A stretch of DNA of 64,000 bases from Cytobacillus oceanisediminis 2691. GTDB lineage: Bacteria; Bacillota; Bacilli; Bacillales; Cytobacillaceae. Of the stretch, positions 1 to 64,000 are shown piece by piece (the first letter of the stretch is position 1; the number at the start of each line of letters is the position of its first letter). The notes beneath the pieces are model-generated. The model did not search any database, was not told the origin of the DNA, and was given only the letters and a program-made list of their open reading frames with translations. The stretch spans positions 108,380 to 172,379 of the forward strand of contig NZ_VEEP01000005.1 in assembly GCF_007678455.1 (NCBI RefSeq), read 5' to 3'. Position numbers and translations under genes: made by a program.

Positions 1-1109
1 AGGTTTTCGGGATTCAAGCCTTCCAATTCCGGAATGACAAATCGGCCGTCTTTTCGGATCAGGACATCATCGAAATAGATCTCTCCGCCGCCGTAATCTG
101 GACGCTGAATATTGACCATATCCCAATGGATGTTGGAATGATTGCCATTGAATGCATCATCATAGCATTGTCCTGGTGTGAAGTGGAAACTTCCATCGAT
201 TTTTTCATCGAACAGGATGTCCTGCATCGGGTGGAGGATGTATGGATTCACGCCAATCGCAAATTCTCCAACATACCTTGCTCCTTCGTCGGTATCGAAA
301 ATCTTGTTGATGCGATCTGTATCATTCGCAGTCGCTTCCACGATTTTTCCATCCTTGAAGGTCAGCTTCACATTTTCAAAGGTGAAACCCTGGTAAGGGG
401 AAGGAGTATTGTATGTAATCACACCATTGACCGAATCGCGTACAGGTGCTGTATAAACTTCGCCATCTGGAATGTTCAGCTCGCCGGCACATTTAACTGC
501 CGGGATATCCTTGATGGAGAAAGTCAGGTCTGTCCCTGGTCCAGTGATTCTTACCTTGTCTGTGCGATTCATCAGCTCTGCAAGGCTGTCCATTGCCTTG
601 TCCATATTGCCATAATCGAGGTTGCAGACATCGAAATAGAAGTCCTCGAAAGCTTCCGTGCTCATTTTAGCAAGCTGTGCCATTGCTGAGTTCGGGTAGC
701 GTAGGACAACCCATTTCGTTTTTGGAACGCGAATATCCCGATGGACTTTTTTGCCGACTGTACTGCCATGGATTTTCATTTTGTCTGCCGGGACATCAGC
801 ATGCTCGTTGATGTTATCTCCAGAACGCAGCCCGATGTACGCATCCATTTTACTCATTACATTGGCTTCAAAGTCAGCAATCATATCAAACTGCTCCTGC
901 TGAGCACCCATAAGCAGCGCCCGGTCCACCTGGTGGTCCTTCAAGGATACGAATGGATAACCGCCAGCCTCGTAGGCTTCTTTTACAAGGGCCGTAACAA
1001 GCTCGCGCTGAAGGCCGAAATTCTCAATCAGGACTTTTTCTCCTTTTTGAAGCTTGACAGAGTAATTGATCAGGTTTTTCGCCAGCTTCTGTATACGTGG
1101 GTCTTTCAA
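1..1109 (-). CDS. ampS: M29-family metallo-aminopeptidase AmpS, 3' end outside the window
   Basis: Cytosolic metal-dependent exopeptidase that removes N-terminal residues from peptides. About 369 codons are visible on the minus strand, beginning KDPRIQKLAKNLINYSVKLQ; the family is about 410 residues, so roughly the last 40 lie beyond the left edge. Visible metal-site signatures are a Glu in GEFAIGVNP, a His and Tyr in FHFTPGQCYDD, and the His-x-Asp of SNIHWDMV. The start is taken as TTG at 1109 because AGGAG lies 7 bases upstream and no ATG fits. The gene is divergent from ytxG, with a long repeat array between them. Assignment to the M29 family is firm; AmpS rather than a paralogue is likely. 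Confidence 0.88.
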   Translation of the reverse strand, partial: MKDPRIQKLAKNLINYSVKLQKGEKVLIENFGLQRELVTALVKEAYEAGGYPFVSLKDHQVDRALLMGAQQEQFDMIADFEANVMSKMDAYIGLRSGDNINEHADVPADKMKIHGSTVGKKVHRDIRVPKTKWVVLRYPNSAMAQLAKMSTEAFEDFYFDVCNLDYGNMDKAMDSLAELMNRTDKVRITGPGTDLTFSIKDIPAVKCAGELNIPDGEVYTAPVRDSVNGVITYNTPSPYQGFTFENVKLTFKDGKIVEATANDTDRINKIFDTDEGARYVGEFAIGVNPYILHPMQDILFDEKIDGSFHFTPGQCYDDAFNGNHSNIHWDMVNIQRPDYGGGEIYFDDVLIRKDGRFVIPELEGLNPEN

Positions 1110-1197
1110 ATGAATCACTCCTAAGTATGTAAAATTTAACACATAATCATATTGTAACCGAAACGCCGAAATTTGTGCTCAATTCCTTTCAAGAGTT

Positions 1198-1860
1198 CTG
1201 ACAGTTTGGATTGGTAAAGGGAAACATCTGTTAAAAGAAGCATGGGATTTTGACAGGTTGGACTCGAGAAGGAGGGAAGCTGTCAGAATCAGCAGTTTAT
1301 TTTGACAGGTTGAGTTGGATAGGCGGAAAAGCTGTCAAGAAAAGCATGGAATCTTGACAGGTTGGGCAGGAAAAGTGGAAAAGCTACCAAGAAAAGCGTG
1401 GAATCTTGACAGGTTGGGCAGGAAAAGTGGAAAAGCTGCCAAGAAAAGCGTGGAATCTTGACAGGTTGAGCGGGTGAAGAGGAAAAGCTGTCAAAAAAAG
1501 CATGGAATCTTGACAGGTTGAGCTGGTGAAGGAGAAAAGCTGTCAAAAAAACCATGGAATCTTGACAGGTTGAGCGGGTGAAGAGGAAAAGCTGTCAAAA
1601 AAAGCAGAGAATCTTGACAGGTTGAGCGGGTGAAGGGGAAAAGCTGTCAAAAAAAGCAGAGAATCTTGACAGGTTTGGCTGGTGAAGAGGAAAAGCTGTC
1701 AAAAAAAGCATGGAATCTTGACAAGTTGGGCGGTTGAGTGGGAAAAGCTGTCAAGAAAAGCATGGGATTTTGACAGGTTGAGCAGGGAAAGTGGAAAAGC
1801 TGTCAAAAAAGGCATGGAATCTTGACAGGTTGAGCAGATATATGAGAAAACCTGTTAAAT
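1198..1860 (+). repeat. Array 1: 13 tandem units, exact 52-bp period
   Basis: TTGACAG-like half-sites start at 1198, 1250, 1302, 1354, 1406, 1458, 1510, 1562, 1614, 1666, 1718, 1770 and 1822, always 52 bp apart. The matching inverted half-site CTGTCAA (or a close variant) follows 30 bp after each, as at 1228 and 1852. The unit reads TTGACAGGTTGAG, then a GGGTGAAGAGGAAAAG-like stretch, CTGTCAAAAAAAG and CATGGAATC. Outer units are most diverged and central ones most alike, as expected for an array growing by slippage or unequal exchange. It fills the divergent region between ampS and ytxG. Reading frames across it shift at each unit because 52 is not a multiple of 3, so it is not coding. Confidence 0.95.
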
Positions 1861-2054
1861 TCAGCTTCGCACCTCAAACAGGGATGCCCAGAAAGCTATC
1901 AGCAATGCAAGAAATCTCACTTTTTAACCATATTATCTTCCTGCAAAACTTAAATATATATAATCACTTAACTGGAATTTTATGTTGTAGAAAGATATGC
2001 TAAGAGAGGAAGGAAAAGGGGATGTGTCTATTGAAATAGTTAATGGACAAGGTG

Positions 2055-2079
2055 GTTTACGTCGCCTTATGCTGGGTAA
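2055..2079 (+). promoter_or_regulatory. Sigma-B-type promoter of ytxGH
   Basis: GTTTAC at 2055-2060, a 13-bp spacer, and GGGTAA at 2074-2079 closely match the sigma-B consensus GTTTAA-N13/14-GGGTAT. It lies about 30 bp before the ytxG start. The B. subtilis ytxGHJ (csb40) operon is known to be induced by sigma-B, so site and gene agree. Confidence 0.8.
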
Positions 2080-2110
2080 AATGTACATATGCTAACGGAG
2101 GTGTTCAACA

Positions 2111-2590
2111 GTGGAAATTATTTTGTATTTAAGTGTTGCGGTAATAGCAATCGCATTCTTAGTTTTGGTAGTTTCATTATCCAAAACTCTAAAATCTTTG
2201 CAAACAACTTTAGACAGTGTGTCAGGCACGCTTGATGGCCTGGAGAAGCAGTTGGATGGTGTGACTCGTGAAACAACGGAGCTTCTGCATAAAACAAACA
2301 ATTTGGCTGACGATATTTCCAGAAAATCTGAGAGCTTGAACGGTGTCATTAATGCTGTGAAGGATGTAGGAAATTCTGTTCAGAGATTCAACCAATCGAT
2401 CCATAATGTTCAAACAATGGTTGACCTTCAGATTGACAGGAATAAGGACAAGATTTCACAGGTTGTTCAGTGGAGCAATGTATTCCTTGAGTTGAAGGAC
2501 AAATGGCAGTCAAAAAAAACAGCACGAATTGACCATCAAATGGAAGGCGAAGAGATGGTAGCGAGGCAAAGAGAACGAGTTAGGTATTAA
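2111..2590 (+). CDS. ytxG: YtxG, DUF948 general stress membrane protein
   Basis: A 159-residue protein with one N-terminal membrane segment (about residues 3-24, rich in I, L and V) followed by heptad-like polar sequence, typical of DUF948 proteins. It is probably anchored in the membrane with a cytoplasmic coiled coil; the molecular function is unknown. The start is GTG at 2111 with GGAGGTG about 8 bases upstream. It is followed by ytxH with almost no gap and preceded by a sigma-B-type promoter, so a stress-induced operon is likely. Confidence 0.9.
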   Translation: MEIILYLSVAVIAIAFLVLVVSLSKTLKSLQTTLDSVSGTLDGLEKQLDGVTRETTELLHKTNNLADDISRKSESLNGVINAVKDVGNSVQRFNQSIHNVQTMVDLQIDRNKDKISQVVQWSNVFLELKDKWQSKKTARIDHQMEGEEMVARQRERVRY

Positions 2591-2607
2591 TGAAAGGTGG
2601 AGATAAA

Positions 2608-3090
2608 ATGAACAGGGAACAAAGTCAATATGATGTTAATGGATCAATGAGGGACAGTAACAGTAATAACAGCAATTCCAGAGATTTTGTTACTGGTGCG
2701 ATTGTTGGCGGCCTTGCCGGGGCAATCGCGGCATTATTGCTGGCTCCGAAGTCAGGGAAAGAGTTGCGTGGATCGCTCAATGAGCAAACTTCAACACTTA
2801 AAACCAAGGGCGTGGATCTAGCTTCTGTAGCGAAGGAGAAGGCAGGCGGGCTAAAAGAAACTGTGACACAGCAGTCTTCTAATCTTGTTAACAAAGTGAA
2901 GGACATGAAAAACCAGGACGGAACATCTTCTTCTGTTTCCGAGGAAGACCCGCTGCAGGAAGTGCCAACTTCCATGGCAGAGACAAGCTCCATGGATAAT
3001 ACGCATACGGCCACTGGAGAAGAAATTCAGAAAAAGCTTGAAGAAACACAAAAGGCTTTTGATGAAACAGAAAGCAAACTGAATCAGTAA
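2608..3090 (+). CDS. ytxH: YtxH-domain general stress protein
   Basis: A 160-residue protein. Residues about 29-48 form the glycine/alanine-rich hydrophobic stretch typical of YtxH (GAIVGGLAGAIAALLLAPKS), followed by a long hydrophilic tail rich in K, E, S and T with amphipathic helix character. The start is ATG at 2608, preceded by AGGTGGAG; an in-frame ATG six codons earlier at 2590 overlaps the ytxG stop and has no good ribosome site. It is co-transcribed with ytxG. The function is unknown, but the family is a general stress marker in Bacillus. Confidence 0.88.
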   Translation: MNREQSQYDVNGSMRDSNSNNSNSRDFVTGAIVGGLAGAIAALLLAPKSGKELRGSLNEQTSTLKTKGVDLASVAKEKAGGLKETVTQQSSNLVNKVKDMKNQDGTSSSVSEEDPLQEVPTSMAETSSMDNTHTATGEEIQKKLEETQKAFDETESKLNQ

Positions 3091-3101
3091 GTTTGTCTTG
3101 T

Positions 3102-3144
3102 AAACGGTGAAGTGGTAAGATTACTTCACCGTTTATTTTTATTT
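3102..3144 (+). terminator. Terminator after ytxH
   Basis: Inverted repeat AAACGGTGAAGT (3102-3113) and ACTTCACCGTTT (3123-3134), followed by ATTTTTATTT. It partly separates ytxGH from ytxJ. Confidence 0.85.
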
Positions 3145-3256
3145 AAAGAGCTTTTTTCGCATAGATAATCACTTCAACGTTCTGCAAAGTATTCGCGAAT
3201 CATCAGGAATGATAAATAGGCAAAGCGATCAGAGCCATGAAAAAGGAGAGAGTAGG

Positions 3257-3586
3257 ATGCAAAAAATTAATTCCATTGAAGAATTCGATAAGCTTGTCGA
3301 TTCCGGTGAAACGTTCTTCATGCTGAAGCACAGCACAACCTGTCCAATCAGCGCAACTGGGTATGATGAGTTTGCCAAGTTCGAGCAAAAAAGCAACGGC
3401 CAATTATATTATTTAACTGTCCAGGATTCCCGCGATCTATCAAACCATATTGCCGAGAAATTCCATGTTAAGCATGAATCGCCACAGGCTATTCTATTTG
3501 TCAATTCTGATGTCGCTTGGCATGCTTCTCACTTTAAAATCACGGCAAAATCGCTGTCTGCGGCAAAAGAAGAGAATCTAAAGTAA
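3257..3586 (+). CDS. ytxJ: YtxJ, monothiol bacilliredoxin-like protein
   Basis: A 109-residue thioredoxin-fold protein of the YtxJ family, linked to removal of bacillithiol from oxidised protein thiols. It has a single-cysteine active motif TTCPIS near the N-terminus, where classical thioredoxins have CxxC. It ends in a hydrophilic helix. The start is ATG at 3257, with AAGGAGAG 8 bases upstream; a longer in-frame opening from 3209 lacks a ribosome site. It follows ytxH across a terminator, so it may need read-through or its own promoter. Confidence 0.85.
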   Translation: MQKINSIEEFDKLVDSGETFFMLKHSTTCPISATGYDEFAKFEQKSNGQLYYLTVQDSRDLSNHIAEKFHVKHESPQAILFVNSDVAWHASHFKITAKSLSAAKEENLK

Positions 3587-3611
3587 AAAAACATCCGAAA
3601 GGATGTTTTTT
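3587..3611. terminator. Bidirectional terminator between ytxJ and the FtsA-like gene
   Basis: AAAACATCC, GAAA loop, GGATGTTTTT. A-run and T-run flank the stem, so it can serve both convergent genes. Confidence 0.85.
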
Positions 3612-5769
3612 ACTTTATACTGACCGGATTTTCAAAAGTGATATTTAACTCGTCCCCTGGTGCAAGACAATCGTCAAACGCTGCTTTATCACCGTTTTTC
3701 AACAAAGTGAATCCGCGTGTCTCCTTGGGAATATCGATTTGGGCAAAATTGAAAACATCCTGGAATATGAATGGCTGCACCTCTTTTTGTTTTGTAGTAA
3801 TCTGGTCTCCGTTAAAGATTTGCTCGTCCATCCCAATCCTGGTACCTTCCCTGACGAACGCTGTTATTTCGTGCTCCAGCTGGATCTGCTGTCCATTAAA
3901 GAAGATAGGCATAGTGTCCATCGCACGTATGCCAAGTAACTCTGTAAGTCTTCGGAGTGTGGGTTCTGTTCCCTTTTCAAAGCGTATCGTATCAAGGTGG
4001 TCAAATTTATTATTCAGGCTGGCTGGCACATTATTCACATGAATTTTTCCCATGAACTCCGCAATCTTTTGTTCCTTCCCGTCAATCTTGACATAGAAAG
4101 GGCGTGTATCCCTAAGGATTTCTGCCTGATTGAGTTCCTTCAGTGCGTCTTCAATTGTGTCTGCCATCTCAAAGCTGATTTCGTCCCTGTCGGCAACTTG
4201 CTGTGAAATCGGGACACGCAGGCCATTGCAGGTCAATTTTGACCTTATTTCATACCTTTCTCCATTGAGGATGATAGTTTTGGCAGGAAGCTCTCCAATC
4301 AAATCTTCGAGTGTCAGCGCTGTTCTGACACCATCCTGACCCTTCTCGACAGTCAGCTGATCGCCTCCATCCACCTGATCATCAAAAGTACAAGGTATAT
4401 CATTTTTCAGTAAAACAGGTGGCTGCCCATGTTTGCCGGGTATGGTCACATTCTTGCCATTCAGGCTGACAATCATCGCAAGTCCCGGTTTGCCGTACAG
4501 CTTATTCATTTTGATGCCTGCGGCCAGCAGACAGTCTCCTACGGTCAATTTATTGACTTCGAAAAGCCTCACCGGCTGTCCATTCACGTATACCGTATGA
4601 TACTGGACAGGGGATTGTCTTGCCGCAATCGCGATTCCGATTGGCGTGACAAGCTCGGGTCCTTTCGTGATATGGCTCGCAAATGAAACAGATGAGATGG
4701 CATCAAGACCTCGGATGGCAACTCTGTTGTCCGGCAGGTTCAGCTTGTTTGCAAGCCTTCTGGTCAAATCAGGTGTCAGGCTGCCCCCACCGACAAGCAT
4801 GACTGCTTTTGGTGATTTATCGTTATTCAATCTCAGGATTTCATCACCGATCGTTTCTGCCAGGCGGTCAATCGCAGGGGTGATCCTTTCGATCGCTTCC
4901 TCTTTGCTGATGACAGTCTCGAACCCAAGTATGTCGGTAATGGTAATGGATTCATTTTCGAGCAGCTCCCGCTTTGCTTTTTCAGCAAGAGGGAAGTCGA
5001 GCAGGAATTCATCGCTGACAGCTTCAGTTATTTCGTCTCCGGCAACTGGCACCATTCCATACGCGATTACAGTCCCTGAATCCGTGAGCGCGATATCTGA
5101 TGTCCCCGCACCGATATCAACGAGGGCAACGTTCAATCTTCTCATTGAAGCAGGTATCAATACATTGATTGCGGCAATCGGTTCGAGTGTCAGGGCGTCC
5201 ATCTCCAGACCAGCCCGATCCAAAGCGGCAAGCAGTGACTCCACGACCACTTTAGGAAGGAAGGTTGCAATGATTTCAACAGAAGCCTCTGATCCGCGCT
5301 GATCGATCAGGCTCCCGATTACTTCTCCATCAAGCTGGTAATAAAGCACAGAATATCCGACACAATAATAGTGATGCCCCAGATCATTGCTTTTTTCTCC
5401 AGCTACGGCAGCTTGTGCAAGCTGGACAGCACTTAGTTCAAGATGGAGGATATCTTGCTTCGAAAACATCGGATTGCCAGAAATATCGATAATTGCTTTT
5501 GAACGTTCTGTTTTCAAGGCGCGGCCGGCTGCAGCCACACAAACCTTGGTTAACGGGCCATGTGTAACTTCCAATTCTTCTTTGATTTCAGAAATGATGT
5601 CTGATACGGAGAGGACGTCATGGATCTGGCCGTCCAGCATCGCTCGATCCTTGTGTTCACGGATTATGATTTCGATTGCTTCATAATGTCCATCAGTTTC
5701 TTCCAGGATGATTCCCACTACGGAACGCGTCCCGATATCTAACGCAAACAGTTTATTATTAACTTGCAA
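3610..5769 (-). CDS. FtsA/PilM-like actin-fold ATPase with long C-terminal extension
   Basis: A 719-residue protein. Residues 1-390 form an FtsA/PilM-type actin fold: phosphate-1 motif ALDIGTRSVVG (9-19), an SHS2-like insertion, phosphate-2 motif VDIGAGTSDIAL (217-228) and adenosine motif VGGGS (326-330). Residues 393-719 are not FtsA; they contain several modules with an xNGxx start and a GDxLxxx-like end, suggestive of repeated beta-grasp-like domains. There is no FtsA-type amphipathic C-terminal anchor and no membrane segment. The start is TTG at 5769 behind GAGGGTG. It is not the ftsA of the ftsAZ operon. A partner for this ATPase is not visible here; a role in cell division or envelope assembly is inference from fold only. 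Confidence 0.8.
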   Translation of the reverse strand: MQVNNKLFALDIGTRSVVGIILEETDGHYEAIEIIIREHKDRAMLDGQIHDVLSVSDIISEIKEELEVTHGPLTKVCVAAAGRALKTERSKAIIDISGNPMFSKQDILHLELSAVQLAQAAVAGEKSNDLGHHYYCVGYSVLYYQLDGEVIGSLIDQRGSEASVEIIATFLPKVVVESLLAALDRAGLEMDALTLEPIAAINVLIPASMRRLNVALVDIGAGTSDIALTDSGTVIAYGMVPVAGDEITEAVSDEFLLDFPLAEKAKRELLENESITITDILGFETVISKEEAIERITPAIDRLAETIGDEILRLNNDKSPKAVMLVGGGSLTPDLTRRLANKLNLPDNRVAIRGLDAISSVSFASHITKGPELVTPIGIAIAARQSPVQYHTVYVNGQPVRLFEVNKLTVGDCLLAAGIKMNKLYGKPGLAMIVSLNGKNVTIPGKHGQPPVLLKNDIPCTFDDQVDGGDQLTVEKGQDGVRTALTLEDLIGELPAKTIILNGERYEIRSKLTCNGLRVPISQQVADRDEISFEMADTIEDALKELNQAEILRDTRPFYVKIDGKEQKIAEFMGKIHVNNVPASLNNKFDHLDTIRFEKGTEPTLRRLTELLGIRAMDTMPIFFNGQQIQLEHEITAFVREGTRIGMDEQIFNGDQITTKQKEVQPFIFQDVFNFAQIDIPKETRGFTLLKNGDKAAFDDCLAPGDELNITFENPVSIK

Positions 5770-5934
5770 ATTCGTGCACCCTCTAACTTAAAGTATCATA
5801 TGATGCTTTATCGCTTAAAAGCGTTTAATTATTAAAGAAAAATGCGTGACAACGATATTTTTTTCAGATATAATTACTTTTATTATATTGTATAGCTTAA
5901 CCACAGTAGATGAGGCTCTTTACATAAGGCCCTC

Positions 5935-6086
5935 TTAATATTATCGGTCTCTGATGCCTTTGCTTTAGGCCAGGGCTCCAGAAAGCCGACGATATTAAAA
6001 AAGCACCATACAACTCTATCGCTATAAAGAAGATTCAGGTGATCACTGTTTCTCATCCTGGCATTAAAAGAACCTGGTGTTCTTTT
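5935..6086 (+). promoter_or_regulatory. Possible structured leader of aroA
   Basis: The 370-bp gap before aroA holds two inverted repeats. TTAATATTATCGG (5935-5947) pairs with CCGACGATATTAA (5986-5998) with one wobble and one mismatch, enclosing a CTG-GCCT/AGGC-CAG hairpin (5951-5973). AAAAGAAC (6066-6073) pairs perfectly with GTTCTTTT (6079-6086) over a 5-base loop. I cannot match this to a known riboswitch class. It could be an attenuation leader or the remains of an older element. Confidence 0.4.
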
Positions 6087-6141
6087 CTTGATGATTCTTA
6101 AAGGTAGGGCTAAAATGAATTTCGAAAGGACGGGAAGGAAA

Positions 6142-7215
6142 ATGACAAAAAATCTTGACCAGCTTAGGAATCGTGTGGATGAATTGAATTTAGAGCTTCT
6201 CTCATTAATTAATGAAAGAGCCCTGCTCGTCCAGGAAATTGGCCGTGCAAAAGAAACACAGGGCGTCTATCGTTATGACCCTGTTCGTGAACGAGAAATG
6301 CTCGATTTGATCAAGGAAAGCAATAATGGGCCTTTTGAAAATTCCACGATTGAGCATATCTTCAAGGAAATTTTCAAAGCCGGACTTGAACTTCAATCAG
6401 ATGACCACCGCAAAGCTCTTCTTGTTTCCAGGAAGAAAAAGCCTGAAGATACGATAATAGATATTAAAGGATTGAAAATTGGCAATGGAACTCCGGACTT
6501 TGTTTTCGGTCCATGTTCAGTAGAGTCATATGAACAAGTAGCCACAGTGGCGGAAGCGGTTAAAGCGAAAGGCTTCAAGTTGCTTCGCGGCGGTGCTTTT
6601 AAACCAAGGACTTCACCTTATGACTTCCAGGGATTAGGTGTCGAAGGACTGAAGATTTTAAAAAGAGTTGCGGATGAGTATGATCTAGCTGTCATCAGTG
6701 AAATCGTCACACCTGCTGACATTGAAATTGCCGTGGATTATCTGGATGTCATACAGATCGGTGCCCGCAATATGCAAAACTTCGAGCTTCTTAAAGCAGC
6801 AGGGGCAGTGAACAAGCCGATTTTATTAAAACGCGGGCTTGCCGCTACGATTGAAGAATTCATTAATGCCGCTGAATACATCATGGCACAGGGAAATGGC
6901 CAAATCATTCTATGCGAGCGCGGAATCCGGACATATGAAAAAGCTACCCGGAATACGCTTGATATTTCCGCAGTGCCTATCCTGAAAAAGGAAACACATC
7001 TGCCGGTCATGGTGGACGTTACCCACTCAACTGGCAGAAGGGATTTATTGCTGCCGGCAGCTAGAGCCGCACTGGCAATCGGAGCAGATGGCGTCATGGC
7101 AGAGGTGCATCCAGATCCAGCAGTCGCTTTGTCCGACAACGCACAGCAAATGGATCTTAAACAGTTTGATGAATTTTTAGAGGGATTAAAATCCACTCCA
7201 TTTGTAAGAGTGTAA
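6142..7215 (+). CDS. aroA: Bifunctional chorismate mutase / DAHP synthase
   Basis: A 357-residue fusion enzyme that catalyses the first step of the shikimate pathway (PEP plus erythrose 4-phosphate to DAHP). Residues 1-90 are an AroQ-type chorismate mutase ([19 protein letters not shown], then [11 protein letters not shown]). Residues about 105-357 are a DAHP synthase of the KDPG-synthase-like type, with [41 protein letters not shown] and [13 protein letters not shown]. The mutase domain is the feedback sensor for chorismate and prephenate in B. subtilis. The start at 6142 matches the length of the B. subtilis protein (358); upstream ATGs at 6088 and 6115 would add residues absent from that protein. 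It is followed by a terminator, then ccpA. Confidence 0.95.
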
Positions 7216-7223
7216 AGTTTAAG

Positions 7224-7253
7224 AAACCTTCCTTTAAAAAGGAAGGTTTTTTT
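7224..7253 (+). terminator. Terminator after aroA
   Basis: AAACCTTCC and GGAAGGTTT around an A/T-rich tip, followed by a T-run. It implies that ccpA is largely transcribed from its own promoter. Confidence 0.9.
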
Positions 7254-7475
7254 CATGAGCAATTAGGGGTAACTTAAAAAGAAGACAATATCCAGATCGC
7301 AATAAAAATATATAAAAATAAGATGTTCAGATTGCGGGATTGTTGTGGATATCGTATGATTAATAACATAATTAAACTTGTACATATAATCACAAACTCA
7401 AAAAATGATTATAGTTTCAATTTTTGCTGTAAACTAAGCGAAAAATGCCGTTTATTACCTTAAGGAGTGAAATAG

Positions 7476-8474
7476 ATGAATATTACAATATATGATGTTG
7501 CACGGGAAGCGAACGTTTCAATGGCAACGGTTTCACGTGTTGTCAATGGAAACCCGAATGTTAAGCCAGCAACAAGAAAGAAAGTCATGGAGGTCATTGA
7601 CCGTCTTGGCTACCGTCCAAATGCAGTTGCACGCGGACTGGCAAGCAAGAAGACAACAACTGTCGGCGTGATCATTCCCGATATTGCAAGCCCGTTTTTT
7701 GCGGAGCTGGCAAGGGGAATCGAAGATATTGCTACAATGTACAAATACAACATTATCTTGAGCAACTCTGACCAAAACATTGAAAAAGAGCTGCATTTGC
7801 TGAACACTATGCTTGGCAAACAAGTTGATGGAATTGTTTTCATGGGCGGCAATATTAAGGAAGAACATGTTGAGGAATTCAAAAAGTCACCAGTGCCAAT
7901 CGTCCTCGCAGGCTCAATCGAGGAAACAGGTGAAATACCATCTGTAAATATCGACTATGAGCAGGCGACATTCGATGCAGTTTCTACTTTTGTAGAAAAA
8001 GGCCATAAGGAAATTGCATTCGTGATTGGGCCGCAGCTGGAGCCAATCAACAAGGATAAAAAGCTTGAAGGATACAAGCGTGCATTAAAAGACGCAGGAA
8101 TTCAGTATAACGAAGAGCTTGTGGTCGAGGGAGATTATACGTATGATTCAGGTCTCGAGGCAATTGAAAGAATCCTCGAGCTCGACAAGAAGCCAACAGC
8201 AATCCTGGTCGGGTCGGATGAAATGGCACTTGGAGTCATCCACGGTGCTTTTGACCGAGGATACAGCGTTCCAAAAGATTTCGAAGTAATCGCTTCGGAC
8301 AATACAAGATTGACATTAATGGTACGCCCTCAGCTTACAACGGTTGTCCAGCCTTTATACGATATCGGAGCAGTTGCCATGCGCTTATTGACGAAATACA
8401 TGAACAAAGAAAAAGTGGATGAGAATATCGTCGTCCTGCCACACCGGATCGAAAACAGGGATTCAACGAAATAA
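7476..8474 (+). CDS. ccpA: Catabolite control protein A
   Basis: A 332-residue LacI/GalR-family regulator that, with phospho-Ser46 HPr, binds cre sites to control carbon metabolism. The N-terminal helix-turn-helix (residues 4-23, [20 protein letters not shown]) and hinge helix ([17 protein letters not shown]) are nearly identical to B. subtilis CcpA, as is the C-terminal [20 protein letters not shown]. The start is ATG at 7476 with AAGGAGTG 8 bases upstream. Target sites are visible in this window between acuA and acsA and before megL. Its place directly after aroA matches B. subtilis. Confidence 0.97.
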
Positions 8475-8482
8475 TCTGAGCA

Positions 8483-8513
8483 GCCTCTTGCAGCAAATGC
8501 AAGGGGCTTTTTT
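8483..8513 (+). terminator. Terminator after ccpA
   Basis: GCCTCTTGCA, loop GCAAA, TGCAAGGGGC, then TTTTTT; one G-U pair in the stem. Confidence 0.9.
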
Positions 8514-8654
8514 AGCAAAATTACGTGAAATCCTCTTATAAAAGATGAAATCCAACGTGATATAAAAAAATACTGCCAAATCTTCTGATACAGCACTAAC
8601 CAATGAAAGTCTCGGCTGCTTTTATTTAACCTTAACGCCTACAATTTAAAGTAA

Positions 8655-8805
8655 GCCGACCACTTTTTGAATTAATTCGATCACTTTTCAAATTAATTCG
8701 ACCACTTTTTCAGTTTTTTCGACCACATTTCAAATTAATTCGACCACATTTTCGGTTTTTTCGACCACATTTCAAGTTTTTTCGACCAACTCGAAATGTC
8801 GACCT
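8655..8805. repeat. Short-period array A: 21-bp units anchored on TCGACCAC
   Basis: CGACCAC (one copy CGATCAC, the last CGACCAA) starts at 8657, 8678, 8699, 8720, 8741, 8762 and 8783, exactly 21 bp apart, with a shortened extra copy at 8800. Between the anchors are A/T-rich fillers of two kinds, TTTCAAATTAATT and TTTCAGTTTTTT. It lies between the ccpA and acuC terminators, in a convergent gap of 394 bp. No reading frame or promoter is evident. Confidence 0.9.
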
Positions 8806-8832
8806 TGCCTGCAGCATATCTCCCTTCTGTAA

Positions 8833-8863
8833 AACAAAAAACCGGGATACAAACACCCGGTTT
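8833..8863 (-). terminator. Terminator of acuCBA
   Basis: On the minus strand AAACCGGG and CCCGGTTT form the stem and TTTTGTTTT follows, just after the acuC stop. Confidence 0.88.
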
Positions 8864-8868
8864 CGCAC

Positions 8869-10041
8869 TTAGACAGTTTCTGATTTTTTATTAGAGCGGA
8901 TTGGATACAATGCTTTTTCGACTGTCTGGGCATTCTTTTCTGTAATTTCCGGTTTTCGCGGGATTGGCGGGTATAAGTTTTCTGGATCATCCCATTCAAG
9001 CGGCAATTCAACAGGTGCCTGATCCTTCCATTCATCGATCCATTCCTGCGGCAAACTGCCATAACAGTTTGAGTTTTCAATCATCTCAAGCCAGATCAGT
9101 GACCAGGCTCTTGGTACCACGCGCCAAATGTCGTAGCCTCCGCCGCCAACCGCAATCCACTTGCCACTGCAATATTTATGGGCAACCTCATGGGCAAGCT
9201 TGGGAATTTCCCGATAGATTTTCATCGTTGCCGACAGATGGGTCAATGGATCAAGATAGTGGGCATCCGCCCCATTTTGCGTCAGAATGACATCAGGCTT
9301 GAAGAATTCGACTATTTCAATCAGTGATGTTCGATAGGCATCAAGCCATGAGTCATCCTCTGTGAAAGCATCGACCGGGATATTGAAAGAATACCCGTAG
9401 CCTTTGCCCTGCCCGCGTTCATTCACATTGCCTGTACCGGGAAAAAGATAGCGGCCGGTTTCATGGATCGATAATGTGCATACATTCGGGTCATCATAGA
9501 ATGACCATTGAACGCCATCGCCGTGATGGGCATCGGTATCGATATATAAAACCCGTGCATTGTATTTTTTCTGCAGGTATTTAATCGCAACAGAACTGTC
9601 ATTGTAAATGCAGAAGCCCGAAGCTTTGCCGCGGAACCCATGATGAAGGCCTCCGCCTAGGTGCAAAGCATGATCAGCCTTTCCGTTCATCACATAATCC
9701 ACTGCCGTCAGCGTGCCGCCAACAAGCAAAGCACTTGCTTCATGCATATTGTCAAAAATCGGCGTGTCTTCCGTTCCCAGTCCATATCCTTCCGCGGTTT
9801 CAGCTTTAAGCTTTCCCTGGCCGGCAAGCTTAACAGCGTTTACAAAATTGGGATCATGGACGAGGTGAAGTTCCTCATCCGTGGCCATCCGTGGCGCAAC
9901 AATCTGACTGTCCTCAATTGCGCCGATTTTACGCAATAAATCCAGCGTAAGCTTCAACCGCATCTGGTTAAAAGGATGGTTGCTGCTGAACCGGTAGTTC
10001 AGCAGCTCGTCTGAAAAGACAAACACAGAGCGGTCGGTCAT
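8869..10041 (-). CDS. acuC: AcuC, class I HDAC-like deacetylase of acetyl-CoA synthetase
   Basis: A 390-residue arginase/deacetylase-fold enzyme that removes the acetyl group put on AcsA by AcuA, reactivating it. The zinc site is visible: Asp170 and His172 in IDTDAHHGDG and Asp259 in TQNGADAHYLDPL; the tandem catalytic histidines are His133 and His134 in GGGLHHGF. The start ATG overlaps the acuB stop by 4 bases (ATGA), so translation is coupled. It is the last gene of acuABC, ending at a terminator. In B. subtilis this pathway matches acetate use to carbon supply. Confidence 0.96.
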   Translation of the reverse strand: MTDRSVFVFSDELLNYRFSSNHPFNQMRLKLTLDLLRKIGAIEDSQIVAPRMATDEELHLVHDPNFVNAVKLAGQGKLKAETAEGYGLGTEDTPIFDNMHEASALLVGGTLTAVDYVMNGKADHALHLGGGLHHGFRGKASGFCIYNDSSVAIKYLQKKYNARVLYIDTDAHHGDGVQWSFYDDPNVCTLSIHETGRYLFPGTGNVNERGQGKGYGYSFNIPVDAFTEDDSWLDAYRTSLIEIVEFFKPDVILTQNGADAHYLDPLTHLSATMKIYREIPKLAHEVAHKYCSGKWIAVGGGGYDIWRVVPRAWSLIWLEMIENSNCYGSLPQEWIDEWKDQAPVELPLEWDDPENLYPPIPRKPEITEKNAQTVEKALYPIRSNKKSETV

Positions 10042-10685
10042 GATGAAACACCTGGGAGATTAGGCCAGAGTACTTGGTGTCCCGCTTTTTTCAGATCCTC
10101 GATCACTGCGATTGGATTCATCGTCTGAATCCTTACAACGAGGATTTTGTACCGCTCATCTTTTTGGTCAGGGTAGACAAGTACACTTTGGATATTTGCC
10201 TTCCGCATACTGATCAAGGATGCTATCTCGCAAAGCATGCCTGCTTTGTTGGGAACCTTTACTTCAATCTGGGAGCCGGGCTGGTGGGCGCCTGTAAGCT
10301 CTACAAGCGTATGCAGCAGATCTGTTTCTGTTACAATACCTACCAGCTTCCTGTCATTGATGATTGGAAGGCAGCTGATATTATGTTCATAGAACACAGC
10401 TGATATTTCTTCGACGAAATCCAAAGGGTGCCCGGTGATCACATTTGTGGTCATAATTGATTTTACCGGATTATCAAGCTCCCCCTTATGTTCATCCCAG
10501 TGGAAAACCGACGGGGCAGCATCCTTGATATCGCGATCCGAAACGAGTCCGATCACTGCGTGGTCCTTATTCACGATGGGAATATGCCGAATTTTATTTT
10601 CCGCCATCAGTTTGATCGCGGCTGCAATGGTATCTTCAGGAAAAAGCGTCGTGACGTTCTTTTTCATAATTTCCTCGACGATCAT
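10038..10685 (-). CDS. acuB: AcuB, CBS-ACT domain protein of the acetoin/acetate operon
   Basis: A 215-residue protein with two CBS domains (about residues 5-60 and 75-130; VSDRDIKDA and VTETDLLHT are typical) followed by an ACT domain (about 138-210, VKVPNKAGMLCEIASLIS). CBS pairs bind adenine nucleotides and ACT domains bind small ligands, so a sensor role is likely; the biochemical function is not established. The start is ATG at 10685 with AAGGAGGAAGG upstream. It overlaps acuC and is 39 bp from acuA. Confidence 0.93.
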   Translation of the reverse strand: MIVEEIMKKNVTTLFPEDTIAAAIKLMAENKIRHIPIVNKDHAVIGLVSDRDIKDAAPSVFHWDEHKGELDNPVKSIMTTNVITGHPLDFVEEISAVFYEHNISCLPIINDRKLVGIVTETDLLHTLVELTGAHQPGSQIEVKVPNKAGMLCEIASLISMRKANIQSVLVYPDQKDERYKILVVRIQTMNPIAVIEDLKKAGHQVLWPNLPGVSS

Positions 10686-10724
10686 AATTCCTTCCTCCTT
10701 GACTGATGAGGTATCTTTTAAGCT

Positions 10725-11357
10725 TTAATACATAAAACGGTTCATGAACCGCAGTTGGTCAAACTTTTGCACAGATTCAGGGGGAATTCTCTTGCCAATC
10801 CGTGCCATAAGACAGTTTGCCGGGTGCGAACTGATTTCAGGATCATCTGTCGCGTACCAGACAAGACCGCCTGCATTCATCATTTTTTCCATGACTTTTC
10901 GATATTCCCATACATTGAGCCCTGTTCCTTTCAGGTCCCAATGCCAGTAATATTCAGTAGTTATAATGATATAATCTTCCATCGCGTCATCCATCATGGA
11001 AACCATCAGCAAATTCTTGCCGACTGAGCACCCGCGAAATTCAGGTATGACCTCGATTGCACCAAGTTCGATCAAATCTTCCATTTTTCCCTCAGACCAT
11101 CTCTCAAGCGGGTCTGGATACAGATAAGTTACATAGCCGACGATCATATGCCCTGAACGAGCCACAATGATCCGTCCTTCAGGCAGACCGGAAATCTCAA
11201 CCAGCGCCTTGTGCTGCTGGGCTGGAGGCCGGAAAGCCACCAAATCTTCGTGGAATTCATAGCTTGCCAGTTTTTCAGGAGAAATCGGGCCTTCAATGAT
11301 CAAACGGCCATGAGGAGTCTTCAGTTCTTTTGCGTTATAAGTCTTTTTATGTTCCAT
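10725..11357 (-). CDS. acuA: AcuA, GNAT acetyltransferase that inactivates AcsA
   Basis: A 210-residue GNAT protein that acetylates the catalytic lysine of acetyl-CoA synthetase and shuts it off. The acetyl-CoA binding loop is seen in EVIPEFRGCSVGKNLLMVSM. The start is ATG at 11357 behind GGGTGGTGA. It heads the acuABC operon, divergent from its target gene acsA, and its promoter region contains a cre operator, so CcpA repression is expected. Confidence 0.94.
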   Translation of the reverse strand: MEHKKTYNAKELKTPHGRLIIEGPISPEKLASYEFHEDLVAFRPPAQQHKALVEISGLPEGRIIVARSGHMIVGYVTYLYPDPLERWSEGKMEDLIELGAIEVIPEFRGCSVGKNLLMVSMMDDAMEDYIIITTEYYWHWDLKGTGLNVWEYRKVMEKMMNAGGLVWYATDDPEISSHPANCLMARIGKRIPPESVQKFDQLRFMNRFMY

Positions 11358-11394
11358 TCAGTCACCACCCGTCAACAATTAAAACGATAATTCT

Positions 11395-11430
11395 ATTATA
11401 CATAAAATCTAACAAATAAAAGCGCTTTCA
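11395..11430 (-). promoter_or_regulatory. acuABC promoter region with overlapping cre operator
   Basis: The cre site is 11417-11430, TAAAAGCGCTTTCA on the plus strand (TGAAAGCGCTTTTA on the minus), a near-perfect CcpA operator. On the minus strand a TATAAT -10 lies at 11395-11400, so the expected -35 position falls inside the cre. Binding would block the acuA promoter directly. The site lies about 90 bp upstream of the acsA -35. Confidence 0.75.
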
Positions 11431-11518
11431 CAAAATTTTCTGTTTTTAGACAAGGACTTTATCAGCAGAAAAAGCTGGCAGGGAAACCAGACTTTCTTTT
11501 CTACTAATATTTTAAAAA

Positions 11519-11547
11519 TTGAGAAAATCGAATTTTTATACTATAAT
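11519..11547 (+). promoter_or_regulatory. Sigma-A promoter of acsA
   Basis: TTGAGA at 11519-11524, a 17-bp spacer, TATAAT at 11542-11547; the acsA start codon is 35 bp further on. Confidence 0.75.
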
Positions 11548-11582
11548 GTATTTTAAATAAATAAGCCAAGGGGGATGGATAC

Positions 11583-13301
11583 ATGAAAGTGGAAGCGCTG
11601 CCAGTGACGCAAGGGAATCATAACTTAAAAAATTATGAAGAGCTTCATGGCCAATTTGATTGGGGTGAAGCTGAAAAAGAGTTTTCCTGGTCTGATACAG
11701 GAAGGGTCAACATTGCATATGAAGCAATTGACCGCCATGCAGAAAGTTTCAGGAAAAATAAGATTGCGCTATACTATCAGGATGGGGTGCGCAAGGAAAA
11801 ATATACCTTCAAAGAAATGAAGGAGCTTACCAATAAAGCTGGTAACGTATTTAAAACATACGCGGATGTGGAAAAAGGGGACCGCGTATTTATCTTTATG
11901 CCTCGTTCTCCAGAACTGTATTTTGCAGTTCTCGGGGCGGTAAAACTGGGTGCAATCGTAGGCCCATTATTTGAAGCGTTCATGGAGGGAGCTGTCCGGG
12001 ACAGGCTTCAAGACAGCGGTGCAAAGGTATTGGTCACGACACCTGAGCTGCTGGAACGTGTTCCTGTCGATGAGCTGCCAGACTTGAAGCATATTCTTCT
12101 TGTTGGTGACAACCTGGAAGCTAATGATCGGTATATTGATTTTAAACAAAAGCTTTCTGAAGCAAGCAAAAAGCTGGATATCGAATGGGTTGACCGCAAG
12201 GATGGACTGATTTTGCATTACACTTCCGGTTCAACTGGAAAGCCAAAAGGGGTACTGCACGTCCATAATGCGATGATCCAGCATTACCAGACCGCAAAAT
12301 GGGTTCTAGACCTTAAAGAAGAGGATGTCTACTGGTGCACAGCGGATCCAGGATGGGTAACAGGGACATCATACGGAATCTTCGGACCATGGCTTGCAGG
12401 AGCGTCAAATGTAATTATTGGCGGGCGTTTCAATCCTGAGACATGGTACAAGATGATTGAAGAGTACGGAGTGACTGTCTGGTATAGTGCTCCGACAGCC
12501 TTCAGGATGCTGATGGGTGCGGGCGATGAGGTCGTGAAAAAATTCGACCTGAGCTGTCTGCGCCATATCCTGAGTGTTGGTGAACCGCTGAACCCTGAGG
12601 TAGTCAGATGGGGAATGAAAGTGTTCAACCTGCGCATCCATGATACTTGGTGGATGACTGAAACCGGTGCACAGCTGATCTGTAATTACCCAAGCATGGA
12701 AATCAAGCCTGGTTCAATGGGTAAGCCAATCCCAGGTGTTCAAGCGGCAATCGTTGATGACCAGGGAAATGAACTGCCTCCATACAGAATGGGCAATCTG
12801 GCAATCAAAAAAGGCTGGCCATCGATGATGCACACAATCTGGAACAACCCGCAGAAGTATGAATCGTATTTCATGCCTGGCGACTGGTATGTTTCCGGTG
12901 ACTCAGCATACATGGATGAGGATGGATACTTCTGGTTCCAGGGACGGATCGATGATGTCATCATGACCTCAGGTGAGCGTGTCGGACCATTTGAAGTAGA
13001 AAGCAAGCTCGTTGAACACCCTGCAGTCGCTGAAGCAGGTGTCATCGGCAAGCCGGACCCAGTCCGCGGCGAAGTCATCAAGGCGTTCATCGCATTGCGT
13101 GACGGTTACGAGCAATCCGACGAATTGATCGAAGAAATCCGCCAATTCGTGAAAAAAGGTCTTGCAGCACATGCAGCACCTCGTGAAATCGAATTCCGCG
13201 ATAAGCTTCCTAAGACACGAAGCGGGAAAATCATGCGCCGCGTGTTGAAGGCATGGGAACTTGACCTTCCAACCGGCGACCTGTCTACAATGGAAGATTA
13301 A
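11583..13301 (+). CDS. acsA: Acetyl-CoA synthetase (AMP-forming)
   Basis: A 572-residue cytosolic enzyme of the ANL family making acetyl-CoA from acetate, ATP and CoA. The AMP-binding signature HYTSGSTGKPKGVLH sits near residue 215. The adenylate motif WWMTETGA is near 357. The C-terminal catalytic lysine is in LPKTRSGKIMRR; this lysine is the target of AcuA/AcuC. The start ATG at 11583 is preceded by AAGGGGGAT. The gene is monocistronic, between its own promoter and terminator. Confidence 0.96.
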   Translation: MKVEALPVTQGNHNLKNYEELHGQFDWGEAEKEFSWSDTGRVNIAYEAIDRHAESFRKNKIALYYQDGVRKEKYTFKEMKELTNKAGNVFKTYADVEKGDRVFIFMPRSPELYFAVLGAVKLGAIVGPLFEAFMEGAVRDRLQDSGAKVLVTTPELLERVPVDELPDLKHILLVGDNLEANDRYIDFKQKLSEASKKLDIEWVDRKDGLILHYTSGSTGKPKGVLHVHNAMIQHYQTAKWVLDLKEEDVYWCTADPGWVTGTSYGIFGPWLAGASNVIIGGRFNPETWYKMIEEYGVTVWYSAPTAFRMLMGAGDEVVKKFDLSCLRHILSVGEPLNPEVVRWGMKVFNLRIHDTWWMTETGAQLICNYPSMEIKPGSMGKPIPGVQAAIVDDQGNELPPYRMGNLAIKKGWPSMMHTIWNNPQKYESYFMPGDWYVSGDSAYMDEDGYFWFQGRIDDVIMTSGERVGPFEVESKLVEHPAVAEAGVIGKPDPVRGEVIKAFIALRDGYEQSDELIEEIRQFVKKGLAAHAAPREIEFRDKLPKTRSGKIMRRVLKAWELDLPTGDLSTMED

Positions 13302-13311
13302 TTGAACCGTT

Positions 13312-13345
13312 AAAAAGAGCGTGAACAAGTTTCACGCTCTTTTTA
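13312..13345 (+). terminator. Terminator after acsA
   Basis: AAAAAGAGCGTGAA pairs with TTCACGCTCTTTTT around CAAGT. Confidence 0.92.
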
Positions 13346-13356
13346 CATCTTAATAC

Positions 13357-13392
13357 GGAAAACACCGCATCCATTTGGACGCGGTGTTTTTC
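13357..13392 (-). terminator. Terminator of the class A PBP gene
   Basis: AAAACACCGC and GCGGTGTTTT around a 12-base loop, located after the PBP stop codon on the minus strand. Confidence 0.8.
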
Positions 13393-13399
13393 TTTATAG

Positions 13400-16321
13400 C
13401 TAGTTTCCAGTTCCATCGCCGCCGTCTCCTCCGCCGGTCCCATCACCATCACCAGGCGGTGGTGGAGGTGGTGGAGGCTTCGGAGGATCCTTTGGTTTTG
13501 GATCGGTTGGAGGCGGGTCTTTCGGTTTTGGATCCTTCGGTTTGTCGTCCTTAGGAGGATCCTTAGGTTCTGGTTTTTTGCCAATTTCAATGATATTCGA
13601 TGGCGCGGATTCTTTTCCAGCTATATCGACAGCTGTGACATAGAATACGCCGTCTCCTGCATTGAAACTCAGTTTTTCTCCTGCTTTGATGCTGCCGACT
13701 TTTTTCTTATTGTTATAGATTCGGTAGCCGACAATATCATTTTCTGGGTGTTTGCCCCAGGCAATTGTTTTTCCGGAAAGCTTGATTCCGAGCGCTGCTG
13801 GAGTCTTGCCATTTTCACTCAGTTTATCATTCGCAACGAGTATTTTGTTCCAGGCATCCTTTTTAGGGATCAACTGCTGCGGATTCCCGATTTTATGGCC
13901 GATGTAGCTTTCCATATATTCGGGGTTCAAAATGACACCTGTATCTGTAAACTCTGCTGGCGTTGAATCAAGGGCAATATAGCGCTTGTCTCCTACAGTA
14001 ACGAATTTATTTTCAACCAAACTGTCATCAACCTTCGTTGGTGCGTATTTCGCTATGAAATAGTCTGACTCCACAAGGCCTGCTTTCGAACATGCACTTG
14101 AAGGAAGCAAACCGGAAACGGCACAATAAGATCGTTTGACAATACCTCCAGGCATCTTGAAGCGTTCTTCCGGATCGACCAGCTTAGGATCGACATCATA
14201 GGCCGCATTCATCAGGTCAGCCCAGATGTATTGAGTACGCACGCCATAGGAAAGTCCTTTATATCTTTTTTCGAGTGCTTTAGGTGTATCGTAACCAAGC
14301 CATACCCCGAAGGAGACATTCGGATTGGTTGCCACAAACCATGAATCAATATACTCATGTCCAGTACCTGTTTTGCCAGCCCAGTCAGAACCAAATTTCA
14401 ATCTTCCTTTTACAGCGGTGGCAGTACCACGGTTGATGACGTCACGCATCATATCGATGGTCAGATATGATGTCTGCGGACTGAAGACATCGACTGGTTC
14501 AGATTTATGCTGGAAAACGATTTCGCCATTTTTGTCGACGATTTTTTCAATCATATATGCATCAATGAATTTCCCGTTGTTTGCGAATGTACCGAATGCG
14601 TTGGTGTTTTCTTCAACAGTAACACCGCCTCGAAGGGAACCAATTGCAGTCGATAAGTTGGAATAGTCATCAGGCTGCAGATTACTAAAGCCCATCTTAT
14701 CCAGGAAATTCGCGGGTCTCTGGCCGAGGATGCTCTTATAGGCCAGGACAGCAGGTACGTTGTAAGACTTCATCAAAGCATGTCTGGCAGAGGTCAAACC
14801 GCTGTATCTCATGTCATAGTTATTTGGCCACGCTTTGCCCTTTCCATTTAAAAATACTTGAACATCCGGTAAAACAGAACCGGGATGCAATTTACCGAGC
14901 TCCATTGCAGGAGCATACACCAGAAGCGGCTTCATCGTCGATCCGTTCTGTCTTGGAGCCCTTGTAGCATGGTTCGTCTGTTCCCGTTTAAAGTTACGGC
15001 CACCGACAAAGCTGATGATTTTGCCCGTTTTGTTTTCAATCAGAGTAGCGCCGATTTCCACAGGTTCTTTGACAACCATCATTTTGTCCGGATCATCAGG
15101 ATCAGGAACTTCCTGAGGTTTTTCGCTTCCATAGTAAGGATAATTTTTCGCAGTTTCCTGCATTTTTTCATAAATCTCTTTATTGATGGTTGTGTAAATC
15201 TTATAGCCGTTCTGACGAAGATCACGGTTGGCTAGTGCCTCATATTCAGCCATCAATTCATCATCTTTTTTCAAATCGTCGGCTTCATAGCCATCACGTT
15301 CAGCTAAAAGATTAGCCAAAATATCGATTGAGCGTTTCTCGATTTCAAATGTAAGGAATGGATATTCCTCAACTGTATTATCACTTGGAACCTCTTTCAC
15401 AAAGTCTTTCGTAATATCGTAGTTGATTGCTTCATTGAACTCCTTATCGGAAATGAAGCCGGCACCGTGCATCCTTGTGATGACGGTCTTGTATCTCGAC
15501 ACGCCAGGTTCAAGTCCTGCAGGATCCTTAAGCTTGCCGTGGTCGCTGCTGAATGGCGTGTAGCCAAATGGACTCTGTGGAAGTCCGGCGATGAAAGCAG
15601 CTTGAGGCAGAGTCAAGTCTTTCGCGTCTTTTCCGAAAATCCCGTTTGCTGCGGCCTGGACACCGGCAATATTGCTGCCGTTCGCGTTACGGCCGAATGT
15701 AGCGACATTCAAATAAGCTTCGAGAATCTCTTTTTTATCGAAGAATTTTTCGAGGCGGAGGGCGAGAAGGATTTCTTTCGCTTTTCGCTCGAATGAAACT
15801 TCATTCGTCAGGATCTGGTTCTTGATGAGCTGCTGCGTCAGTGTGCTTCCCCCGGAGGATGTCGACGAGTTTGTGACCTCCTGGAAAAGGGCACGCAGGA
15901 TCGCTTTAGGCACGACACCATCATGCTCGTAAAAATACTCATCTTCTGTTGCCACGACCGCATTGACCAAATACTTTGACATATCGTCAAGCTTTACTTC
16001 CTCGCGGTAAAGGTCGGTTCTGAGCTTGCCAAGATAAACATCGTTATCAAAATATAAATCCGATGTTTCTTCATAGTTGTAAATATCCTTCTTCATATTT
16101 TCATATGGCCGGATTGGTTCATCTTTGACAAGGGATGCAAAATACCCGGCCCCTGTTCCTGCGGCAAAGCCCGCACCGAGGACCAGTACAATAATCAATA
16201 AAAGCAATATGTTCCAGACAACCGAGTAAGTAATCCGGGCTCCTTTTACGGTCTTTTTATTCGTAAAAAAAGCACCAAAGGATTTAAGCTTCTCTTTCCA
16301 AGCCTGTTTTCCTTCATGCAT
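13400..16321 (-). CDS. Class A penicillin-binding protein with FN3 domain and Pro/Asp/Lys tail
   Basis: A 973-residue bifunctional peptidoglycan synthase anchored by a membrane segment at residues 32-53. The glycosyltransferase motifs are EDEYFYEHDG (catalytic Glu126), GGSTLTQQLIKN (157-168) and the RKAKEILLALRLE / KKEILEAYLN pair. The transpeptidase motifs are STMK (461-464), SYN (519-521) and KTGT (650-653). A fibronectin-type module spans about 840-912. The last 60 residues are low complexity: repeated KPKDPP-like blocks, a run of prolines, then a Gly/Asp tail. The start is ATG at 16321 behind AGGGGGA. Convergent with acsA and divergent from the tyrS leader. Assignment to a specific B. subtilis PBP was not attempted. 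Confidence 0.93.
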   Translation of the reverse strand: MHEGKQAWKEKLKSFGAFFTNKKTVKGARITYSVVWNILLLLIIVLVLGAGFAAGTGAGYFASLVKDEPIRPYENMKKDIYNYEETSDLYFDNDVYLGKLRTDLYREEVKLDDMSKYLVNAVVATEDEYFYEHDGVVPKAILRALFQEVTNSSTSSGGSTLTQQLIKNQILTNEVSFERKAKEILLALRLEKFFDKKEILEAYLNVATFGRNANGSNIAGVQAAANGIFGKDAKDLTLPQAAFIAGLPQSPFGYTPFSSDHGKLKDPAGLEPGVSRYKTVITRMHGAGFISDKEFNEAINYDITKDFVKEVPSDNTVEEYPFLTFEIEKRSIDILANLLAERDGYEADDLKKDDELMAEYEALANRDLRQNGYKIYTTINKEIYEKMQETAKNYPYYGSEKPQEVPDPDDPDKMMVVKEPVEIGATLIENKTGKIISFVGGRNFKREQTNHATRAPRQNGSTMKPLLVYAPAMELGKLHPGSVLPDVQVFLNGKGKAWPNNYDMRYSGLTSARHALMKSYNVPAVLAYKSILGQRPANFLDKMGFSNLQPDDYSNLSTAIGSLRGGVTVEENTNAFGTFANNGKFIDAYMIEKIVDKNGEIVFQHKSEPVDVFSPQTSYLTIDMMRDVINRGTATAVKGRLKFGSDWAGKTGTGHEYIDSWFVATNPNVSFGVWLGYDTPKALEKRYKGLSYGVRTQYIWADLMNAAYDVDPKLVDPEERFKMPGGIVKRSYCAVSGLLPSSACSKAGLVESDYFIAKYAPTKVDDSLVENKFVTVGDKRYIALDSTPAEFTDTGVILNPEYMESYIGHKIGNPQQLIPKKDAWNKILVANDKLSENGKTPAALGIKLSGKTIAWGKHPENDIVGYRIYNNKKKVGSIKAGEKLSFNAGDGVFYVTAVDIAGKESAPSNIIEIGKKPEPKDPPKDDKPKDPKPKDPPPTDPKPKDPPKPPPPPPPPGDGDGTGGGDGGDGTGN

Positions 16322-16414
16322 TCATATCATTCCCCCTAAAATCACATACATTATAGCATAAACAAGCTGTCGAATAGACTCTAATCTTAATTTTTCTGAA
16401 AACTTATGTCGAAT

Positions 16415-16444
16415 TTGACAACATATATCGCTTTATGGTAAAAA
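16415..16444 (+). promoter_or_regulatory. Likely sigma-A promoter of the tyrS leader
   Basis: A consensus TTGACA lies at 16415-16420, with a weak TAAAAA -10 at 16439-16444 after an 18-bp spacer, shortly before the T-box begins. Confidence 0.45.
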
Positions 16445-16469
16445 TGCTTTATTAACTTTATAGCAAAAA

Positions 16470-16706
16470 GCTTTGAAGGGAATAAGTAGTGCTTCTGTCC
16501 ATGTTCCAGAAAGCCGGCGGCCGCTGTGAGCCGGTACAAACAGAAGGATGAATTACCTCCCCGAGCGCCGCAGTGAACTGGATTCATAGTAGCCGCGGAC
16601 GGTTTAACCGTTATTTTATGGAGTGGAAGACTTTTTATTTTAGTTTTCAAGCCGGGTGGTACCGCGCATTTAGCGCCCCTGCATTTATTGCAGGGGCGTT
16701 TTTTAT
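16470..16706 (+). promoter_or_regulatory. Tyr-specific T-box leader with antitermination terminator
   Basis: The conserved T-box sequence GGGTGGTACCGCG is at 16654-16666, with TGGT able to pair with the acceptor end of tRNA-Tyr (discriminator A). A candidate specifier UAC (Tyr) is at 16535-16537, in the loop after GAGCCGG. The terminator is CGCCCCTGCA / TGCAGGGGCG (from 16674) followed by TTTTTT. Uncharged tRNA-Tyr would stabilise the antiterminator and allow transcription of tyrS. Confidence 0.93.
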
Positions 16707-16741
16707 TTTCGCAAAAAATCCGGTTACGAAATATATTTTGA

Positions 16742-18016
<1,275 letters not shown>

Positions 18017-18060
18017 AGTTTTTCGCTAATTTTGATGTTTTATGCGGAGAACATCGTAAA

Positions 18061-18094
18061 AACAGCCTCCTGGGATACCGGGAGGCTGTTTCTT
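18061..18094 (+). terminator. Terminator after tyrS
   Basis: AACAGCCTCC pairs with GGAGGCTGTT, followed by TCTTCT. Confidence 0.85.
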
Positions 18095-18123
18095 CTATAA
18101 GAATGAAATCAGTTTTTCACTTT

Positions 18124-18240
18124 TTCGGCCACTTTTGCAAATATATCAGCGGATTTTTAAATATATCGACCATACTTTCAAAAATATCGGCGGATTTTCA
18201 AATATATCGACCACAATTGAGTAGATATCGACCAACCCGA
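18124..18240. repeat. Short-period array B: 20-21-bp units anchored on TCGACCA/TCGGC
   Basis: TCG-type anchors (TCGGCCAC, TCAGCGG, TCGACCAT, TCGGCGG, TCGACCAC, TCGACCAA) start at 18125, 18146, 18166, 18187, 18207 and 18228, so the spacing alternates 21 and 20. The filler is TTTTCAAATATA-like. It resembles array A near 8.7 kb in anchor and filler. It lies between the tyrS and rpsD terminators in a convergent gap. Confidence 0.88.
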
Positions 18241-18285
18241 ATATAATAGGCTGGCTCATGTGAAATGTTGGTGGAATAAATGAAA

Positions 18286-18318
18286 CAAAAAACCCCGGCC
18301 AAATCGGCAGGGGTTTTT
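18286..18318 (-). terminator. Terminator of rpsD
   Basis: AAAAACCCC and GGGGTTTTT with an inner GGCC/GGC-type pairing; on the minus strand it is followed by TTGTTTCA. Confidence 0.88.
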
Positions 18319-18329
18319 CAAACACTCTA

Positions 18330-18932
18330 TTAACGAGAGTAGAATTCAACGATAAGAGCTTCGTTGATTTCAGCTGGAAGTTCAGAACGCTCAGGCATAC
18401 GAGTGAAAGTTCCTTCTAGCTTGTCTGCATCGAAAGTCAAGAAGTCAGGTACGAAGTTGTTTACTTCGATTGCTTCTTTAACTACATCAAGGTTGCGAGA
18501 CTTTTCACGAAGTGTGATTGTCTGGCCAGGAGCTACGCGGTAAGATGGGATGTCTACGCGTGCGCCATCAACCATGATGTGGCCGTGGTTTACTAACTGG
18601 CGAGCTGCACGACGAGTGCGAGCAAGACCAAGACGGTAAACAACGTTGTCAAGGCGAGCTTCAAGAAGGATCATGAAGTTTTCACCGTGCTTACCAGGCA
18701 TTTTGCCTGCTTTGTCGAACAAGTTACGGAACTGGCGCTCAGTAACTCCGTACATGTGACGAAGCTTTTGCTTCTCTTGAAGTTGCAATCCGTATTCGGA
18801 AAGCTTTTTACGCTGGTTAGGACCATGAGGACCTGGTGCGTAAGGGCGTTTTTCTAATTCTTTACCTGTACCGCTTAGTGAAATTCCAAGACGGCGGGAT
18901 AGTTTCCAGCTTGGGCCGGTATAACGAGCCAT
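18330..18932 (-). CDS. rpsD: 30S ribosomal protein S4
   Basis: A 200-residue primary 16S rRNA-binding protein, beginning [16 protein letters not shown]. It has an N-terminal domain and a central S4 domain (about residues 91-150, [21 protein letters not shown]). The start ATG at 18932 follows AAGGAGGAG. It is monocistronic with a long leader. In B. subtilis S4 represses its own synthesis through the rpsD leader, and the leader here is also long and structured. Confidence 0.98.
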
Positions 18933-19153
18933 GAATGACTCCTCCTTAGTTTTTATTTTGTAAAATAAAAACAGATTGTGATTAACCATCATGGGTATTT
19001 TGTTTTCATGTACCTTCGCCCTAGCAGCAGCGGGTTACGAGATACACCATCAAACCAGGTTTGAGGAACAAAATACATACATCATGCAGATCACATAGGC
19101 TGCGATATTTTACACAAAGAGTATTATATAATTTCTGTGCCAATAAAGTCAAG
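18933..19153 (-). promoter_or_regulatory. rpsD promoter and structured autoregulatory leader
   Basis: On the minus strand TTGACT (19148-19153) and TATAAT (19124-19129) with an 18-bp spacer form the promoter. The transcript then has about 185 nt before the ATG. A 10-bp long-range stem joins AACAAAATAC (19067-19076) with GTATTTTGTT (18995-19004). A CAAAC/GTTTG hairpin lies inside it. An A/T-only stem of about 11 bp (18949-18972) abuts the ribosome site. This fits an S4-binding leader by position; the fold was judged by eye. Confidence 0.7.
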
Positions 19154-19383
19154 GGGATATTTCAAGTCATTGCCTTTTTAAGATGAAATTCTTCCGAAAA
19201 CTTTGGTTTATATATCATACTATTTTACTAGGTCTATGATATAATAAATAGTAATTATTTTATTTTTCAAATATTTGGATATTGCCTTGCCACGTGATGA
19301 ATCATTTTCTCTTAATCAGGCTGCTGCCTGTAAAACAGCTACTTACAAATCGCTGTGAAGTGATTTTAAAACAGGTGATACAT

Positions 19384-21270
19384 ATGGAAGAATTGGTAGA
19401 ACGGGAAACAATATTGGAATTGAAAAGCAGGTTCTTTGAATTAATCAGCACGGGCAGATTGTCTGTCACGGACATCCTCTCGCAAATGTTGACTTTGCTA
19501 AAAGAACTTCTCCAGGCAGCTGAGGTCGATTTATATAGATGCGAGGAATGGGAGCATGGCATGATTCTTGAGGCCACGACCCGCAGCGATCTGAATGAGG
19601 AAATTACGGGTAATTTCCCGGAATGTCTCATAGGCAAACTGACTGAAACCCCACAATCATTTAAAAAAAATCCAGAATTTCTCCCGCAATATGATTTAGC
19701 GTTTGTCCTAGATGCAAAGGGAAATGTTAAGAATTTATGTGCTATTCAAATGAATGGCGCTTCAGGTGAGCGCCTTTCGGACAGCCTTCTGGAAAGGCTT
19801 GTTGACGAGTGTGCTTTGTTCATAAAAAAAATCCACACCCTTGCGGAGACAACGGAAGAAGAAAAACGGTATAAGCAATTATTCAGGGTAACGAAAAAAT
19901 TCCACTCGACAATGGATATGGATGCTGTGCTCGATGAAATCATTACCACATTAAGAGAAGTGTATCCTTCGTTCACCTATTATCTCCTGCTGTCCCATGA
20001 CCACAAGGGCTACGGAGAGTTGCCGGTAAAAGACCTTGAGTACAACAGTGAAAATCAGACTGCCATGCAATCTTATGTGAGCGGTCAGATCCAGTTCGAG
20101 GACTCAGTCATTGATAAAAACTCCATCATGTATGCACCTTTAAAAGGAAGACAGGGCGTATACGGAGTGCTGCAGGTCATTGCCCCGGACTCGCTTGTGT
20201 TTCCGCAAAACGAAGTAGAATTCATTAAACTCCTTGCAAATACCGCCGGAAGCGCACTGGAGAATGCGAAGCTTTACGAGCAATCAAGGAAGCTTATTGC
20301 AGATTTGCAGCTAATTAATGAAACATCTCATCAATTGAATACAAGCCTTCGCCTCACAGATACGATGAAGTTTATATGCGGAAGGATCATCAAGTCCTTC
20401 GATGCCAGGGAAGTCGGTTTTATCATGCTTGATGAAGACAATCTTGATTACTCCGTCCTTCAGGGAAGCACCAGTTTCTTCTTTTCAAAGGAGGCTTCCA
20501 ATTATATTTTGAAAGTCGCCAAACGGGTCAAGCAGGATCTGGAACCATTGTTCATAGGGGATATTTCATATGATATCGGGGGTGCTTCTACGCATTTCCG
20601 CTCGGTAATGTGTGTACCGATGATCCAGAGCGGTGATTTAAAGGGGTTCGCGCTTGTCATGCATGAGGAGCCATATCACTTTGCATTCGATACATTCAAG
20701 CTGCTGCAGTCCCTCATCCACCATTCGACTTTAGCTTTCACCAATTCGATGCTTCGTGAAGAATTGGAGAAAATGGTCGTGACGGATCATTTGACAAAGC
20801 TGTATTCCCGAGGCTATCTGGATGAAAAAATGAATCTGTCGATGCTTGAGGATGCGCAGGGAACCTTCATCTTAATTGATATTGATAATTTTAAATGTGT
20901 GAATGACCAGTATGGCCACCAGGTTGGAGACGAAGTGCTCATCCAGCTGGCCCGGCAGATAGCCAAAAATATCCGCGGCACGGATATTGGTGCCAGATGG
21001 GGCGGGGAGGAACTTGCGATTTACCTGCCAGGAGCTCCACTGGAAATCGGAGTCATGATTGCCAACAGGCTTGTCGATAAAGTCGAGAAACATACGAATC
21101 CAAATGTCACGATTTCATGCGGCGTTTCCACATGGATCAGGGGACAGGAAGATACGACCAAGACCGTGTTCAAAAGGGCCGACCAGGCTCTTTATAAAGC
21201 AAAAGGCTCCGGTAAGAACAAAGTAGTGGTCCAGAATGAAAACCAGTTTGATTTTAGTGATGAGGTTTAA
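19384..21270 (+). CDS. dgcP: Diguanylate cyclase DgcP (GAF-GAF-GGDEF)
   Basis: A 628-residue cytosolic enzyme that makes cyclic di-GMP. Three GAF-like regions precede a C-terminal GGDEF domain (about residues 460-615) with VTDHLTKLYSRGYLDE at its start, the metal site DIDNFKCVND and the active loop ARWGGEELAIYLPG (GGEEL, a functional variant of GGDEF). There is no membrane segment. The start is taken as ATG at 19384 behind AGGTGAT; upstream in-frame ATGs from 19282 lack a ribosome site. The B. subtilis homologue is DgcP (YtrP), in the same neighbourhood. Confidence 0.92.
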   Translation: MEELVERETILELKSRFFELISTGRLSVTDILSQMLTLLKELLQAAEVDLYRCEEWEHGMILEATTRSDLNEEITGNFPECLIGKLTETPQSFKKNPEFLPQYDLAFVLDAKGNVKNLCAIQMNGASGERLSDSLLERLVDECALFIKKIHTLAETTEEEKRYKQLFRVTKKFHSTMDMDAVLDEIITTLREVYPSFTYYLLLSHDHKGYGELPVKDLEYNSENQTAMQSYVSGQIQFEDSVIDKNSIMYAPLKGRQGVYGVLQVIAPDSLVFPQNEVEFIKLLANTAGSALENAKLYEQSRKLIADLQLINETSHQLNTSLRLTDTMKFICGRIIKSFDAREVGFIMLDEDNLDYSVLQGSTSFFFSKEASNYILKVAKRVKQDLEPLFIGDISYDIGGASTHFRSVMCVPMIQSGDLKGFALVMHEEPYHFAFDTFKLLQSLIHHSTLAFTNSMLREELEKMVVTDHLTKLYSRGYLDEKMNLSMLEDAQGTFILIDIDNFKCVNDQYGHQVGDEVLIQLARQIAKNIRGTDIGARWGGEELAIYLPGAPLEIGVMIANRLVDKVEKHTNPNVTISCGVSTWIRGQEDTTKTVFKRADQALYKAKGSGKNKVVVQNENQFDFSDEV

Positions 21271-21293
21271 ATTTAACATTGGGAATTGGCCAG

Positions 21294-21401
21294 CTAGCGT
21301 CTAGTCCCACAAGTCGTTTCGGTCCGCCAATGAAGTCAAGGACGATTTCATTGGCGGACCTCCAACGCTTGTCAGGGCTGATCAAGGCGCTCACGCCTTT
21401 C
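21294..21401. repeat. Bacillaceae-type dispersed hairpin element
   Basis: A perfect 14-bp inverted repeat, GGTCCGCCAATGAA (21321-21334) and TTCATTGGCGGACC (21347-21360), is nested inside an outer imperfect pairing between AGCGTCTAGTCCCACAAG and CTTGTCAGGGCTGATCAAGG-CGCT. The outer arms, as I recall, resemble a hairpin element scattered through many Bacillus-like genomes. No gene lies within. It follows dgcP and precedes its terminator. Confidence 0.7.
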
Positions 21402-21405
21402 TAAG

Positions 21406-21431
21406 AAGCACTCAGAAATGAGTGCTTTTTC
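21406..21431 (+). terminator. Terminator after dgcP
   Basis: AGCACTCA, GAAA loop, TGAGTGCT, then TTTT. Confidence 0.88.
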
Positions 21432-21523
21432 CGTTTAGCAGAACACAGGACTTTTTCAGCTGCTGTGAGTGAAATCACTTTCCATATCAGGGCAAATATC
21501 ATATCCTGTTTATGGGGGTATTT

Positions 21524-21537
21524 TGTAAACGCTTACA
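21524..21537 (+). promoter_or_regulatory. cre operator (CcpA) before megL
   Basis: TGTAAACGCTTACA matches every fixed position of the cre consensus TGNAANCGNWNNCA and is nearly palindromic. It sits 4 bp before the AGGAGG ribosome site of the methionine gamma-lyase gene, a roadblock or repression position. Confidence 0.8.
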
Positions 21538-21555
21538 AATATAGGAGGAATCGAA

Positions 21556-22767
21556 ATGGGAGAGAAAAGATTCGAGACAGAAGTAATCCATGCAGGATAT
21601 AAATCGGACGAATTCAGGGGAAGTCTTGCTCCCCCGTTATTTCAGACCAGCACGTTCACTTTTGACAGCGCGGAGCAAGGGGAAAGGCGTTTCGCCGGAG
21701 AGGAAGAGGGATTCATCTATTCCCGGCTTGGAAACCCGACTGTTGCCATGCTGGAAGAGAGGATGGCAGCGATTGAAAAAGGGGAAAAGGCACTTGCGTT
21801 TGGGTCAGGGATGGCTGCTGTCTCTGCGATATTAGTGGCACTGACGAGATCTGGGGACCATATACTTTGCTCACAGGGTGTATATGGCTGCACATTTGGC
21901 CTATTGCAGCTTATGAAAGAAAAATATGATATCAATCATGATTTTTCGATGATGGCGACAAGGGAAGAAGTGCTGGCCGCTATTACCCCGGAGACAAGAG
22001 TCATCTATATCGAGACACCAATTAACCCAACGATGAGACTGGTTGACTTGGAGATGGTTGCAGACGTCGCGAAAGAAAAGGGTATTCCGGTCGTCGTCGA
22101 TAACACCTTCAGTTCACCATATCTGCAGAATCCGCTTGAGCTTGGATGCGATTTCGTCATCCATAGCGCAACAAAATATATTTGCGGGCATGGAGATGTG
22201 ATTGCTGGTGTAGCTGTAGGTCCTAAGGAGATCATGTCTAAAATCGCGATGACTACCCAAAAGGATATCGGCGGGGTGATTTCACCTTTCGATGCATGGC
22301 TGCTGCTTCGCGGCTTGAAAACACTTCCTGTAAGGATGGACCGTCACTGTGAAAATGCTGAAAAACTGGCATCCTATTTGTCCGGGCATCCGGCAGTGGA
22401 AGAAGTCATTTTCCCTGGCGATCCAAAGCATCCTGATTACGCGATCGCGAAAAAGCAAATGCGCAAACCGGGCGGACTGATTTCCTTCAACATAAAAGGT
22501 GGCCAGAAAGAGGCACAGGCATTCATCAACAAATTAAAACTCATTAAAATCGCCGTCAGCCTCGGTGATGCAGAAACATTGATCCAGCATCCGGCGACAA
22601 TGACACATGCGGTCGTGCCGAAGGAAGCGAGAGAAAAAATGGGGATCAGAGAGAATATGCTAAGGCTTTCGGTTGGACTGGAAGCGTGGGAAGATTTAAG
22701 GGATGACCTTGAGATGGCATTTGAATCAGTAAGGAAAGAAAGCACAATGGAAACAGGCTCTATTTAA
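21556..22767 (+). CDS. megL: Methionine gamma-lyase, PLP-dependent
   Basis: A 403-residue Cys/Met-metabolism PLP enzyme. The PLP lysine is Lys207 in HSATKYICGHGD. Tyr110 and Cys112 in GVYGCTFG match the catalytic Tyr-x-Cys pair diagnostic of methionine gamma-lyases, which split methionine to methanethiol, 2-oxobutyrate and ammonia. Cystathionine gamma-lyase or synthase usually lacks this Cys, so MegL is preferred. The start is ATG at 21556 behind ATAGGAGGA. It is monocistronic with a perfect cre upstream, implying carbon catabolite control of methionine breakdown. Confidence 0.82.
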   Translation: MGEKRFETEVIHAGYKSDEFRGSLAPPLFQTSTFTFDSAEQGERRFAGEEEGFIYSRLGNPTVAMLEERMAAIEKGEKALAFGSGMAAVSAILVALTRSGDHILCSQGVYGCTFGLLQLMKEKYDINHDFSMMATREEVLAAITPETRVIYIETPINPTMRLVDLEMVADVAKEKGIPVVVDNTFSSPYLQNPLELGCDFVIHSATKYICGHGDVIAGVAVGPKEIMSKIAMTTQKDIGGVISPFDAWLLLRGLKTLPVRMDRHCENAEKLASYLSGHPAVEEVIFPGDPKHPDYAIAKKQMRKPGGLISFNIKGGQKEAQAFINKLKLIKIAVSLGDAETLIQHPATMTHAVVPKEAREKMGIRENMLRLSVGLEAWEDLRDDLEMAFESVRKESTMETGSI

Positions 22768-22778
22768 TAAAACAAATC

Positions 22779-22811
22779 AAACCCCTCCCGGAAATCCAGG
22801 AGGGGTTCAGT
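22779..22811 (-). terminator. Terminator of the fRMsr gene, shared with megL
   Basis: AACCCCTCC pairs with GGAGGGGTT. The T-rich tail is on the minus strand, so it mainly serves the leftward gene. Confidence 0.85.
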
Positions 22812-22823
22812 ATGTTCGTTCAT

Positions 22824-23303
22824 TTAGATAGACTGTGCAAGCACTTCAACGAATTCCTCCAGCTTTTGCTGGTCCAATTCATCAAAACGATTTTTTTCAG
22901 GCGAGTCGATATCAAGGACACCAATAACGTTTCCATTTTTCAGGATTGGTACGACGATTTCAGATTGGGAGGCAGCATCACAGGCGATATGGCCAGGGAA
23001 GGCATGGACATCTTCAACCCTTACTGTTTCTCTTTTGGATGCAGCCGTACCGCAAACACCTTTTCCAAGTTTAATTCTTACACAGGCAGGAAGTCCCTGG
23101 AACGGTCCGAGGACAAGCTCGCCATCCTCCATCAGATAAAAGCCGACCCAGTTGATGCGGTCAAGAAACTGGTTCAAAAGTGCAGAAGCATTGCTCAAGT
23201 TGGCAATAGAATTCTTTTCATCCTCAATTAGTGCTTTCAGTTGTTTAATCACCAAGTCGTAATTTTTTTCGCGGCTTCCGCTGTATGTTTCGACGTTAAA
23301 CAT
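22824..23303 (-). CDS. GAF-domain free methionine-R-sulfoxide reductase
   Basis: A 159-residue GAF protein of the fRMsr (YebR/YtsP) family, which reduces free methionine-R-sulfoxide using a thioredoxin-type donor. The family signature is complete: INWVGFYL, GLPACVRIKLGKGVCGTAA (two of the three catalytic cysteines) and FPGHIACDAASQSEIVVPI (the third). The start is ATG at 23303 behind AGGGGGAA; a longer opening to 23363 lacks a ribosome site. It is convergent with megL, both touching methionine metabolism. Confidence 0.92.
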   Translation of the reverse strand: MFNVETYSGSREKNYDLVIKQLKALIEDEKNSIANLSNASALLNQFLDRINWVGFYLMEDGELVLGPFQGLPACVRIKLGKGVCGTAASKRETVRVEDVHAFPGHIACDAASQSEIVVPILKNGNVIGVLDIDSPEKNRFDELDQQKLEEFVEVLAQSI

Positions 23304-23456
23304 CGTTATTCCCCCTAATTCATGAAGTTTTACTCTACATTGTATCAAAAATCGGCGAAACAATGGAGACTTTGTCGAGCTTTTTATAAAGGAAATTTTA
23401 ATGATTTCCAGAAAGATAAACAGTAAGGTTAATTGCGGAAAGCGAGGGGCGGAGCA

Positions 23457-24059
23457 ATGAGAAAAAATTCAAAAGCTGCGATTATTGATGCGGCCATCTA
23501 CTTATTCAATACGAAGGGGTTCAATGGAACATCAGTGAGGGACATTGCAGCAAGGGCAGACGTGAATGCAGCGAATATCTCATATTACTTCCAGAACAAG
23601 AATGGACTCCTCGAAAATTGTTTTACGGTTTTTTTTGAAAGCTATCTTAAAGAGCTGGAGAAAGGTTTTTCTTTCCTTGAATACGGTCCAGAGTACTGCC
23701 TGAATGCGATGGTTGAAAATGTATTGAGATACCAATGCGAAAACATTCAATTAACAAGGTTCATTTTAAGAGAGATGACGATCGACTCGCAAGTTGTCAG
23801 GGAAATCATGTCGACCTACCATGTAAAAGAACGTTATATGTTCAAAAAGGTCCTTGAAGCCGGGATTGAGAACGGAGAATTCAAAAAGCATTCAGTCCAG
23901 TACAGTATTTTGCAGTTAAAAGGTCTTCTCCAGATGCCGTTTTTGAATACCCATTATGTTACAGAAGTTCTTCATGTACAGCCGCATGAAAAATATTTTG
24001 CGGACAAATACAGCGATGAGATTTCACATTGGATCAAAGGAACCCTTTGCACGGAATAG
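23457..24059 (+). CDS. refZ: RefZ, TetR-family regulator of Z-ring positioning
   Basis: A 200-residue TetR-type DNA-binding protein. The helix-turn-helix is at residues about 5-50 (AAIIDAAIYLFNTKGFNGTSVRDIAARADVN, then ISYYFQNKNGLL). The rest is an all-helical dimer domain. In B. subtilis RefZ (YttP) binds motifs near the origin and helps place FtsZ during sporulation. The start is ATG at 23457 behind GAGGGGCGGAG; an upstream ATG at 23433 is less likely. It is divergent from the fRMsr gene and convergent with hisJ; ezrA, another FtsZ regulator, is next. Confidence 0.88.
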   Translation: MRKNSKAAIIDAAIYLFNTKGFNGTSVRDIAARADVNAANISYYFQNKNGLLENCFTVFFESYLKELEKGFSFLEYGPEYCLNAMVENVLRYQCENIQLTRFILREMTIDSQVVREIMSTYHVKERYMFKKVLEAGIENGEFKKHSVQYSILQLKGLLQMPFLNTHYVTEVLHVQPHEKYFADKYSDEISHWIKGTLCTE

Positions 24060-24089
24060 CAGGCTCATCAGAAAATGTTAATAAATATA

Positions 24090-24127
24090 TAGGAAACCGG
24101 AAAATCTGCCGGTTTCCTTATTTTTTT
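24090..24127. terminator. Terminator between refZ and hisJ
   Basis: GGAAACCGG pairs with CCGGTTTCC, followed by TTATTTTTTT; it overlaps the hisJ stop. Confidence 0.88.
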
Positions 24128-24915
24128 ATCCCCATGAATTCCAGTCCCTGTCCCAGTTCCTTTGCCTGATGGGCATCAGATCCGTACACGAGCTGGATTC
24201 CGCGTTTTTTGGCTTCACTGATTACCCATTCGGGCGGATAGGGTTCACGGCATAATGGCTTTGCCGTACCGGCTCCGTTGTAATCCAGTTCATAGCCAAG
24301 TTCTGACACCTTCTCCATTATTTCAATGATTTCATCTGTACAATCATTTCTGAGCTGGTATTTCAGCTGGAATTTATTAGCCAGGGTCACATGGCCGATT
24401 CTTTTTGGCTTATACGGCCCCAAATCAGCGAGGATTGATTTCAGTACTGTTTGATAATAATGCCGGTGAACCTTTTCCACTGAACCATAAGCTTCCACCA
24501 TTTTCCCGAAATGGTCTGGACTATAATCCAGGCAATCATATGTACCAGACTCGTTCTTTAAAAAATGGACCGACAGTACGCCGTCATCTAGAAGCGGCCC
24601 GTATTTGTTCAGAAAATCGGCCGTTTGTCCTTCAAACCCTTCGATAAAATCAATCTCAAATCCGGTATTGATTTTTATTTTTCCCGCATATTTCTTCTTT
24701 GCTTCTGCGATGGTTTGAAAATAGGAATCCAGGTCTTCGGGCGCCATTGCGCTGTCCTGTAATGGCGTCGGGTCGATAAACCCTTCCGGCAATGGAGCGT
24801 GCTCGGCAAACGTGATTTCACTGTAGCCGAGCTGAAGGGCCTTTTGTATATAATCATCGATTTTGTCATTTGTCCCGTGAGGGCAAAAAGCCGTGTGGAC
24901 ATGTCCGTCTTTCAG
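24118..24915 (-). CDS. hisJ: Histidinol-phosphatase of the PHP family, probable CTG start
   Basis: A PHP-fold metal-dependent phosphatase that catalyses the next-to-last step of histidine synthesis. The metal-site motifs are DGHVHTAFCPHG at the N-terminus, FAEHAPLP, GFEIDFIEG, SVHFL, IGHVTLAN and VYGSDAH. The best start is CTG at 24915: a strong GGAGGTG lies 7-9 bases upstream, and the resulting 265 residues match the family (about 268). The longer frame to TTG at 24990 has no ribosome site and would add 25 residues. The gene stands apart from other his genes. Confidence 0.85.
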   Translation of the reverse strand: MKDGHVHTAFCPHGTNDKIDDYIQKALQLGYSEITFAEHAPLPEGFIDPTPLQDSAMAPEDLDSYFQTIAEAKKKYAGKIKINTGFEIDFIEGFEGQTADFLNKYGPLLDDGVLSVHFLKNESGTYDCLDYSPDHFGKMVEAYGSVEKVHRHYYQTVLKSILADLGPYKPKRIGHVTLANKFQLKYQLRNDCTDEIIEIMEKVSELGYELDYNGAGTAKPLCREPYPPEWVISEAKKRGIQLVYGSDAHQAKELGQGLEFMGIKK

Positions 24916-25118
24916 GGAAATGCACCTCCAGAAGTGATTTCTTTTGTAAGAATTCAAGTTAAATCGGCCTAATTCGGACAATTTCAACAAAAAATATGAA
25001 TTTAATAGTCAAAAATTGTCGTTAACATGGTAATATAATTACATTATACACGCATTTATCAAGAGATTTTATATAGAAGGATTCAGAACTTGGAATTTGT
25101 GAGGCCAGGGGGATAATA

Positions 25119-26810
25119 ATGGAGTACATAATTGGCGGTATCGCGATACTAATCATTCTTTTTTTAATCGGCTATTTTATGAAACGAAAATATTACAGTG
25201 AGGTCGATCGCTATGAGTCCTGGAAAATCGATATCATGAACCGGCCTGTACTGGATGAAATGTCAAAGGTAAAACAGCTGAACATGACCGGGCAAACAGA
25301 AGAGCTTTTTGAGCGCTGGCGCCAGGAGTGGGACGAGCTTGTTACTTCAAAGCTTCCGGGCATCGAGGATTACCTGTTTGACGCGGAGGAGTATATCGAT
25401 AAGTACAGGTTCAAGAAGGCGAAGGAATCTCTGGCAGTCATTGACCGAAAGCTGACTGAAACAGAAGATAAGATCAAGAAGATTCTAGGCGAGTTGAATG
25501 AACTTGTAGGAAGCGAAGAAAAGAACCGTGAGGAAATCGATGGTCTTAAAGAGAATTATCGAGAGAATAAGAAAAACCTTCTCACGCATCGCCATAGCTA
25601 TGGAAGTGCAGAAGCCAGCCTCGAGGCTGTGCTTGAAGAGATTCAGGCAAAGTTCATCGAGTTTGACGAGAAGACCGAAAACGGAAATTATCTTGAAGCA
25701 AGGGAAACGGTTCTGTCCATCCAGTCATTGCTTGAACAGGTATCCGCGAAAATGGAATCCATTCCTGCACTTCTGCATGATTGCCAGTCGGCCATCCCGG
25801 CCCAGGTCAGCGATCTGAAAGACGGCGTAAGAGAGATGAAGGAACAGGGCTATGTATTGGATCATCTGAATGCCGATAGTGAAATCGAGGAAATGAGCAA
25901 TGAATTGGCGAGCTATCTTGGTTCTCTTGAAAAAGGTGATGTCGAGAACGCCGAACAGGGCATCCAGGGTTTGAAGGAGCGACTTGAAAAACTGTTCGAC
26001 ATGCTTGAAGAAGAAGTCCTGGCTAAGCAATATATTACAAACACGGAACATGTTGCGAAAGAAGTACTTGTGAAAGCAATCACTGAAAACAAGACACTCA
26101 AGGAAGAAACAAAGCATATACAGGAGAGTTATCATCTGACTGAAAAAGAGCTTTCGGCACAAACTCATGTTGAGCAGCAGCTCAAGGGCCTGCTTAAGCG
26201 CTTTGAACTGATCGACCATAGAATTACCGAAAACGATACAGCACAAAGCATGATCAAATTGGAGCTTCAAGAAGCGAAAGAACAGCTTGATCAGCTAGTA
26301 GTAGAGCAAAAAGAATTGATGGAAAAGCTAAGCGCCCTGAGAAAGGATGAATTGGCAGCACGTGATAAAGTAAGGGGACTTTCTAAAAAGATTTCCGAAC
26401 TGATCCGCACTGTCTCCAAAAGCAATATGCCTGGCCTTTCACAGGAATACAAATACCTGCTGGAAGATGCGCATGAAAGCATCAAGCAGGTCAATGATAA
26501 GCTTGAGGAAAAGCCGCTGGATATTCCTGCTGTTCAGCAATATCTGGAAATCGCCGTCCTGACAGTTGAAAAGCTTGAAACCTCGACTGAGGAAATCGTC
26601 GAGACAGTCATGCTGGCTGAACGCGTCATCCAGTATGGCAACAGATACCGCAGCCGTTACCCTTCTGTCGAAAGAGGGTTACGTGAAGCAGAAGAGCATT
26701 TCCGGAATTACGATTATCGCGAAGCACTTGAACAGGCAGCTACATCTATTGAAGAAGTGGATCCAGGTGCAATAAAGAAAATAGAGCATATGCTCTCCGA
26801 TAAAAAGTGA
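25119..26810 (+). CDS. ezrA: Septation ring formation regulator EzrA
   Basis: A 563-residue protein with one N-terminal membrane segment (residues 3-24) and an otherwise all-helical cytoplasmic region of spectrin-like coiled coils. It inhibits FtsZ polymerisation at the poles and links the Z ring to cell-wall synthesis. It has the length of the B. subtilis protein. The start is ATG at 25119 behind AGGGGGATAATA. It is monocistronic. Confidence 0.96.
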   Translation: MEYIIGGIAILIILFLIGYFMKRKYYSEVDRYESWKIDIMNRPVLDEMSKVKQLNMTGQTEELFERWRQEWDELVTSKLPGIEDYLFDAEEYIDKYRFKKAKESLAVIDRKLTETEDKIKKILGELNELVGSEEKNREEIDGLKENYRENKKNLLTHRHSYGSAEASLEAVLEEIQAKFIEFDEKTENGNYLEARETVLSIQSLLEQVSAKMESIPALLHDCQSAIPAQVSDLKDGVREMKEQGYVLDHLNADSEIEEMSNELASYLGSLEKGDVENAEQGIQGLKERLEKLFDMLEEEVLAKQYITNTEHVAKEVLVKAITENKTLKEETKHIQESYHLTEKELSAQTHVEQQLKGLLKRFELIDHRITENDTAQSMIKLELQEAKEQLDQLVVEQKELMEKLSALRKDELAARDKVRGLSKKISELIRTVSKSNMPGLSQEYKYLLEDAHESIKQVNDKLEEKPLDIPAVQQYLEIAVLTVEKLETSTEEIVETVMLAERVIQYGNRYRSRYPSVERGLREAEEHFRNYDYREALEQAATSIEEVDPGAIKKIEHMLSDKK

Positions 26811-26817
26811 TAAAGCA

Positions 26818-26846
26818 TGGTCTCCGATTGGAGGCCTGTTTTTTTG
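26818..26846 (+). terminator. Terminator after ezrA
   Basis: GGTCTCC, GATT loop, GGAGGCC, then TGTTTTTTTG. Confidence 0.85.
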
Positions 26847-26940
26847 GGAATGGATTTTAGAATTTTTCATCATTTCTCATTGAAATGTTATTATGATATG
26901 ATTTTTAGTTAGCAAGGTCTTGGAGCAAGGGGGAACACTG

Positions 26941-28086
26941 ATGATCTATCTTGACAACAGCGCAACGACCAAACCTTATAAACAAGTATTGGATTCATTT
27001 ATAAAAGTCTCAGAGGATTTCTATGGAAACCCATCTTCACTCCATAAAATCGGAGGACAGGCAGAAAAGCTGCTTCAGCAGGCAAGGTCCCAGGTGGCCA
27101 GGCTGCTGAGGGTCAAAGAGACGGAAATCCTTTTCACCTCAGGAGGAACAGAGAGCAATAACCTTGCCATCAAGGGGATTGCGATGGCTCACCGGGAGAG
27201 GGGCAGGCATATCATCACGACAAGCATTGAACATGCATCTGTCCATAACGCCATGGTACAGCTCGAATCGCTCGGGTATGAAATAACATATGTGAAACCA
27301 GATTCCACCGGTTTTGTCAGTGCGGATTCAATCCAGAAGGAACTTCGTGAGGATACAATCCTTGTGTCTGTCATGCATGTCAATAATGAAGTCGGCACAA
27401 TCCAGCCAATCGAGGAAATGGGGATAGTTTTGAAAAAGTATCCAAAGGCATTTTTTCACGTTGATTTCGTCCAGGGAATTGGGAAGGTGCCATTGGACTT
27501 ATACAATTCGGGGGTCCATTTAGCCACGATTTCCGGACATAAATTCCATGGGCTGAAAGGGACGGGTGCCTTGTTTATGAAAGAAGGGGTCCGGCTGTCT
27601 CCTTTATTATCCGGCGGCAATCAGGAATGGAAGCAACGGAGCGGGACCGAAAACGTCGCAGGAATGGTAGCCATGGCAAAAGCGCTCAGGATGACGCTTG
27701 AACTGCGGGCAGAAAAGCTGGATCAAATGAAGTCAGCAATGGAAATATTAAGAAACGGCATCAGCCATATCAAGGAAATTACCATTCACACGCCAGAGGA
27801 AAAAAGCGCTCCCCATATCCTGAATTTCTCCATCAGCGGATTGAAGGCCGAAACATTCGTTCATGCTCTTGAAGAGAAGGATATTTATGTTTCAACGACA
27901 AGTGCCTGTTCCTCGAAGAAAAAGGCTGCCAGCAAGACGCTCCTGGAAATGGGAGTTCCTGTCGCAGAAGCGGAAAGTGCGATCAGGATCAGCCTGACAT
28001 ACAGCAATACAGCAGAAGAAGCAGAAATAGCGGCAAAGGCAATCGCCGGGACTGTAAAACATTTAAGCGAGGTTATCAAGAAATGA
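26941..28086 (+). CDS. nifZ: Cysteine desulfurase NifZ, sulfur donor for ThiI
   Basis: A 381-residue class V PLP aminotransferase-fold enzyme that removes sulfur from cysteine as persulfide. The PLP lysine is Lys201 in SGHKFHG and the persulfide cysteine is Cys323 in TTSACSSKKK. Its stop overlaps the thiI start by 4 bases (ATGA), so the two are coupled; in B. subtilis NifZ feeds ThiI to make 4-thiouridine in tRNA. The start is ATG at 26941 behind AAGGGGGAA. General IscS function is covered elsewhere in such genomes. Confidence 0.9.
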   Translation: MIYLDNSATTKPYKQVLDSFIKVSEDFYGNPSSLHKIGGQAEKLLQQARSQVARLLRVKETEILFTSGGTESNNLAIKGIAMAHRERGRHIITTSIEHASVHNAMVQLESLGYEITYVKPDSTGFVSADSIQKELREDTILVSVMHVNNEVGTIQPIEEMGIVLKKYPKAFFHVDFVQGIGKVPLDLYNSGVHLATISGHKFHGLKGTGALFMKEGVRLSPLLSGGNQEWKQRSGTENVAGMVAMAKALRMTLELRAEKLDQMKSAMEILRNGISHIKEITIHTPEEKSAPHILNFSISGLKAETFVHALEEKDIYVSTTSACSSKKKAASKTLLEMGVPVAEAESAIRISLTYSNTAEEAEIAAKAIAGTVKHLSEVIKK

Positions 28087-29291
28087 TGTATGACCGTATA
28101 TTGGTTCGGTATGGTGAAATATCGACCAAAGGAAGAAATAGAAATAAATTCATTGACCGCCTAAGAAAAAATATCAAAAGGGCATTGAGCGACTATCCAA
28201 ATGCTGTCATCAAAGCGGAACGCGACAGGATGTTCATCCTGCTTAATGGTGAAGACAGCGATGAAATTGGAAAGAAGCTCAAGGAAATTTTCGGGATCCA
28301 GTCCTTCAGCCCCGCCGTTAAAGTGGACAAGGACCTTGAAAAAATGAAGGATGCTGCTCTGGAGCTTTTCAAGAAAATCCACCAGCCAGGACAGACCTTC
28401 AAAATATCCGCCAAACGATCTGATAAGACTTTTGAATTGGATACGAACGGAATCAATTCGGAATTTGGCGGCCATATACTGAGGAATGTGGAAGGCCTGA
28501 AAGTTGATGTGAGGAATCCTGATATCAACCTTCAGATTGAAATCAGAAAAGAAGCAGCCTATATTTCAGCGGAAACGATCAAGGGCGCAGGAGGGCTGCC
28601 TGCCGCGTCCGGAGGCAAAGGGATGCTGATGCTTTCCGGCGGGATTGACAGCCCGGTTGCCGGCTACCTGACCATGAAGAGAGGCCTTGAAGTGGAAGGG
28701 GTCCATTTTTTCAGTCCGCCTTTCACAAGTGAACGCGCCAAGCAAAAGGTAATCGACCTTTCTGAGAAGCTTGCCGAAGTAAACGGACATTTTGCGCTTC
28801 ATATCGTACCTTTTACTGAAATCCAGCAAGCCATTCACAAGCAAATACCGGAAAACTATACGATGACTACAACAAGAAGACTAATGCTGCGTATAACGGA
28901 CGCAATCAGGGAAAAGCAGGGAGGACTTGCCATCATAACTGGCGAAAGCCTTGGGCAGGTTGCCTCTCAGACACTTGAAAGCATGTACGCCATCAACGAA
29001 GTGACAACAACTCCCATTATCCGGCCGTTAATCACAATGGACAAACTGCAGATTATGGATATCGCCCATGAAATCGATACCCATGATATATCAATCCGCC
29101 CATATGAAGATTGCTGCACGGTCTTTGTCCCTTCATCGCCTAAAACGAAGCCTAAGCTGGATAAAGTCCAGAACTTTGAAAGCTTCTTCGACTTTGAAGA
29201 ACTGATTCAGAGAGCTGTTGAAGGAACAGAGCGGATTATCGTCAAACCGGCTTCTGAAAGAGAAGATAATCCGGTGGATGATCTATTCTAA
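28083..29291 (+). CDS. thiI: tRNA 4-thiouridine synthase ThiI
   Basis: A 402-residue enzyme that adenylates U8 of tRNA and transfers sulfur to it. It has an N-terminal ferredoxin-like and THUMP domain (about 60-165) and a PP-loop ATPase with SGGIDS at 185-190. There is no C-terminal rhodanese domain, as usual in Bacilli, consistent with a partner desulfurase supplying sulfur. Two adjacent ATGs (28083 and 28086) are possible starts; the first overlaps the nifZ stop. Confidence 0.95.
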   Translation: MMYDRILVRYGEISTKGRNRNKFIDRLRKNIKRALSDYPNAVIKAERDRMFILLNGEDSDEIGKKLKEIFGIQSFSPAVKVDKDLEKMKDAALELFKKIHQPGQTFKISAKRSDKTFELDTNGINSEFGGHILRNVEGLKVDVRNPDINLQIEIRKEAAYISAETIKGAGGLPAASGGKGMLMLSGGIDSPVAGYLTMKRGLEVEGVHFFSPPFTSERAKQKVIDLSEKLAEVNGHFALHIVPFTEIQQAIHKQIPENYTMTTTRRLMLRITDAIREKQGGLAIITGESLGQVASQTLESMYAINEVTTTPIIRPLITMDKLQIMDIAHEIDTHDISIRPYEDCCTVFVPSSPKTKPKLDKVQNFESFFDFEELIQRAVEGTERIIVKPASEREDNPVDDLF

Positions 29292-29329
29292 CTTGTTAAA
29301 GATTTGTGAACATTTACCAATTAAAGTTT

Positions 29330-29360
29330 TGAATTAAGCCATGTGTTTCTACACACTCTA
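29330..29360 (+). promoter_or_regulatory. Sigma-G-like promoter of sspA
   Basis: TGAATT (29330-29335), an 18-bp spacer, and CACTCTA (29354-29360) resemble the forespore sigma-G consensus. It lies about 22 bp before the SASP start. Confidence 0.5.
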
Positions 29361-29382
29361 TACTCACAAGGAGGTGAAACAC

Positions 29383-29589
29383 ATGGCAAACAACAACAAC
29401 TCAAACCAACTTCTAGTTCCTGGAGTACAACAAGCTCTTGACCAAATGAAGTACGAAATCGCTACTGAATTTGGAGTACAGCTTGGCGGAGAAACTACTT
29501 CTCGCGCTAACGGTTCTGTAGGAGGAGAGATCACTAAGCGTTTGGTTCAAATGGCTGAACAACAACTTGGTGGCGGATTCTCTCGCTAA
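29383..29589 (+). CDS. sspA: Alpha/beta-type small acid-soluble spore protein
   Basis: A 68-residue DNA-binding protein that coats spore DNA and protects it from UV and heat. It has the germination-protease site region [40 protein letters not shown] in shortened form: [10 protein letters not shown] followed by [11 protein letters not shown]. The start is ATG at 29383 behind AAGGAGGTGAAA. Alpha/beta SASPs are made late in the forespore. The exact paralogue letter is not certain. Confidence 0.93.
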
Positions 29590-29613
29590 TCAAAAAAAGA
29601 ATAACATGGCTAC

Positions 29614-29645
29614 AAAGAGCAGGGCGGATGCCCTGCTCTTTTTGT
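29614..29645 (+). terminator. Terminator after sspA
   Basis: AAAGAGCAGGGC, GGAT loop, GCCCTGCTCTTT, then TTTG. Confidence 0.93.
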
Positions 29646-29784
29646 TGTGTAAAATTATTTCAGAATAACATTATCATATAATTTTAAATTTTTTGAATAA
29701 TTTAGTATAATGGGTTATGGGGATATGAAAGCTTGTTTTCTCATTCAAAGACAAGCGAAAAAAATGATAATCAGGGGGAAGAGT

Positions 29785-31365
29785 ATGAAAAGGGAACAAT
29801 TGATTGCACCTCAAAAGTATAATCTTGTATCAGAAATGGAGCGATTCGCCCAGGACCCGGCGAGAAAAGCGATTCTCTGGGAAAATGAAGCAGGAAGTAC
29901 AAAAGAAATTACATACCAGGAGCTGCTAAAGAACGCCAATAAAATTGGAAACGTTTTCTTAGGAAATGGTTTGGCCAAAGGGGATGTAGTGCTTGTTGTC
30001 GTGCCAAGACTTATTGAAGCGTATCAGGTTTATATTGCCTCACTGAAAATGGGACTTGTTGTCATTCCAAGTTCAGAAATGCTGAGAAAAAAAGATTTTC
30101 AATATCGAATCAACCATGGCGATGTAAAAGCTATCGTCAGTTATGCTCCTTTTACCGGCGAGTTCGATGGAATCGACGAAGTGGAAAAGCTGCCTAAGTT
30201 CATTATTGGGGCAGAAAAAGAAGGCTGGATTCAACTTGATAAAGAAATGGAAACTGCTTCCGAAGAGCTTCAGCTTGCCGACACCGACCGTGATGATATG
30301 GCATTCCTCAGCTATACTTCCGGTACGACGGGCAATCCGAAAGGTGTTGTCCATACACATGGATGGGCATATGCTCATTTGCGGACAGCGGCAACAAATT
30401 GGCTCGGCATAGAGGATGGGGACACTGTCTGGGCTACTGCCGGTCCTGGCTGGCAAAAATGGATCTGGAGTCCGTTCCTGTCCGTCATGGGAACGGGAGC
30501 TACAGGCCTCGTTTATCAAGGTAAATTCGAGCCGCAAAAATATTTATCGCTTTTGCAAAAGTATCATGTAAATGTTCTATGCTGCACCCCAACTGAATAC
30601 AGGCTGATGGCCAAAGTCGAAAATATTGGTGATTACAGTTTGCCTGGTCTTCATAGCGCGGTATCCGCAGGAGAACCGCTGAACCGTGAAGTCATCGACA
30701 CATTCAGAAAGCATTTTAATGTTGAGGTGCGCGACGGCTATGGCCAGACAGAAAATACACTGCTTGTCGGTGTAACAAAGGGCATGGAGTTAAAGCCTGG
30801 ATCAATGGGTAAGCCTACACCTGGCAATCGGGTTGAAATTATTAATGAAAACGGAGAACCATGTGCACCGGGTGAAGTTGGTGATATCGCTGTCCATATT
30901 GAAACACCTGCTTTATTCAAAAACTATTACAAGGATCCAGAGCGGACAGCCATGCAGTTCCGCGGGGATTATTACGTAACAGGCGATAAAGCGAGTAAGG
31001 ATGAAGAAGGATATTTTTGGTTTGAGGGACGCGGCGATGATATCATCATCAGTTCAGGGTATACGATTGGTCCTTTCGAAGTCGAGGATGCACTCGTTAA
31101 GCATCCATATGTAAAAGAATGCGCAGTTGTCGCGTCACCTGACGAAATCCGCGGACATATCGTCAAGGCTTTTGTCGTCCTGCGTGACGGTGTCAGCCCC
31201 GAACTGGAAAATCTAGTTTCTGATTTGCAGCAGCACGTCAAGGATTTGACCGCTCCATATAAGTATCCGAGGAAAATAGAGTTCCTTGAAGAACTTCCAA
31301 AGACAACTTCAGGTAAAATCCGCCGCATTGAGCTGCGCAAGAAAGAATTAGAAGGCGCAAGATAA
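29785..31365 (+). CDS. mbcS: Acyl-CoA synthetase MbcS-like (YtcI)
   Basis: A 526-residue ANL-family enzyme that activates short or branched acids to acyl-CoA. The AMP motif SYTSGTTGNPKGVVH is near residue 175, GYGQTE near 320 and the catalytic lysine in LPKTTSGKIRR at the end. It is a paralogue of acsA in this window. In B. subtilis YtcI at this position has been called methylbutyryl-CoA synthetase; substrate choice here is inferred from that. The start is ATG at 29785 behind AGGGGGAAGA. Confidence 0.82.
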   Translation: MKREQLIAPQKYNLVSEMERFAQDPARKAILWENEAGSTKEITYQELLKNANKIGNVFLGNGLAKGDVVLVVVPRLIEAYQVYIASLKMGLVVIPSSEMLRKKDFQYRINHGDVKAIVSYAPFTGEFDGIDEVEKLPKFIIGAEKEGWIQLDKEMETASEELQLADTDRDDMAFLSYTSGTTGNPKGVVHTHGWAYAHLRTAATNWLGIEDGDTVWATAGPGWQKWIWSPFLSVMGTGATGLVYQGKFEPQKYLSLLQKYHVNVLCCTPTEYRLMAKVENIGDYSLPGLHSAVSAGEPLNREVIDTFRKHFNVEVRDGYGQTENTLLVGVTKGMELKPGSMGKPTPGNRVEIINENGEPCAPGEVGDIAVHIETPALFKNYYKDPERTAMQFRGDYYVTGDKASKDEEGYFWFEGRGDDIIISSGYTIGPFEVEDALVKHPYVKECAVVASPDEIRGHIVKAFVVLRDGVSPELENLVSDLQQHVKDLTAPYKYPRKIEFLEELPKTTSGKIRRIELRKKELEGAR

Positions 31366-31379
31366 TAGAATGCCATGAA

Positions 31380-31408
31380 AAAGCAGGCCAAAAGGTCTGT
31401 TTTTTTGT
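31380..31408 (+). terminator. Terminator after mbcS
   Basis: AGCAGGCC, AAAA loop, GGTCTGTT, then TTTTT. Confidence 0.85.
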
Positions 31409-31496
31409 TGGCATTCTCAAGATTTTACTTTTAGATTGAGAGATGAGTGACACAACAAAACTTGGGTATATTTTTAATAAGAAAGGGTGAGGCAAT

Positions 31497-31817
31497 TTGA
31501 AAATCGATATAAAAGAGGCTGCATTGGAACAGTTAAAAAAAGTCCAATTCGGTAATGGAGAAGGCATAAGAATATTAGCGGAGTTTGTAGGCACCTGTTC
31601 CATCGCGACAGATATCCAGCTTCAAATCGAAGAAAAGCAGGAAGATGATGAAGTGATATCAGAATCAGGTATCCATTTTTTCGTTCCAAAGAAATCAGTT
31701 GAGTCCCTTCCAGGCAGAATCTTTTTGGATTTCAAGCAGGGGCTGGGCTATAAGATTTCCTCCCCGGAAGAAACATTTGGCTACAACTTTAAATTAAACC
31801 CACGAACCACGAAATAA
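31497..31817 (+). CDS. HesB/IscA-like protein lacking the C-terminal cysteines
   Basis: A 106-residue HesB-fold protein (iron-sulfur biosynthesis family). The typical IscA cysteines at the C-terminus (CxC) are absent; the only cysteine is in VGTCSIATD near residue 33. It may therefore bind something other than a cluster, or act as a partner. The start is TTG at 31497 behind GAAAGGGTGA, with no ATG alternative. The function is unknown. Confidence 0.72.
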   Translation: MKIDIKEAALEQLKKVQFGNGEGIRILAEFVGTCSIATDIQLQIEEKQEDDEVISESGIHFFVPKKSVESLPGRIFLDFKQGLGYKISSPEETFGYNFKLNPRTTK

Positions 31818-31922
31818 TTCCGGCTTTGAATATATTGATTCAAAAAAAATGATTGTCAGCCCGGAGCATCCCCCTTATAATTGATATTATTTCGAGTCTA
31901 GAAAGATTAGGGGGATGTTCGG

Positions 31923-32858
31923 ATGAATAACAGGACCGAACAACAGGCTGGCGTCTTGTACGCAGCCTTTTCATATATACTATGGGGGATTCTTCCGGTT
32001 TATTGGAAGCTATTGCAACATGTGAATGCTGATGAAATTCTTGCAAACCGCGTGTTTTGGTCATTTTTCGTTGTTGCATTCATATTGCTCCTGAATAAAA
32101 AATGGAGTCTTTTTACTGGGACCCTCCTCGGGCTTTCGCAAAACAAAAAACAGCTGGCGGCACTGACTATCGCATCAATCCTGATCAGCATCAACTGGTT
32201 CATCTATATTTGGGCTGTCAATAGCGATCAAATGATCGAGGCAAGTCTCGGTTATTATATCAATCCGCTTGTCAGTGTGCTTTTAGGAATGGTTTTCCTT
32301 AAGGAAAGACTGTCCCTGCCGCAGTACCTGTCATTTCTCCTTGCAGCCATCGGTGTGCTGATCATGACGATTTCTTACGGGCAATTCCCGTGGATCGCTT
32401 TATCACTGGCCATTTCATTTGGCCTGTATGGACTTGCAAAGAAATTGATCAAAGTTGATTCTTCGGTCGGCCTCGCGCTAGAAACGCTGGTCGTGATGCC
32501 GCTCTCCGCCATTTACATTGGCTATCTAGTTGCCCAGGGGACAAATTCGCTGTTCTCAGGTTCGTGGACAACAACGCTGCTGCTTGTCGGAGCAGGAGCA
32601 GCAACGGCGGTTCCTTTGCTGTTTTTTGCGAAAGGTGCACAGAGAATCCCACTTGCTACACTTGGGATCTTGCAATATATCGCACCAACTTTGACACTTA
32701 TTTTAGGGGTATTCGTTTATCACGAAACATTTTCGGCGGTCCATCTGCTTGCCTTTACCTTTATCTGGTCGGCACTGATCCTGTACTCACTATCCCGGAC
32801 AAAACTGGCAGCGGCCCTGACCCTCAAGTTAAAAAAAGAAAAAGGCATGCATATGTAA
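31923..32858 (+). CDS. rarD: EamA-family permease RarD
   Basis: A 311-residue membrane protein with about ten hydrophobic segments forming two EamA repeats. It begins with the RarD-like SYILWGILPVYWKLL and NRVFWSFFVV. RarD members are drug/metabolite transporters of unknown substrate. The start ATG at 31923 follows AGGGGGATGTTCGG. It is monocistronic and convergent with nadK2. Confidence 0.88.
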   Translation: MNNRTEQQAGVLYAAFSYILWGILPVYWKLLQHVNADEILANRVFWSFFVVAFILLLNKKWSLFTGTLLGLSQNKKQLAALTIASILISINWFIYIWAVNSDQMIEASLGYYINPLVSVLLGMVFLKERLSLPQYLSFLLAAIGVLIMTISYGQFPWIALSLAISFGLYGLAKKLIKVDSSVGLALETLVVMPLSAIYIGYLVAQGTNSLFSGSWTTTLLLVGAGAATAVPLLFFAKGAQRIPLATLGILQYIAPTLTLILGVFVYHETFSAVHLLAFTFIWSALILYSLSRTKLAAALTLKLKKEKGMHM

Positions 32859-32860
32859 AA

Positions 32861-32893
32861 AAGAGAGCTGCGGGGGATCCGCAGCTCTTTCTT
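32861..32893. terminator. Terminator between rarD and nadK2
   Basis: AGAGCTGCGG, GGGAT, CCGCAGCTCT, then TTCTT; A-run on the other side allows use from both directions. Confidence 0.9.
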
Positions 32894-32902
32894 AATAGGA
32901 TT

Positions 32903-33703
32903 TTATAAAAATGTCCTTTTCACTTTTTCCCAGAAAGAATTGTCCTTGAGCTTAATTGTCTTGATGAATTTATTGCTCAATTTTACATCGAATTTTTCAA
33001 CATGCTGGATGCTCAGCGCTTCGTTATCCATCCCCATGATTGGATAATCGTTGCCGTCCTGGGCAACCTTGAAGGTAAGCTTGCGGTCACCGCTAAGGAT
33101 GAAGGATGAGCCGAGTGTCCGGTAATGATTATTGTTCACTGACGCAAGCTCACTCACCTGCATGCACGGCAGCAGCGGGTCCACAACCGCTCCGTTCACG
33201 GACTTGTTATAGGCGGTGCTGCCTGTTGGGGTTGCGACAATCATTCCGTCACCACGGAAGGTTTCAAAATGGTTGTCATCGATGAATACATCCATTACGA
33301 AAGCCTTTATAATCGCGGAACGGACGCTGAATTCGTTCAAGCATTCAAACGATGTTTCTCCGTCGATGGTTACCTCGATCGTCGGATAGCGCCTTACCTC
33401 AATTTCTGAATTCGTACTGGCCTGGATCATTTTATCAGTATCTTCAAGATGGAAATCACAGTACATATTGAGGGAGCCAGTGACTGATATGCCTGCGTAC
33501 AGACAGTCATCGCGGAAACCAGTTTTCCTTACTGCCTCCAAAAAGGTACCATCGTTACCAATGCTGACAATGATATTGGCATTCTTGTGGTCAGTGACAA
33601 TATTGAAATCATATCTGCGGGCTAGTTCGTAAAGGGGCTGTACTTTTTCCAGCATAGTTGTGTCAGGGGTATGGTGAAAATAAATATTGCGGCGATCTGG
33701 CAT
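32903..33703 (-). CDS. nadK2: NAD kinase 2 (NadK2, YtdI)
   Basis: A 266-residue kinase that phosphorylates NAD to NADP. The phosphate-binding motif reads SIGNDGTFLEAV, where most NAD kinases have GGDG; the catalytic Asp is kept. The substrate loop FETFRGDGMIVATPTGSTAYNKS and C-terminal LSNKFIKTIKLKDNSFWEKVKRTF match the second NAD kinase of Bacillus. The start is ATG at 33703 behind TTTGGAGGAA. It is divergent from sppA. Confidence 0.93.
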   Translation of the reverse strand: MPDRRNIYFHHTPDTTMLEKVQPLYELARRYDFNIVTDHKNANIIVSIGNDGTFLEAVRKTGFRDDCLYAGISVTGSLNMYCDFHLEDTDKMIQASTNSEIEVRRYPTIEVTIDGETSFECLNEFSVRSAIIKAFVMDVFIDDNHFETFRGDGMIVATPTGSTAYNKSVNGAVVDPLLPCMQVSELASVNNNHYRTLGSSFILSGDRKLTFKVAQDGNDYPIMGMDNEALSIQHVEKFDVKLSNKFIKTIKLKDNSFWEKVKRTFL

Positions 33704-33847
33704 TACTGATTCCTCCAAACATTATGTATTTCTTCCAAATTTTTACCCACAATAAAAAACTTTTGCTAAAATATAGGTTATTGACATTAGTTTATCATTT
33801 TTTCATAAGGTTTTGAAAGTACAAGGAATTTTCAAGGGGGATTCAAA

Positions 33848-34858
33848 ATGAATGGTAAAAGGTGGGCGGCATTAGGAATAGCCGCTGGTTTATTTATTGC
33901 GTCAATTGTGATTAATCTACTATCAACATTCGCATTCAGCGACGCGGAAAATGCGTTTGAAGATATGTTCGCTGTCTCGGAAGAAATGTTTGCTGAAGAA
34001 GTCATCGAAGAGGGTGACATGCTGAGCAAAATTGCGGTATTGACCATTAACGGAGTCATCCAGGATACCGGGGATGCACAATCGTTCTTTGAAAGCCCAC
34101 TCTATAATCATCGGGTATTCATGGAGCAGCTTGATTATGTAAAAGAATCGGATGATGTGAAAGCCATTATCCTCCAGGTGAACTCTCCAGGCGGGGGTGT
34201 TGTGGAAAGCGCAGAAATCCACGACAAGATCAAGGAAATCCAGAAAGAAACGAAAAAGCCGATTTATGTATCGATGGGTTCAATGGCAGCATCGGGCGGA
34301 TATTATGTGTCTGCTCCTGCCGATAAAATCTTTGCAAGTCCCGAAACACTGACAGGCTCACTTGGCGTCATCATGCAAGGCGTGAATTATGCAGGGCTTG
34401 CAGAAAAATACGGTGTCGAATTCACGACAATTAAGAGTGGTCCATACAAGGATATCATGAGCCCAACAAGACCGATGACGGATGAAGAACGGGAAATCCT
34501 TCAGTCCATGATCAACAACTCTTATGAAGGATTCGTCAAAGTCATTTCTGAAGGACGCGGCATGTCTGTCGAGCAGGTCAAAAAAATTGCCGATGGCCGC
34601 ATCTATGATGGACGCCAGGCCAAGCAGCTGAACTTGATCGATGGATTCGGCTATCTGGAAGATGTCATTGACAACGTCAGGAAAGATGAGAAGCTTGGGG
34701 ATGCGACTGTAGTAAAGTATACGGAAAGCATGGGCTTTGGTTCGTTTTTCAGCATGGGGACACAGAAAATCATGGGGAAAGACGCAGAAATGGCAGGCCT
34801 GATGAAACTATTATCCCAGCCTAATTCTCCACGTCTAATGTACTTATACGCTGAATAA
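33848..34858 (+). CDS. sppA: Signal peptide peptidase SppA
   Basis: A 336-residue membrane serine protease with one N-terminal membrane segment (residues 7-30) that degrades cleaved signal peptides. The Ser-Lys dyad is Ser149 in MAASGGYYVSA and Lys201 in SGPYKDIMSP, 52 residues apart as in B. subtilis (147 and 199). The start is ATG at 33848 behind AAGGGGGATTC. It is 15 bp from yteJ, so the two likely form an operon as in B. subtilis. Confidence 0.95.
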   Translation: MNGKRWAALGIAAGLFIASIVINLLSTFAFSDAENAFEDMFAVSEEMFAEEVIEEGDMLSKIAVLTINGVIQDTGDAQSFFESPLYNHRVFMEQLDYVKESDDVKAIILQVNSPGGGVVESAEIHDKIKEIQKETKKPIYVSMGSMAASGGYYVSAPADKIFASPETLTGSLGVIMQGVNYAGLAEKYGVEFTTIKSGPYKDIMSPTRPMTDEEREILQSMINNSYEGFVKVISEGRGMSVEQVKKIADGRIYDGRQAKQLNLIDGFGYLEDVIDNVRKDEKLGDATVVKYTESMGFGSFFSMGTQKIMGKDAEMAGLMKLLSQPNSPRLMYLYAE

Positions 34859-34873
34859 GGGGGGGGACAAAAA

Positions 34874-35626
34874 ATGAATTCCAAAGAATTTGATAAAGAT
34901 GAAACGAGGGATTCGGCTGAACTTGGGCGGAATGATATTCAAGGAGAATCTGGCGACACCCTGGCTGATGCGGATCGTTTACATCAAGAACATGACAGCA
35001 TCCTAATGGATGGTGATCGTTCAAATTATAGAGAACATGACAGAATTGCGACAGATACTGATCGTACAAACCATAAAGAACATGAAAACATCCGACTTAA
35101 AGGCGACAGTACTCGTTATACAGAATCTGAAAAATCGGCACCACAGGCAGATTATGCAAATGCCGTTAATGATGAAATAGGCAGGCCAACTGGAGAGAAT
35201 CATTTATTCGCTGGCCAATATGCCGGATTCTGGACGCGTTTTTGGGCCTATTTGCTGGATTTGATTGTCATTGGGAGTATTAACAGGCTGATCATCAATC
35301 CTGTTTTCCGGGCATTGGATATCCCATTACTGGAGGAAGGGGTCTTTTCACCGATGACCATCGCCACGGCTGTTGTTTTCTATTTGTATTTTGTTCTGAT
35401 GACAAAATATCTCGGCCAGACTCTAGGGAAAATGGTGTTTGGACTGAAAGTGGTGGAACTGGATGGCACAAGCCTGACATGGGGCACTGTCATTTTCCGC
35501 GAGTGGATCGGCCGCTTCATTTCAGCAACAATTTTTGTGCTGTATATTGTCGTTGCTTTTACAAACAAGAAGCAGGGAGTGCATGACCTGTTCGCTGATA
35601 CCACTGTCATATATGAACCACGCTAA
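34874..35626 (+). CDS. yteJ: RDD-family membrane protein YteJ with repetitive N-terminus
   Basis: A 250-residue protein. The C-terminal part (about 115-250) is an RDD domain with three hydrophobic segments: FWTRFWAYLLDLIVIG, KYLGQTLGKMVFGLKV and REWIGRFISATIF. The first 110 residues are highly charged. Residues 34-92 hold four imperfect 14-15-residue repeats of the type DRxNHxEHDxIxxDG. In B. subtilis SppA and YteJ work in resistance to antimicrobial peptides. The start ATG at 34874 follows AGGGGGGGAC. Confidence 0.88.
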   Translation: MNSKEFDKDETRDSAELGRNDIQGESGDTLADADRLHQEHDSILMDGDRSNYREHDRIATDTDRTNHKEHENIRLKGDSTRYTESEKSAPQADYANAVNDEIGRPTGENHLFAGQYAGFWTRFWAYLLDLIVIGSINRLIINPVFRALDIPLLEEGVFSPMTIATAVVFYLYFVLMTKYLGQTLGKMVFGLKVVELDGTSLTWGTVIFREWIGRFISATIFVLYIVVAFTNKKQGVHDLFADTTVIYEPR

Positions 35627-35630
35627 AATG

Positions 35631-35658
35631 AACCTGCTGCGGCAGGTTTATTTTTTTG
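35631..35658 (+). terminator. Terminator after yteJ
   Basis: AACCTGC, TGCG, GCAGGTT, then TATTTTTTT. Confidence 0.85.
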
Positions 35659-35697
35659 CTTTTTTGTTGATAATAATAGGCTGAAAGGTTGTGGAGG

Positions 35698-36396
35698 ATG
35701 ATGAAATGGGTGCTGCTTGCCATACTGCTCTTAACAGTGCTGGCCATTATAATCCTTTTTACTAGAGTTAAGATTTTTCTGGATTATTTCCACGGCAATG
35801 ATAATGATCATCTAAAAGTGACATTAAAAGCCTGGGGTGGACTCATAAAATACAAGATTGACGTCCCTGTCATAAAAATTGATGACAATTCCCCTTCTAT
35901 CGTTGCCGAGAAAAAAACGGAAACAGGTCCTGATGAAAACATTAAAAAAGATCAAACCACTCAAGTAGACAAAAATGATGTACTGAACAGCATCCATGAT
36001 ATCAGGCAGCTCCTTACACATATTGCTGGCTTTCACAAAATCATCAGGGGATTTCTGAAGAAAGTAACGATCCGCAATATAGAATGGCATACTATGGTTG
36101 GCGTGGGTGACGCAGCAGCCACGGCGGTGATCACCGGTGCTCTTTGGGCAGCCAAGGGCGGTGTGATCGGGATTATGAGCCAGTATATGAAACTAAAAGA
36201 GATGCCGGTCATGACAATCACGCCAAGTTTTCAGCAAACCATTTCAATTACTAGTTTTAAATGTATGTTTCAAGTCAGAGTCGGGCATGCTATTTTAGCA
36301 GGAATAAAGCTGGTTAAATATTGGAAAGGCGGCTGGCCTGACTTCAAATCAAAGCAATTGTCCGCACTTTCCGGTGACAATACTAATTCTGTCTAA
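35698..36396 (+). CDS. ytfI: YtfI, DUF2953 membrane-anchored protein
   Basis: A protein of about 232 residues with an N-terminal membrane segment and a DUF2953 body including GLIKYKIDVPVIKI, IRNIEWHTMVGVGDAA and the C-terminal FQVRVGHAILAGIKL. The start is uncertain among TTG 35689, ATG 35698 and ATG 35701; ATG 35698 with AAAGG nine bases upstream is used here. It is 18 bp from ytfJ, a sporulation gene, so the pair is probably an operon. The function is unknown. Confidence 0.85.
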   Translation: MMKWVLLAILLLTVLAIIILFTRVKIFLDYFHGNDNDHLKVTLKAWGGLIKYKIDVPVIKIDDNSPSIVAEKKTETGPDENIKKDQTTQVDKNDVLNSIHDIRQLLTHIAGFHKIIRGFLKKVTIRNIEWHTMVGVGDAAATAVITGALWAAKGGVIGIMSQYMKLKEMPVMTITPSFQQTISITSFKCMFQVRVGHAILAGIKLVKYWKGGWPDFKSKQLSALSGDNTNSV

Positions 36397-36414
36397 AATA
36401 AGGAGGAAACAGGA

Positions 36415-36930
36415 ATGTCCGACCATCCAATTCAAGGACTAATGACAACTGCTATGGAAAGCTTAAAGGAAATGATTGATGTCAACACAATCATTGGGGA
36501 CCCTGTAGAAACACCGGATGGAAGTGTAATCCTGACAGTTTCAAAGGTGGGTTTCGGATTTGCGGCTGGAGGCAGTGAATTCGTTTTGGAAAGTTCAAAG
36601 GGAGGATCCGGCGGCTCAGGCGGTTCTGGTGGCTCAGGTGGCTCAGGAGGACAGCAAGGAGGACCACAGCACCCGTTCGGCGGCGGTAGCGGCGGAGGGG
36701 TTTCCATTACGCCAATCGCTTTCTTGATTGTAAGTTCAAGAGGCGTCAAGATGCTCCACCTAGATGAAAGCACGCATCTATACGAAAAGATTCTTGATCT
36801 GGCACCACAAGCAGTGGAAAAAATCCAGCAAATGATGTCCAAGAAAGATCAGGGCAGCCAGGAAGGCAACCAGAACAAGAGCCAAAACCAAAACGACTAC
36901 AACGGACCAAAAACTGACCTAGAGTTTTAA
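36415..36930 (+). CDS. ytfJ: YtfJ, GerW-family sporulation protein with Gly-Gly-Ser tract
   Basis: A 171-residue GerW-family protein, required for normal germination or spore properties in Bacillus relatives. The conserved core is HPIQGLMTTAMESLKEMID, then VSKVGFGFAAGGSEF and VSITPIAFLIVSS. Between them, residues 61-78 are a run of GGS repeats, probably a flexible linker extended by slippage; B. subtilis YtfJ is shorter (about 151). The C-terminus is Gln/Asn-rich. The start ATG at 36415 follows AAGGAGGAAACAGG. Confidence 0.92.
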   Translation: MSDHPIQGLMTTAMESLKEMIDVNTIIGDPVETPDGSVILTVSKVGFGFAAGGSEFVLESSKGGSGGSGGSGGSGGSGGQQGGPQHPFGGGSGGGVSITPIAFLIVSSRGVKMLHLDESTHLYEKILDLAPQAVEKIQQMMSKKDQGSQEGNQNKSQNQNDYNGPKTDLEF

Positions 36931-36935
36931 GACCA

Positions 36936-36970
36936 TGCTGCCTTTTCAAATTGAAGAGGCAGCTTACTTA
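36936..36970 (+). terminator. Weak terminator after ytfJ
   Basis: GCTGCCTTTTC pairs with GAAGAGGCAGC around AAATT; the tail TTACTT is a poor T-run. Confidence 0.6.
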
Positions 36971-37070
36971 TGTCATTGGTGACGTCAGTACATTTTAAAA
37001 TAATTGCAAAAAAATTCTTTAAAAGATATATTAACACTGTACATAAAATGGACAAGGAGGATGAGCAGGT

Positions 37071-37571
37071 ATGGCATCTGTTACATTTAAGGGGAATCCA
37101 GTTACATTATTAGGAAATGAAGTAAAGGTAGGAGACCAGGCACCTGATTTCAAAGTGCTTGCAAACGACCTTTCTGAAGTCACTCTCCAGGATTCAAAAG
37201 GACAAGTACGACTAATCAGTGTGGTACCATCACTTGATACAGGTGTTTGCGACGCACAGACTCGCCGTTTCAACGAGGAAGCTGCGAACCTTGATAACGT
37301 CAAGATTCTTACCGTAAGCGTTGACCTACCATTTGCACAAAAGCGCTGGTGCGGAGCCGCAGGAATCGAGAACGTCCAGACTCTATCAGACCACCGCGAA
37401 CTTTCTTTCGGTGAAGCATATGGAGTAGCGATCAAGGAACTTCGCCTGCTGGCTCGCGCAGTATTCGTTGTTGACTCAAACGACAAAGTAACTTACACAG
37501 AATATGTTAGCGAAGCAACAGACCACCCGAACTACGAAGCCGCAGTAGAAGCTGCAAAACAAGCAAACTAA
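37071..37571 (+). CDS. tpx: Thiol peroxidase (atypical 2-Cys peroxiredoxin)
   Basis: A 166-residue peroxiredoxin that reduces alkyl hydroperoxides. The peroxidatic Cys60 is in [17 protein letters not shown] and the resolving Cys94 in [13 protein letters not shown]. The start is ATG at 37071 with AAGGAGG about 12 bases upstream. It is monocistronic between a terminator and a repeat array. Confidence 0.96.
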
Positions 37572-37589
37572 AACAATCAGTCATCATGG

Positions 37590-37626
37590 AACAAGCCGCA
37601 GAATAAAACTGCGGCTTGTTTTGTTA
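37590..37626 (+). terminator. Terminator after tpx
   Basis: AACAAGCCGCAG, loop AATAAAA, CTGCGGCTTGTT, then TTGTTATT. Confidence 0.92.
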
Positions 37627-37635
37627 TTATTATGA

Positions 37636-37830
37636 TTAGATAGACGGAATGCTGGAATCGAGAAAAAGGTCCGATAACAGGTCTTTAATGGACAAACGGA
37701 AGGCTGAAAAGGTGAAAAATGTCCGATAGAAGGTGCCTAACGGACAAACAGAAGGCTGGGAACGAGAAAAGTGTCCGATAGAAGGTCTCTAACGGACAAA
37801 CAGAAGACTGGGAACGTGTAGAATTTCAAA
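37636..37830 (+). repeat. Array 4: 52-bp period with TGTCCG/CGGACA half-sites
   Basis: GTCCGATA starts at 37669, 37721 and 37773, and GGACAAAC at 37690, 37742 and 37794, both 52 bp apart. A further partial unit at the left is aligned by ACGGAATGCTG at 37644 (52 bp before ACGGAAGGCTG at 37696). The unit is TGTCCG, 15 bp, CGGACA, 25 bp. The right end decays after 37825. It lies between tpx and ytxK, two rightward genes, and shares spacing but not sequence with arrays 1-3. Confidence 0.9.
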
Positions 37831-37980
37831 AGAAAGTCATTTAGGGATATAGAGAAGACGAATCATAAATCCCACATGACAAATGCTATATGGCTTGAGA
37901 CATTCCAGCCATATACCTTGTACAGAACAAGAAACATGGCTAAAATAGATAAATATCTATTCAAATCGGGAGGAAGTAAA

Positions 37981-38970
37981 TTGAGTATGACTCCGGTCGA
38001 ACAATTATTTACCGCATTCAATACTACAGCGGACATTTTAAAAGAAGAACTTTCATGTACATATTTAGAGGCGCTGGCTGAAACAGGGGAAAATATTTTC
38101 CAGGGCACGGTGCTTCAGGACGAATTAGATGAAGTCACAAAGAAGAGGCTTGAAAAAGCATACAAAGATATCATTCTTGATTCTTTTAGCAAAGAGGAAA
38201 TCCGCAAAGGCTTCCAGTTGGCGACCCTGAAGGGCATGAAGGAGCATATTCAGCCTAATCACCAGATGACGCCAGATTCTGTCGGCATGTTCATCGGATA
38301 TCTCGTCAGTAAATTTGTTGACAAGAAATCATTCAGGCTGCTTGATCCGGCTGTCGGCACGGGGAATCTGCTGGCCACGGTTTTGAACCAGCAGACCAAT
38401 AAAGAAATCGAATCTGTAGGTGTTGAGATTGATGATCTCCTCATCCGCCTCGCATTCGTCAATGCCAATCTGCAGAAGCATCCGGTTGAATTTTTTAACC
38501 AGGACAGTCTTGAACCATTGTTTGTCGATCCGGCGGATGTGGTCATTTGCGACCTTCCGGTTGGCTATTATCCAAATGACCTAAGGGCTGCGGATTATGA
38601 GGTCAAAGCAGCAGAAGGACATACGTATTCGCACCATTTGTTCATTGAGCAAAGCACAAGGCACCTAAAAGATGGCGGGTACTTGTTCTTCATGATCCCG
38701 AATGGACTTTTTGAAAGCGAGCAAGCTCCAATGCTGCATGAATTCATTAAGGATCATCTGATTGTTCAGGGTGTTTTACAGCTTCCAGCTTCTTTGTTCA
38801 AAACCAAGCAGGCTGCTAAGAGCATCCTGATTCTTCAGAAAAAGGGTGACGAAGTGAAGCCTCCAAAACAGGCTCTCCTTGCCGAGCTGCCGAAATTCTC
38901 AGATGGACCAGCAGTCAATCGGGTTCTGGATAAAATTGACCAATGGTATAAAGAGAATAAAAGGCAGTAA
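37981..38970 (+). CDS. ytxK: YtxK, class I SAM-dependent methyltransferase (N6-adenine-type fold)
   Basis: A 329-residue protein of the type I restriction/N6-adenine methyltransferase fold. The SAM motif is LLDPAVGTGNLL (motif I). The catalytic motif IV, usually (D/N)PP(Y/F), reads DLPVGYY, so activity on adenine is uncertain. The start is TTG at 37981 behind GGGAGGAAG; this gives 329 residues, the B. subtilis length as I recall. An in-frame ATG at 37876 lies outside any ribosome site. The neighbour ackA follows, as in B. subtilis. Confidence 0.87.
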   Translation: MSMTPVEQLFTAFNTTADILKEELSCTYLEALAETGENIFQGTVLQDELDEVTKKRLEKAYKDIILDSFSKEEIRKGFQLATLKGMKEHIQPNHQMTPDSVGMFIGYLVSKFVDKKSFRLLDPAVGTGNLLATVLNQQTNKEIESVGVEIDDLLIRLAFVNANLQKHPVEFFNQDSLEPLFVDPADVVICDLPVGYYPNDLRAADYEVKAAEGHTYSHHLFIEQSTRHLKDGGYLFFMIPNGLFESEQAPMLHEFIKDHLIVQGVLQLPASLFKTKQAAKSILILQKKGDEVKPPKQALLAELPKFSDGPAVNRVLDKIDQWYKENKRQ

Positions 38971-38974
38971 AATA

Positions 38975-39010
38975 ACGAAAAGGACCGGTTATTGCCGGTT
39001 CTTTTGTCGT
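38975..39010 (+). terminator. Terminator after ytxK
   Basis: AAAAGGACCGG, TTATTG, CCGGTTCTTTT in a long stem that also pairs ACG with CGT. Confidence 0.85.
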
Positions 39011-39229
39011 TCAAAAGGGTAAATACACCATGATAATATTTTTTTCTAATCCTTAGAAGTATCAGAATAAAAACTCATTTTGCGTTTAAGCAAGCTTTTC
39101 TTGAAATGTGAAAAAGACAGTGTTTAAATGGGGTATTGAGAGATATATTCACGGCCTGTGGCACACAATAAAGGTGTACTATTTCATTGGATTTTTAATC
39201 AGGTTGTTATATAAAAGGAGCGGTACAAA

Positions 39230-40417
39230 ATGGCAAAAATCATTGCAATCAATGCCGGCAGTTCTTCACTTAAGTTCCAACTGTTCGAAATGCCGAGCGA
39301 AGAGGTTATCACAAAAGGAATCGTCGAGAGGATCGGTCTGAAGGACTCAATTTTCACAATCAGTGTGAATGGAGAAAAAAACAAAGAAGTTACCGATATT
39401 CCGAATCATGAGGTTGCGGTAAAAATCCTTCTTGATAAACTGACTACACTGGGAATTATCAAGTCATTGGATGAAATCGAAGGAATCGGACATCGTGTCG
39501 TTCACGGCGGCGAGGAATTCAGTGATTCTATCTTGATCACAGAAGAGGTTTTACAGAAAATTGATCAGCTTTCCGAGCTGGCACCGCTGCACAACCCAGC
39601 AAACTTGACTGGTATCCGTGCATTCCAGCAGGTACTGCCGAATGTTCCGGCGATTGCTGTGTTTGATACGGCTTTCCACCAGACGATGCCTGAAAACTCA
39701 TTCCTTTACAGCCTTCCTTACGATTACTATAAAAAGTACGGTATCCGTAAATACGGCTTCCATGGAACTTCGCACAAGTATGTTTCCCAGCGTGCTGCAG
39801 AAATGCTTGGCCGTCCTGTGGAGCACCTTCGCCTGATTTCCTGCCACCTTGGAAATGGAGCTAGTATTGCGGCAATCGAAGGCGGGAAATCTATCGATAC
39901 ATCCATGGGATTCACACCTTTAGCAGGTGTGACGATGGGAACTCGTTCAGGAAATATTGACCCTGCATTGATTCCATACATCATGGAAAAAACAGATAAG
40001 AGTGCGGATGAAGTATTGAATGTCCTGAATAAAGAGAGCGGTATGCTAGGTGTATCCGGATTCTCAAGTGACCTTCGCGACATCGAAGACGAAGCCGAAA
40101 AAGGAAATGACCGTGCAGAGCTTGCGTTGAAGGTGTTTGCTGACAGAATCCATAAATACATTGGATCATACGCAGCCCGCATGTGCGGTGTTGACGCCAT
40201 CATCTTTACAGCTGGTATCGGTGAAAACAGTTCAGCAATCCGTGCCCGCGTATTGCAGGGACTGGAATTCATGGGTATCTACTGGGACCCAGCTTTGAAT
40301 AAAGTTCGCGGGGAAGAAGCATTCATCAGCTATCCTCACTCACCAGTGAAAGTAATGGTCATTCCGACAGATGAAGAAGTCATGATTGCACGTGATGTTG
40401 TGCGTTTGGCGAAATAA
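39230..40417 (+). CDS. ackA: Acetate kinase
   Basis: A 395-residue ASKHA-fold kinase that converts acetyl phosphate plus ADP to acetate plus ATP in overflow metabolism. It begins [20 protein letters not shown]; other signatures are [22 protein letters not shown] and FTAGIGENS. The start is ATG at 39230 behind AAAAGGAGCGG. CcpA activates ackA in B. subtilis, but a clear cre was not found by eye in this upstream region. Confidence 0.97.
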
Positions 40418-40427
40418 ATTGATTTCA

Positions 40428-40455
40428 GGCAGGAGCTGAGTGCTCCTGCCTTTTA
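40428..40455 (+). terminator. Terminator after ackA
   Basis: GGCAGGAGC, TGAGT, GCTCCTGCC, then TTTTA. Confidence 0.88.
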
Positions 40456-40515
40456 ATGTTGAATCCGAATTTATGCTATACTGGAAGAAAATTCACACTA
40501 GCTGGAGGGTTTTCG

Positions 40516-41352
40516 ATGCCTTTGACTCAACGGGAACAAAAGGTGCTGGATGAATTGAATGCTTGGGAAAACAAGCTGTATGACTATGAACCGAATGACT
40601 TTGAACTGGCATATGACCGATATCTTGAACGTTCTTTTACATCATTGCCAGTCGAGGTCCAGGAGCGCTTTTTTACGTTGTTCGACAGCTGGCTTTTCCA
40701 CCTTCATTCTTTGATCCAGGGTTCGCAATTGCAAATGGATGCCAAGGAACGGATTCTTTCTGCTGGACGGGTATTCGATCCGGACTTAGATACGATCAAA
40801 GACCTGAGAGAACTGCCTATTGAGCAGCTGGAATTCATCGCCAAGCAGCAAATTGCCCGCCATAGACTCTATTCCTTTGTACAGGGAGGAATGTCAGGAA
40901 GCGGCGGAAACCTTGTGCTGGGGGTCGATATGCCGGCGATGGCGGTCATCAATCTGCGAATTGTTCAGCTTGTTGCGATGACATACGGTTTCGAGGTGAA
41001 TACACCGTTTGAGATGATGGTCGCGCTGAAGGTCTTCCATACTGCCACAATGCCTTCGAGGATGCAAAGTGCCGGCTGGGAAGAATTGAAAAATGACCTT
41101 GACCAGGCAGAAGACTTCTATTTTTACGAAGGAAATGACGATCTTACAGACGTAACATGGCTTGAACAGCCAATTAAGCAAGTCTTCAAGGGTATGGCAA
41201 TCTTGATGTTCCGCAAAAAGCATGTCCAGGGGATGCCGATCATCTCGATGGCAATCGGCGCAGGGGCAAACTATCAATTGACAAGGAGAGTCACCGATTT
41301 TGCCCATAGATTTTACCAAATGAGATATTTCAAAGAAAAAGGGGCATTGTAG
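40516..41352 (+). CDS. EcsC-family protein
   Basis: A 278-residue protein with the EcsC domain over most of its length: YDYEPNDFELAYDRYLERSF, LPIEQLEFIAKQQIARHRLY, and a central hydrophobic MSGSGGNLVLGVDMPAMAVINLRIVQLVAMTYG. The biochemical role of EcsC proteins is not known. The start is ATG at 40516 behind TGGAGGG; an upstream opening from 40456 lacks a ribosome site. It is 3 bp from moaB, so the two are probably co-transcribed. Confidence 0.85.
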   Translation: MPLTQREQKVLDELNAWENKLYDYEPNDFELAYDRYLERSFTSLPVEVQERFFTLFDSWLFHLHSLIQGSQLQMDAKERILSAGRVFDPDLDTIKDLRELPIEQLEFIAKQQIARHRLYSFVQGGMSGSGGNLVLGVDMPAMAVINLRIVQLVAMTYGFEVNTPFEMMVALKVFHTATMPSRMQSAGWEELKNDLDQAEDFYFYEGNDDLTDVTWLEQPIKQVFKGMAILMFRKKHVQGMPIISMAIGAGANYQLTRRVTDFAHRFYQMRYFKEKGAL

Positions 41353-41355
41353 GAA

Positions 41356-41868
41356 ATGAGCATACAAGAGCATAAGCAGGCTGCACCAAGCCAAGTGCGC
41401 TGCAAAGTCATAACAGTAAGCGATACAAGGACACCCGAAACCGACAAAAGCGGAAAGTTGATGATGGAGTACCTTGAATCAGCAGGCCACAAAATCGTCG
41501 ACTATGTGATTGTCAAAGATGAAGCAGAACCAATCAGGTCCGAAGTCCTGAAAGGCTCCGCCAACCCAGAAGTGGATGTCATCCTGACAAACGGCGGTAC
41601 TGGAATCGCCAAACGTGACGTCACGATCGAAACGGTCCAGAGCCTCTTTGAAAAAGAAATCCCGGGATTCGGTGAGATCTTTCGGATGTTAAGCTATCAG
41701 GAGGATATTGGCTCAGCTGCATTGCTGTCAAGGGCCGCAGCAGGAGTCGTGAACGATCGGGCGGTCTTTTCAACACCAGGCTCAACAGGAGCAGTCCGCC
41801 TGGCCATGGAAAAACTGATTATCCCAGAGATTGGGCATGTTGTAAGAGAATTGAAGAAGGATTTATAA
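41356..41868 (+). CDS. moaB: MoaB, molybdenum cofactor biosynthesis protein B
   Basis: A 170-residue MoaB/Mog-fold protein that adenylates molybdopterin. Typical motifs are VITVSDTRTPETDKSG, ILTNGGTGIAKRDVTIE and FSTPGSTGAVRLAMEKLI. The start is ATG at 41356 with AGGA close upstream. No other molybdopterin genes are in the window. It is followed by a terminator and the second 52-bp array. Confidence 0.93.
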   Translation: MSIQEHKQAAPSQVRCKVITVSDTRTPETDKSGKLMMEYLESAGHKIVDYVIVKDEAEPIRSEVLKGSANPEVDVILTNGGTGIAKRDVTIETVQSLFEKEIPGFGEIFRMLSYQEDIGSAALLSRAAAGVVNDRAVFSTPGSTGAVRLAMEKLIIPEIGHVVRELKKDL

Positions 41869-41878
41869 TTACTAAGTG

Positions 41879-41911
41879 GATGGAATCTTAACGGATTTCA
41901 TCTTTTTTTGT
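41879..41911 (+). terminator. Terminator after moaB
   Basis: GATGGAATC, TTAACG, GATTTCATC, then TTTTTTTG. Confidence 0.85.
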
Positions 41912-42019
41912 GGTGAAAAGGGATTTGGTAAAAATTGTAGAATTAAGTATAGAAGTTTCCAGAGAAAAGGAAGTTGAAGTGTTGATAAAAGGAGACTCTA
42001 AAGCCGACTGAGGTAGTCA

Positions 42020-42545
42020 ATCATTTGATAGGTTAGAGAGAAAAACGGGGAAGCTGTAAAAAGAGCCTGGATTCTGACAGGTTTGGACCATTTGGTGTTA
42101 TAACTGTCAAAATAAGTTCGGGATTATGACAGGTTTGAAGCAATAAGGGGAGAAGTTGTCAAAAAAAGTCCTGTATTCAGACAGGGTTGAAGCATTCAGA
42201 GGAAAAGCTGTCAAAAAAAGCCCTGGATTCAGACAGGTTTGAAGCATTCAGAGTAAAAGCTGTCAAAAAAAGCCCTGAATTCAGACAGGTTTGAAGCATT
42301 CAGAGTAAAAGCTGTCAAAAAAAGCCCTGGGTTCAGACAGTTTTGAAGCATTCAGAGGAAAAGCTGTCAAAATAACCGCTGAATTTAGACAGGTTTGAAG
42401 CATTCGGAGGAAAAGCTGTCAAAAAAAGCCCTGAATTCAGACAGGTTTGAAGCATTCAGAGTAAAAGCTGTCAAATAAAGCCCTGAATTCAGACAGGTTT
42501 GAAGCATTCGGAGGAAAGGCTGTCAAAAAAACACTGGAATAGGTT
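42020..42545 (+). repeat. Array 2: about 10 tandem units, exact 52-bp period
   Basis: GACAGG-type anchors begin at 42076, 42128, 42180, 42232, 42284, 42336, 42388, 42440 and 42492, all 52 bp apart. CTGTCAA follows 28 bp after each. Degenerate units flank both sides (GATAGG near 42027 and a truncated copy near 42541). The unit reads GACAGGTTTGAAGCATTC, AGAGGAAAAGCTGTCAAA, then AAAAGCCCTGAATTCA. It fills the 650-bp gap between the moaB terminator and the broken GNAT gene, ending about 25 bp before that start codon. Confidence 0.95.
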
Positions 42546-42570
42546 GAAGGGAACAAGGGGGATGCTGGGA

Positions 42571-43083
42571 ATGTTTAAGTTAAGAGAAATAAATACAGAT
42601 GAAGAGTTATTAAACCAAGTAGCGGACTTATATCAACAAGTATGGGCTCAAGAGGACCTTTCAATCAAGGAACGAGTTACGAGGCATGCAGGCTATGCTG
42701 ACTACAGAGGGTTTGTGGCAATTTCCAATCAGGGGGAAATTGCTGGATATGCATATGGCTATTCTTCTCTACCGGGTCAGTATTATCATGGATTACTCTC
42801 AGAAGCGTTAAATCCAGAAGAGGAACAAACCTGGCTGACAGATTGTTTTGAATTCGTTGAATTGGGTGTGCTTCCGGCATTCAGGAATCAAGGACTGGCA
42901 AAAGAGCTGGTAAATCACTTACTGGATTGAGCAGGTCATAAGACAGCGGTATTAACAACACAACTTGATAACGACTCTGCTAGGGGTTTATATGAAACAT
43001 TGGGATGGCGCGTCATTAAACAGCCGTTTTACCCAAATGAAAATGGACAGCCTTATGTCATAATGGGAAAGCAATTGAGATGA
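42571..43083 (+). pseudogene. GNAT acetyltransferase interrupted by an in-frame TGA
   Basis: Begins MFKLREINTDEELLNQVADLYQQVW at ATG 42571 behind AGGGGG. The acetyl-CoA loop FVELGVLPAFRNQGLAKELVNHLLD runs straight into TGA at 42928-42930. The same frame then continues AGHKTAVLTTQLDNDSARGL and on to FYPNENGQPYVIMGKQLR, ending at TGA 43081-43083; this is a normal GNAT C-terminus. A single base change (for example from GGA) explains it. The gene is probably inactive, though a truncated product of about 119 residues could be made. Confidence 0.85.
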
Positions 43084-43237
43084 AACTAATCATTGCCTTA
43101 TTCATTGCCGTAATAGGAAATATTTTGATTGGTTCCTCTGTCAATGAACTCGGCCTGATGGGAAATGGCTGATTAAGGGTACGACTGTTCTTATTAGCGC
43201 GATCAATATAGGCAAAAAGCAGAGACACCAAAAATAG
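43079..43237 (+). pseudogene. Small membrane protein gene with a frameshift
   Basis: ATG at 43079 opens MKLIIALFIAVIGNILIGSS, then VNELGLMG before a stop (TGA at 43170 region). In the next frame the sequence carries on KWLIKGTTVLISAINIGKKQ and RHQK up to TAG at 43235-43237, which completes a plausible 50-residue hydrophobic protein. Loss of one A within GGAAATGG near 43163 accounts for the break. It overlaps the end of the broken GNAT gene, so both were probably one operon and both have decayed. The function of the intact family is unknown to me. Confidence 0.65.
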
Positions 43238-43263
43238 CCTGAGGCTCACTCAGGCTATTTTTT
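43233..43263 (+). terminator. Terminator after the two decayed genes
   Basis: AATAGCCTGAG, GCTCA, CTCAGGCTATT, then TTTT. Confidence 0.9.
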
Positions 43264-43278
43264 ATGGAATTAAATGTG

Positions 43279-43596
43279 TTATCCGTGCATCTTCTCTGAA
43301 GTAATATCCTGATGTGTTCGGTACCAGAGCCACAGGTCGTTGATGATGGATGCGAGCTCTGCAATTTCGCTGTTCAATTGACATGAAATGACAAAGTCAC
43401 TTTCATTGGAAAGCTGTGCTTGCTTATGGTTGATTGTTTGTTCAAGCTCGGCAATCCGATCAGGAATGCCTCCGCGTATTTTTTCCCAGTGAAGCAGGAT
43501 GGCGTGCTGTGTATCAAGGTCATATTCTTCCCAGTTCTTTTTAAAATCAGGCAGGGGTATGCCCAGTCGGCTGTTAAAAAGAAAATATTGATCCAT
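43279..43596 (-). CDS. Hypothetical protein, 105 residues, helical
   Basis: Not recognised. It starts MDQYFLFNSRLGIPLPDF and has a coiled-coil-like middle (RIAELEQTINHKQAQLSNES) and a Trp-rich NDLWLWYRTHQD near the end. There is no signal peptide or membrane segment. The start is ATG at 43596 with GGGGGC upstream; a longer frame from 43623 lacks a ribosome site. It is divergent from argG and convergent with the decayed genes. Confidence 0.65.
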   Translation of the reverse strand: MDQYFLFNSRLGIPLPDFKKNWEEYDLDTQHAILLHWEKIRGGIPDRIAELEQTINHKQAQLSNESDFVISCQLNSEIAELASIINDLWLWYRTHQDITSEKMHG

Positions 43597-43735
43597 TCGT
43601 GAAGCCCCCATTCCGGTAAACATGCTTACATTCTACTATACTTTTATTTCCTCTTCTACATTAGCCAATCAGAAGTTTTTTGGAAAATTAAAATTTAGCC
43701 TTGAAAAGTTCGATAAAACCTGTTAATTTTATAAA

Positions 43736-43771
43736 CATGAATAAAAATTTATATACATGTATAAATATCCG
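43736..43771 (+). promoter_or_regulatory. Two tandem ARG boxes before argG
   Basis: CATGAATAAAAATTTATA at 43736-43753 and CATGTATAAATATCCG at 43756-43771 match the ArgR/AhrC box (CATGAATAAAAAT...). They lie 24-60 bp before the argG start, so arginine repression is expected. Confidence 0.8.
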
Positions 43772-43794
43772 AACTAGAAAAGGAGATCAACAAA

Positions 43795-45000
43795 ATGACT
43801 GAAAACAAAGTGGTGCTTGCCTACTCTGGCGGGCTTGATACATCTGTTGCGATTAAATGGCTAAAGGATCAAGGATACGCGGTAGTAGCGTGCTGCCTTG
43901 ATGTCGGTGAAGGTAAGGACCTTGATTTTATTAAAGAAAAAGCTTTGAAAGTAGGGGCAGTTCAATCATACGTTTTGGATGTCAAAGAAGAGTTTGCCAC
44001 CGAATATGCACTTTTCGCCCTCCAGGCACATGCGTTATACGAAGGGAAGTATCCGCTTGTTTCGGCACTTTCTCGCCCGCTTATTTCTAAGAAACTAGTA
44101 GAAATTGCAGAAATGGAAGGCGCTGTTGCTGTAGCCCATGGCTGCACGGGCAAAGGGAATGACCAGGTTCGATTTGAAGTATCCATCAAAGCATTGAATC
44201 CTGAACTTAAGGTGATTGCTCCAGTACGTGAATGGAAATGGTCACGTGAAGAAGAAATTGCTTATGCGGCCAACAATGGCATACCGATTCCCATCAATCT
44301 GGACAGCCCATTCTCTATCGACCAGAATTTATGGGGTCGAAGCAATGAGTGTGGAATCCTGGAAGATCCATGGCAGGCACCTCCAGTCGAGGCATATGAA
44401 TTGACTGCCGAGCTGGAAGATACACCTGATACCCCTGATGTCATCGAGATTGAGTTTGTTGAAGGAGTGCCGACTGCCATTGACGGCAAAGCATATTCTC
44501 TTTCAGAATTGATCCTTGAATTGAATTCCGTTGCAGGCAAGCATGGTGTTGGAAGGATTGACCATGTGGAAAACCGCCTTGTTGGCATCAAGTCGCGCGA
44601 GGTGTATGAAGCACCTGCTGCGATGACTCTGATCAAGGCACATAAAGAATTGGAAGATATCACACTTGTAAAAGAAGTGGCCCATTTCAAACCGGTAATT
44701 GAGAAAAAAATGACAGAATTGATTTATGAAGGGTTATGGTTCTCCCCGCTTCAGGAAGCGCTGGCTGCATTCCTGAAGTCAACCCAGAAGCATGTCACTG
44801 GCACAGTACGCGTCAAGTTATTCAAAGGCCACGCCATCGTCGAGGGCAGAAAATCACCTTATTCTCTATACAATGAGAAATTGGCGACATATACTGCAGA
44901 TGACGAGTTTGACCACAATGCTGCGGTTGGTTTCATCAACCTTTGGGGACTGCCAACAGTTGTCCACAGCATGGTCCAGGGCAAGAAGGTGACAGTGTGA
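43795..45000 (+). CDS. argG: Argininosuccinate synthase
   Basis: A 401-residue ATP-dependent ligase joining citrulline and aspartate, the penultimate step of arginine synthesis. The PP-loop is AYSGGLDTS (9-17). Other signatures are [14 protein letters not shown] and the region [11 protein letters not shown]. The start is ATG at 43795 behind AAGGAGAT. Its stop overlaps the argH start by 4 bases. Confidence 0.97.
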
Positions 45001-46373
45001 AAAAATTATGGGGCGGCAGATTCACCGGATCTGCAGAAGAATGGGTAGATGAGTTCGGTGCATCGATCGGCTTTGACCAGGAATTGGCGAAGCAGGACAT
45101 CGAGGGAAGCGTCGCCCATGCTACAATGCTTGCTGCCTGTGGAATCATCACAGAAGCGGAGGCGGACGAAATCATTCAAGGATTGAAAAAACTTGCGCAG
45201 CAAGCTGAGCAAGGTGAACTGGATTATTCAGCTAAACTGGAAGATATTCATTTAAATCTGGAGCATCACCTGACAGAATTGATTGGTCCGACTGGCGGGA
45301 AACTCCATACAGCAAGAAGCAGGAATGACCAGGTTGCAACTGATATGCATTTGTACCTGAAAGAGCAGGTGTCGGAAATCATTGCACTGATCACTGATTT
45401 CCAAAAAACACTCGTCGATCAGGCTGAGCAAAATATCGAGACACTGATGCCAGGGTACACCCATTTGCAAAGAGCACAGCCTATCTCGTTTGCACATCAT
45501 CTCATGGCTTATTTTTGGATGCTGGATAGAGACAAACAGCGTTTTATCGATAGCCTGAAAAGGATCAATCTTTCGCCTCTTGGTGCCGGGGCACTCGCTG
45601 GGACTACTTTTCCGATTGACCGCCATATGACAGCTGAAATGCTGGGGTTTGCCGGTATTTATGAAAATAGCCTTGATGCGGTTAGTGATCGTGATTTCAT
45701 TCTTGAGTTCCTGTCGGACAGTTCGATCTTGATGATGCACCTTTCAAGATTATGTGAGGAAATCATTCTCTGGACCAGCCAGGAATTCCAGTTCATCGAG
45801 CTATCCGATGCTTTTACTACTGGAAGCAGCATCATGCCGCAGAAGAAAAATCCTGATATGGCCGAATTGATCCGGGGAAAAACTGGCCGTGTGTATGGCA
45901 GCCTGATGGGTCTGCTGACCGTATTGAAAGGTTTGCCTTTAGCCTATAACAAGGATATGCAGGAAGATAAAGAGGGAATGTTTGATACAGTCAAGACAGT
46001 CAGAGGCTCCCTGAAGATTTTTGCTGGGATGATCAGTACGATGAAGGTTAAGAAAGAGAAGATGGAAGGCTCTGTAAAAAATGACTTCTCCAATGCAACG
46101 GAATTGGCTGATTATCTAGCGGCTAAAGGAGTTCCTTTCAGGGAGGCCCATGAAATCGTCGGCAAGCTTGTGCTGACTTGCATACAAAAAGGCTGTTACC
46201 TTGCGGATCTCCCGTTAGAGACATATAAAGATATGAACCCTTTATTCGAGGAAGATATCTATCATGCATTGAATCCGTATAATGCGGTAGAACGAAGGAA
46301 GAGTGCTGGAGGCACCGGTTTTTCACAGGTCGAGGTTCAAATCGGAAAAGCAAAAGCGTCCATTAAAATGTAA
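44997..46373 (+). CDS. argH: Argininosuccinate lyase
   Basis: A 458-residue fumarase-superfamily lyase that releases arginine and fumarate. It begins [20 protein letters not shown]. The superfamily signature [12 protein letters not shown] is near residue 280, and [12 protein letters not shown] near 105. The start is GTG at 44997, overlapping the argG stop (GTGA), so translation is coupled. It is the last gene of the argGH operon. Confidence 0.97.
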
Positions 46374-46374
46374 G

Positions 46375-46403
46375 AAGCACGCAGCTTTTGCTGCGTGCTT
46401 TAT
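46375..46403. terminator. Terminator between argH and the UspA gene
   Basis: AAGCACGCAGC, TTTT, GCTGCGTGCTT, then TATT; usable from both sides. Confidence 0.9.
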
Positions 46404-46415
46404 TCATGATGGTAA

Positions 46416-46865
46416 TTAATCATTTTTGTCTGTTCTAACAACTAGGACATCACAGGATGCATAGCGGGTAATATGTTCAGACACACTTCCTATAAAGAAG
46501 CGTTCCACTGCGTTCATTCCTGTTGCCCCGCAAATAATCAGGTCGGCGTTGTATTTTTTCGCAACATCCTTCGCAATCTTGACCTTTGGTGAACCATAAT
46601 CGATTTCGTAGCTTACATCTTTAATGCCGGCATCGGTTGCCTGTTGTTTGTAGCTTTCCATCAACTCAGTGGCAAACTGGTTCGCACGCTCAGAGATTGT
46701 GCGGTCATATGCCTCAACAGTGGCAAATGTGCGCAAGTCGATGATATGGGTCATGACCAGTCTGGCATCGTTCCTTTTTGCGATTTCAATGGCTTTCTTG
46801 AAAGCCCATGCTGCTTCTTTAGAACCATCAACGGCAACTAAAATATTCTTATAATATAGCGCCAT
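46416..46865 (-). CDS. Universal stress protein, UspA family
   Basis: A 149-residue ATP-binding UspA protein. The nucleotide loop is visible in ICGATGMNAVERFFIGSVSEHI (G-2x-G-9x-G-S pattern). The start is ATG at 46865 behind AAAGGAGGCGAG. It is monocistronic and convergent with argH. Its role in stress is not defined. Confidence 0.92.
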   Translation of the reverse strand: MALYYKNILVAVDGSKEAAWAFKKAIEIAKRNDARLVMTHIIDLRTFATVEAYDRTISERANQFATELMESYKQQATDAGIKDVSYEIDYGSPKVKIAKDVAKKYNADLIICGATGMNAVERFFIGSVSEHITRYASCDVLVVRTDKND

Positions 46866-46970
46866 AGTTCTCGCCTCCTTTACCTATATTATACAACAGT
46901 TTCCTTGGTATAGCTGTGACAATCCAACGAAAACTATATATGCAAGCATCACATCAAAGGAGGAACCAAT

Positions 46971-47126
46971 ATGGATAAAAAGGAGAGACAAGGCCGGTCA
47001 TCCTATGATTATGATGACCAGGGTATTATGCAAGTCAGCCAGCAGATCATGGATTCCTACAACAGCGGAATAGTACCCCAGGAACAGATGAAAGCAGCCG
47101 CAGAAGCCGATGAGGAAATGAGATAG
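46971..47126 (+). CDS. Small hypothetical protein, 51 residues
   Basis: A short gene with a strong ribosome site (AAAGGAGGAACC) and ATG at 46971. The product starts MDKKERQGRSSYDYDDQGIM, then QVSQQIMDSYNSG, and ends in an acidic helix. It is hydrophilic, with no membrane segment. Codon use and the ribosome site support it as real. I do not recognise it. Confidence 0.7.
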   Translation: MDKKERQGRSSYDYDDQGIMQVSQQIMDSYNSGIVPQEQMKAAAEADEEMR

Positions 47127-47179
47127 TTTTTAGGGAAATCAGCCTGAAAGGTCCTGCAAATTATAGAAAAAGTAGTAAG

Positions 47180-47212
47180 GGCTTGTTAATCTAGTGTTCT
47201 TAGCAAGCCTTT
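47180..47212 (+). terminator. Possible terminator after the small gene
   Basis: GGCTTGTTAA pairs with TTAGCAAGCC (one G-U pair) around a 10-base loop, followed by TTTGACTTTT. The rest of the 390-bp gap to ald shows only A/T-rich sequence, where I see no clear operator. Confidence 0.5.
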
Positions 47213-47516
47213 GACTTTTAAAAGGATAGCAATTTTTTTGCAAACGGTAGATGGCTGCAGTTGGAATAATGTAAAAGAGAGTGATTTTAAAAGTTAACCG
47301 TCAATATGAAATATAATTAAGAGAGATAATATCTTTAATATTCAGAATAGTATATTTTAGGGAAGTTCATACGAATTGTTTTGCCAAAAGCTCTTTTTTC
47401 TACTAAAATGAAAGTGTTTTCAATCTTGTTTCTTTTTACTTTTTTCCACTTTTAAAATAGTATGAAGAAGCAGCTTGAAATGGAAGAGCAATCTAATACA
47501 TAGGAGGTATGCAAGA

Positions 47517-48638
47517 ATGCGTATCGGTGTACCTAAAGAGATAAAGAATAATGAAAACCGTGTGGCGATGACGCCTGCAGGAGTCGTCAACCTTGTGAAT
47601 TTCGGGCATGAGGTTTATATCGAAACAGGTGCCGGAATCGGCTCAAGTTTTACGGATGAGGATTACAAAGCTGCTGGCGCTTTAATCGTCGAGAGCGCTC
47701 AAGAAGCATGGGCACAGGATATGGTCATGAAGGTTAAAGAACCTCTGCCAGAAGAATACGGATATTTCCGTGAGGGTTTAATTTTATTTACATATTTACA
47801 CCTCGCTCCAGAACCTGAGCTGACAAAAGCATTGATCGAGAACAAGGTAGTCGGTATTGCTTACGAAACAGTTCAGCTGGCAAACGGCTCACTTCCATTG
47901 CTGACGCCTATGAGTGAAGTGGCTGGCCGTATGTCCACACAAATCGGCGCTCAGTTCCTTGAAAAGGTACATGGCGGAAAAGGAATCCTTCTTGGCGGAG
48001 TTCCTGGTGTACAAAGAGGAAAGGTTACCATTATCGGCGGCGGTGTAGCCGGGACGAATGCAGCGAAAATGGCAGTCGGACTTGGTGCTGAAGTTACTAT
48101 GATCGACTTGAATCCTGACCGTCTTCGCCATTTAGACGATATTTTTGGATCTGATATTACAACTTTAATGTCCAATCCTTTGAATATTGCTGAAGCAGTT
48201 AAAGCTTCTGACTTAGTGATCGGTGCTGTGTTGATTCCTGGCGCTAAGGCTCCTAAGCTTGTGACTGAAGAAATGATTCAGTCCATGAACACGGGATCAG
48301 TCGTTGTTGATATCGCGATCGACCAGGGCGGAATTTTTGAAACAACTGACAGAATCACGACTCACGACAACCCAACTTATGAAAAGCATGGTGTTGTGCA
48401 CTATGCAGTTGCCAATATGCCTGGAGCAGTTCCACGGACAAGCACAATCGCACTGACAAACGTAACAGTGCCTTATGCTGTGCAGATTGCGAACAAAGGG
48501 TACAAGAAGGCTTGCCTGGATAATGAAGCGTTGCTGAAAGGAATCAACACGCTTAATGGCTATGTAACATACCAGGCGGTCGCTGAAGCGCATAACCTTG
48601 TATATTCTGAAACAAAAACATTATTGGAACAAATCTAA
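47517..48638 (+). CDS. ald: Alanine dehydrogenase
   Basis: A 373-residue NAD-dependent enzyme that deaminates L-alanine to pyruvate; needed for alanine use and normal sporulation in B. subtilis. It begins [20 protein letters not shown], with the Rossmann motif [20 protein letters not shown] near residue 170. The start is ATG at 47517 behind AGGAGGTATG. It is monocistronic. Confidence 0.97.
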
Positions 48639-48648
48639 TGATTCACTG

Positions 48649-48679
48649 AGATCCGGAGCCAAGCATCCGGATCTTTTTA
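48649..48679 (+). terminator. Terminator after ald
   Basis: AGATCCGGA, GCCAAGCA, TCCGGATCT, then TTTT. Confidence 0.9.
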
Positions 48680-48797
48680 TATGGGCCAATTTTGGACAAA
48701 GCTGTTTAAAATCTTTCAATTTTAGCGTATATTATTTATGGGATACGGGTTCTTTAATGGAATGTCCGTGATAAATTGTAACTTGAGGAGTGTCATG

Positions 48798-49727
48798 ATG
48801 GAAAAAGTACTTGTTTTTGGCCATAAAAATCCTGATACAGATACAATCTGCTCTGCGATTGCGTATGCAAACTTAAAGCAAAAGCTTGGTGTCGATGCAG
48901 AAGCAGTCCGACTGGGCCAGGTCAATGGAGAAACTCAATATGCACTAGATTATTTCAAGGCTGGGGCACCTCGCCTTGCTGGAAGGGTTTCTGAAGAAGT
49001 GGACAAGGTCATCCTTGTCGACCATAACGAACGTCAGCAAAGTGCGGAAGATATTACTGATGTACAGATCGTTGAAGTAATTGACCACCACCGTGTGGCC
49101 AATTTTGAAACAAGCGATCCACTTTATTTCCGTGTTGAGCCAGTTGGCTGCACAGCGACAATCCTGAACAAGATGTACAAGGAAAACAATGTTGAAATCG
49201 ATAAGAACATTGCCGGATTGATGCTGTCTGCAATCATTTCCGATTCCTTGCTGTTCAAATCACCAACCTGCACAGACCAGGACGTGGCGGCTGCTCGTGA
49301 ACTGGCTGAAATTGCTGGAGTGAATGCAGAAGAATACGGTCTTGAAATGCTGAAGGCTGGCGCTGATCTTAGCAGCAAAACGATTGAAGAGCTCATCTCC
49401 CTTGACGCAAAGGAATTCCAAATGGGTGAGTCAAAGGTTGAAATCGCCCAGGTGAACACAGTGGACGTCAATGATGTTCTCTCACGCAAGGTGGAGCTTG
49501 AGGATGCATTGAACAAGAAAGTGGCTGAGAAGAAGCTTGGTTTATTCTTGCTGGTCATCACGGATATTTTAACAAATGATTCTGCTGCACTTGCGATTGG
49601 TGAAAAGGCTTCAGCAGTCGAAGAAGCATTCAATGTGACGCTTGAAGACAATACAGCGACACTTAAAGGCGTCGTTTCCCGCAAGAAGCAAGTCGTTCCA
49701 GTACTGACAAACGTATTGGCTAAATAA
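48798..49727 (+). CDS. ppaC: Manganese-dependent inorganic pyrophosphatase
   Basis: A 309-residue DHH-family family II pyrophosphatase. The metal motifs are [26 protein letters not shown] and the C-terminal SRKKQVVP. The start is ATG at 48798 with GAGGAG upstream, giving the same length as B. subtilis PpaC; another ATG is 3 bp earlier. Confidence 0.97.
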
Positions 49728-49738
49728 TCGCCAACAAA

Positions 49739-49777
49739 AGAAAACCGTCCATGCCAAATCGGCAGGACGGTTTTTGC
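49739..49777 (+). terminator. Terminator after ppaC
   Basis: AAAACCGTCC and GGACGGTTTT with an inner TGCC/GGCA pairing. Confidence 0.9.
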
Positions 49778-49807
49778 TTTTTGGGGGGTCAGATAAACCC
49801 ATCTTGG

Positions 49808-50422
49808 CTAAGCGAATCTCTCAGATCTTGCAGTTGCTTTTTTCAGCTTGAATGTAATATAGGCAAAATAGACAAAAGCTGCAATCGAGAAATAGATCCA
49901 TGCTTGCGCTACCTGATCAGTCTTCCAGAGGCCGGTCATGGACAGCAATGCCGGGAAAGTCAAAGTCAGCCATGACTGAACCATTGCTACCTTGCCGACG
50001 TACGCATCGATTTTTTTGTTTATTCCCATCGACAGGAAGAACAGGAACCAGAGATAGGCCCACATCAGCCAAGTAAGCGTATTGACGATGTCTCCAAAAT
50101 GGATATATGCAACGAATGCGTAAATAAGGGCTATGACAGCCACCCAAAGAGAGTACCAGCCCAGTCCGCTGCCATCAAGGTCCTTCAATAAGGTCATGCC
50201 AACATATAAATAAGTAAAGCCAAACAGAAAGATGCTGGCAAGGCTGTATATAGTCCAATTGCTTTGGTCAGATGCGATGATTAAATAGAATGGAACGATG
50301 ACCTGCATGGCTCCGATAAATAAATTGAATACTGCTACACTTTTCGCATTCGCTTTTCCCAGAAGCATCAAGCTGTTCAGGAAAAGTGCTGCGCCTGATA
50401 ATAATAAACCTGCGTCTCCCAT
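49808..50422 (-). CDS. AmiS/UreI-family urea/amide channel
   Basis: A 204-residue membrane protein with about six hydrophobic segments. Typical features of the AmiS/UreI family are LFLNSLMLLGKAN, VFNLFIGAMQV, FLFGFTYLYVGM, LGWYSLWVAVIAL and LMWAYLWFLFFLS. The family moves urea or short amides. There is no urease or amidase gene in the window to give it a substrate. The start is ATG at 50422 with a weak AGGA upstream. Confidence 0.85.
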   Translation of the reverse strand: MGDAGLLLSGAALFLNSLMLLGKANAKSVAVFNLFIGAMQVIVPFYLIIASDQSNWTIYSLASIFLFGFTYLYVGMTLLKDLDGSGLGWYSLWVAVIALIYAFVAYIHFGDIVNTLTWLMWAYLWFLFFLSMGINKKIDAYVGKVAMVQSWLTLTFPALLSMTGLWKTDQVAQAWIYFSIAAFVYFAYITFKLKKATARSERFA

Positions 50423-50488
50423 GATGTATGCCGTCCTGATGAATGGACGGCTCTTTCCTCCTTTATCGAGCAGCGATAGATTAAATAA

Positions 50489-50540
50489 GAAAGAGCAATT
50501 CCAAAACCCTATTTTCGAGGATGAAAGGAATTGCTCCTTA
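50489..50540 (-). terminator. Terminator of deoC-cdd
   Basis: GAGCAATTCC and GGAATTGCTC with a 24-base loop; on the minus strand TTTCTTATTT follows. Confidence 0.75.
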
Positions 50541-50556
50541 TGTTAACTTGCAGCTA

Positions 50557-51015
<459 letters not shown>

Positions 51016-51690
51016 TTAGTATGAAGAGTCAGAAGACAATCCGTTGACAATTGCTACGCCAGAGCTTGCACCAATTCTTGTTGCACCAGCTTCGATCATG
51101 CTTTGTGCATCCTCAAGGCTTCTAACGCCACCTGATGCCTTAACGCCGATATCAGGGCCCACTGTTTTTCTCATCAAAGCGATGTCCTCCACAGTTGCTC
51201 CTCCTGTTGAGAATCCTGTAGATGTCTTGACGAAATCAGCTCCTGCACTAACAGAAAGCTTGCAAGCCATTTCTTTTTCCTCATCATTAAGAAGGCAAGT
51301 TTCGATGATCACCTTAGTCAATGCTTTGCCTTTTGCTGCGTCAACAACAGCTTTGATATCTTTTTCAACAAGGTCATACTGCTTGTCCTTCAAAGCACCA
51401 ATGTTGATGACCATGTCAACCTCAGTCGCGCCATTTTCAATTGCATTTTTTGTTTCGAATGACTTTGTTTCAGAAGTTGCAGCTCCAAGAGGGAAGCCGA
51501 TTACTGTACAAACTTTTACATCTTCAGCATCCTTAAGAATTTCAGCAGCAGTCTTTACCCATGTTGGGTTAACACAGACAGAAGCGAATTTATATTCTTT
51601 TGCTTCCTCAGCCAGCTTTACAATCTCTGCTTCAGTTGCATTTGCTTTAAGCAATGTGTGATCAATCATACCCGCTAAATCTTTAATCAT
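51016..51690 (-). CDS. deoC: Deoxyribose-phosphate aldolase
   Basis: A 224-residue class I aldolase that splits deoxyribose 5-phosphate into glyceraldehyde 3-phosphate and acetaldehyde. The Schiff-base lysine is Lys155 in [10 protein letters not shown], with Lys184 in VKASGGVRS. The start is taken as ATG at 51690 with AAGGG upstream; an ATG nine bases earlier is possible. It is the first gene of deoC-cdd. A cre-like site lies about 30 bp upstream. Confidence 0.95.
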
Positions 51691-51720
51691 ATAATTCATT
51701 CCCTTTCCAAAAAAAATGTA

Positions 51721-51735
51721 ATGAAACGCTTTCAT
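51721..51735 (-). promoter_or_regulatory. cre-like site before deoC
   Basis: ATGAAACGCTTTCAT is near-palindromic and resembles a CcpA operator but lacks one base at the centre of the consensus. Deoxynucleoside genes are catabolite-repressed in B. subtilis, which is the reason to list it. Confidence 0.35.
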
Positions 51736-51896
51736 AATGAGCAAAAATATATAGCACAAAGTTATTATGTGTTACTTACATGAATAATATATCAGGTGGT
51801 TGAACAAATGTAAATAACCTAATGAACATATGTAAAAATAAAAACTGGAAATACACGGGATTGTCATAACTCCTTTTGTCTTTGTAAAATTTTCTT

Positions 51897-51925
51897 TTGA
51901 CTTTAACAGGACATTTCTTTATAGT
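51897..51925 (+). promoter_or_regulatory. Sigma-A promoter of queF
   Basis: TTGACT at 51897-51902, 17-bp spacer, TATAGT at 51920-51925, about 35 bp before the riboswitch. Confidence 0.8.
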
Positions 51926-51960
51926 GGCAATATAAATTGAATACAAATCCTGCATCGCGG

Positions 51961-52044
51961 GAGAGGTTCATAGCGGACACCCTCTATAAAAAACTATGGA
52001 TTTGAATAATTTCAACCATACCCATGAGGATGTGGTTTTTTCAT
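51961..52044 (+). promoter_or_regulatory. preQ1-I riboswitch and terminator upstream of queF
   Basis: The compact aptamer is at 51961-51996: AGAGGTTCATAGC, then ACCCTCTATAAAAAACTA, the standard preQ1-I pattern with the A-rich tail that closes the pseudoknot. It is followed by a hairpin (AACCATACC with GATGTGGTT, 52012-52040) and TTTTTT as terminator. preQ1 binding would stop transcription of queF. Confidence 0.93.
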
Positions 52045-52098
52045 TAGCAGGGTTTTCGGCCTCGTTTAGCGTTTGCGGACATTAGTGGAGGCTTTATA

Positions 52099-52596
52099 AT
52101 GGCAGGAAGAAAAGATGAGGAAATGAAAGATTTGACGTTGCTTGGAAACCAGGGGACCAAATACTTATTTGAATACAGCCCTGAAATATTGGAAACCTTC
52201 GAAAACAAGCATCCATACAGGGATTATTTTGTGAAATTCAATACACCGGAATTTACGAGCCTGTGCCCGATCACTGGACAGCCGGATTTTGCTTCGATTT
52301 ATATCAGTTACATCCCGGATAAGCTGATGGTAGAAAGCAAGTCCTTGAAACTGTATCTATTCAGCTTCAGGAACCACGGTGATTTCCACGAGGATTGCAT
52401 GAACATCATCATGAATGACTTAATCAAGCTGATGGATCCAAGATATATTGAAGTCTGGGGAAAATTCACGCCAAGAGGCGGAATCTCGATCGATCCATAC
52501 ACAAACTACGGAAAGCCAGAAACAAAATACGAGGAAATGGCTAACTACCGGATGATGAACCACGATATGTACCCGGAAAAAGTCGATAATCGCTAA
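52099..52596 (+). CDS. queF: NADPH-dependent preQ0 reductase QueF
   Basis: A 165-residue T-fold enzyme that reduces 7-cyano-7-deazaguanine to preQ1 in queuosine synthesis. The catalytic Cys56 and Asp63 lie in [12 protein letters not shown]; the family motif [15 protein letters not shown] follows. The start is ATG at 52099 behind AGTGGAGGC. It is the only queuosine gene here, under its own riboswitch. Confidence 0.97.
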
Positions 52597-52601
52597 ATAG
52601 G

Positions 52602-52633
52602 AAAAGAGCAGCTGCAGATGCTGCTCTTTTTTA
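52602..52633 (+). terminator. Terminator after queF
   Basis: AAAAGAGCAG, CTGCAGATG, CTGCTCTTTT, then TT. Confidence 0.9.
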
Positions 52634-52660
52634 ACTGGAAAAAAACACGGATTTTTTCCA

Positions 52661-52812
52661 ACTCGCTATAAAAATTCAAAAGTCGCTATATAAAAAAGAA
52701 AGTCGCTATAAAAAAGAAATTTTCGCTGTATAAACAGGAAAGTCGCTATAAAAAATTTTTTCGCTATATAAAAAAGGAAATTTCCGCTATAAAAAATCGA
52801 AACTCGCTAAAA
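52661..52812. repeat. Short-period array C: about 20-bp units anchored on TCGCTATA
   Basis: TCGCTATA-type anchors begin at 52663, 52683, 52703, 52723, 52743, 52761, about 52783 and 52804, mostly 20 bp apart. Each is followed by an A-run (AAAAAAGAAAG-like). It occupies the convergent gap between the queF terminator and the M24 peptidase terminator. No gene or promoter is evident. Confidence 0.88.
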
Positions 52813-52839
52813 AAGAAGCTTCCTCAATGAAAATCAAAA

Positions 52840-52878
52840 ACAAACCGCCTGGATCACATGACAGCAGGCGGTTTTTGG
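52840..52878 (-). terminator. Terminator of the M24 peptidase gene
   Basis: AAACCGCCTG and CAGGCGGTTT; on the minus strand TTTGTTTTTG follows. Confidence 0.88.
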
Positions 52879-52885
52879 GCTTATT

Positions 52886-53983
52886 CTACGATACAAATAC
52901 CAATTCTTTAGGGTATTTCGTTAAAATTTCAATTCCATCCTCGGTGATGACCACATCATCTTCAATTCTTACGCCCGCGACGCCTGGCACATAGATTCCC
53001 GGCTCTGCAGTGAACACCATTCCTTTTTCCATTAGTAATGGATTCGTGCTAGTCAATGATGGATACTCGTGGACGCTGACTCCGAGTCCGTGGCCTAGGC
53101 GGTGCGGGAAGTAGTCGCCGTATCCCGCTTCTTCAATCACTTTGCGTGCAGCAAGGTCAACCTCTGAGCAGGCTATGCCGGCACGAGCTGTATCCAAAGC
53201 TTTCAGCTGTGCTTTCAACACGGTGTTGTAGATTTCTTCCTGCTGTTTATTAATCTCGCCATACGCAACGGTCCTTGTGATATCTGAGCAGTAGCCATCC
53301 ATCACAACGCCAAGGTCGAATAAGACGAGGTCGCCTTTCTTGATCTTTGTCAGCCCTGGAGTGCCATGCGGAGCTGCAGCATTCTTTCCTGTGAGTACCA
53401 TTGTTGAAAATGACATTTCTGTAACGCCTTTTTTCTTCAATTCATACTCAATTGCAGCAAGGACATCCAGCTCGGTTTTGCCTTCCTTGATCTCGCTGAC
53501 TCCTGTCTCAATCGCAAAATCAGCCAGTTCACAAGCTTTTCTGAGCTTTTGCAATTCTTCTTCAGTTTTCACCATCCGCATCAGGCGCAGTTTTTCCTCT
53601 GCTGAAACGAATTCACCATTGCCTACAAGTCCAGTCAGCTTCTCATAACGCTCGACATTCAGCTGTTCCTTCTCAATTGCAATCTTCTTGATGGAAGAAA
53701 TACGCTTCTTCATCGCATTGAAGGCAAGTTCCATTGAATCATCTGTGTCGCTGTAGCCAAGGATTTCAAGCTCCCATCCGGCATTCTTGGCATTTTCCTT
53801 ATCCATAGCCGGGCAGATCATGAAAGGCTCAGCATCCTGGAACACGGCAACAGCCAGTAATCTTTCGTGTGGATCGCTTAAAAATCCGCTCAAATAAAAT
53901 ACATTATCAGGGGATGTAATAAATGTGACATCCACATCATTGTCCTTCATCCATCCTGATAACGCAGCCAATCTTTCAGTCAT
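52886..53983 (-). CDS. M24B-family Xaa-Pro peptidase
   Basis: A 365-residue pita-bread-fold metallopeptidase cleaving next to proline. An N-terminal creatinase-like domain (1-130) precedes the catalytic domain. Metal ligands are the Asp residues in FDLGVVMDGYCSDITRT, His in HRLGHGLG, Glu in TAEPGIY and Glu in RIEDDV. The start is ATG at 53983 behind AGGAGGAATATC. Dipeptidase or aminopeptidase P activity cannot be told apart from sequence. Confidence 0.93.
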   Translation of the reverse strand: MTERLAALSGWMKDNDVDVTFITSPDNVFYLSGFLSDPHERLLAVAVFQDAEPFMICPAMDKENAKNAGWELEILGYSDTDDSMELAFNAMKKRISSIKKIAIEKEQLNVERYEKLTGLVGNGEFVSAEEKLRLMRMVKTEEELQKLRKACELADFAIETGVSEIKEGKTELDVLAAIEYELKKKGVTEMSFSTMVLTGKNAAAPHGTPGLTKIKKGDLVLFDLGVVMDGYCSDITRTVAYGEINKQQEEIYNTVLKAQLKALDTARAGIACSEVDLAARKVIEEAGYGDYFPHRLGHGLGVSVHEYPSLTSTNPLLMEKGMVFTAEPGIYVPGVAGVRIEDDVVITEDGIEILTKYPKELVFVS

Positions 53984-54193
53984 AGATATTCCTCCTCTAT
54001 ATGTACATCACACTATGAGAGTAGCAATTACCTGGTCAAAAGTAAAACTTTTAATGATAAGAGTTGTTGGGTAAAAAGAAAATGGAAGCAGGAGATTGTC
54101 AAAGGGTGTTGAAATAGTTTATTTATATGGCTGATTTTTGCAAGGTTTCTAACGTGATTTTTGTGAAAATAGCCCAATGAAAGGAGCGATAAT

Positions 54194-54874
54194 ATGAAAG
54201 TATCTTATCACGGCCATTCTGTTGTTAAAATTGAATCGAATGGGAAAACCATCCTGATTGATCCATTCATTACTGGAAATGACCTGACCGATCTGAAGGT
54301 GGAGGATGTGAAGCCAGATGTGATTATCCTCACCCATGCGCATGGAGACCACCTCGGGGATACCCTTGAATTGGCGAAGAAACATGATGCTCTGGTAATC
54401 GCCAATTTCGAAGTCGCTACATATTTAAGCTGGAAAGGCCTGAGCACACATGGGATGTCGATTGGCGGCGCGTATGAATTTGATTTTGGCAAAGTCAAGA
54501 TGACCCAGGCCTTCCATGGAACAGGTATGGTCACGGAAAACAATGAAGTGATTTATGGAGGCATGCCTGCTGGCATCCTGTTCATGGCAGAAGGAAAAAC
54601 AGTGTTCCATGCGGGCGACACTGGTCTGTTTTCTGACATGAAGCTGATTGGCGAAAGGCATCCAATTGACCTGGCATTCCTGCCGATTGGCGACAATTTT
54701 ACGATGGGACCAGAAGATGCGGCACTGGCTGCTGAATTTCTAGGCGCAAAGCAAGTTGTGCCAATCCATTTCAATACGTTCCCGCCAATCAAGCAGGATC
54801 CCCATGCCTTCGTAAAAATGCTGAAAAACAATGAAGGTCGTGTCCTTGAAGCGGGAGAAGCGATTGAATTGTAA
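54194..54874 (+). CDS. ytkL: UPF0173 metallo-beta-lactamase-fold hydrolase (YtkL)
   Basis: A 226-residue metal-dependent hydrolase. It starts [20 protein letters not shown] and carries the metal motif HAHGDHLGD, then HAGDTGLF and IPIHFNT-type sequence [11 protein letters not shown]. The substrate is unknown. The start ATG at 54194 follows AAAGGAGCG. Confidence 0.93.
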
Positions 54875-54881
54875 TACCCAT

Positions 54882-54911
54882 GGCTGCACAAAATTTGTGC
54901 GGCTTTTTTAT
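54882..54911 (+). terminator. Terminator after ytkL
   Basis: GGCTGCACA, AAATT, TGTGCGGCT with G-U pairs, then TTTTTT. Confidence 0.85.
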
Positions 54912-54976
54912 TTACCATGCTTTTTTCTGCCTGTTAAGCATAGATATGAATTAAGACAACCTATAGGAGGGCAAGA

Positions 54977-55225
54977 ATGAAGAAGAACCGTTACTTATTG
55001 TACCTGCTGTTATGCGGCGTCATGCTTTACATCGCATTGCCGGAGATTAATCTCCAGGCGGGAGGAAAGGAAGCCCTGTTTGCAGGCTTCTGGCTGTTTC
55101 TCGCTCTGCTGGTTTTTGCCGGGAATCTGGCGGCTTTCTTATACACGCCGAAAAAGAAGGCCGGCACAGGAAGCGGAAAAATGGGAAGCAACCAGAAAAG
55201 AAAATCGCGCGTCTACACTGGCTGA
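54977..55225 (+). CDS. Small two-helix membrane protein, 82 residues
   Basis: Not recognised. Hydrophobic segments are at residues about 5-22 (YLLYLLLCGVMLYIALP) and 34-56 (ALFAGFWLFLALLVFAGNLAAFLY), followed by a basic tail with many Lys and Gly. The start is ATG at 54977 behind ATAGGAGGGC. It is monocistronic with its own terminator. Confidence 0.78.
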   Translation: MKKNRYLLYLLLCGVMLYIALPEINLQAGGKEALFAGFWLFLALLVFAGNLAAFLYTPKKKAGTGSGKMGSNQKRKSRVYTG

Positions 55226-55250
55226 TTTCAATCGGCCAGTTTTTCTTTTT
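55217..55250 (+). terminator. Terminator overlapping the small membrane gene stop
   Basis: ACTGGCTGAT pairs with ATCGGCCAGT, followed by TTTTCTTTTT; it includes the last codons. Confidence 0.85.
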
Positions 55251-55374
55251 AAGAGTATCATTCTTCTAAATTATGGCCTTGACCCTAATACAATTGAATC
55301 AAACCCTTTAAAACCTTATAATGTAAATGGATAGAGCTACATTGAACGGAAAATTATGATAAAGGGTGAAAGTC

Positions 55375-56694
55375 TTGGCAACTAAGCATGAACAAATACT
55401 TCAATATATAGATGAATTGCCAATAGGTGAAAAAATATCGGTGCGCCAAATCGCCAAGGCACTTAACGTAAGCGAAGGAACTGCATACAGAGCCATAAAG
55501 GAATCGGAAAATAAAGGGTATGTCAGCACGATTGAACGTGTCGGCACCATCAGGATTGAGCGGAAAAAGAAAGAAAATATCGAGAAGCTTACGTTCGCAG
55601 AAGTCGTCAACATCGTTGATGGACAGGTCCTTGGGGGACGCGGAGGGCTTCATAAAACATTGAATAAATTTGTCATCGGGGCGATGAAACTGGAGGCGAT
55701 GATGCGCTATACAGGCGCGGGCAACCTGCTGATCGTCGGGAACCGCGATAAAGCGCACGAGCATGCGCTAAGAGCCGGAGCAGCCGTATTGGTGACTGGC
55801 GGTTTCGATGCCGAGGACCATGTCAAAAAGCTGGCCGATGAATTGCAGCTGCCGATCATCTCAAGCAGTTATGATACATTTACAGTCGCGACGATGATCA
55901 ACCGTGCAATTTATGATCAACTGATCAAAAAAGAAATCATCCTTGTCGAGGATATCCTTACTCCGGTAGCCGAAACGGTTTTCCTTAAGGCGAATGACAC
56001 TGTATCAGATTGGTATCGCCATAAGGACGAAACGCTGCACAGCCGTTTTCCTGTCGTCGACCACAATATGAAAGTGATTGGGATGATCACTTCAAAGGAT
56101 GTCATGGGCCATGAACAGGATACCTTGATCGAGAAAATCATGACGAAAAGCCCAATGACCGTCAGCGGGTCGACGAGTGTTGCTTCATCTGCCCATATGA
56201 TGGTGTGGGAAGGAATTGAGGTATTGCCAGTTGTTGATGATGGAAACAAGCTTCAGGGCATCGTCAGCAGACAGGATGTATTGAAAGCCCTTCAGATGGT
56301 CCAGCGCCAGCCGCAGGTAGGGGAGACGCTGGACGATACAGTGACGAACCAGCTTGTCCTGGCAAAAGGAAAAACCAAGGATGAAGATATTTTCCGCTGC
56401 CAGGTGACTCCGCAGATGACGAACCACCTTGGGACCATTTCATACGGTGTTTTTACAACCATCGTGACAGAAGCAGCGAACCGTGTGTTGCGAGGATATA
56501 AAAAAGGTGACCTGGTCGTTGAGAATATGACGATTTATTTTATCAAGCCTGTACAAATTGACAGTGTCATAGAAATTTATCCGAAGGTTCTCGAGGTAGG
56601 AAGGAAGTTTGGGAAGGTCGATATTGAAGCCTTCAATGACGGAGTTCTTGTCGGCAAGGCGATGATGATGTGCCAGCTGATCGACAGACATTAA
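55375..56694 (+). CDS. ytoI: YtoI: HTH, DRTGG, CBS pair and hotdog domain protein
   Basis: A 439-residue multi-domain regulator. In order: a winged HTH (about 5-65, ISVRQIAKALNVSEGTAYRAIKE), a DRTGG domain (about 70-175), two CBS domains (about 195-310, FPVVDHNMKVIGMITSKDVMG and LPVVDDGNKLQGIVSRQDVL) and a thioesterase-like hotdog domain (about 330-435). This points to a nucleotide- and acyl-sensing transcription factor; targets are unknown. The start is taken as TTG at 55375 behind AAAGGGTGA, giving the MATKHEQIL start known for the family; GTG at 55366 is the alternative. Confidence 0.9.
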   Translation: MATKHEQILQYIDELPIGEKISVRQIAKALNVSEGTAYRAIKESENKGYVSTIERVGTIRIERKKKENIEKLTFAEVVNIVDGQVLGGRGGLHKTLNKFVIGAMKLEAMMRYTGAGNLLIVGNRDKAHEHALRAGAAVLVTGGFDAEDHVKKLADELQLPIISSSYDTFTVATMINRAIYDQLIKKEIILVEDILTPVAETVFLKANDTVSDWYRHKDETLHSRFPVVDHNMKVIGMITSKDVMGHEQDTLIEKIMTKSPMTVSGSTSVASSAHMMVWEGIEVLPVVDDGNKLQGIVSRQDVLKALQMVQRQPQVGETLDDTVTNQLVLAKGKTKDEDIFRCQVTPQMTNHLGTISYGVFTTIVTEAANRVLRGYKKGDLVVENMTIYFIKPVQIDSVIEIYPKVLEVGRKFGKVDIEAFNDGVLVGKAMMMCQLIDRH

Positions 56695-56700
56695 TAGATT

Positions 56701-56734
56701 AAAAAGCCGATCCGTGATTGGATCGGCTTTTTTG
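56701..56734. terminator. Terminator between ytoI and ytpI
   Basis: AAAAAGCCGATCC, GTGATT, GGATCGGCTTTTTT; usable from both sides. Confidence 0.92.
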
Positions 56735-56738
56735 AACG

Positions 56739-57035
56739 TTAATTTTCCTGCGCTTCCTTCACGGCATGGGGAAGATAGAACTTGTAGGCTTTAATCCCGC
56801 CCCATACACTCAATGAACCTATGGCAATGAATATAGCACCAACGATGTAGGTGACAGTTGTCTGGAAAAGGAATAGCTGGTTAATCCCGAAAGATGCGAC
56901 GAAAAGTCCCAGGGCGATGCTGGATTTGGCAGAAAGCCATTTACGCTCCGCAGGACGTTTGCTGCGGACATATTTAATCTTGTAAAAGATATAAAAGACG
57001 AATGAAAGAACGATCAAAAGTACGAGAATAGGCAT
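56739..57035 (-). CDS. ytpI: YtpI-like membrane protein
   Basis: A 98-residue protein with three hydrophobic segments: residues 2-18 (PILVLLIVLSFVFYIFY), about 36-55 and 60-80 (TVTYIVGAIFIAIGSLSVWGG). It matches YtpI by position between ytoI and nrnA and by layout. The function is unknown. The start is ATG at 57035 with TTGGAGGAATTG upstream. Confidence 0.85.
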   Translation of the reverse strand: MPILVLLIVLSFVFYIFYKIKYVRSKRPAERKWLSAKSSIALGLFVASFGINQLFLFQTTVTYIVGAIFIAIGSLSVWGGIKAYKFYLPHAVKEAQEN

Positions 57036-57182
57036 TGCAATTCCTCCAAATTCAATAATCTACTCTATTTTACCGTTTATTTAAGCAGAATGCCATACAG
57101 TTGTCCTTGTAGCGGCCTTATATAAAGGTTAAAATCTATTATTTTCGATTAAACCCTTCCCACATAAGCAAAAGAAATAATT

Positions 57183-57290
57183 ATGTCACAAAAAAATTAT
57201 TTATTCGCAAAAAGATAATTTTAATCGCAAAAAAAGGACTTTAATCGCAAAAAAGAATTTTATTCGCAAAAACCACCATTCGCAAATTGG
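57183..57290. repeat. Short-period array D: 20-bp units anchored on TCGCAAAA
   Basis: TCGCAAAA-type anchors lie at 57205, 57225, 57245 and 57264, with a TCACAAAA copy at 57185 and a shortened TCGCAAAT at 57280. Spacing is 20, 20, 20, 19, 16. Filler is AAGATAATTTTAA-like. It sits in the divergent gap between ytpI and nrnA. Confidence 0.85.
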
Positions 57291-57403
57291 AAAAAAACAC
57301 GGCTTTTTTTCAGCTCCACACTCCCCGTAAAATGTCTTCATGCTTTTCTTTTCCAAAAAATATGTTCATAATTGAGATATGAAAAAGGTGAAGGAGCATT
57401 TAA

Positions 57404-58339
57404 ATGAAAGAGCAAATACTTGAGGCAATTGAAAATTATGAGACCATCATTATCCACCGCCATGTGAGGCCTGATCCTGATGCGTACGGTTCCCAGGGGG
57501 GACTTGCCGAGATTTTAAAGGCTTCCTATCCTGAAAAGAATATTTACACTGTTGGCGCAGAGGAACCATCACTTCATTATCTGAGAAGGCTTGACTCTGT
57601 TCAGGACGATATTTTTAAAGGTGCGCTTGTCATTGTCTGTGACACCGCTAATGCCGAGCGGATTTGTGACGAGCGTTACCGCCTGGGAGAACAGCTTGTG
57701 AAGATTGACCACCATCCAAATGAAGATCCATATGGTAACCTTCAATGGGTTGATACTACAGCAAGTTCCACGAGTGAAATGATTTATGAATTTTACCTTA
57801 CTTTCAAGGATAGGGGCTTAAGGATGTCTGATGAGGCAGCAAGATTGCTTTATGCCGGTATTGTCGGAGACACGGGCCGATTCCTTTATCCAAGCACGAC
57901 CAATAAGACATTTGCCTATGCGGGAGAACTGATTCACTACAATTTCTCACGCACAGAGCTATATGACAGAATGTATGAACTCGCACCTAATGTGGTGAAG
58001 TTGAACGGATACATCTTACAGAACTTTGAGTTGCTCGAAAATGGTGCTGCGAAGGTCGTAATGAAGCAGGAATTACTGGACCAGTATTCCGTGAAACCTT
58101 CAGAAGCATCGTTGCTTGTCAGTGAACTGGGCAATGTTGGGGGAATCAAAGCGTGGGTGTTCTTTATCGAAGAAGAAGACCAAATCCGTGTGCGTCTCCG
58201 CTCTAAAGGACCTGTCATCAATACGATTGCCAGGAAATATAATGGCGGCGGACATCCGCTCGCTGCAGGGGCGTCAATTTACTCATGGGATGATGTCGAC
58301 CGTGTCCTGGCTGACCTTATCGAAGCTTGCAGAGAATAA
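57404..58339 (+). CDS. nrnA: NrnA, oligoribonuclease / pAp phosphatase
   Basis: A 311-residue DHH-DHHA1 phosphoesterase that degrades short RNA and converts 3'-phosphoadenosine 5'-phosphate to AMP. Metal motifs: IHRHVRPDPDAYGSQ, VCDTANAERI, KIDHHPNEDPYG and GGGHPLAAGAS. The start is ATG at 57404 behind AAAAGGTGAAGGAG. It is monocistronic. Confidence 0.96.
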   Translation: MKEQILEAIENYETIIIHRHVRPDPDAYGSQGGLAEILKASYPEKNIYTVGAEEPSLHYLRRLDSVQDDIFKGALVIVCDTANAERICDERYRLGEQLVKIDHHPNEDPYGNLQWVDTTASSTSEMIYEFYLTFKDRGLRMSDEAARLLYAGIVGDTGRFLYPSTTNKTFAYAGELIHYNFSRTELYDRMYELAPNVVKLNGYILQNFELLENGAAKVVMKQELLDQYSVKPSEASLLVSELGNVGGIKAWVFFIEEEDQIRVRLRSKGPVINTIARKYNGGGHPLAAGASIYSWDDVDRVLADLIEACRE

Positions 58340-58345
58340 AAATAT

Positions 58346-58374
58346 GGTGCGTTTCATTCAGAAACGCACCTTTC
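58346..58374 (+). terminator. Terminator after nrnA
   Basis: GGTGCGTTTC, ATTCA, GAAACGCACC, then TTT. Confidence 0.88.
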
Positions 58375-58377
58375 CAA

Positions 58378-58701
58378 TCATCTATTGTTAAAATAAACCC
58401 GCAAAGCATCAGCAATATCGGCATCCATTCCATCGGTTCTGATTGTATAATGGTCACCATCGAGGGACGAGGTAAAATCAGCGATGCCCTGCAGTTTTAA
58501 AAAGTCATCAATGTCGGATAGATGCTCACCCTGGTTCTTAAGGCTTTTTTGTCCGATAAAATCATCATTCACATAAACATCATACTGATCTTCATTTAGT
58601 TTTACCTGATTATCAGAATCAGCATTGTTCATCGCATAAGGCGGGAATAAACCACCTCCGACGCCGCTACCACTATTTCCAGCTCCGTTGTTAAAACTCA
58701 T
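58378..58701 (-). CDS. Hypothetical protein, 107 residues, Gly/Asn-rich N-terminus
   Basis: Not recognised. It begins MSFNNGAGNSGSGVGGGLFP, a flexible lead, then an acidic body (VNDDFIGQKSLKNQGEHLSD) and a C-terminal helix ADIADALRVYFNN. No signal peptide or membrane segment. The start is ATG at 58701 behind GGAGGGATT. It is convergent with nrnA and lies between nrnA and the sporulation genes ytrHI, so a spore role is possible but unproven. Confidence 0.72.
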   Translation of the reverse strand: MSFNNGAGNSGSGVGGGLFPPYAMNNADSDNQVKLNEDQYDVYVNDDFIGQKSLKNQGEHLSDIDDFLKLQGIADFTSSLDGDHYTIRTDGMDADIADALRVYFNNR

Positions 58702-58823
58702 CTGAAATCCCTCCTGTCTATACTTGCTCTGATAATGTATGATTCCCGTATCTTGCAAGAGTCACACGAGTAGATAACGAATGGAATAAATTACCTTTGT
58801 TTATGGATATCGGGTGGGAAGCC

Positions 58824-59432
58824 CAAAACTGTCAAGAAAACGCGGTGATTGTGACAGGTTTCCGGGTTCAGTACCCAAAGCTGTCAAAAAAACGTAGTTA
58901 TTGTGACAGGTTCCCGGGTTCAGAGACCAAAGCTGTCAATAAAACGTAGTTATCGTGACAGGTTTCTGGGTTCAAAGGCCAAGGCTGTCAAGAAAAGGTA
59001 GTTATTGTGACAGGTTTCAAGGTTCAGAGGTCAAAGCTGTCAATAAAACGTAGTTATTGTGACAGGTTTCCGGGTTCAAGGGCCAAAGCTGTCAAGAAAA
59101 CACGGTAATTGTGACAGGTTCCAAGGTTCAAAGGCCAAAGCTGTCAAGAAAACCTAGTTATTGTGACAGGTTTCAGGGTTCAGCGGCCAAAGTTGTCAAG
59201 AAAACATCGGTATTGTGACAGGTTACAAGGTTCAAAGGCCAAAGTTGTCAGGAAAACACGGTTATCGTGACAGGTTACAAGGTTCAAAGCCCAAGGCTGT
59301 CAAGAAAACGTAGTTATTGTGACAGGTTTCCGGGTTCAAGGGCCAAAGTTGTCAGGAAAACACTGTTATCGTGACAGGTTTCAGGGTTCAAAGGCCAAAG
59401 CTGTCAAGAAAACGCGGAATCGTGTCAGGTTT
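58824..59432 (+). repeat. Array 3: about 12 tandem units, exact 52-bp period
   Basis: GACAGG anchors begin at 58853, 58905, 58957, 59009, 59061, 59113, 59165, 59217, 59269, 59321 and 59373, all 52 bp apart, with a decayed GTCAGG near 59424. CTGTCAA-type half-sites begin at 58829 and repeat in step to 59401. The unit reads GACAGGTTTCCGGGTTCA, AGGGCCAAAGCTGTCAAG, then AAAACGTAGTTATTGT. It fills the 817-bp gap between the hypothetical gene and ytrI, both leftward. Rightward reading frames here are artefacts of the repeat. Confidence 0.95.
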
Positions 59433-59518
59433 CCGGCCATCTTCCTCTTTTTGTCCTATAAGCTGTATCCTCCAATGAGGTGTCCGAGCTCTAACCAAAA
59501 ACTGTCTCGCAAACCCGG

Positions 59519-60022
59519 TCAATCCAGACTGATTTCCACCAGTATGCTGACTGATGTATAAATGACCATTGATTTGATTTTCAGTTTATAGCGTTTGTCA
59601 CTGATTCTGATTGATTTATTTTCAATCACCTTTGTAATCAGTTCCCTGCTTTTGAAAACAGAATCGAGGTCTTTGGCGAGGAGCATGTTTAATTGTCCTT
59701 TGGTCTCCTCCTCGATTTCGTAGATGCTGAGTGTATCCAGCTGTTTATACTTTTTATCATTGACGATTTTCACCTTGATTTCCTGCACGGTGAGCTTTTC
59801 CTGGTTCTTTTTGTTTAATTCTTCATAATCCTCCATCCAGATTTCGATGTCACTTTTCAAGTCTGCGATTTCATCTTTTTGCTGCTCGATCGTTTTCGCG
59901 TGTTTTTCCATCCATGCGCCATTCATATATAAAAACAAAACCCAGCTTACGAGTGCGCCAACTGCTGCACCGGAAAAGAATCGCTGCCATTCTGGCTTTC
60001 GGTAATAAGGAGGAACCCTCAT
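59519..60022 (-). CDS. ytrI: Sporulation membrane protein YtrI
   Basis: A 167-residue protein with one membrane segment (about residues 16-35, FFSGAAVGALVSWVLFLYM) and a long coiled-coil region after it. YtrH and YtrI are sigma-E-dependent and needed for efficient sporulation in B. subtilis. The start is taken as ATG at 60022 (MRVPPYYRKPEW) with CAGGAG 10 bases upstream; the ATG three codons earlier is only 1 base from that site. It is 1 bp from ytrH, so the pair is an operon. Confidence 0.9.
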   Translation of the reverse strand: MRVPPYYRKPEWQRFFSGAAVGALVSWVLFLYMNGAWMEKHAKTIEQQKDEIADLKSDIEIWMEDYEELNKKNQEKLTVQEIKVKIVNDKKYKQLDTLSIYEIEEETKGQLNMLLAKDLDSVFKSRELITKVIENKSIRISDKRYKLKIKSMVIYTSVSILVEISLD

Positions 60023-60023
60023 A

Positions 60024-60353
60024 TCAGACATGCTCCTGTGTCAGCCAGTCAATGAGAAGGGCCCCAGTCTGGGCACCGCCCATGGCCGTGAGGATCAATA
60101 GAAACTGTTTGAAAATATCCTTTGTTTCTCCGTGTAAAAGTCCCTTTTCAAAGCTGTAGACAGTATCAAATGTGCCGCCAATCGCAGCGATGATGGCCCA
60201 GATCCGAATGGAGCTGGAGAAACGGGCGATTTCCGTCATTAAAGGCTGTCCTGTTAAAAAAGCGGCTAACCCTCCGATCAAAGAGCCGCCCAGCAAAACG
60301 CCTAGCGCAATGAAATATGCTTCAAACAAACCCGGGATAAATGGCTGGTTCAT
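60024..60353 (-). CDS. ytrH: Sporulation membrane protein YtrH
   Basis: A 109-residue membrane protein with three hydrophobic segments (AYFIALGVLLGGSLIGGLAAFL, IWAIIAAIGGTFDTVYSF, FLLILTAMGGAQTGALLIDWL). It is the first gene of ytrHI. The start is ATG at 60353 with AAAGGG 8 bases upstream. It is divergent from dnaE, as in B. subtilis. Confidence 0.93.
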   Translation of the reverse strand: MNQPFIPGLFEAYFIALGVLLGGSLIGGLAAFLTGQPLMTEIARFSSSIRIWAIIAAIGGTFDTVYSFEKGLLHGETKDIFKQFLLILTAMGGAQTGALLIDWLTQEHV

Positions 60354-60522
60354 CGTATACACCCTTTGTAAAAAGTCGATTTTTTACCTCGTACTTCATC
60401 ATATGGACAATCAGCCTGCGATATGTTTAAACTTACGTGAATAAAGGAGAACATATTTTCTTTTTTGGTCTTAAAAGCCTATAATGAAAGAAGATGAACC
60501 TTACCTAAAGGGTGTGAGAGAT

Positions 60523-63500
60523 ATGCCGTTTATTCACCTTCATGTCTATAGTGCATTCAGCCTGCTCACCAGTACGGCTACAGTCGAGCAGCTTGTCCGC
60601 GATGCAAAGGCAAAAGGCTTTTCCGCACTCGCACTGACAGATCATAATGTAATGTACGGAACGGTTGCATTTTATAAAGAATGCCTGAGGAATTCAATCA
60701 AGCCATTGCTTGGCCTGACAGTTGATGTCGTCAGTACCTCTCTGGAAAATGAATCCTTCCCGCTTGTTCTCCTTGCGAAAAACAATGAGGGATTCCAGAA
60801 TCTGATCAAGATTTCAAGTGCTGTACAGACGAAATCCCCCGAAGGAATTCCGGTGAAGTGGCTGAAGCATTATGCCGCAGGACTATTTGCGATGACACCA
60901 GGTACCAGGGGTGAAATAGAATATTATTTGGCAAATGAAGAAAAAGACCAAGCATTAAATACAGTTGCTTCATATAAACAAATCTTTGGAAACGATAACT
61001 TTTACCTGGCCATACAGGATCACGGTCTCCCCGGGCAGAAGGAGCTGGTCAAACAACTGGCTGGTCTAGGTTCGGAAACAAACACGCCATTGGCTGCTTC
61101 GAACCAGGTGCATTATCTGGACAAGGAGGATTCCTTTGCCCAGGAATGCCTGCTTGCGATCAAGAATGGCGATAAACTTCAGGATGATGCCCGCGAAAGG
61201 CTTGGCAGCAGCGAGTATTACCTGAAACCCTCAAAGGAAATGGGCGATTTGTTTTCGGATTATCCAGAAGCCTTGGAAAACACGCTGAAAATAGCGGAAG
61301 AGTGCAATGTCATGCTTGACTTTGGTACAAGGCATCTGCCGAAGTTTCCGGTCGAACCGGGGAAAAGTGCCGATGGGATGCTTGAGGAACTCTGTTTCCA
61401 GGGACTCGAAAAACGTTACGGAAACCCGTCACGGCAGCATGTGGAAAGACTTGAATATGAATTATCCATCATTAAGAAAATGAACTTCAGCGACTATTTC
61501 CTGATTGTATGGGATTTCATCAAATATTCGAGAGAAAAGGGGATTCTGATCGGTCCTGGCCGTGGTTCAGCAGCGGGATCGATTGTATCCTATGTGCTGT
61601 TCATTACCGATGCCGATCCGATTGAACATAATCTTCTCTTCGAAAGGTTCCTGAATCCGGAACGAATTTCCATGCCCGACATCGATATCGATTTTCCTGA
61701 TAATCGCAGGGATGAGGTTATAGAATATGTTGCAGCAAAATATGGGGAGCTGCATGTCGCGCAGATCGCTACCTTCGGAACACTTGCAGCCAAGGCGGCG
61801 GTCAGGGACGTAGGCCGTGTTTTCGGTCTGAACACTAAGGAACTCGAGAGGCTCTCCAGGCTTGTTCCATCACGATTGGGAATCACTCTGAAGGATGCCA
61901 TCAATGAATCTGGCGGACTTAGGGAGTTTATCGAAGAATCTTCAAAGAATAGGAGAATCCTTGAAACGGCGATGAAACTGGAGGGCTTGCCGCGACATAC
62001 TTCCACTCACGCTGCAGGTGTCGTCATCAGTGAACAGCCGCTTACGAATGTCGTTCCGATCCAATCAGGCCAGTCAAGAGTGTTCCTTACCCAATATTCA
62101 ATGGATCATCTTGAAGAAATAGGTTTATTGAAGATGGACTTCCTTGGCTTAAGAAATCTGACTTTAATTGATTCCATTCTGCATTCGATCCAGCATAAAA
62201 CCGGGCAAAAGCTTCTTGTCCATGATATCCCGGGTGAAGATAAACAAACGTTTCAATTGCTCGGCAGAGGCGAGACGACAGGTATTTTCCAGCTTGAGTC
62301 TGAAGGAATGCGGAAAGTACTGACAAGGCTGGAACCAACACGATTTGAAGATATCGTCGCAGTCAACGCCCTTTATCGTCCGGGCCCAATGGAGAATATT
62401 CCTTTGTTCATTGACCGCAAGCATGGGAGACAGGATATCGATTATTATCATAAGGACCTTGAACCAATCCTGCGCGATACATATGGAGTCATTGTTTATC
62501 AGGAGCAAATCATGCAGATTGCCTCTAAGATGGCTGGTTTCTCACTCGGAGAAGCAGATCTGCTCCGAAGAGCGGTCTCGAAGAAAAAGAAAGAAGTCCT
62601 GGCTCAGGAACGGGAACATTTTGTGAATGGCGCGTTAAGAAAGGGATACGATACACAGACCGCGAATCTGGTCTATGATTTAATCGTCCGTTTCGCCAAT
62701 TATGGCTTCAACCGCAGCCATGCTGTCGCGTACAGCATGATCGCCTATCAGCTGGCCTATCTAAAAACACATTATCCGCTTTATTTCATGGCTTCCCTGC
62801 TGACATCCGCCATCGGCAATGACACCAAAATTGCCCAGTATGCAAGGGAACTTCAGCAAATGGAAATCAAGCTTTTGCCTCCTTCCATCAACAGAAGCGC
62901 TTTCAGCTTCCAGCCGGAAGGGGACAGTGTTCGATACAGCCTTGCAGGAATCAAAGGCGTGGGGATCGCATCACTAAAGGAAATATTTCAGGCGAGAAGA
63001 ACAGGGCATTTCAAGGATATCTTCGACTTTTGCATCCGTGTGCCGCAAAAGGCCGCAACAAGAAAAGTGGTTGAAGCTCTGATCTATTCAGGTGCTTTCG
63101 ATGAATTCGGGCAGGACCGTGCCGTCCTTTTAGCGACTATAGATGTGGCGCTTGAACACGCACAGCTTGTAGCTCCGGATGACAACGGGCAAATCGATAT
63201 GTTCGCAGAAGCAGAGTTTTCCCTAAAGCCGAAGTATATAGAGGTTGACCCGATGCGAATAGAAGACAAGCTCAGCCTTGAAAAAGAGGTCCTGGGAGTC
63301 TATCTCTCCAGGCATCCTGTTTCCATCCATGAGAAGGAGTTCGAGGCCGCCGGGGTTAAAAAGATTGCGTCAAAGGCTCCAGGGAGCAAAATAAGGCTTG
63401 GCGTCTATATAACGGAACAGAAGAAAATCCGCACAAAAAAAGGAGAAGCCATGGCCTTCCTCACTCTCAGTGACGCAAGCGGAGAAACAGAAGCTGTTGT

Positions 63501-63882
63501 TTTCCCAACTGTCTACAAGCAGTATGGACATGTCTTGAAGCAGGGCGGGATGGCGCTTCTGGAAGGAAAGTTCGATGAACGGGATGGAAGGAGCCAATTT
63601 ATCGTACAGCAAGTGCTTGACCTTGAAAAAGAAGCGAAAAACGGACAGAAAAAGCCGGTCTTGTATTTGCGAATCGCGAAGGGTGCCGACAGCGCCGGTA
63701 AAATGAATGAACTTAAAGCTTTATTGAAAAAACATCAAGGCACTGTTCCGGTTATTGTGTATAACGAAGAGAACGAGAAATCGATGCTGTTGCCAAATGA
63801 GTTCTGCGTGAATCCCGAACGGGGAAGTGTGGGAGAATTAAAAAAGATATTGGGTGACAAGAATGTTGTCCTGAAAAATTAG
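60523..63882 (+). CDS. dnaE: DNA polymerase III alpha subunit DnaE
   Basis: A 1119-residue C-family polymerase, which in Bacillus extends RNA primers before PolC takes over. Domains in order: PHP (1-210, HLHVYSAFSLL), palm with GPGRGSAAGS and the catalytic carboxylates PDIDIDF (Asp386, Asp388, Asp390), thumb/fingers, helix-hairpin-helix (about 820, LAGIKGVGIASLKEIF) and an OB domain (about 965-1050). There is no proofreading exonuclease domain, as expected for DnaE rather than PolC. The start is ATG at 60523 with AAAGGGTG upstream. Confidence 0.97.
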   Translation: MPFIHLHVYSAFSLLTSTATVEQLVRDAKAKGFSALALTDHNVMYGTVAFYKECLRNSIKPLLGLTVDVVSTSLENESFPLVLLAKNNEGFQNLIKISSAVQTKSPEGIPVKWLKHYAAGLFAMTPGTRGEIEYYLANEEKDQALNTVASYKQIFGNDNFYLAIQDHGLPGQKELVKQLAGLGSETNTPLAASNQVHYLDKEDSFAQECLLAIKNGDKLQDDARERLGSSEYYLKPSKEMGDLFSDYPEALENTLKIAEECNVMLDFGTRHLPKFPVEPGKSADGMLEELCFQGLEKRYGNPSRQHVERLEYELSIIKKMNFSDYFLIVWDFIKYSREKGILIGPGRGSAAGSIVSYVLFITDADPIEHNLLFERFLNPERISMPDIDIDFPDNRRDEVIEYVAAKYGELHVAQIATFGTLAAKAAVRDVGRVFGLNTKELERLSRLVPSRLGITLKDAINESGGLREFIEESSKNRRILETAMKLEGLPRHTSTHAAGVVISEQPLTNVVPIQSGQSRVFLTQYSMDHLEEIGLLKMDFLGLRNLTLIDSILHSIQHKTGQKLLVHDIPGEDKQTFQLLGRGETTGIFQLESEGMRKVLTRLEPTRFEDIVAVNALYRPGPMENIPLFIDRKHGRQDIDYYHKDLEPILRDTYGVIVYQEQIMQIASKMAGFSLGEADLLRRAVSKKKKEVLAQEREHFVNGALRKGYDTQTANLVYDLIVRFANYGFNRSHAVAYSMIAYQLAYLKTHYPLYFMASLLTSAIGNDTKIAQYARELQQMEIKLLPPSINRSAFSFQPEGDSVRYSLAGIKGVGIASLKEIFQARRTGHFKDIFDFCIRVPQKAATRKVVEALIYSGAFDEFGQDRAVLLATIDVALEHAQLVAPDDNGQIDMFAEAEFSLKPKYIEVDPMRIEDKLSLEKEVLGVYLSRHPVSIHEKEFEAAGVKKIASKAPGSKIRLGVYITEQKKIRTKKGEAMAFLTLSDASGETEAVVFPTVYKQYGHVLKQGGMALLEGKFDERDGRSQFIVQQVLDLEKEAKNGQKKPVLYLRIAKGADSAGKMNELKALLKKHQGTVPVIVYNEENEKSMLLPNEFCVNPERGSVGELKKILGDKNVVLKN

Positions 63883-63940
63883 TTCTTTACAAGTATAATA
63901 GATGTGTTATATTGGAAAAGGATATGTGTGGTCAGACCAC
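63871..63940 (+). promoter_or_regulatory. Promoter and GntR-type palindrome of the next gene
   Basis: CTGAAA (63871-63876), 17-bp spacer, TATAAT (63894-63899); a second option is TTTACA-N16-TATATT (63886-63913). Downstream is a perfect 13-bp palindrome, GTGGTCAGACCAC (63928-63940). TGGTNNNACCA is the usual operator form of FadR-subfamily GntR regulators. The controlled gene starts beyond the right edge. Confidence 0.6.
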
Positions 63941-64000
63941 TGAAGTAGGCAGCTTTTTTAAATAATCAGGCCGTTCGCCTATTATTGTGTCGCTGATCTT

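Follow-up and report, generated by a model that had tools for sequence, protein, structure and literature searches.

Satellites with 52-nt repeats have been described in Bacillus and other Firmicutes by Subirana and Messeguer, and their function is not known, according to the available part of that report (PMC8161180). In this part of the text, the satellites are mostly non-coding and variable in sequence, several families occur per genome, presence and length vary among strains and species, sequence conservation between species is reported to be absent, and a polymerizing protein or a small RNA is already proposed. Of the 27 consensus repeats given there, 5 carry the skeleton TGTC-N19-GACA and 11 are without a significant dyad; the word "strand" appears three times in the available text (where the topics are genome alignment, RNA, and double-stranded DNA), and the string "palindrom" does not appear. 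These satellites are a standing puzzle, with a constant length, a variable sequence, and no function.

The consensus of Tn3/gamma-delta res sites is TGTCYNNTA, with site centers about 53 bp apart, and the crossover site of serine resolvases is 28 bp long with a 2-bp center. Chi, KOPS/SRS, and Ter are replication-oriented chromosomal signals, consisting of short dispersed words or, for Ter, a few sites. REP/BIME elements are associated with a Y1 (RAYT) transposase.

Here we analyzed a 64,000-nucleotide stretch from Cytobacillus oceanisediminis 2691 (the window), which contains four arrays with a 52-bp period. The original prediction took these arrays as a candidate for an undescribed system; they are members of the published class of 52-nt satellites, whose function is not known according to the available part of its description (PMC8161180). 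Our preferred reading, to which we give a probability of roughly 0.46, is that a dimeric DNA-binding protein occupies them as helically phased arrays oriented to replication.

Results

Tandem Repeats Finder (TRF) detects four arrays with a period of 52 bp in the window, with 0-1% indels. All four contain exact dyads and are given on the + strand. Array 1 (1213-1837, 12.0 copies) has the half-sites TGTCAA../..TTGACA and a polar linker, which reads GGTTGAGC..GGAAAAGC on the + strand. Array 2 (37647-37816, 3.3 copies, half-sites TGTCCGATAG../..CTAACGGACA) is located directly 3′ of a hairpin that appears terminator-like by eye, which is itself 3′ of a gene with a Redoxin domain (Pfam). Array 3 (42051-42531, 9.3 copies) has the half-sites TGTCAA../..CAGACA. 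Array 4 (58819-59433, 11.8 copies, half-sites TGTCAAGAAA../..ATTGTGACA) also has a period of 156 bp. Its polar strand is the + strand, although the flanking ORFs closest to it lie on the - strand according to the ORF listing alone, and a nearby - strand ORF (59519-60031) has no Pfam match.

The exact pattern TGTC-N19-GACA, which is its own reverse complement and was therefore listed on the + strand, occurs 30 times in the window, compared with a mean of 0.91 per shuffle (maximum 4 in 100 shuffles), and all 30 dyads fall inside the four arrays. The two-unit skeleton is found 25 times vs 0 in the shuffles, and all 25 measured dyad-to-dyad steps are 52 bp. The period and the positions 1229/1252 (a TGTT variant), 37720, 42105, and 58830 are as originally predicted. 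The prediction also placed the half-sites in every unit, which is too strong: the ~36 TRF copies contain 30 exact dyads, array 1 includes TGTT, TACC, and TGCC units, array 2 opens with GGTC, and the final units of arrays 1, 3, and 4 are decayed. Both the dyad and the linker vary among units, and linkers are repeated inside arrays. A CRISPR array, with near-identical repeats and unique spacers, was rejected on these grounds.

The four arrays are a small part of a larger set. A genome-wide scan for the skeleton found 523 consecutive dyad pairs in the same genome, compared with 0 in the reversed control, so that the prediction of four unlinked arrays was right about the four and understated the number. 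The skeleton is present in 20 of the 21 genus genomes examined (this one included), and 28 of the 135 genera sampled from the order also have it. The arrays are not only recent copies of each other: several half-site flavors occur within ~384 kb of this genome (TGTCAA, TGTCCGAA, TGTCCGTCAT, GGTCACATA, plus 53-bp CCCTTATG arrays), and similar flavors reappear in other genera. Spacing and inverted half-sites are kept while the filler diverges, as predicted, and far beyond the window.

The half-sites remain mirror-symmetric across arrays though their sequence changes. In 34 dissimilar arrays (over 7 differences among 27 places; 46 of 80 named arrays were dropped as too similar), positions 5-10 pair between the halves in 138 of 204 cells, with 62.6 expected, and 0 of 1000 shuffles reach this count. 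At positions 8-9, the base-pair type (A:T or G:C) is retained and its orientation is not: the type agrees in 67 of 68 cells in these arrays (45 expected from shuffles) and in 163 of 168 cells in a set of 84 arrays. The 18 unpaired cells at positions 8-9 of the 34 arrays comprise 17 with the same base in both halves (A-A, G-G, C-C, T-T) and one G-T; same-base mismatches are not above the shuffle expectation (17 vs 22), and the missing ones are the other kinds of mismatch. Within arrays, transversions keep the pair type in 55 of 60 cases at positions 8-9 vs 189 of 449 cases in the spacer (leaving out linkers that have over 10 differences; p 5e-14, which treats related units as independent, so that this and the other p values are guides only). 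The strictness of TGTC is outside these counts because units were selected by TGTC.

Where a pair is mismatched in the array consensus, a single change restores Watson-Crick pairing in 184 of 279 cases, with 91 expected (the within-array change counts leave out units whose arms differ from that consensus at more than four places). Such changes would be expected from a pull towards symmetric half-sites, but equally from a hairpin. A hairpin was suspected early from mismatches in a few arrays that looked like G-T pairs; in the full counts at paired positions, G-T (81) has no preference over A-C (67; p 0.29) among single changes, same-base mismatches are just as numerous (69), and after double changes a pair remains in only 6 of 13 cases. 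The mismatches do not look like those of a hairpin. Between the two options originally offered, a DNA-binding protein or a folded nucleic acid, this pattern favors a protein on duplex DNA, with folding still compatible.

The same data bear on the alternative that the arrays function as transcribed RNA, with strings of unit hairpins serving as small RNAs or as a protein sponge, which we consider unlikely. It agrees with the strong mirror symmetry, with the restoring changes, and with RNA-folding z-scores, which are near -4 on both strands: the sense mean is -4.4, 38 of 44 arrays have a sense z below -2, and sense is below antisense in 29 of 44 (p 0.05). The 52-nt satellites of B. coagulans also occur in RNA-seq reads, according to the available part of PMC8625621. 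It is opposed by the G-T, same-base, and double-change counts, by the nature of the unpaired cells at positions 8-9, by a z of only -1.2 for array 3 (L108_0) in G006, a complete conspecific genome, and by the start of arrays 2 and 3 directly after hairpins that are terminator-like by eye. At the gathering threshold, Rfam matches only a T-box and a PreQ1 riboswitch in the window, both elsewhere than the arrays.

In G006, 65 of the 66 arrays have a common orientation with respect to replication. This count assumes the origin at the contig start, with which the coding direction over sampled stretches agrees, and the terminus at a site at 2.548 Mb that we take to be dif-like, with three mismatches to the B. 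subtilis sequence; with the terminus assumed at 2.45 Mb, the count is 64 of 66. Polarity tracks replication more than genes, a further point against arrays acting as RNA. The genes flanking the 65 arrays are in the shared orientation in 90 of 130 cases, compared with ~128 of 200 for background intergenic stretches (counted with the terminus at 2.45 Mb; the newer boundary affects one of 60 stretches). A coding-strand proxy for polarity agrees in only 50 of 77 named loci, which counts against our preferred reading. The 60 G006 stretches were selected through matches to array queries on the + or the - strand rather than from the full set of arrays, and genes were called with a simple longest-ORF script. 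Leading-strand purine bias was rejected as the cause of the polarity: background intergenic purine content is 0.52 vs 0.60 in arrays, and an asymmetric motif, independent of purine content, gives the same polarity, lying on the + strand in all 100 listed of 265 G006 matches, all in the first replichore.

Two further genomes support this polarity. In G136, from another family, the motif is on the + strand in all 50 listed of 119 matches (0.206-1.345 Mb), and a dif-like site is found at 2.58 Mb. In G232, from a third family, in which neither origin nor terminus was located, all 80 forward matches are at 0.321-2.537 Mb, and the 20 listed of 86 reverse matches are at 0.137-0.335 Mb. No report on the replichore orientation of 52-nt repeats was seen among the listed titles and abstract openings of an open-access collection. 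We note as a separate observation that two arrays in G232 stand head to head at one place.

For 65 of the 66 G006 arrays, the polar strand serves as the template for the lagging strand. This would suit hairpins or cruciforms that form in single-stranded DNA on that template and are handled by an HUH-type transposase, a primase, or a recombination protein; the dyads could fold, and the restoring changes fit as well. We consider this decidedly unlikely, as G-T is not significantly commoner than A-C, and what positions 8-9 retain is base-pair type, not pairing.

The spacing of the units is nearly invariant. Steps are exactly 52 bp in 397 of 406 cases in G006, and the other 9 are 51 or 53 bp; adjacent linkers in this genome differ at ~20% of positions. 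The named loci give 466 of 481 steps at 52 bp, a count that is biased because these loci were found with a 52-bp pattern (array detection covered periods 52 and 53). The dyad is 27 bp long, and dyad spacings of 15, 16, 18, and 20 occur in a few units.

Array length and presence vary among relatives. Measured with one method, array 1 has 13.8 units in this genome and 24.0 in G006, and array 4 has 13.2 and 16.3, respectively, in the same context (L107); arrays 2 and 3 are nearly equal in length in both. We note that the present assembly consists of 477 contigs, which may have cut array lengths. The arrays are absent from the same places in two other species: G011, which is array-free, has a 52-bp spacer in place of array 1 and a 38-bp spacer in place of array 4, array 2 is replaced by 45 bp in G017 and by ~400 bp of other sequence in G011, and array 3 is missing from both. 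Among related species, array numbers differ greatly. A search with array 3 alone found no similar plasmid or phage DNA, and a short array is present on one IMG/VR contig.

This variation within and between species is what functionless satellites would give, growing and shrinking by slippage or unequal recombination. We find this explanation hardly probable, since changes in length (9 of 406 steps) are much less frequent than base changes (~20% of linker positions), both the half-sites and the type of base pair are conserved between genera, and the orientation holds in three families.

Accessory sites of a serine recombinase, resembling Tn3/gamma-delta res sites, are very improbable, even though the outer TGTC, the variable spacer, the A/T-rich minor-groove part, and half-sites such as TGTCCGATAG are reminiscent of them. 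Tn3 sites I, II, and III also differ in half-site spacer length, according to the available part of PMC9943657. This genome, G006, G002, and G012 each have a single PF00239 gene despite hundreds of two-unit matches each, the gene in this genome encodes a YneB family protein and adjoins lexA, and the array-free G011 has a PF00239 match of similar length and score; a dedicated resolvase was rejected on these grounds. The array dyad also has no symmetric 2-bp crossover center, because 27 bp is an odd length.

Discussion

On our preferred reading, a dimeric DNA-binding protein, each 52-bp unit would be one operator, made of two inverted half-sites and a 25-bp polar linker. A half-site would comprise TGTC and about six further positions, giving 27 bp end to end. 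Positions 5-7 are fixed for each array flavor, positions 1-7 may be read in the major groove, and positions 8-9 may be read in the minor groove. As 52 bp corresponds to five helical turns, the dimers on an array would share one face of the DNA and could form an ordered nucleoprotein cluster, possibly with cooperative binding. The flavors within one genome may reflect related proteins of differing specificity or one permissive protein; their large number is a point against this reading, as several paralogues would be needed. The restoring changes at mismatched pairs and the RNA-folding z-scores also weigh against it. No gene for a binding protein was found beside the arrays: among 286 flanking proteins, clusters common to at least two species are small (largest 8). 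The five largest clusters (nine representatives) are response-regulator, ABC, SDR, NERD, and DAGK domain proteins, and the largest shared families among the 286 are response regulators, ABC ATPases, and short-chain dehydrogenases.

Because the arrays are intergenic, dispersed, and nearly all oriented alike to the fork, a chromosome-scale role on the origin-to-terminus axis appears more plausible than regulation of neighboring genes. Candidate roles are organization, segregation, and a polar barrier or loading site. More speculatively, and in our opinion doubtful as yet, the arrays may belong to a new chromosome-axis system of Bacillaceae, in which a DNA-binding family with diversifying specificity would assemble on dispersed, helically phased operator arrays. 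With nearly all of them running in the origin-to-terminus direction, these arrays would serve as a polar element in replication, in segregation, or in the formation of loops. We know of no counterpart to a chromosome-organizing system built on such arrays. If the arrays are oriented chromosome elements, such a system would exist in many soil bacteria of the group. The half-site skeleton, the base-pair-type signature, and the near-perfect polarity make the puzzle of the 52-nt satellites directly testable, through whatever binds the half-sites and through the effect of inverting or removing an array.

The window arrays resemble the satellites of Subirana and Messeguer in their repeat length (51-53 nt), in the several sequence families of one genome, and in their partial conservation among strains with length seldom kept (arrays 1 and 4 differ between the two genomes of the species, 2 and 3 hardly at all). 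Unlike those satellites as described, the TGTC arrays have a common skeleton across genera. The lack of between-species conservation is a description of the class rather than a criterion for membership, and for the TGTC subset it needs amending. The class does not depend on TGTC, because non-TGTC 52-nt satellites exist; this and the 11 published consensus repeats without a significant dyad count against our preferred reading.

Like Tn3/gamma-delta res sites, the arrays have inverted half-sites starting with TGTC, and several dimers would occupy spaced sites; unlike res, which has three sites, they have 3-24 units per array, no dedicated recombinase, and a dyad of odd length. They share a preferred orientation per replichore with Chi, KOPS/SRS, and Ter, and differ from these in being dyad arrays; in the linkers, the words for SRS and Chi of B. 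subtilis show no enrichment (GAGAAGGG, 2 vs 1.3 expected; AGCGG, 17 vs 14.6). The proposed chromosome-axis system would be a bacterial counterpart of oriented boundary elements. The arrays extend the published class by a skeleton of half-sites common across genera, by a signature in base-pair type, and by replichore polarity.

Four 52-bp arrays in the window

TRF found arrays with a period of 52 bp at positions 1213-1837, 37647-37816, 42051-42531, and 58819-59433 of the window (arrays 1-4), confirming the four arrays of the original prediction. The exact dyad, TGTC-N19-GACA (27 bp, followed by a 25-bp linker), occurs 30 times against 0.91 expected, with all 30 inside arrays 1-4, and consecutive dyads at 52 bp (the two-unit skeleton) gave 25 matches against 0 expected. 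The half-sites are kept in these 30 dyads but not in every unit as claimed, since there are degenerate units with TGTT, TACC, TGCC, or GGTC, and the units at the array edges are decayed. In a complete genome of the same species (G006), consecutive dyads follow each other at exactly 52 bp in 397 of 406 steps, whereas adjacent linkers differ at 20% of positions. A length of 52 bp makes five helical turns at 10.4 bp per turn, so the dyads of one array all lie on the same helical face.

The window also contains arrays with a period of ~20-21/39-42 bp (8645-8788, 18134-18220, 52663-52818, and 57168-57272), the first two of which have CGACCAC in common, as well as matches to a T-box leader (16464-16683) and a PreQ1 riboswitch (51957-52003).

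Distribution of the skeleton

The genome-wide scan proposed earlier gave 523 two-unit matches in the own genome assembly (G000, 4.9 Mb in 477 contigs) and 0 for the reversed pattern. A period scan of ~384 kb of this genome, made independently of the skeleton, returned 20 rows: 19 arrays and one period-51 shadow. Fourteen arrays have period 52 and TGTC half-sites (one of them weak), two have period 52 and half-sites GGTCACATA../..TATGTGCCC, and three have period 53 and half-sites CCCTTATG../..CATAAGGG. The GGTCACATA../..TATGTGCCC arrays at G000 C11:73896-74214 and C11:171395-171713 contain the 27-bp dyad, showing that the outer tetramer can vary while the geometry is constant. The 53-bp CCCTTATG../..CATAAGGG arrays, as at G000 C433:37605-38580 and 78681-79715 (L029 and L027), have a geometry unlike that of the 27-bp dyad class; one of these two stretches runs into N.

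Period and half-sites are also kept at other loci and in relatives. The two-unit skeleton is present in 20 of the 21 genus genomes (own included), with 16 to 615 matches apiece, and none was found in the remaining one, G011, from another species. The three-unit skeleton was found in 66/397 genomes and 28/135 genera drawn from the order, and in 8/398 genomes of a class-wide draw (3/360 outside the order, in one family only). Among the matches listed in a named scan are Mesobacillus, Neobacillus, Cytobacillus, Litchfieldia, Evansella, Ureibacillus, Heyndrickxia, Robertmurraya, Virgibacillus, Thalassobacillus, Trichococcus, and others. Bacillaceae-type arrays also occur in records titled Chryseobacterium sp. 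ISL-80 (L131, L179, L198, and L199), an organism name that we infer is probably wrong. A short TGTCTAAGAA-type array lies on a phage-like contig (L032, IMG/VR UViG_3300007759_000741, 3500-3720), with two flanking proteins similar to the neighbours of an array from the strain labelled ISL-80.

Genomic context and polarity

The arrays are located between genes, and arrays 2 and 3 start directly after terminator-like hairpins, as judged by eye. Comparison of the same gaps in relatives, as had been suggested, showed that presence differs: the places syntenic to arrays 2 and 3 hold short spacers only in G017 (another species) and ~400 bp of other sequence in G011, and those syntenic to arrays 1 and 4 hold short spacers only in G011. 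Copy number differs as well, with 24.0 units for array 1 in G006 (G006:C1:3673496-3674743) versus 13.8 in the own genome by one method, so array lengths may be collapsed in the many-contig assembly. Nothing unusual stands among the Pfam-matched genes beside the window arrays, which comprise DUF948, a Redoxin-domain gene, a YtxK-like methylase, a molybdopterin-binding domain protein, a GNAT domain, a DHH-family protein and, further off, DNA polymerase III alpha. Gene families recurring next to arrays in other species were common superfamilies only. Neighbour pairs in G006 are convergent in 21 cases and divergent in 9 (p 0.04).

The linker of each unit is polar (e.g. GGTT..GGAAAAGC). We sampled 66 arrays in 60 stretches of the single G006 contig, picked via array-query matches, placing the origin at the contig start and the terminus at a dif-like site (2,548,034). 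The purine-rich strand is in the leading orientation in 65 of the 66 arrays. The exception, L102 (G006:C1:3319101-3320080), possibly arose from a small local inversion; one adjoining gene is also lagging. Of the 130 genes that flank these 65 arrays, 90 are leading, and five of the arrays sit between two lagging genes. The mean purine fraction is 0.60 in arrays versus 0.52 on the leading strand of background intergenic DNA, where 64% of 200 pieces are more than half purine. G006 contains the asymmetric motif GACAGGTT-N16-AAAGCTGTC 131 times in forward and 134 times in reverse orientation; among the matches listed, 100/100 are forward, all before 1.98 Mb.

In G136, from another family, all of the matches listed (50 of 119) are forward (0.206-1.345 Mb), a dif-like site is at 2.581 Mb, and three near-miss matches at 3.2, 3.8, and 4.3 Mb are all reverse. 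In G232, from a third family, 80/80 forward matches lie within 0.321-2.537 Mb and the reverse matches listed (20 of 86) at 0.137-0.335 Mb, suggesting orientation in blocks, though no replichore boundaries were located in this genome. The stretch G232:C1:320318-321177 holds, in less than 1 kb, two head-to-head arrays with different half-site flavours. With local coding direction as the sole guide, 50/77 named loci agree, and 29/39 where coding is strongly one-sided.

Half-sites of a putative dimer operator

We compared 34 named arrays differing from each other at >7/27 positions, counting half-site positions inward from the outer end (TGTC, 1-4). At positions 5-10 the two halves are paired in 138/204 cells versus 62.6 expected, which 0/1000 shuffles reach (135 versus 62 when frequency-weighted), and each position shows all four bases. 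This mirror symmetry could be caused by a hairpin or by identical half-sites of a dimer, the alternatives of folded nucleic acid and DNA-binding protein left open in the original prediction.

Folding of the paired half-sites as a stem is the less preferred explanation. Single changes at paired positions within arrays gave 81 G-T, 67 A-C, 69 same-base, and 24 other mismatches, double changes left a pair in 6/13 cases, and re-dealing the 3' arms within arrays scarcely alters the pairing at positions 5-10 (1437 observed, 1416 expected), all of which argues against a stem. So do positions 8-9, where the base-pair type is the same in both halves in 67/68 cells (45 expected) and the 18 unpaired cells comprise 17 same-base and one G-T. 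The same-base cells are not in excess (22 from shuffles); it is the other mismatches that are absent. Transversions at positions 8-9 are A<->T or G<->C swaps in 55/60 cases versus 189/449 in the central spacer, and A:T and T:A are indistinguishable to a minor-groove reader. Single changes restored consensus-mismatched pairs in 184/279 cases (91 expected from the spacer spectrum), and RNA folding z is low (means -4.4 sense and -3.9 other strand), slightly lower for the sense strand in 29/44 arrays. These data are neutral or favour a hairpin, but symmetric half-sites would also give the restored pairs and the low folding z, and we therefore prefer dimer half-sites, with a hairpin less probable.

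We tentatively propose as the likeliest reading, at a probability of about 0.46, that each unit is an operator bound by a putative dimeric protein, and that each array would carry a protein cluster on one DNA face, the clusters being oriented along the replication axis. Their dispersal and polarity may point to a role in organisation, segregation, or as a polar barrier.

Comparison with known systems

The array half-site is reminiscent of the known Tn3 res half-site consensus, and a serine recombinase was therefore considered as the binder; it is unlikely, as the array-rich genomes G000, G006, G002, and G012 each have a single PF00239 gene and array-free G011 has a similar match. The own-genome gene encodes a YneB family protein adjoining lexA.

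The arrays had been regarded as the best candidate for an undescribed system. However, Subirana and Messeguer have published 52-nt and 20-21-nt satellites in Bacillus, constant in length and variable in sequence, with a function not known according to the part of their paper available to us (PMC8161180). The second class resembles the ~20-21/39-42-bp arrays of the window. An available excerpt of another of their papers reports 52-nt satellites in B. coagulans RNA-seq reads (PMC8625621). Among 27 consensus repeats taken from Table 1 of PMC8161180, 5 contain TGTC-N19-GACA and 16 show a dyad at p < 0.05, the other 11 not. Together with the published features of the class, these five repeats identify the window arrays as members of the 52-nt satellites. 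Contrary to the authors' statement, in the part available, that sequence conservation is absent, a skeleton common to repeats is visible in their own table.
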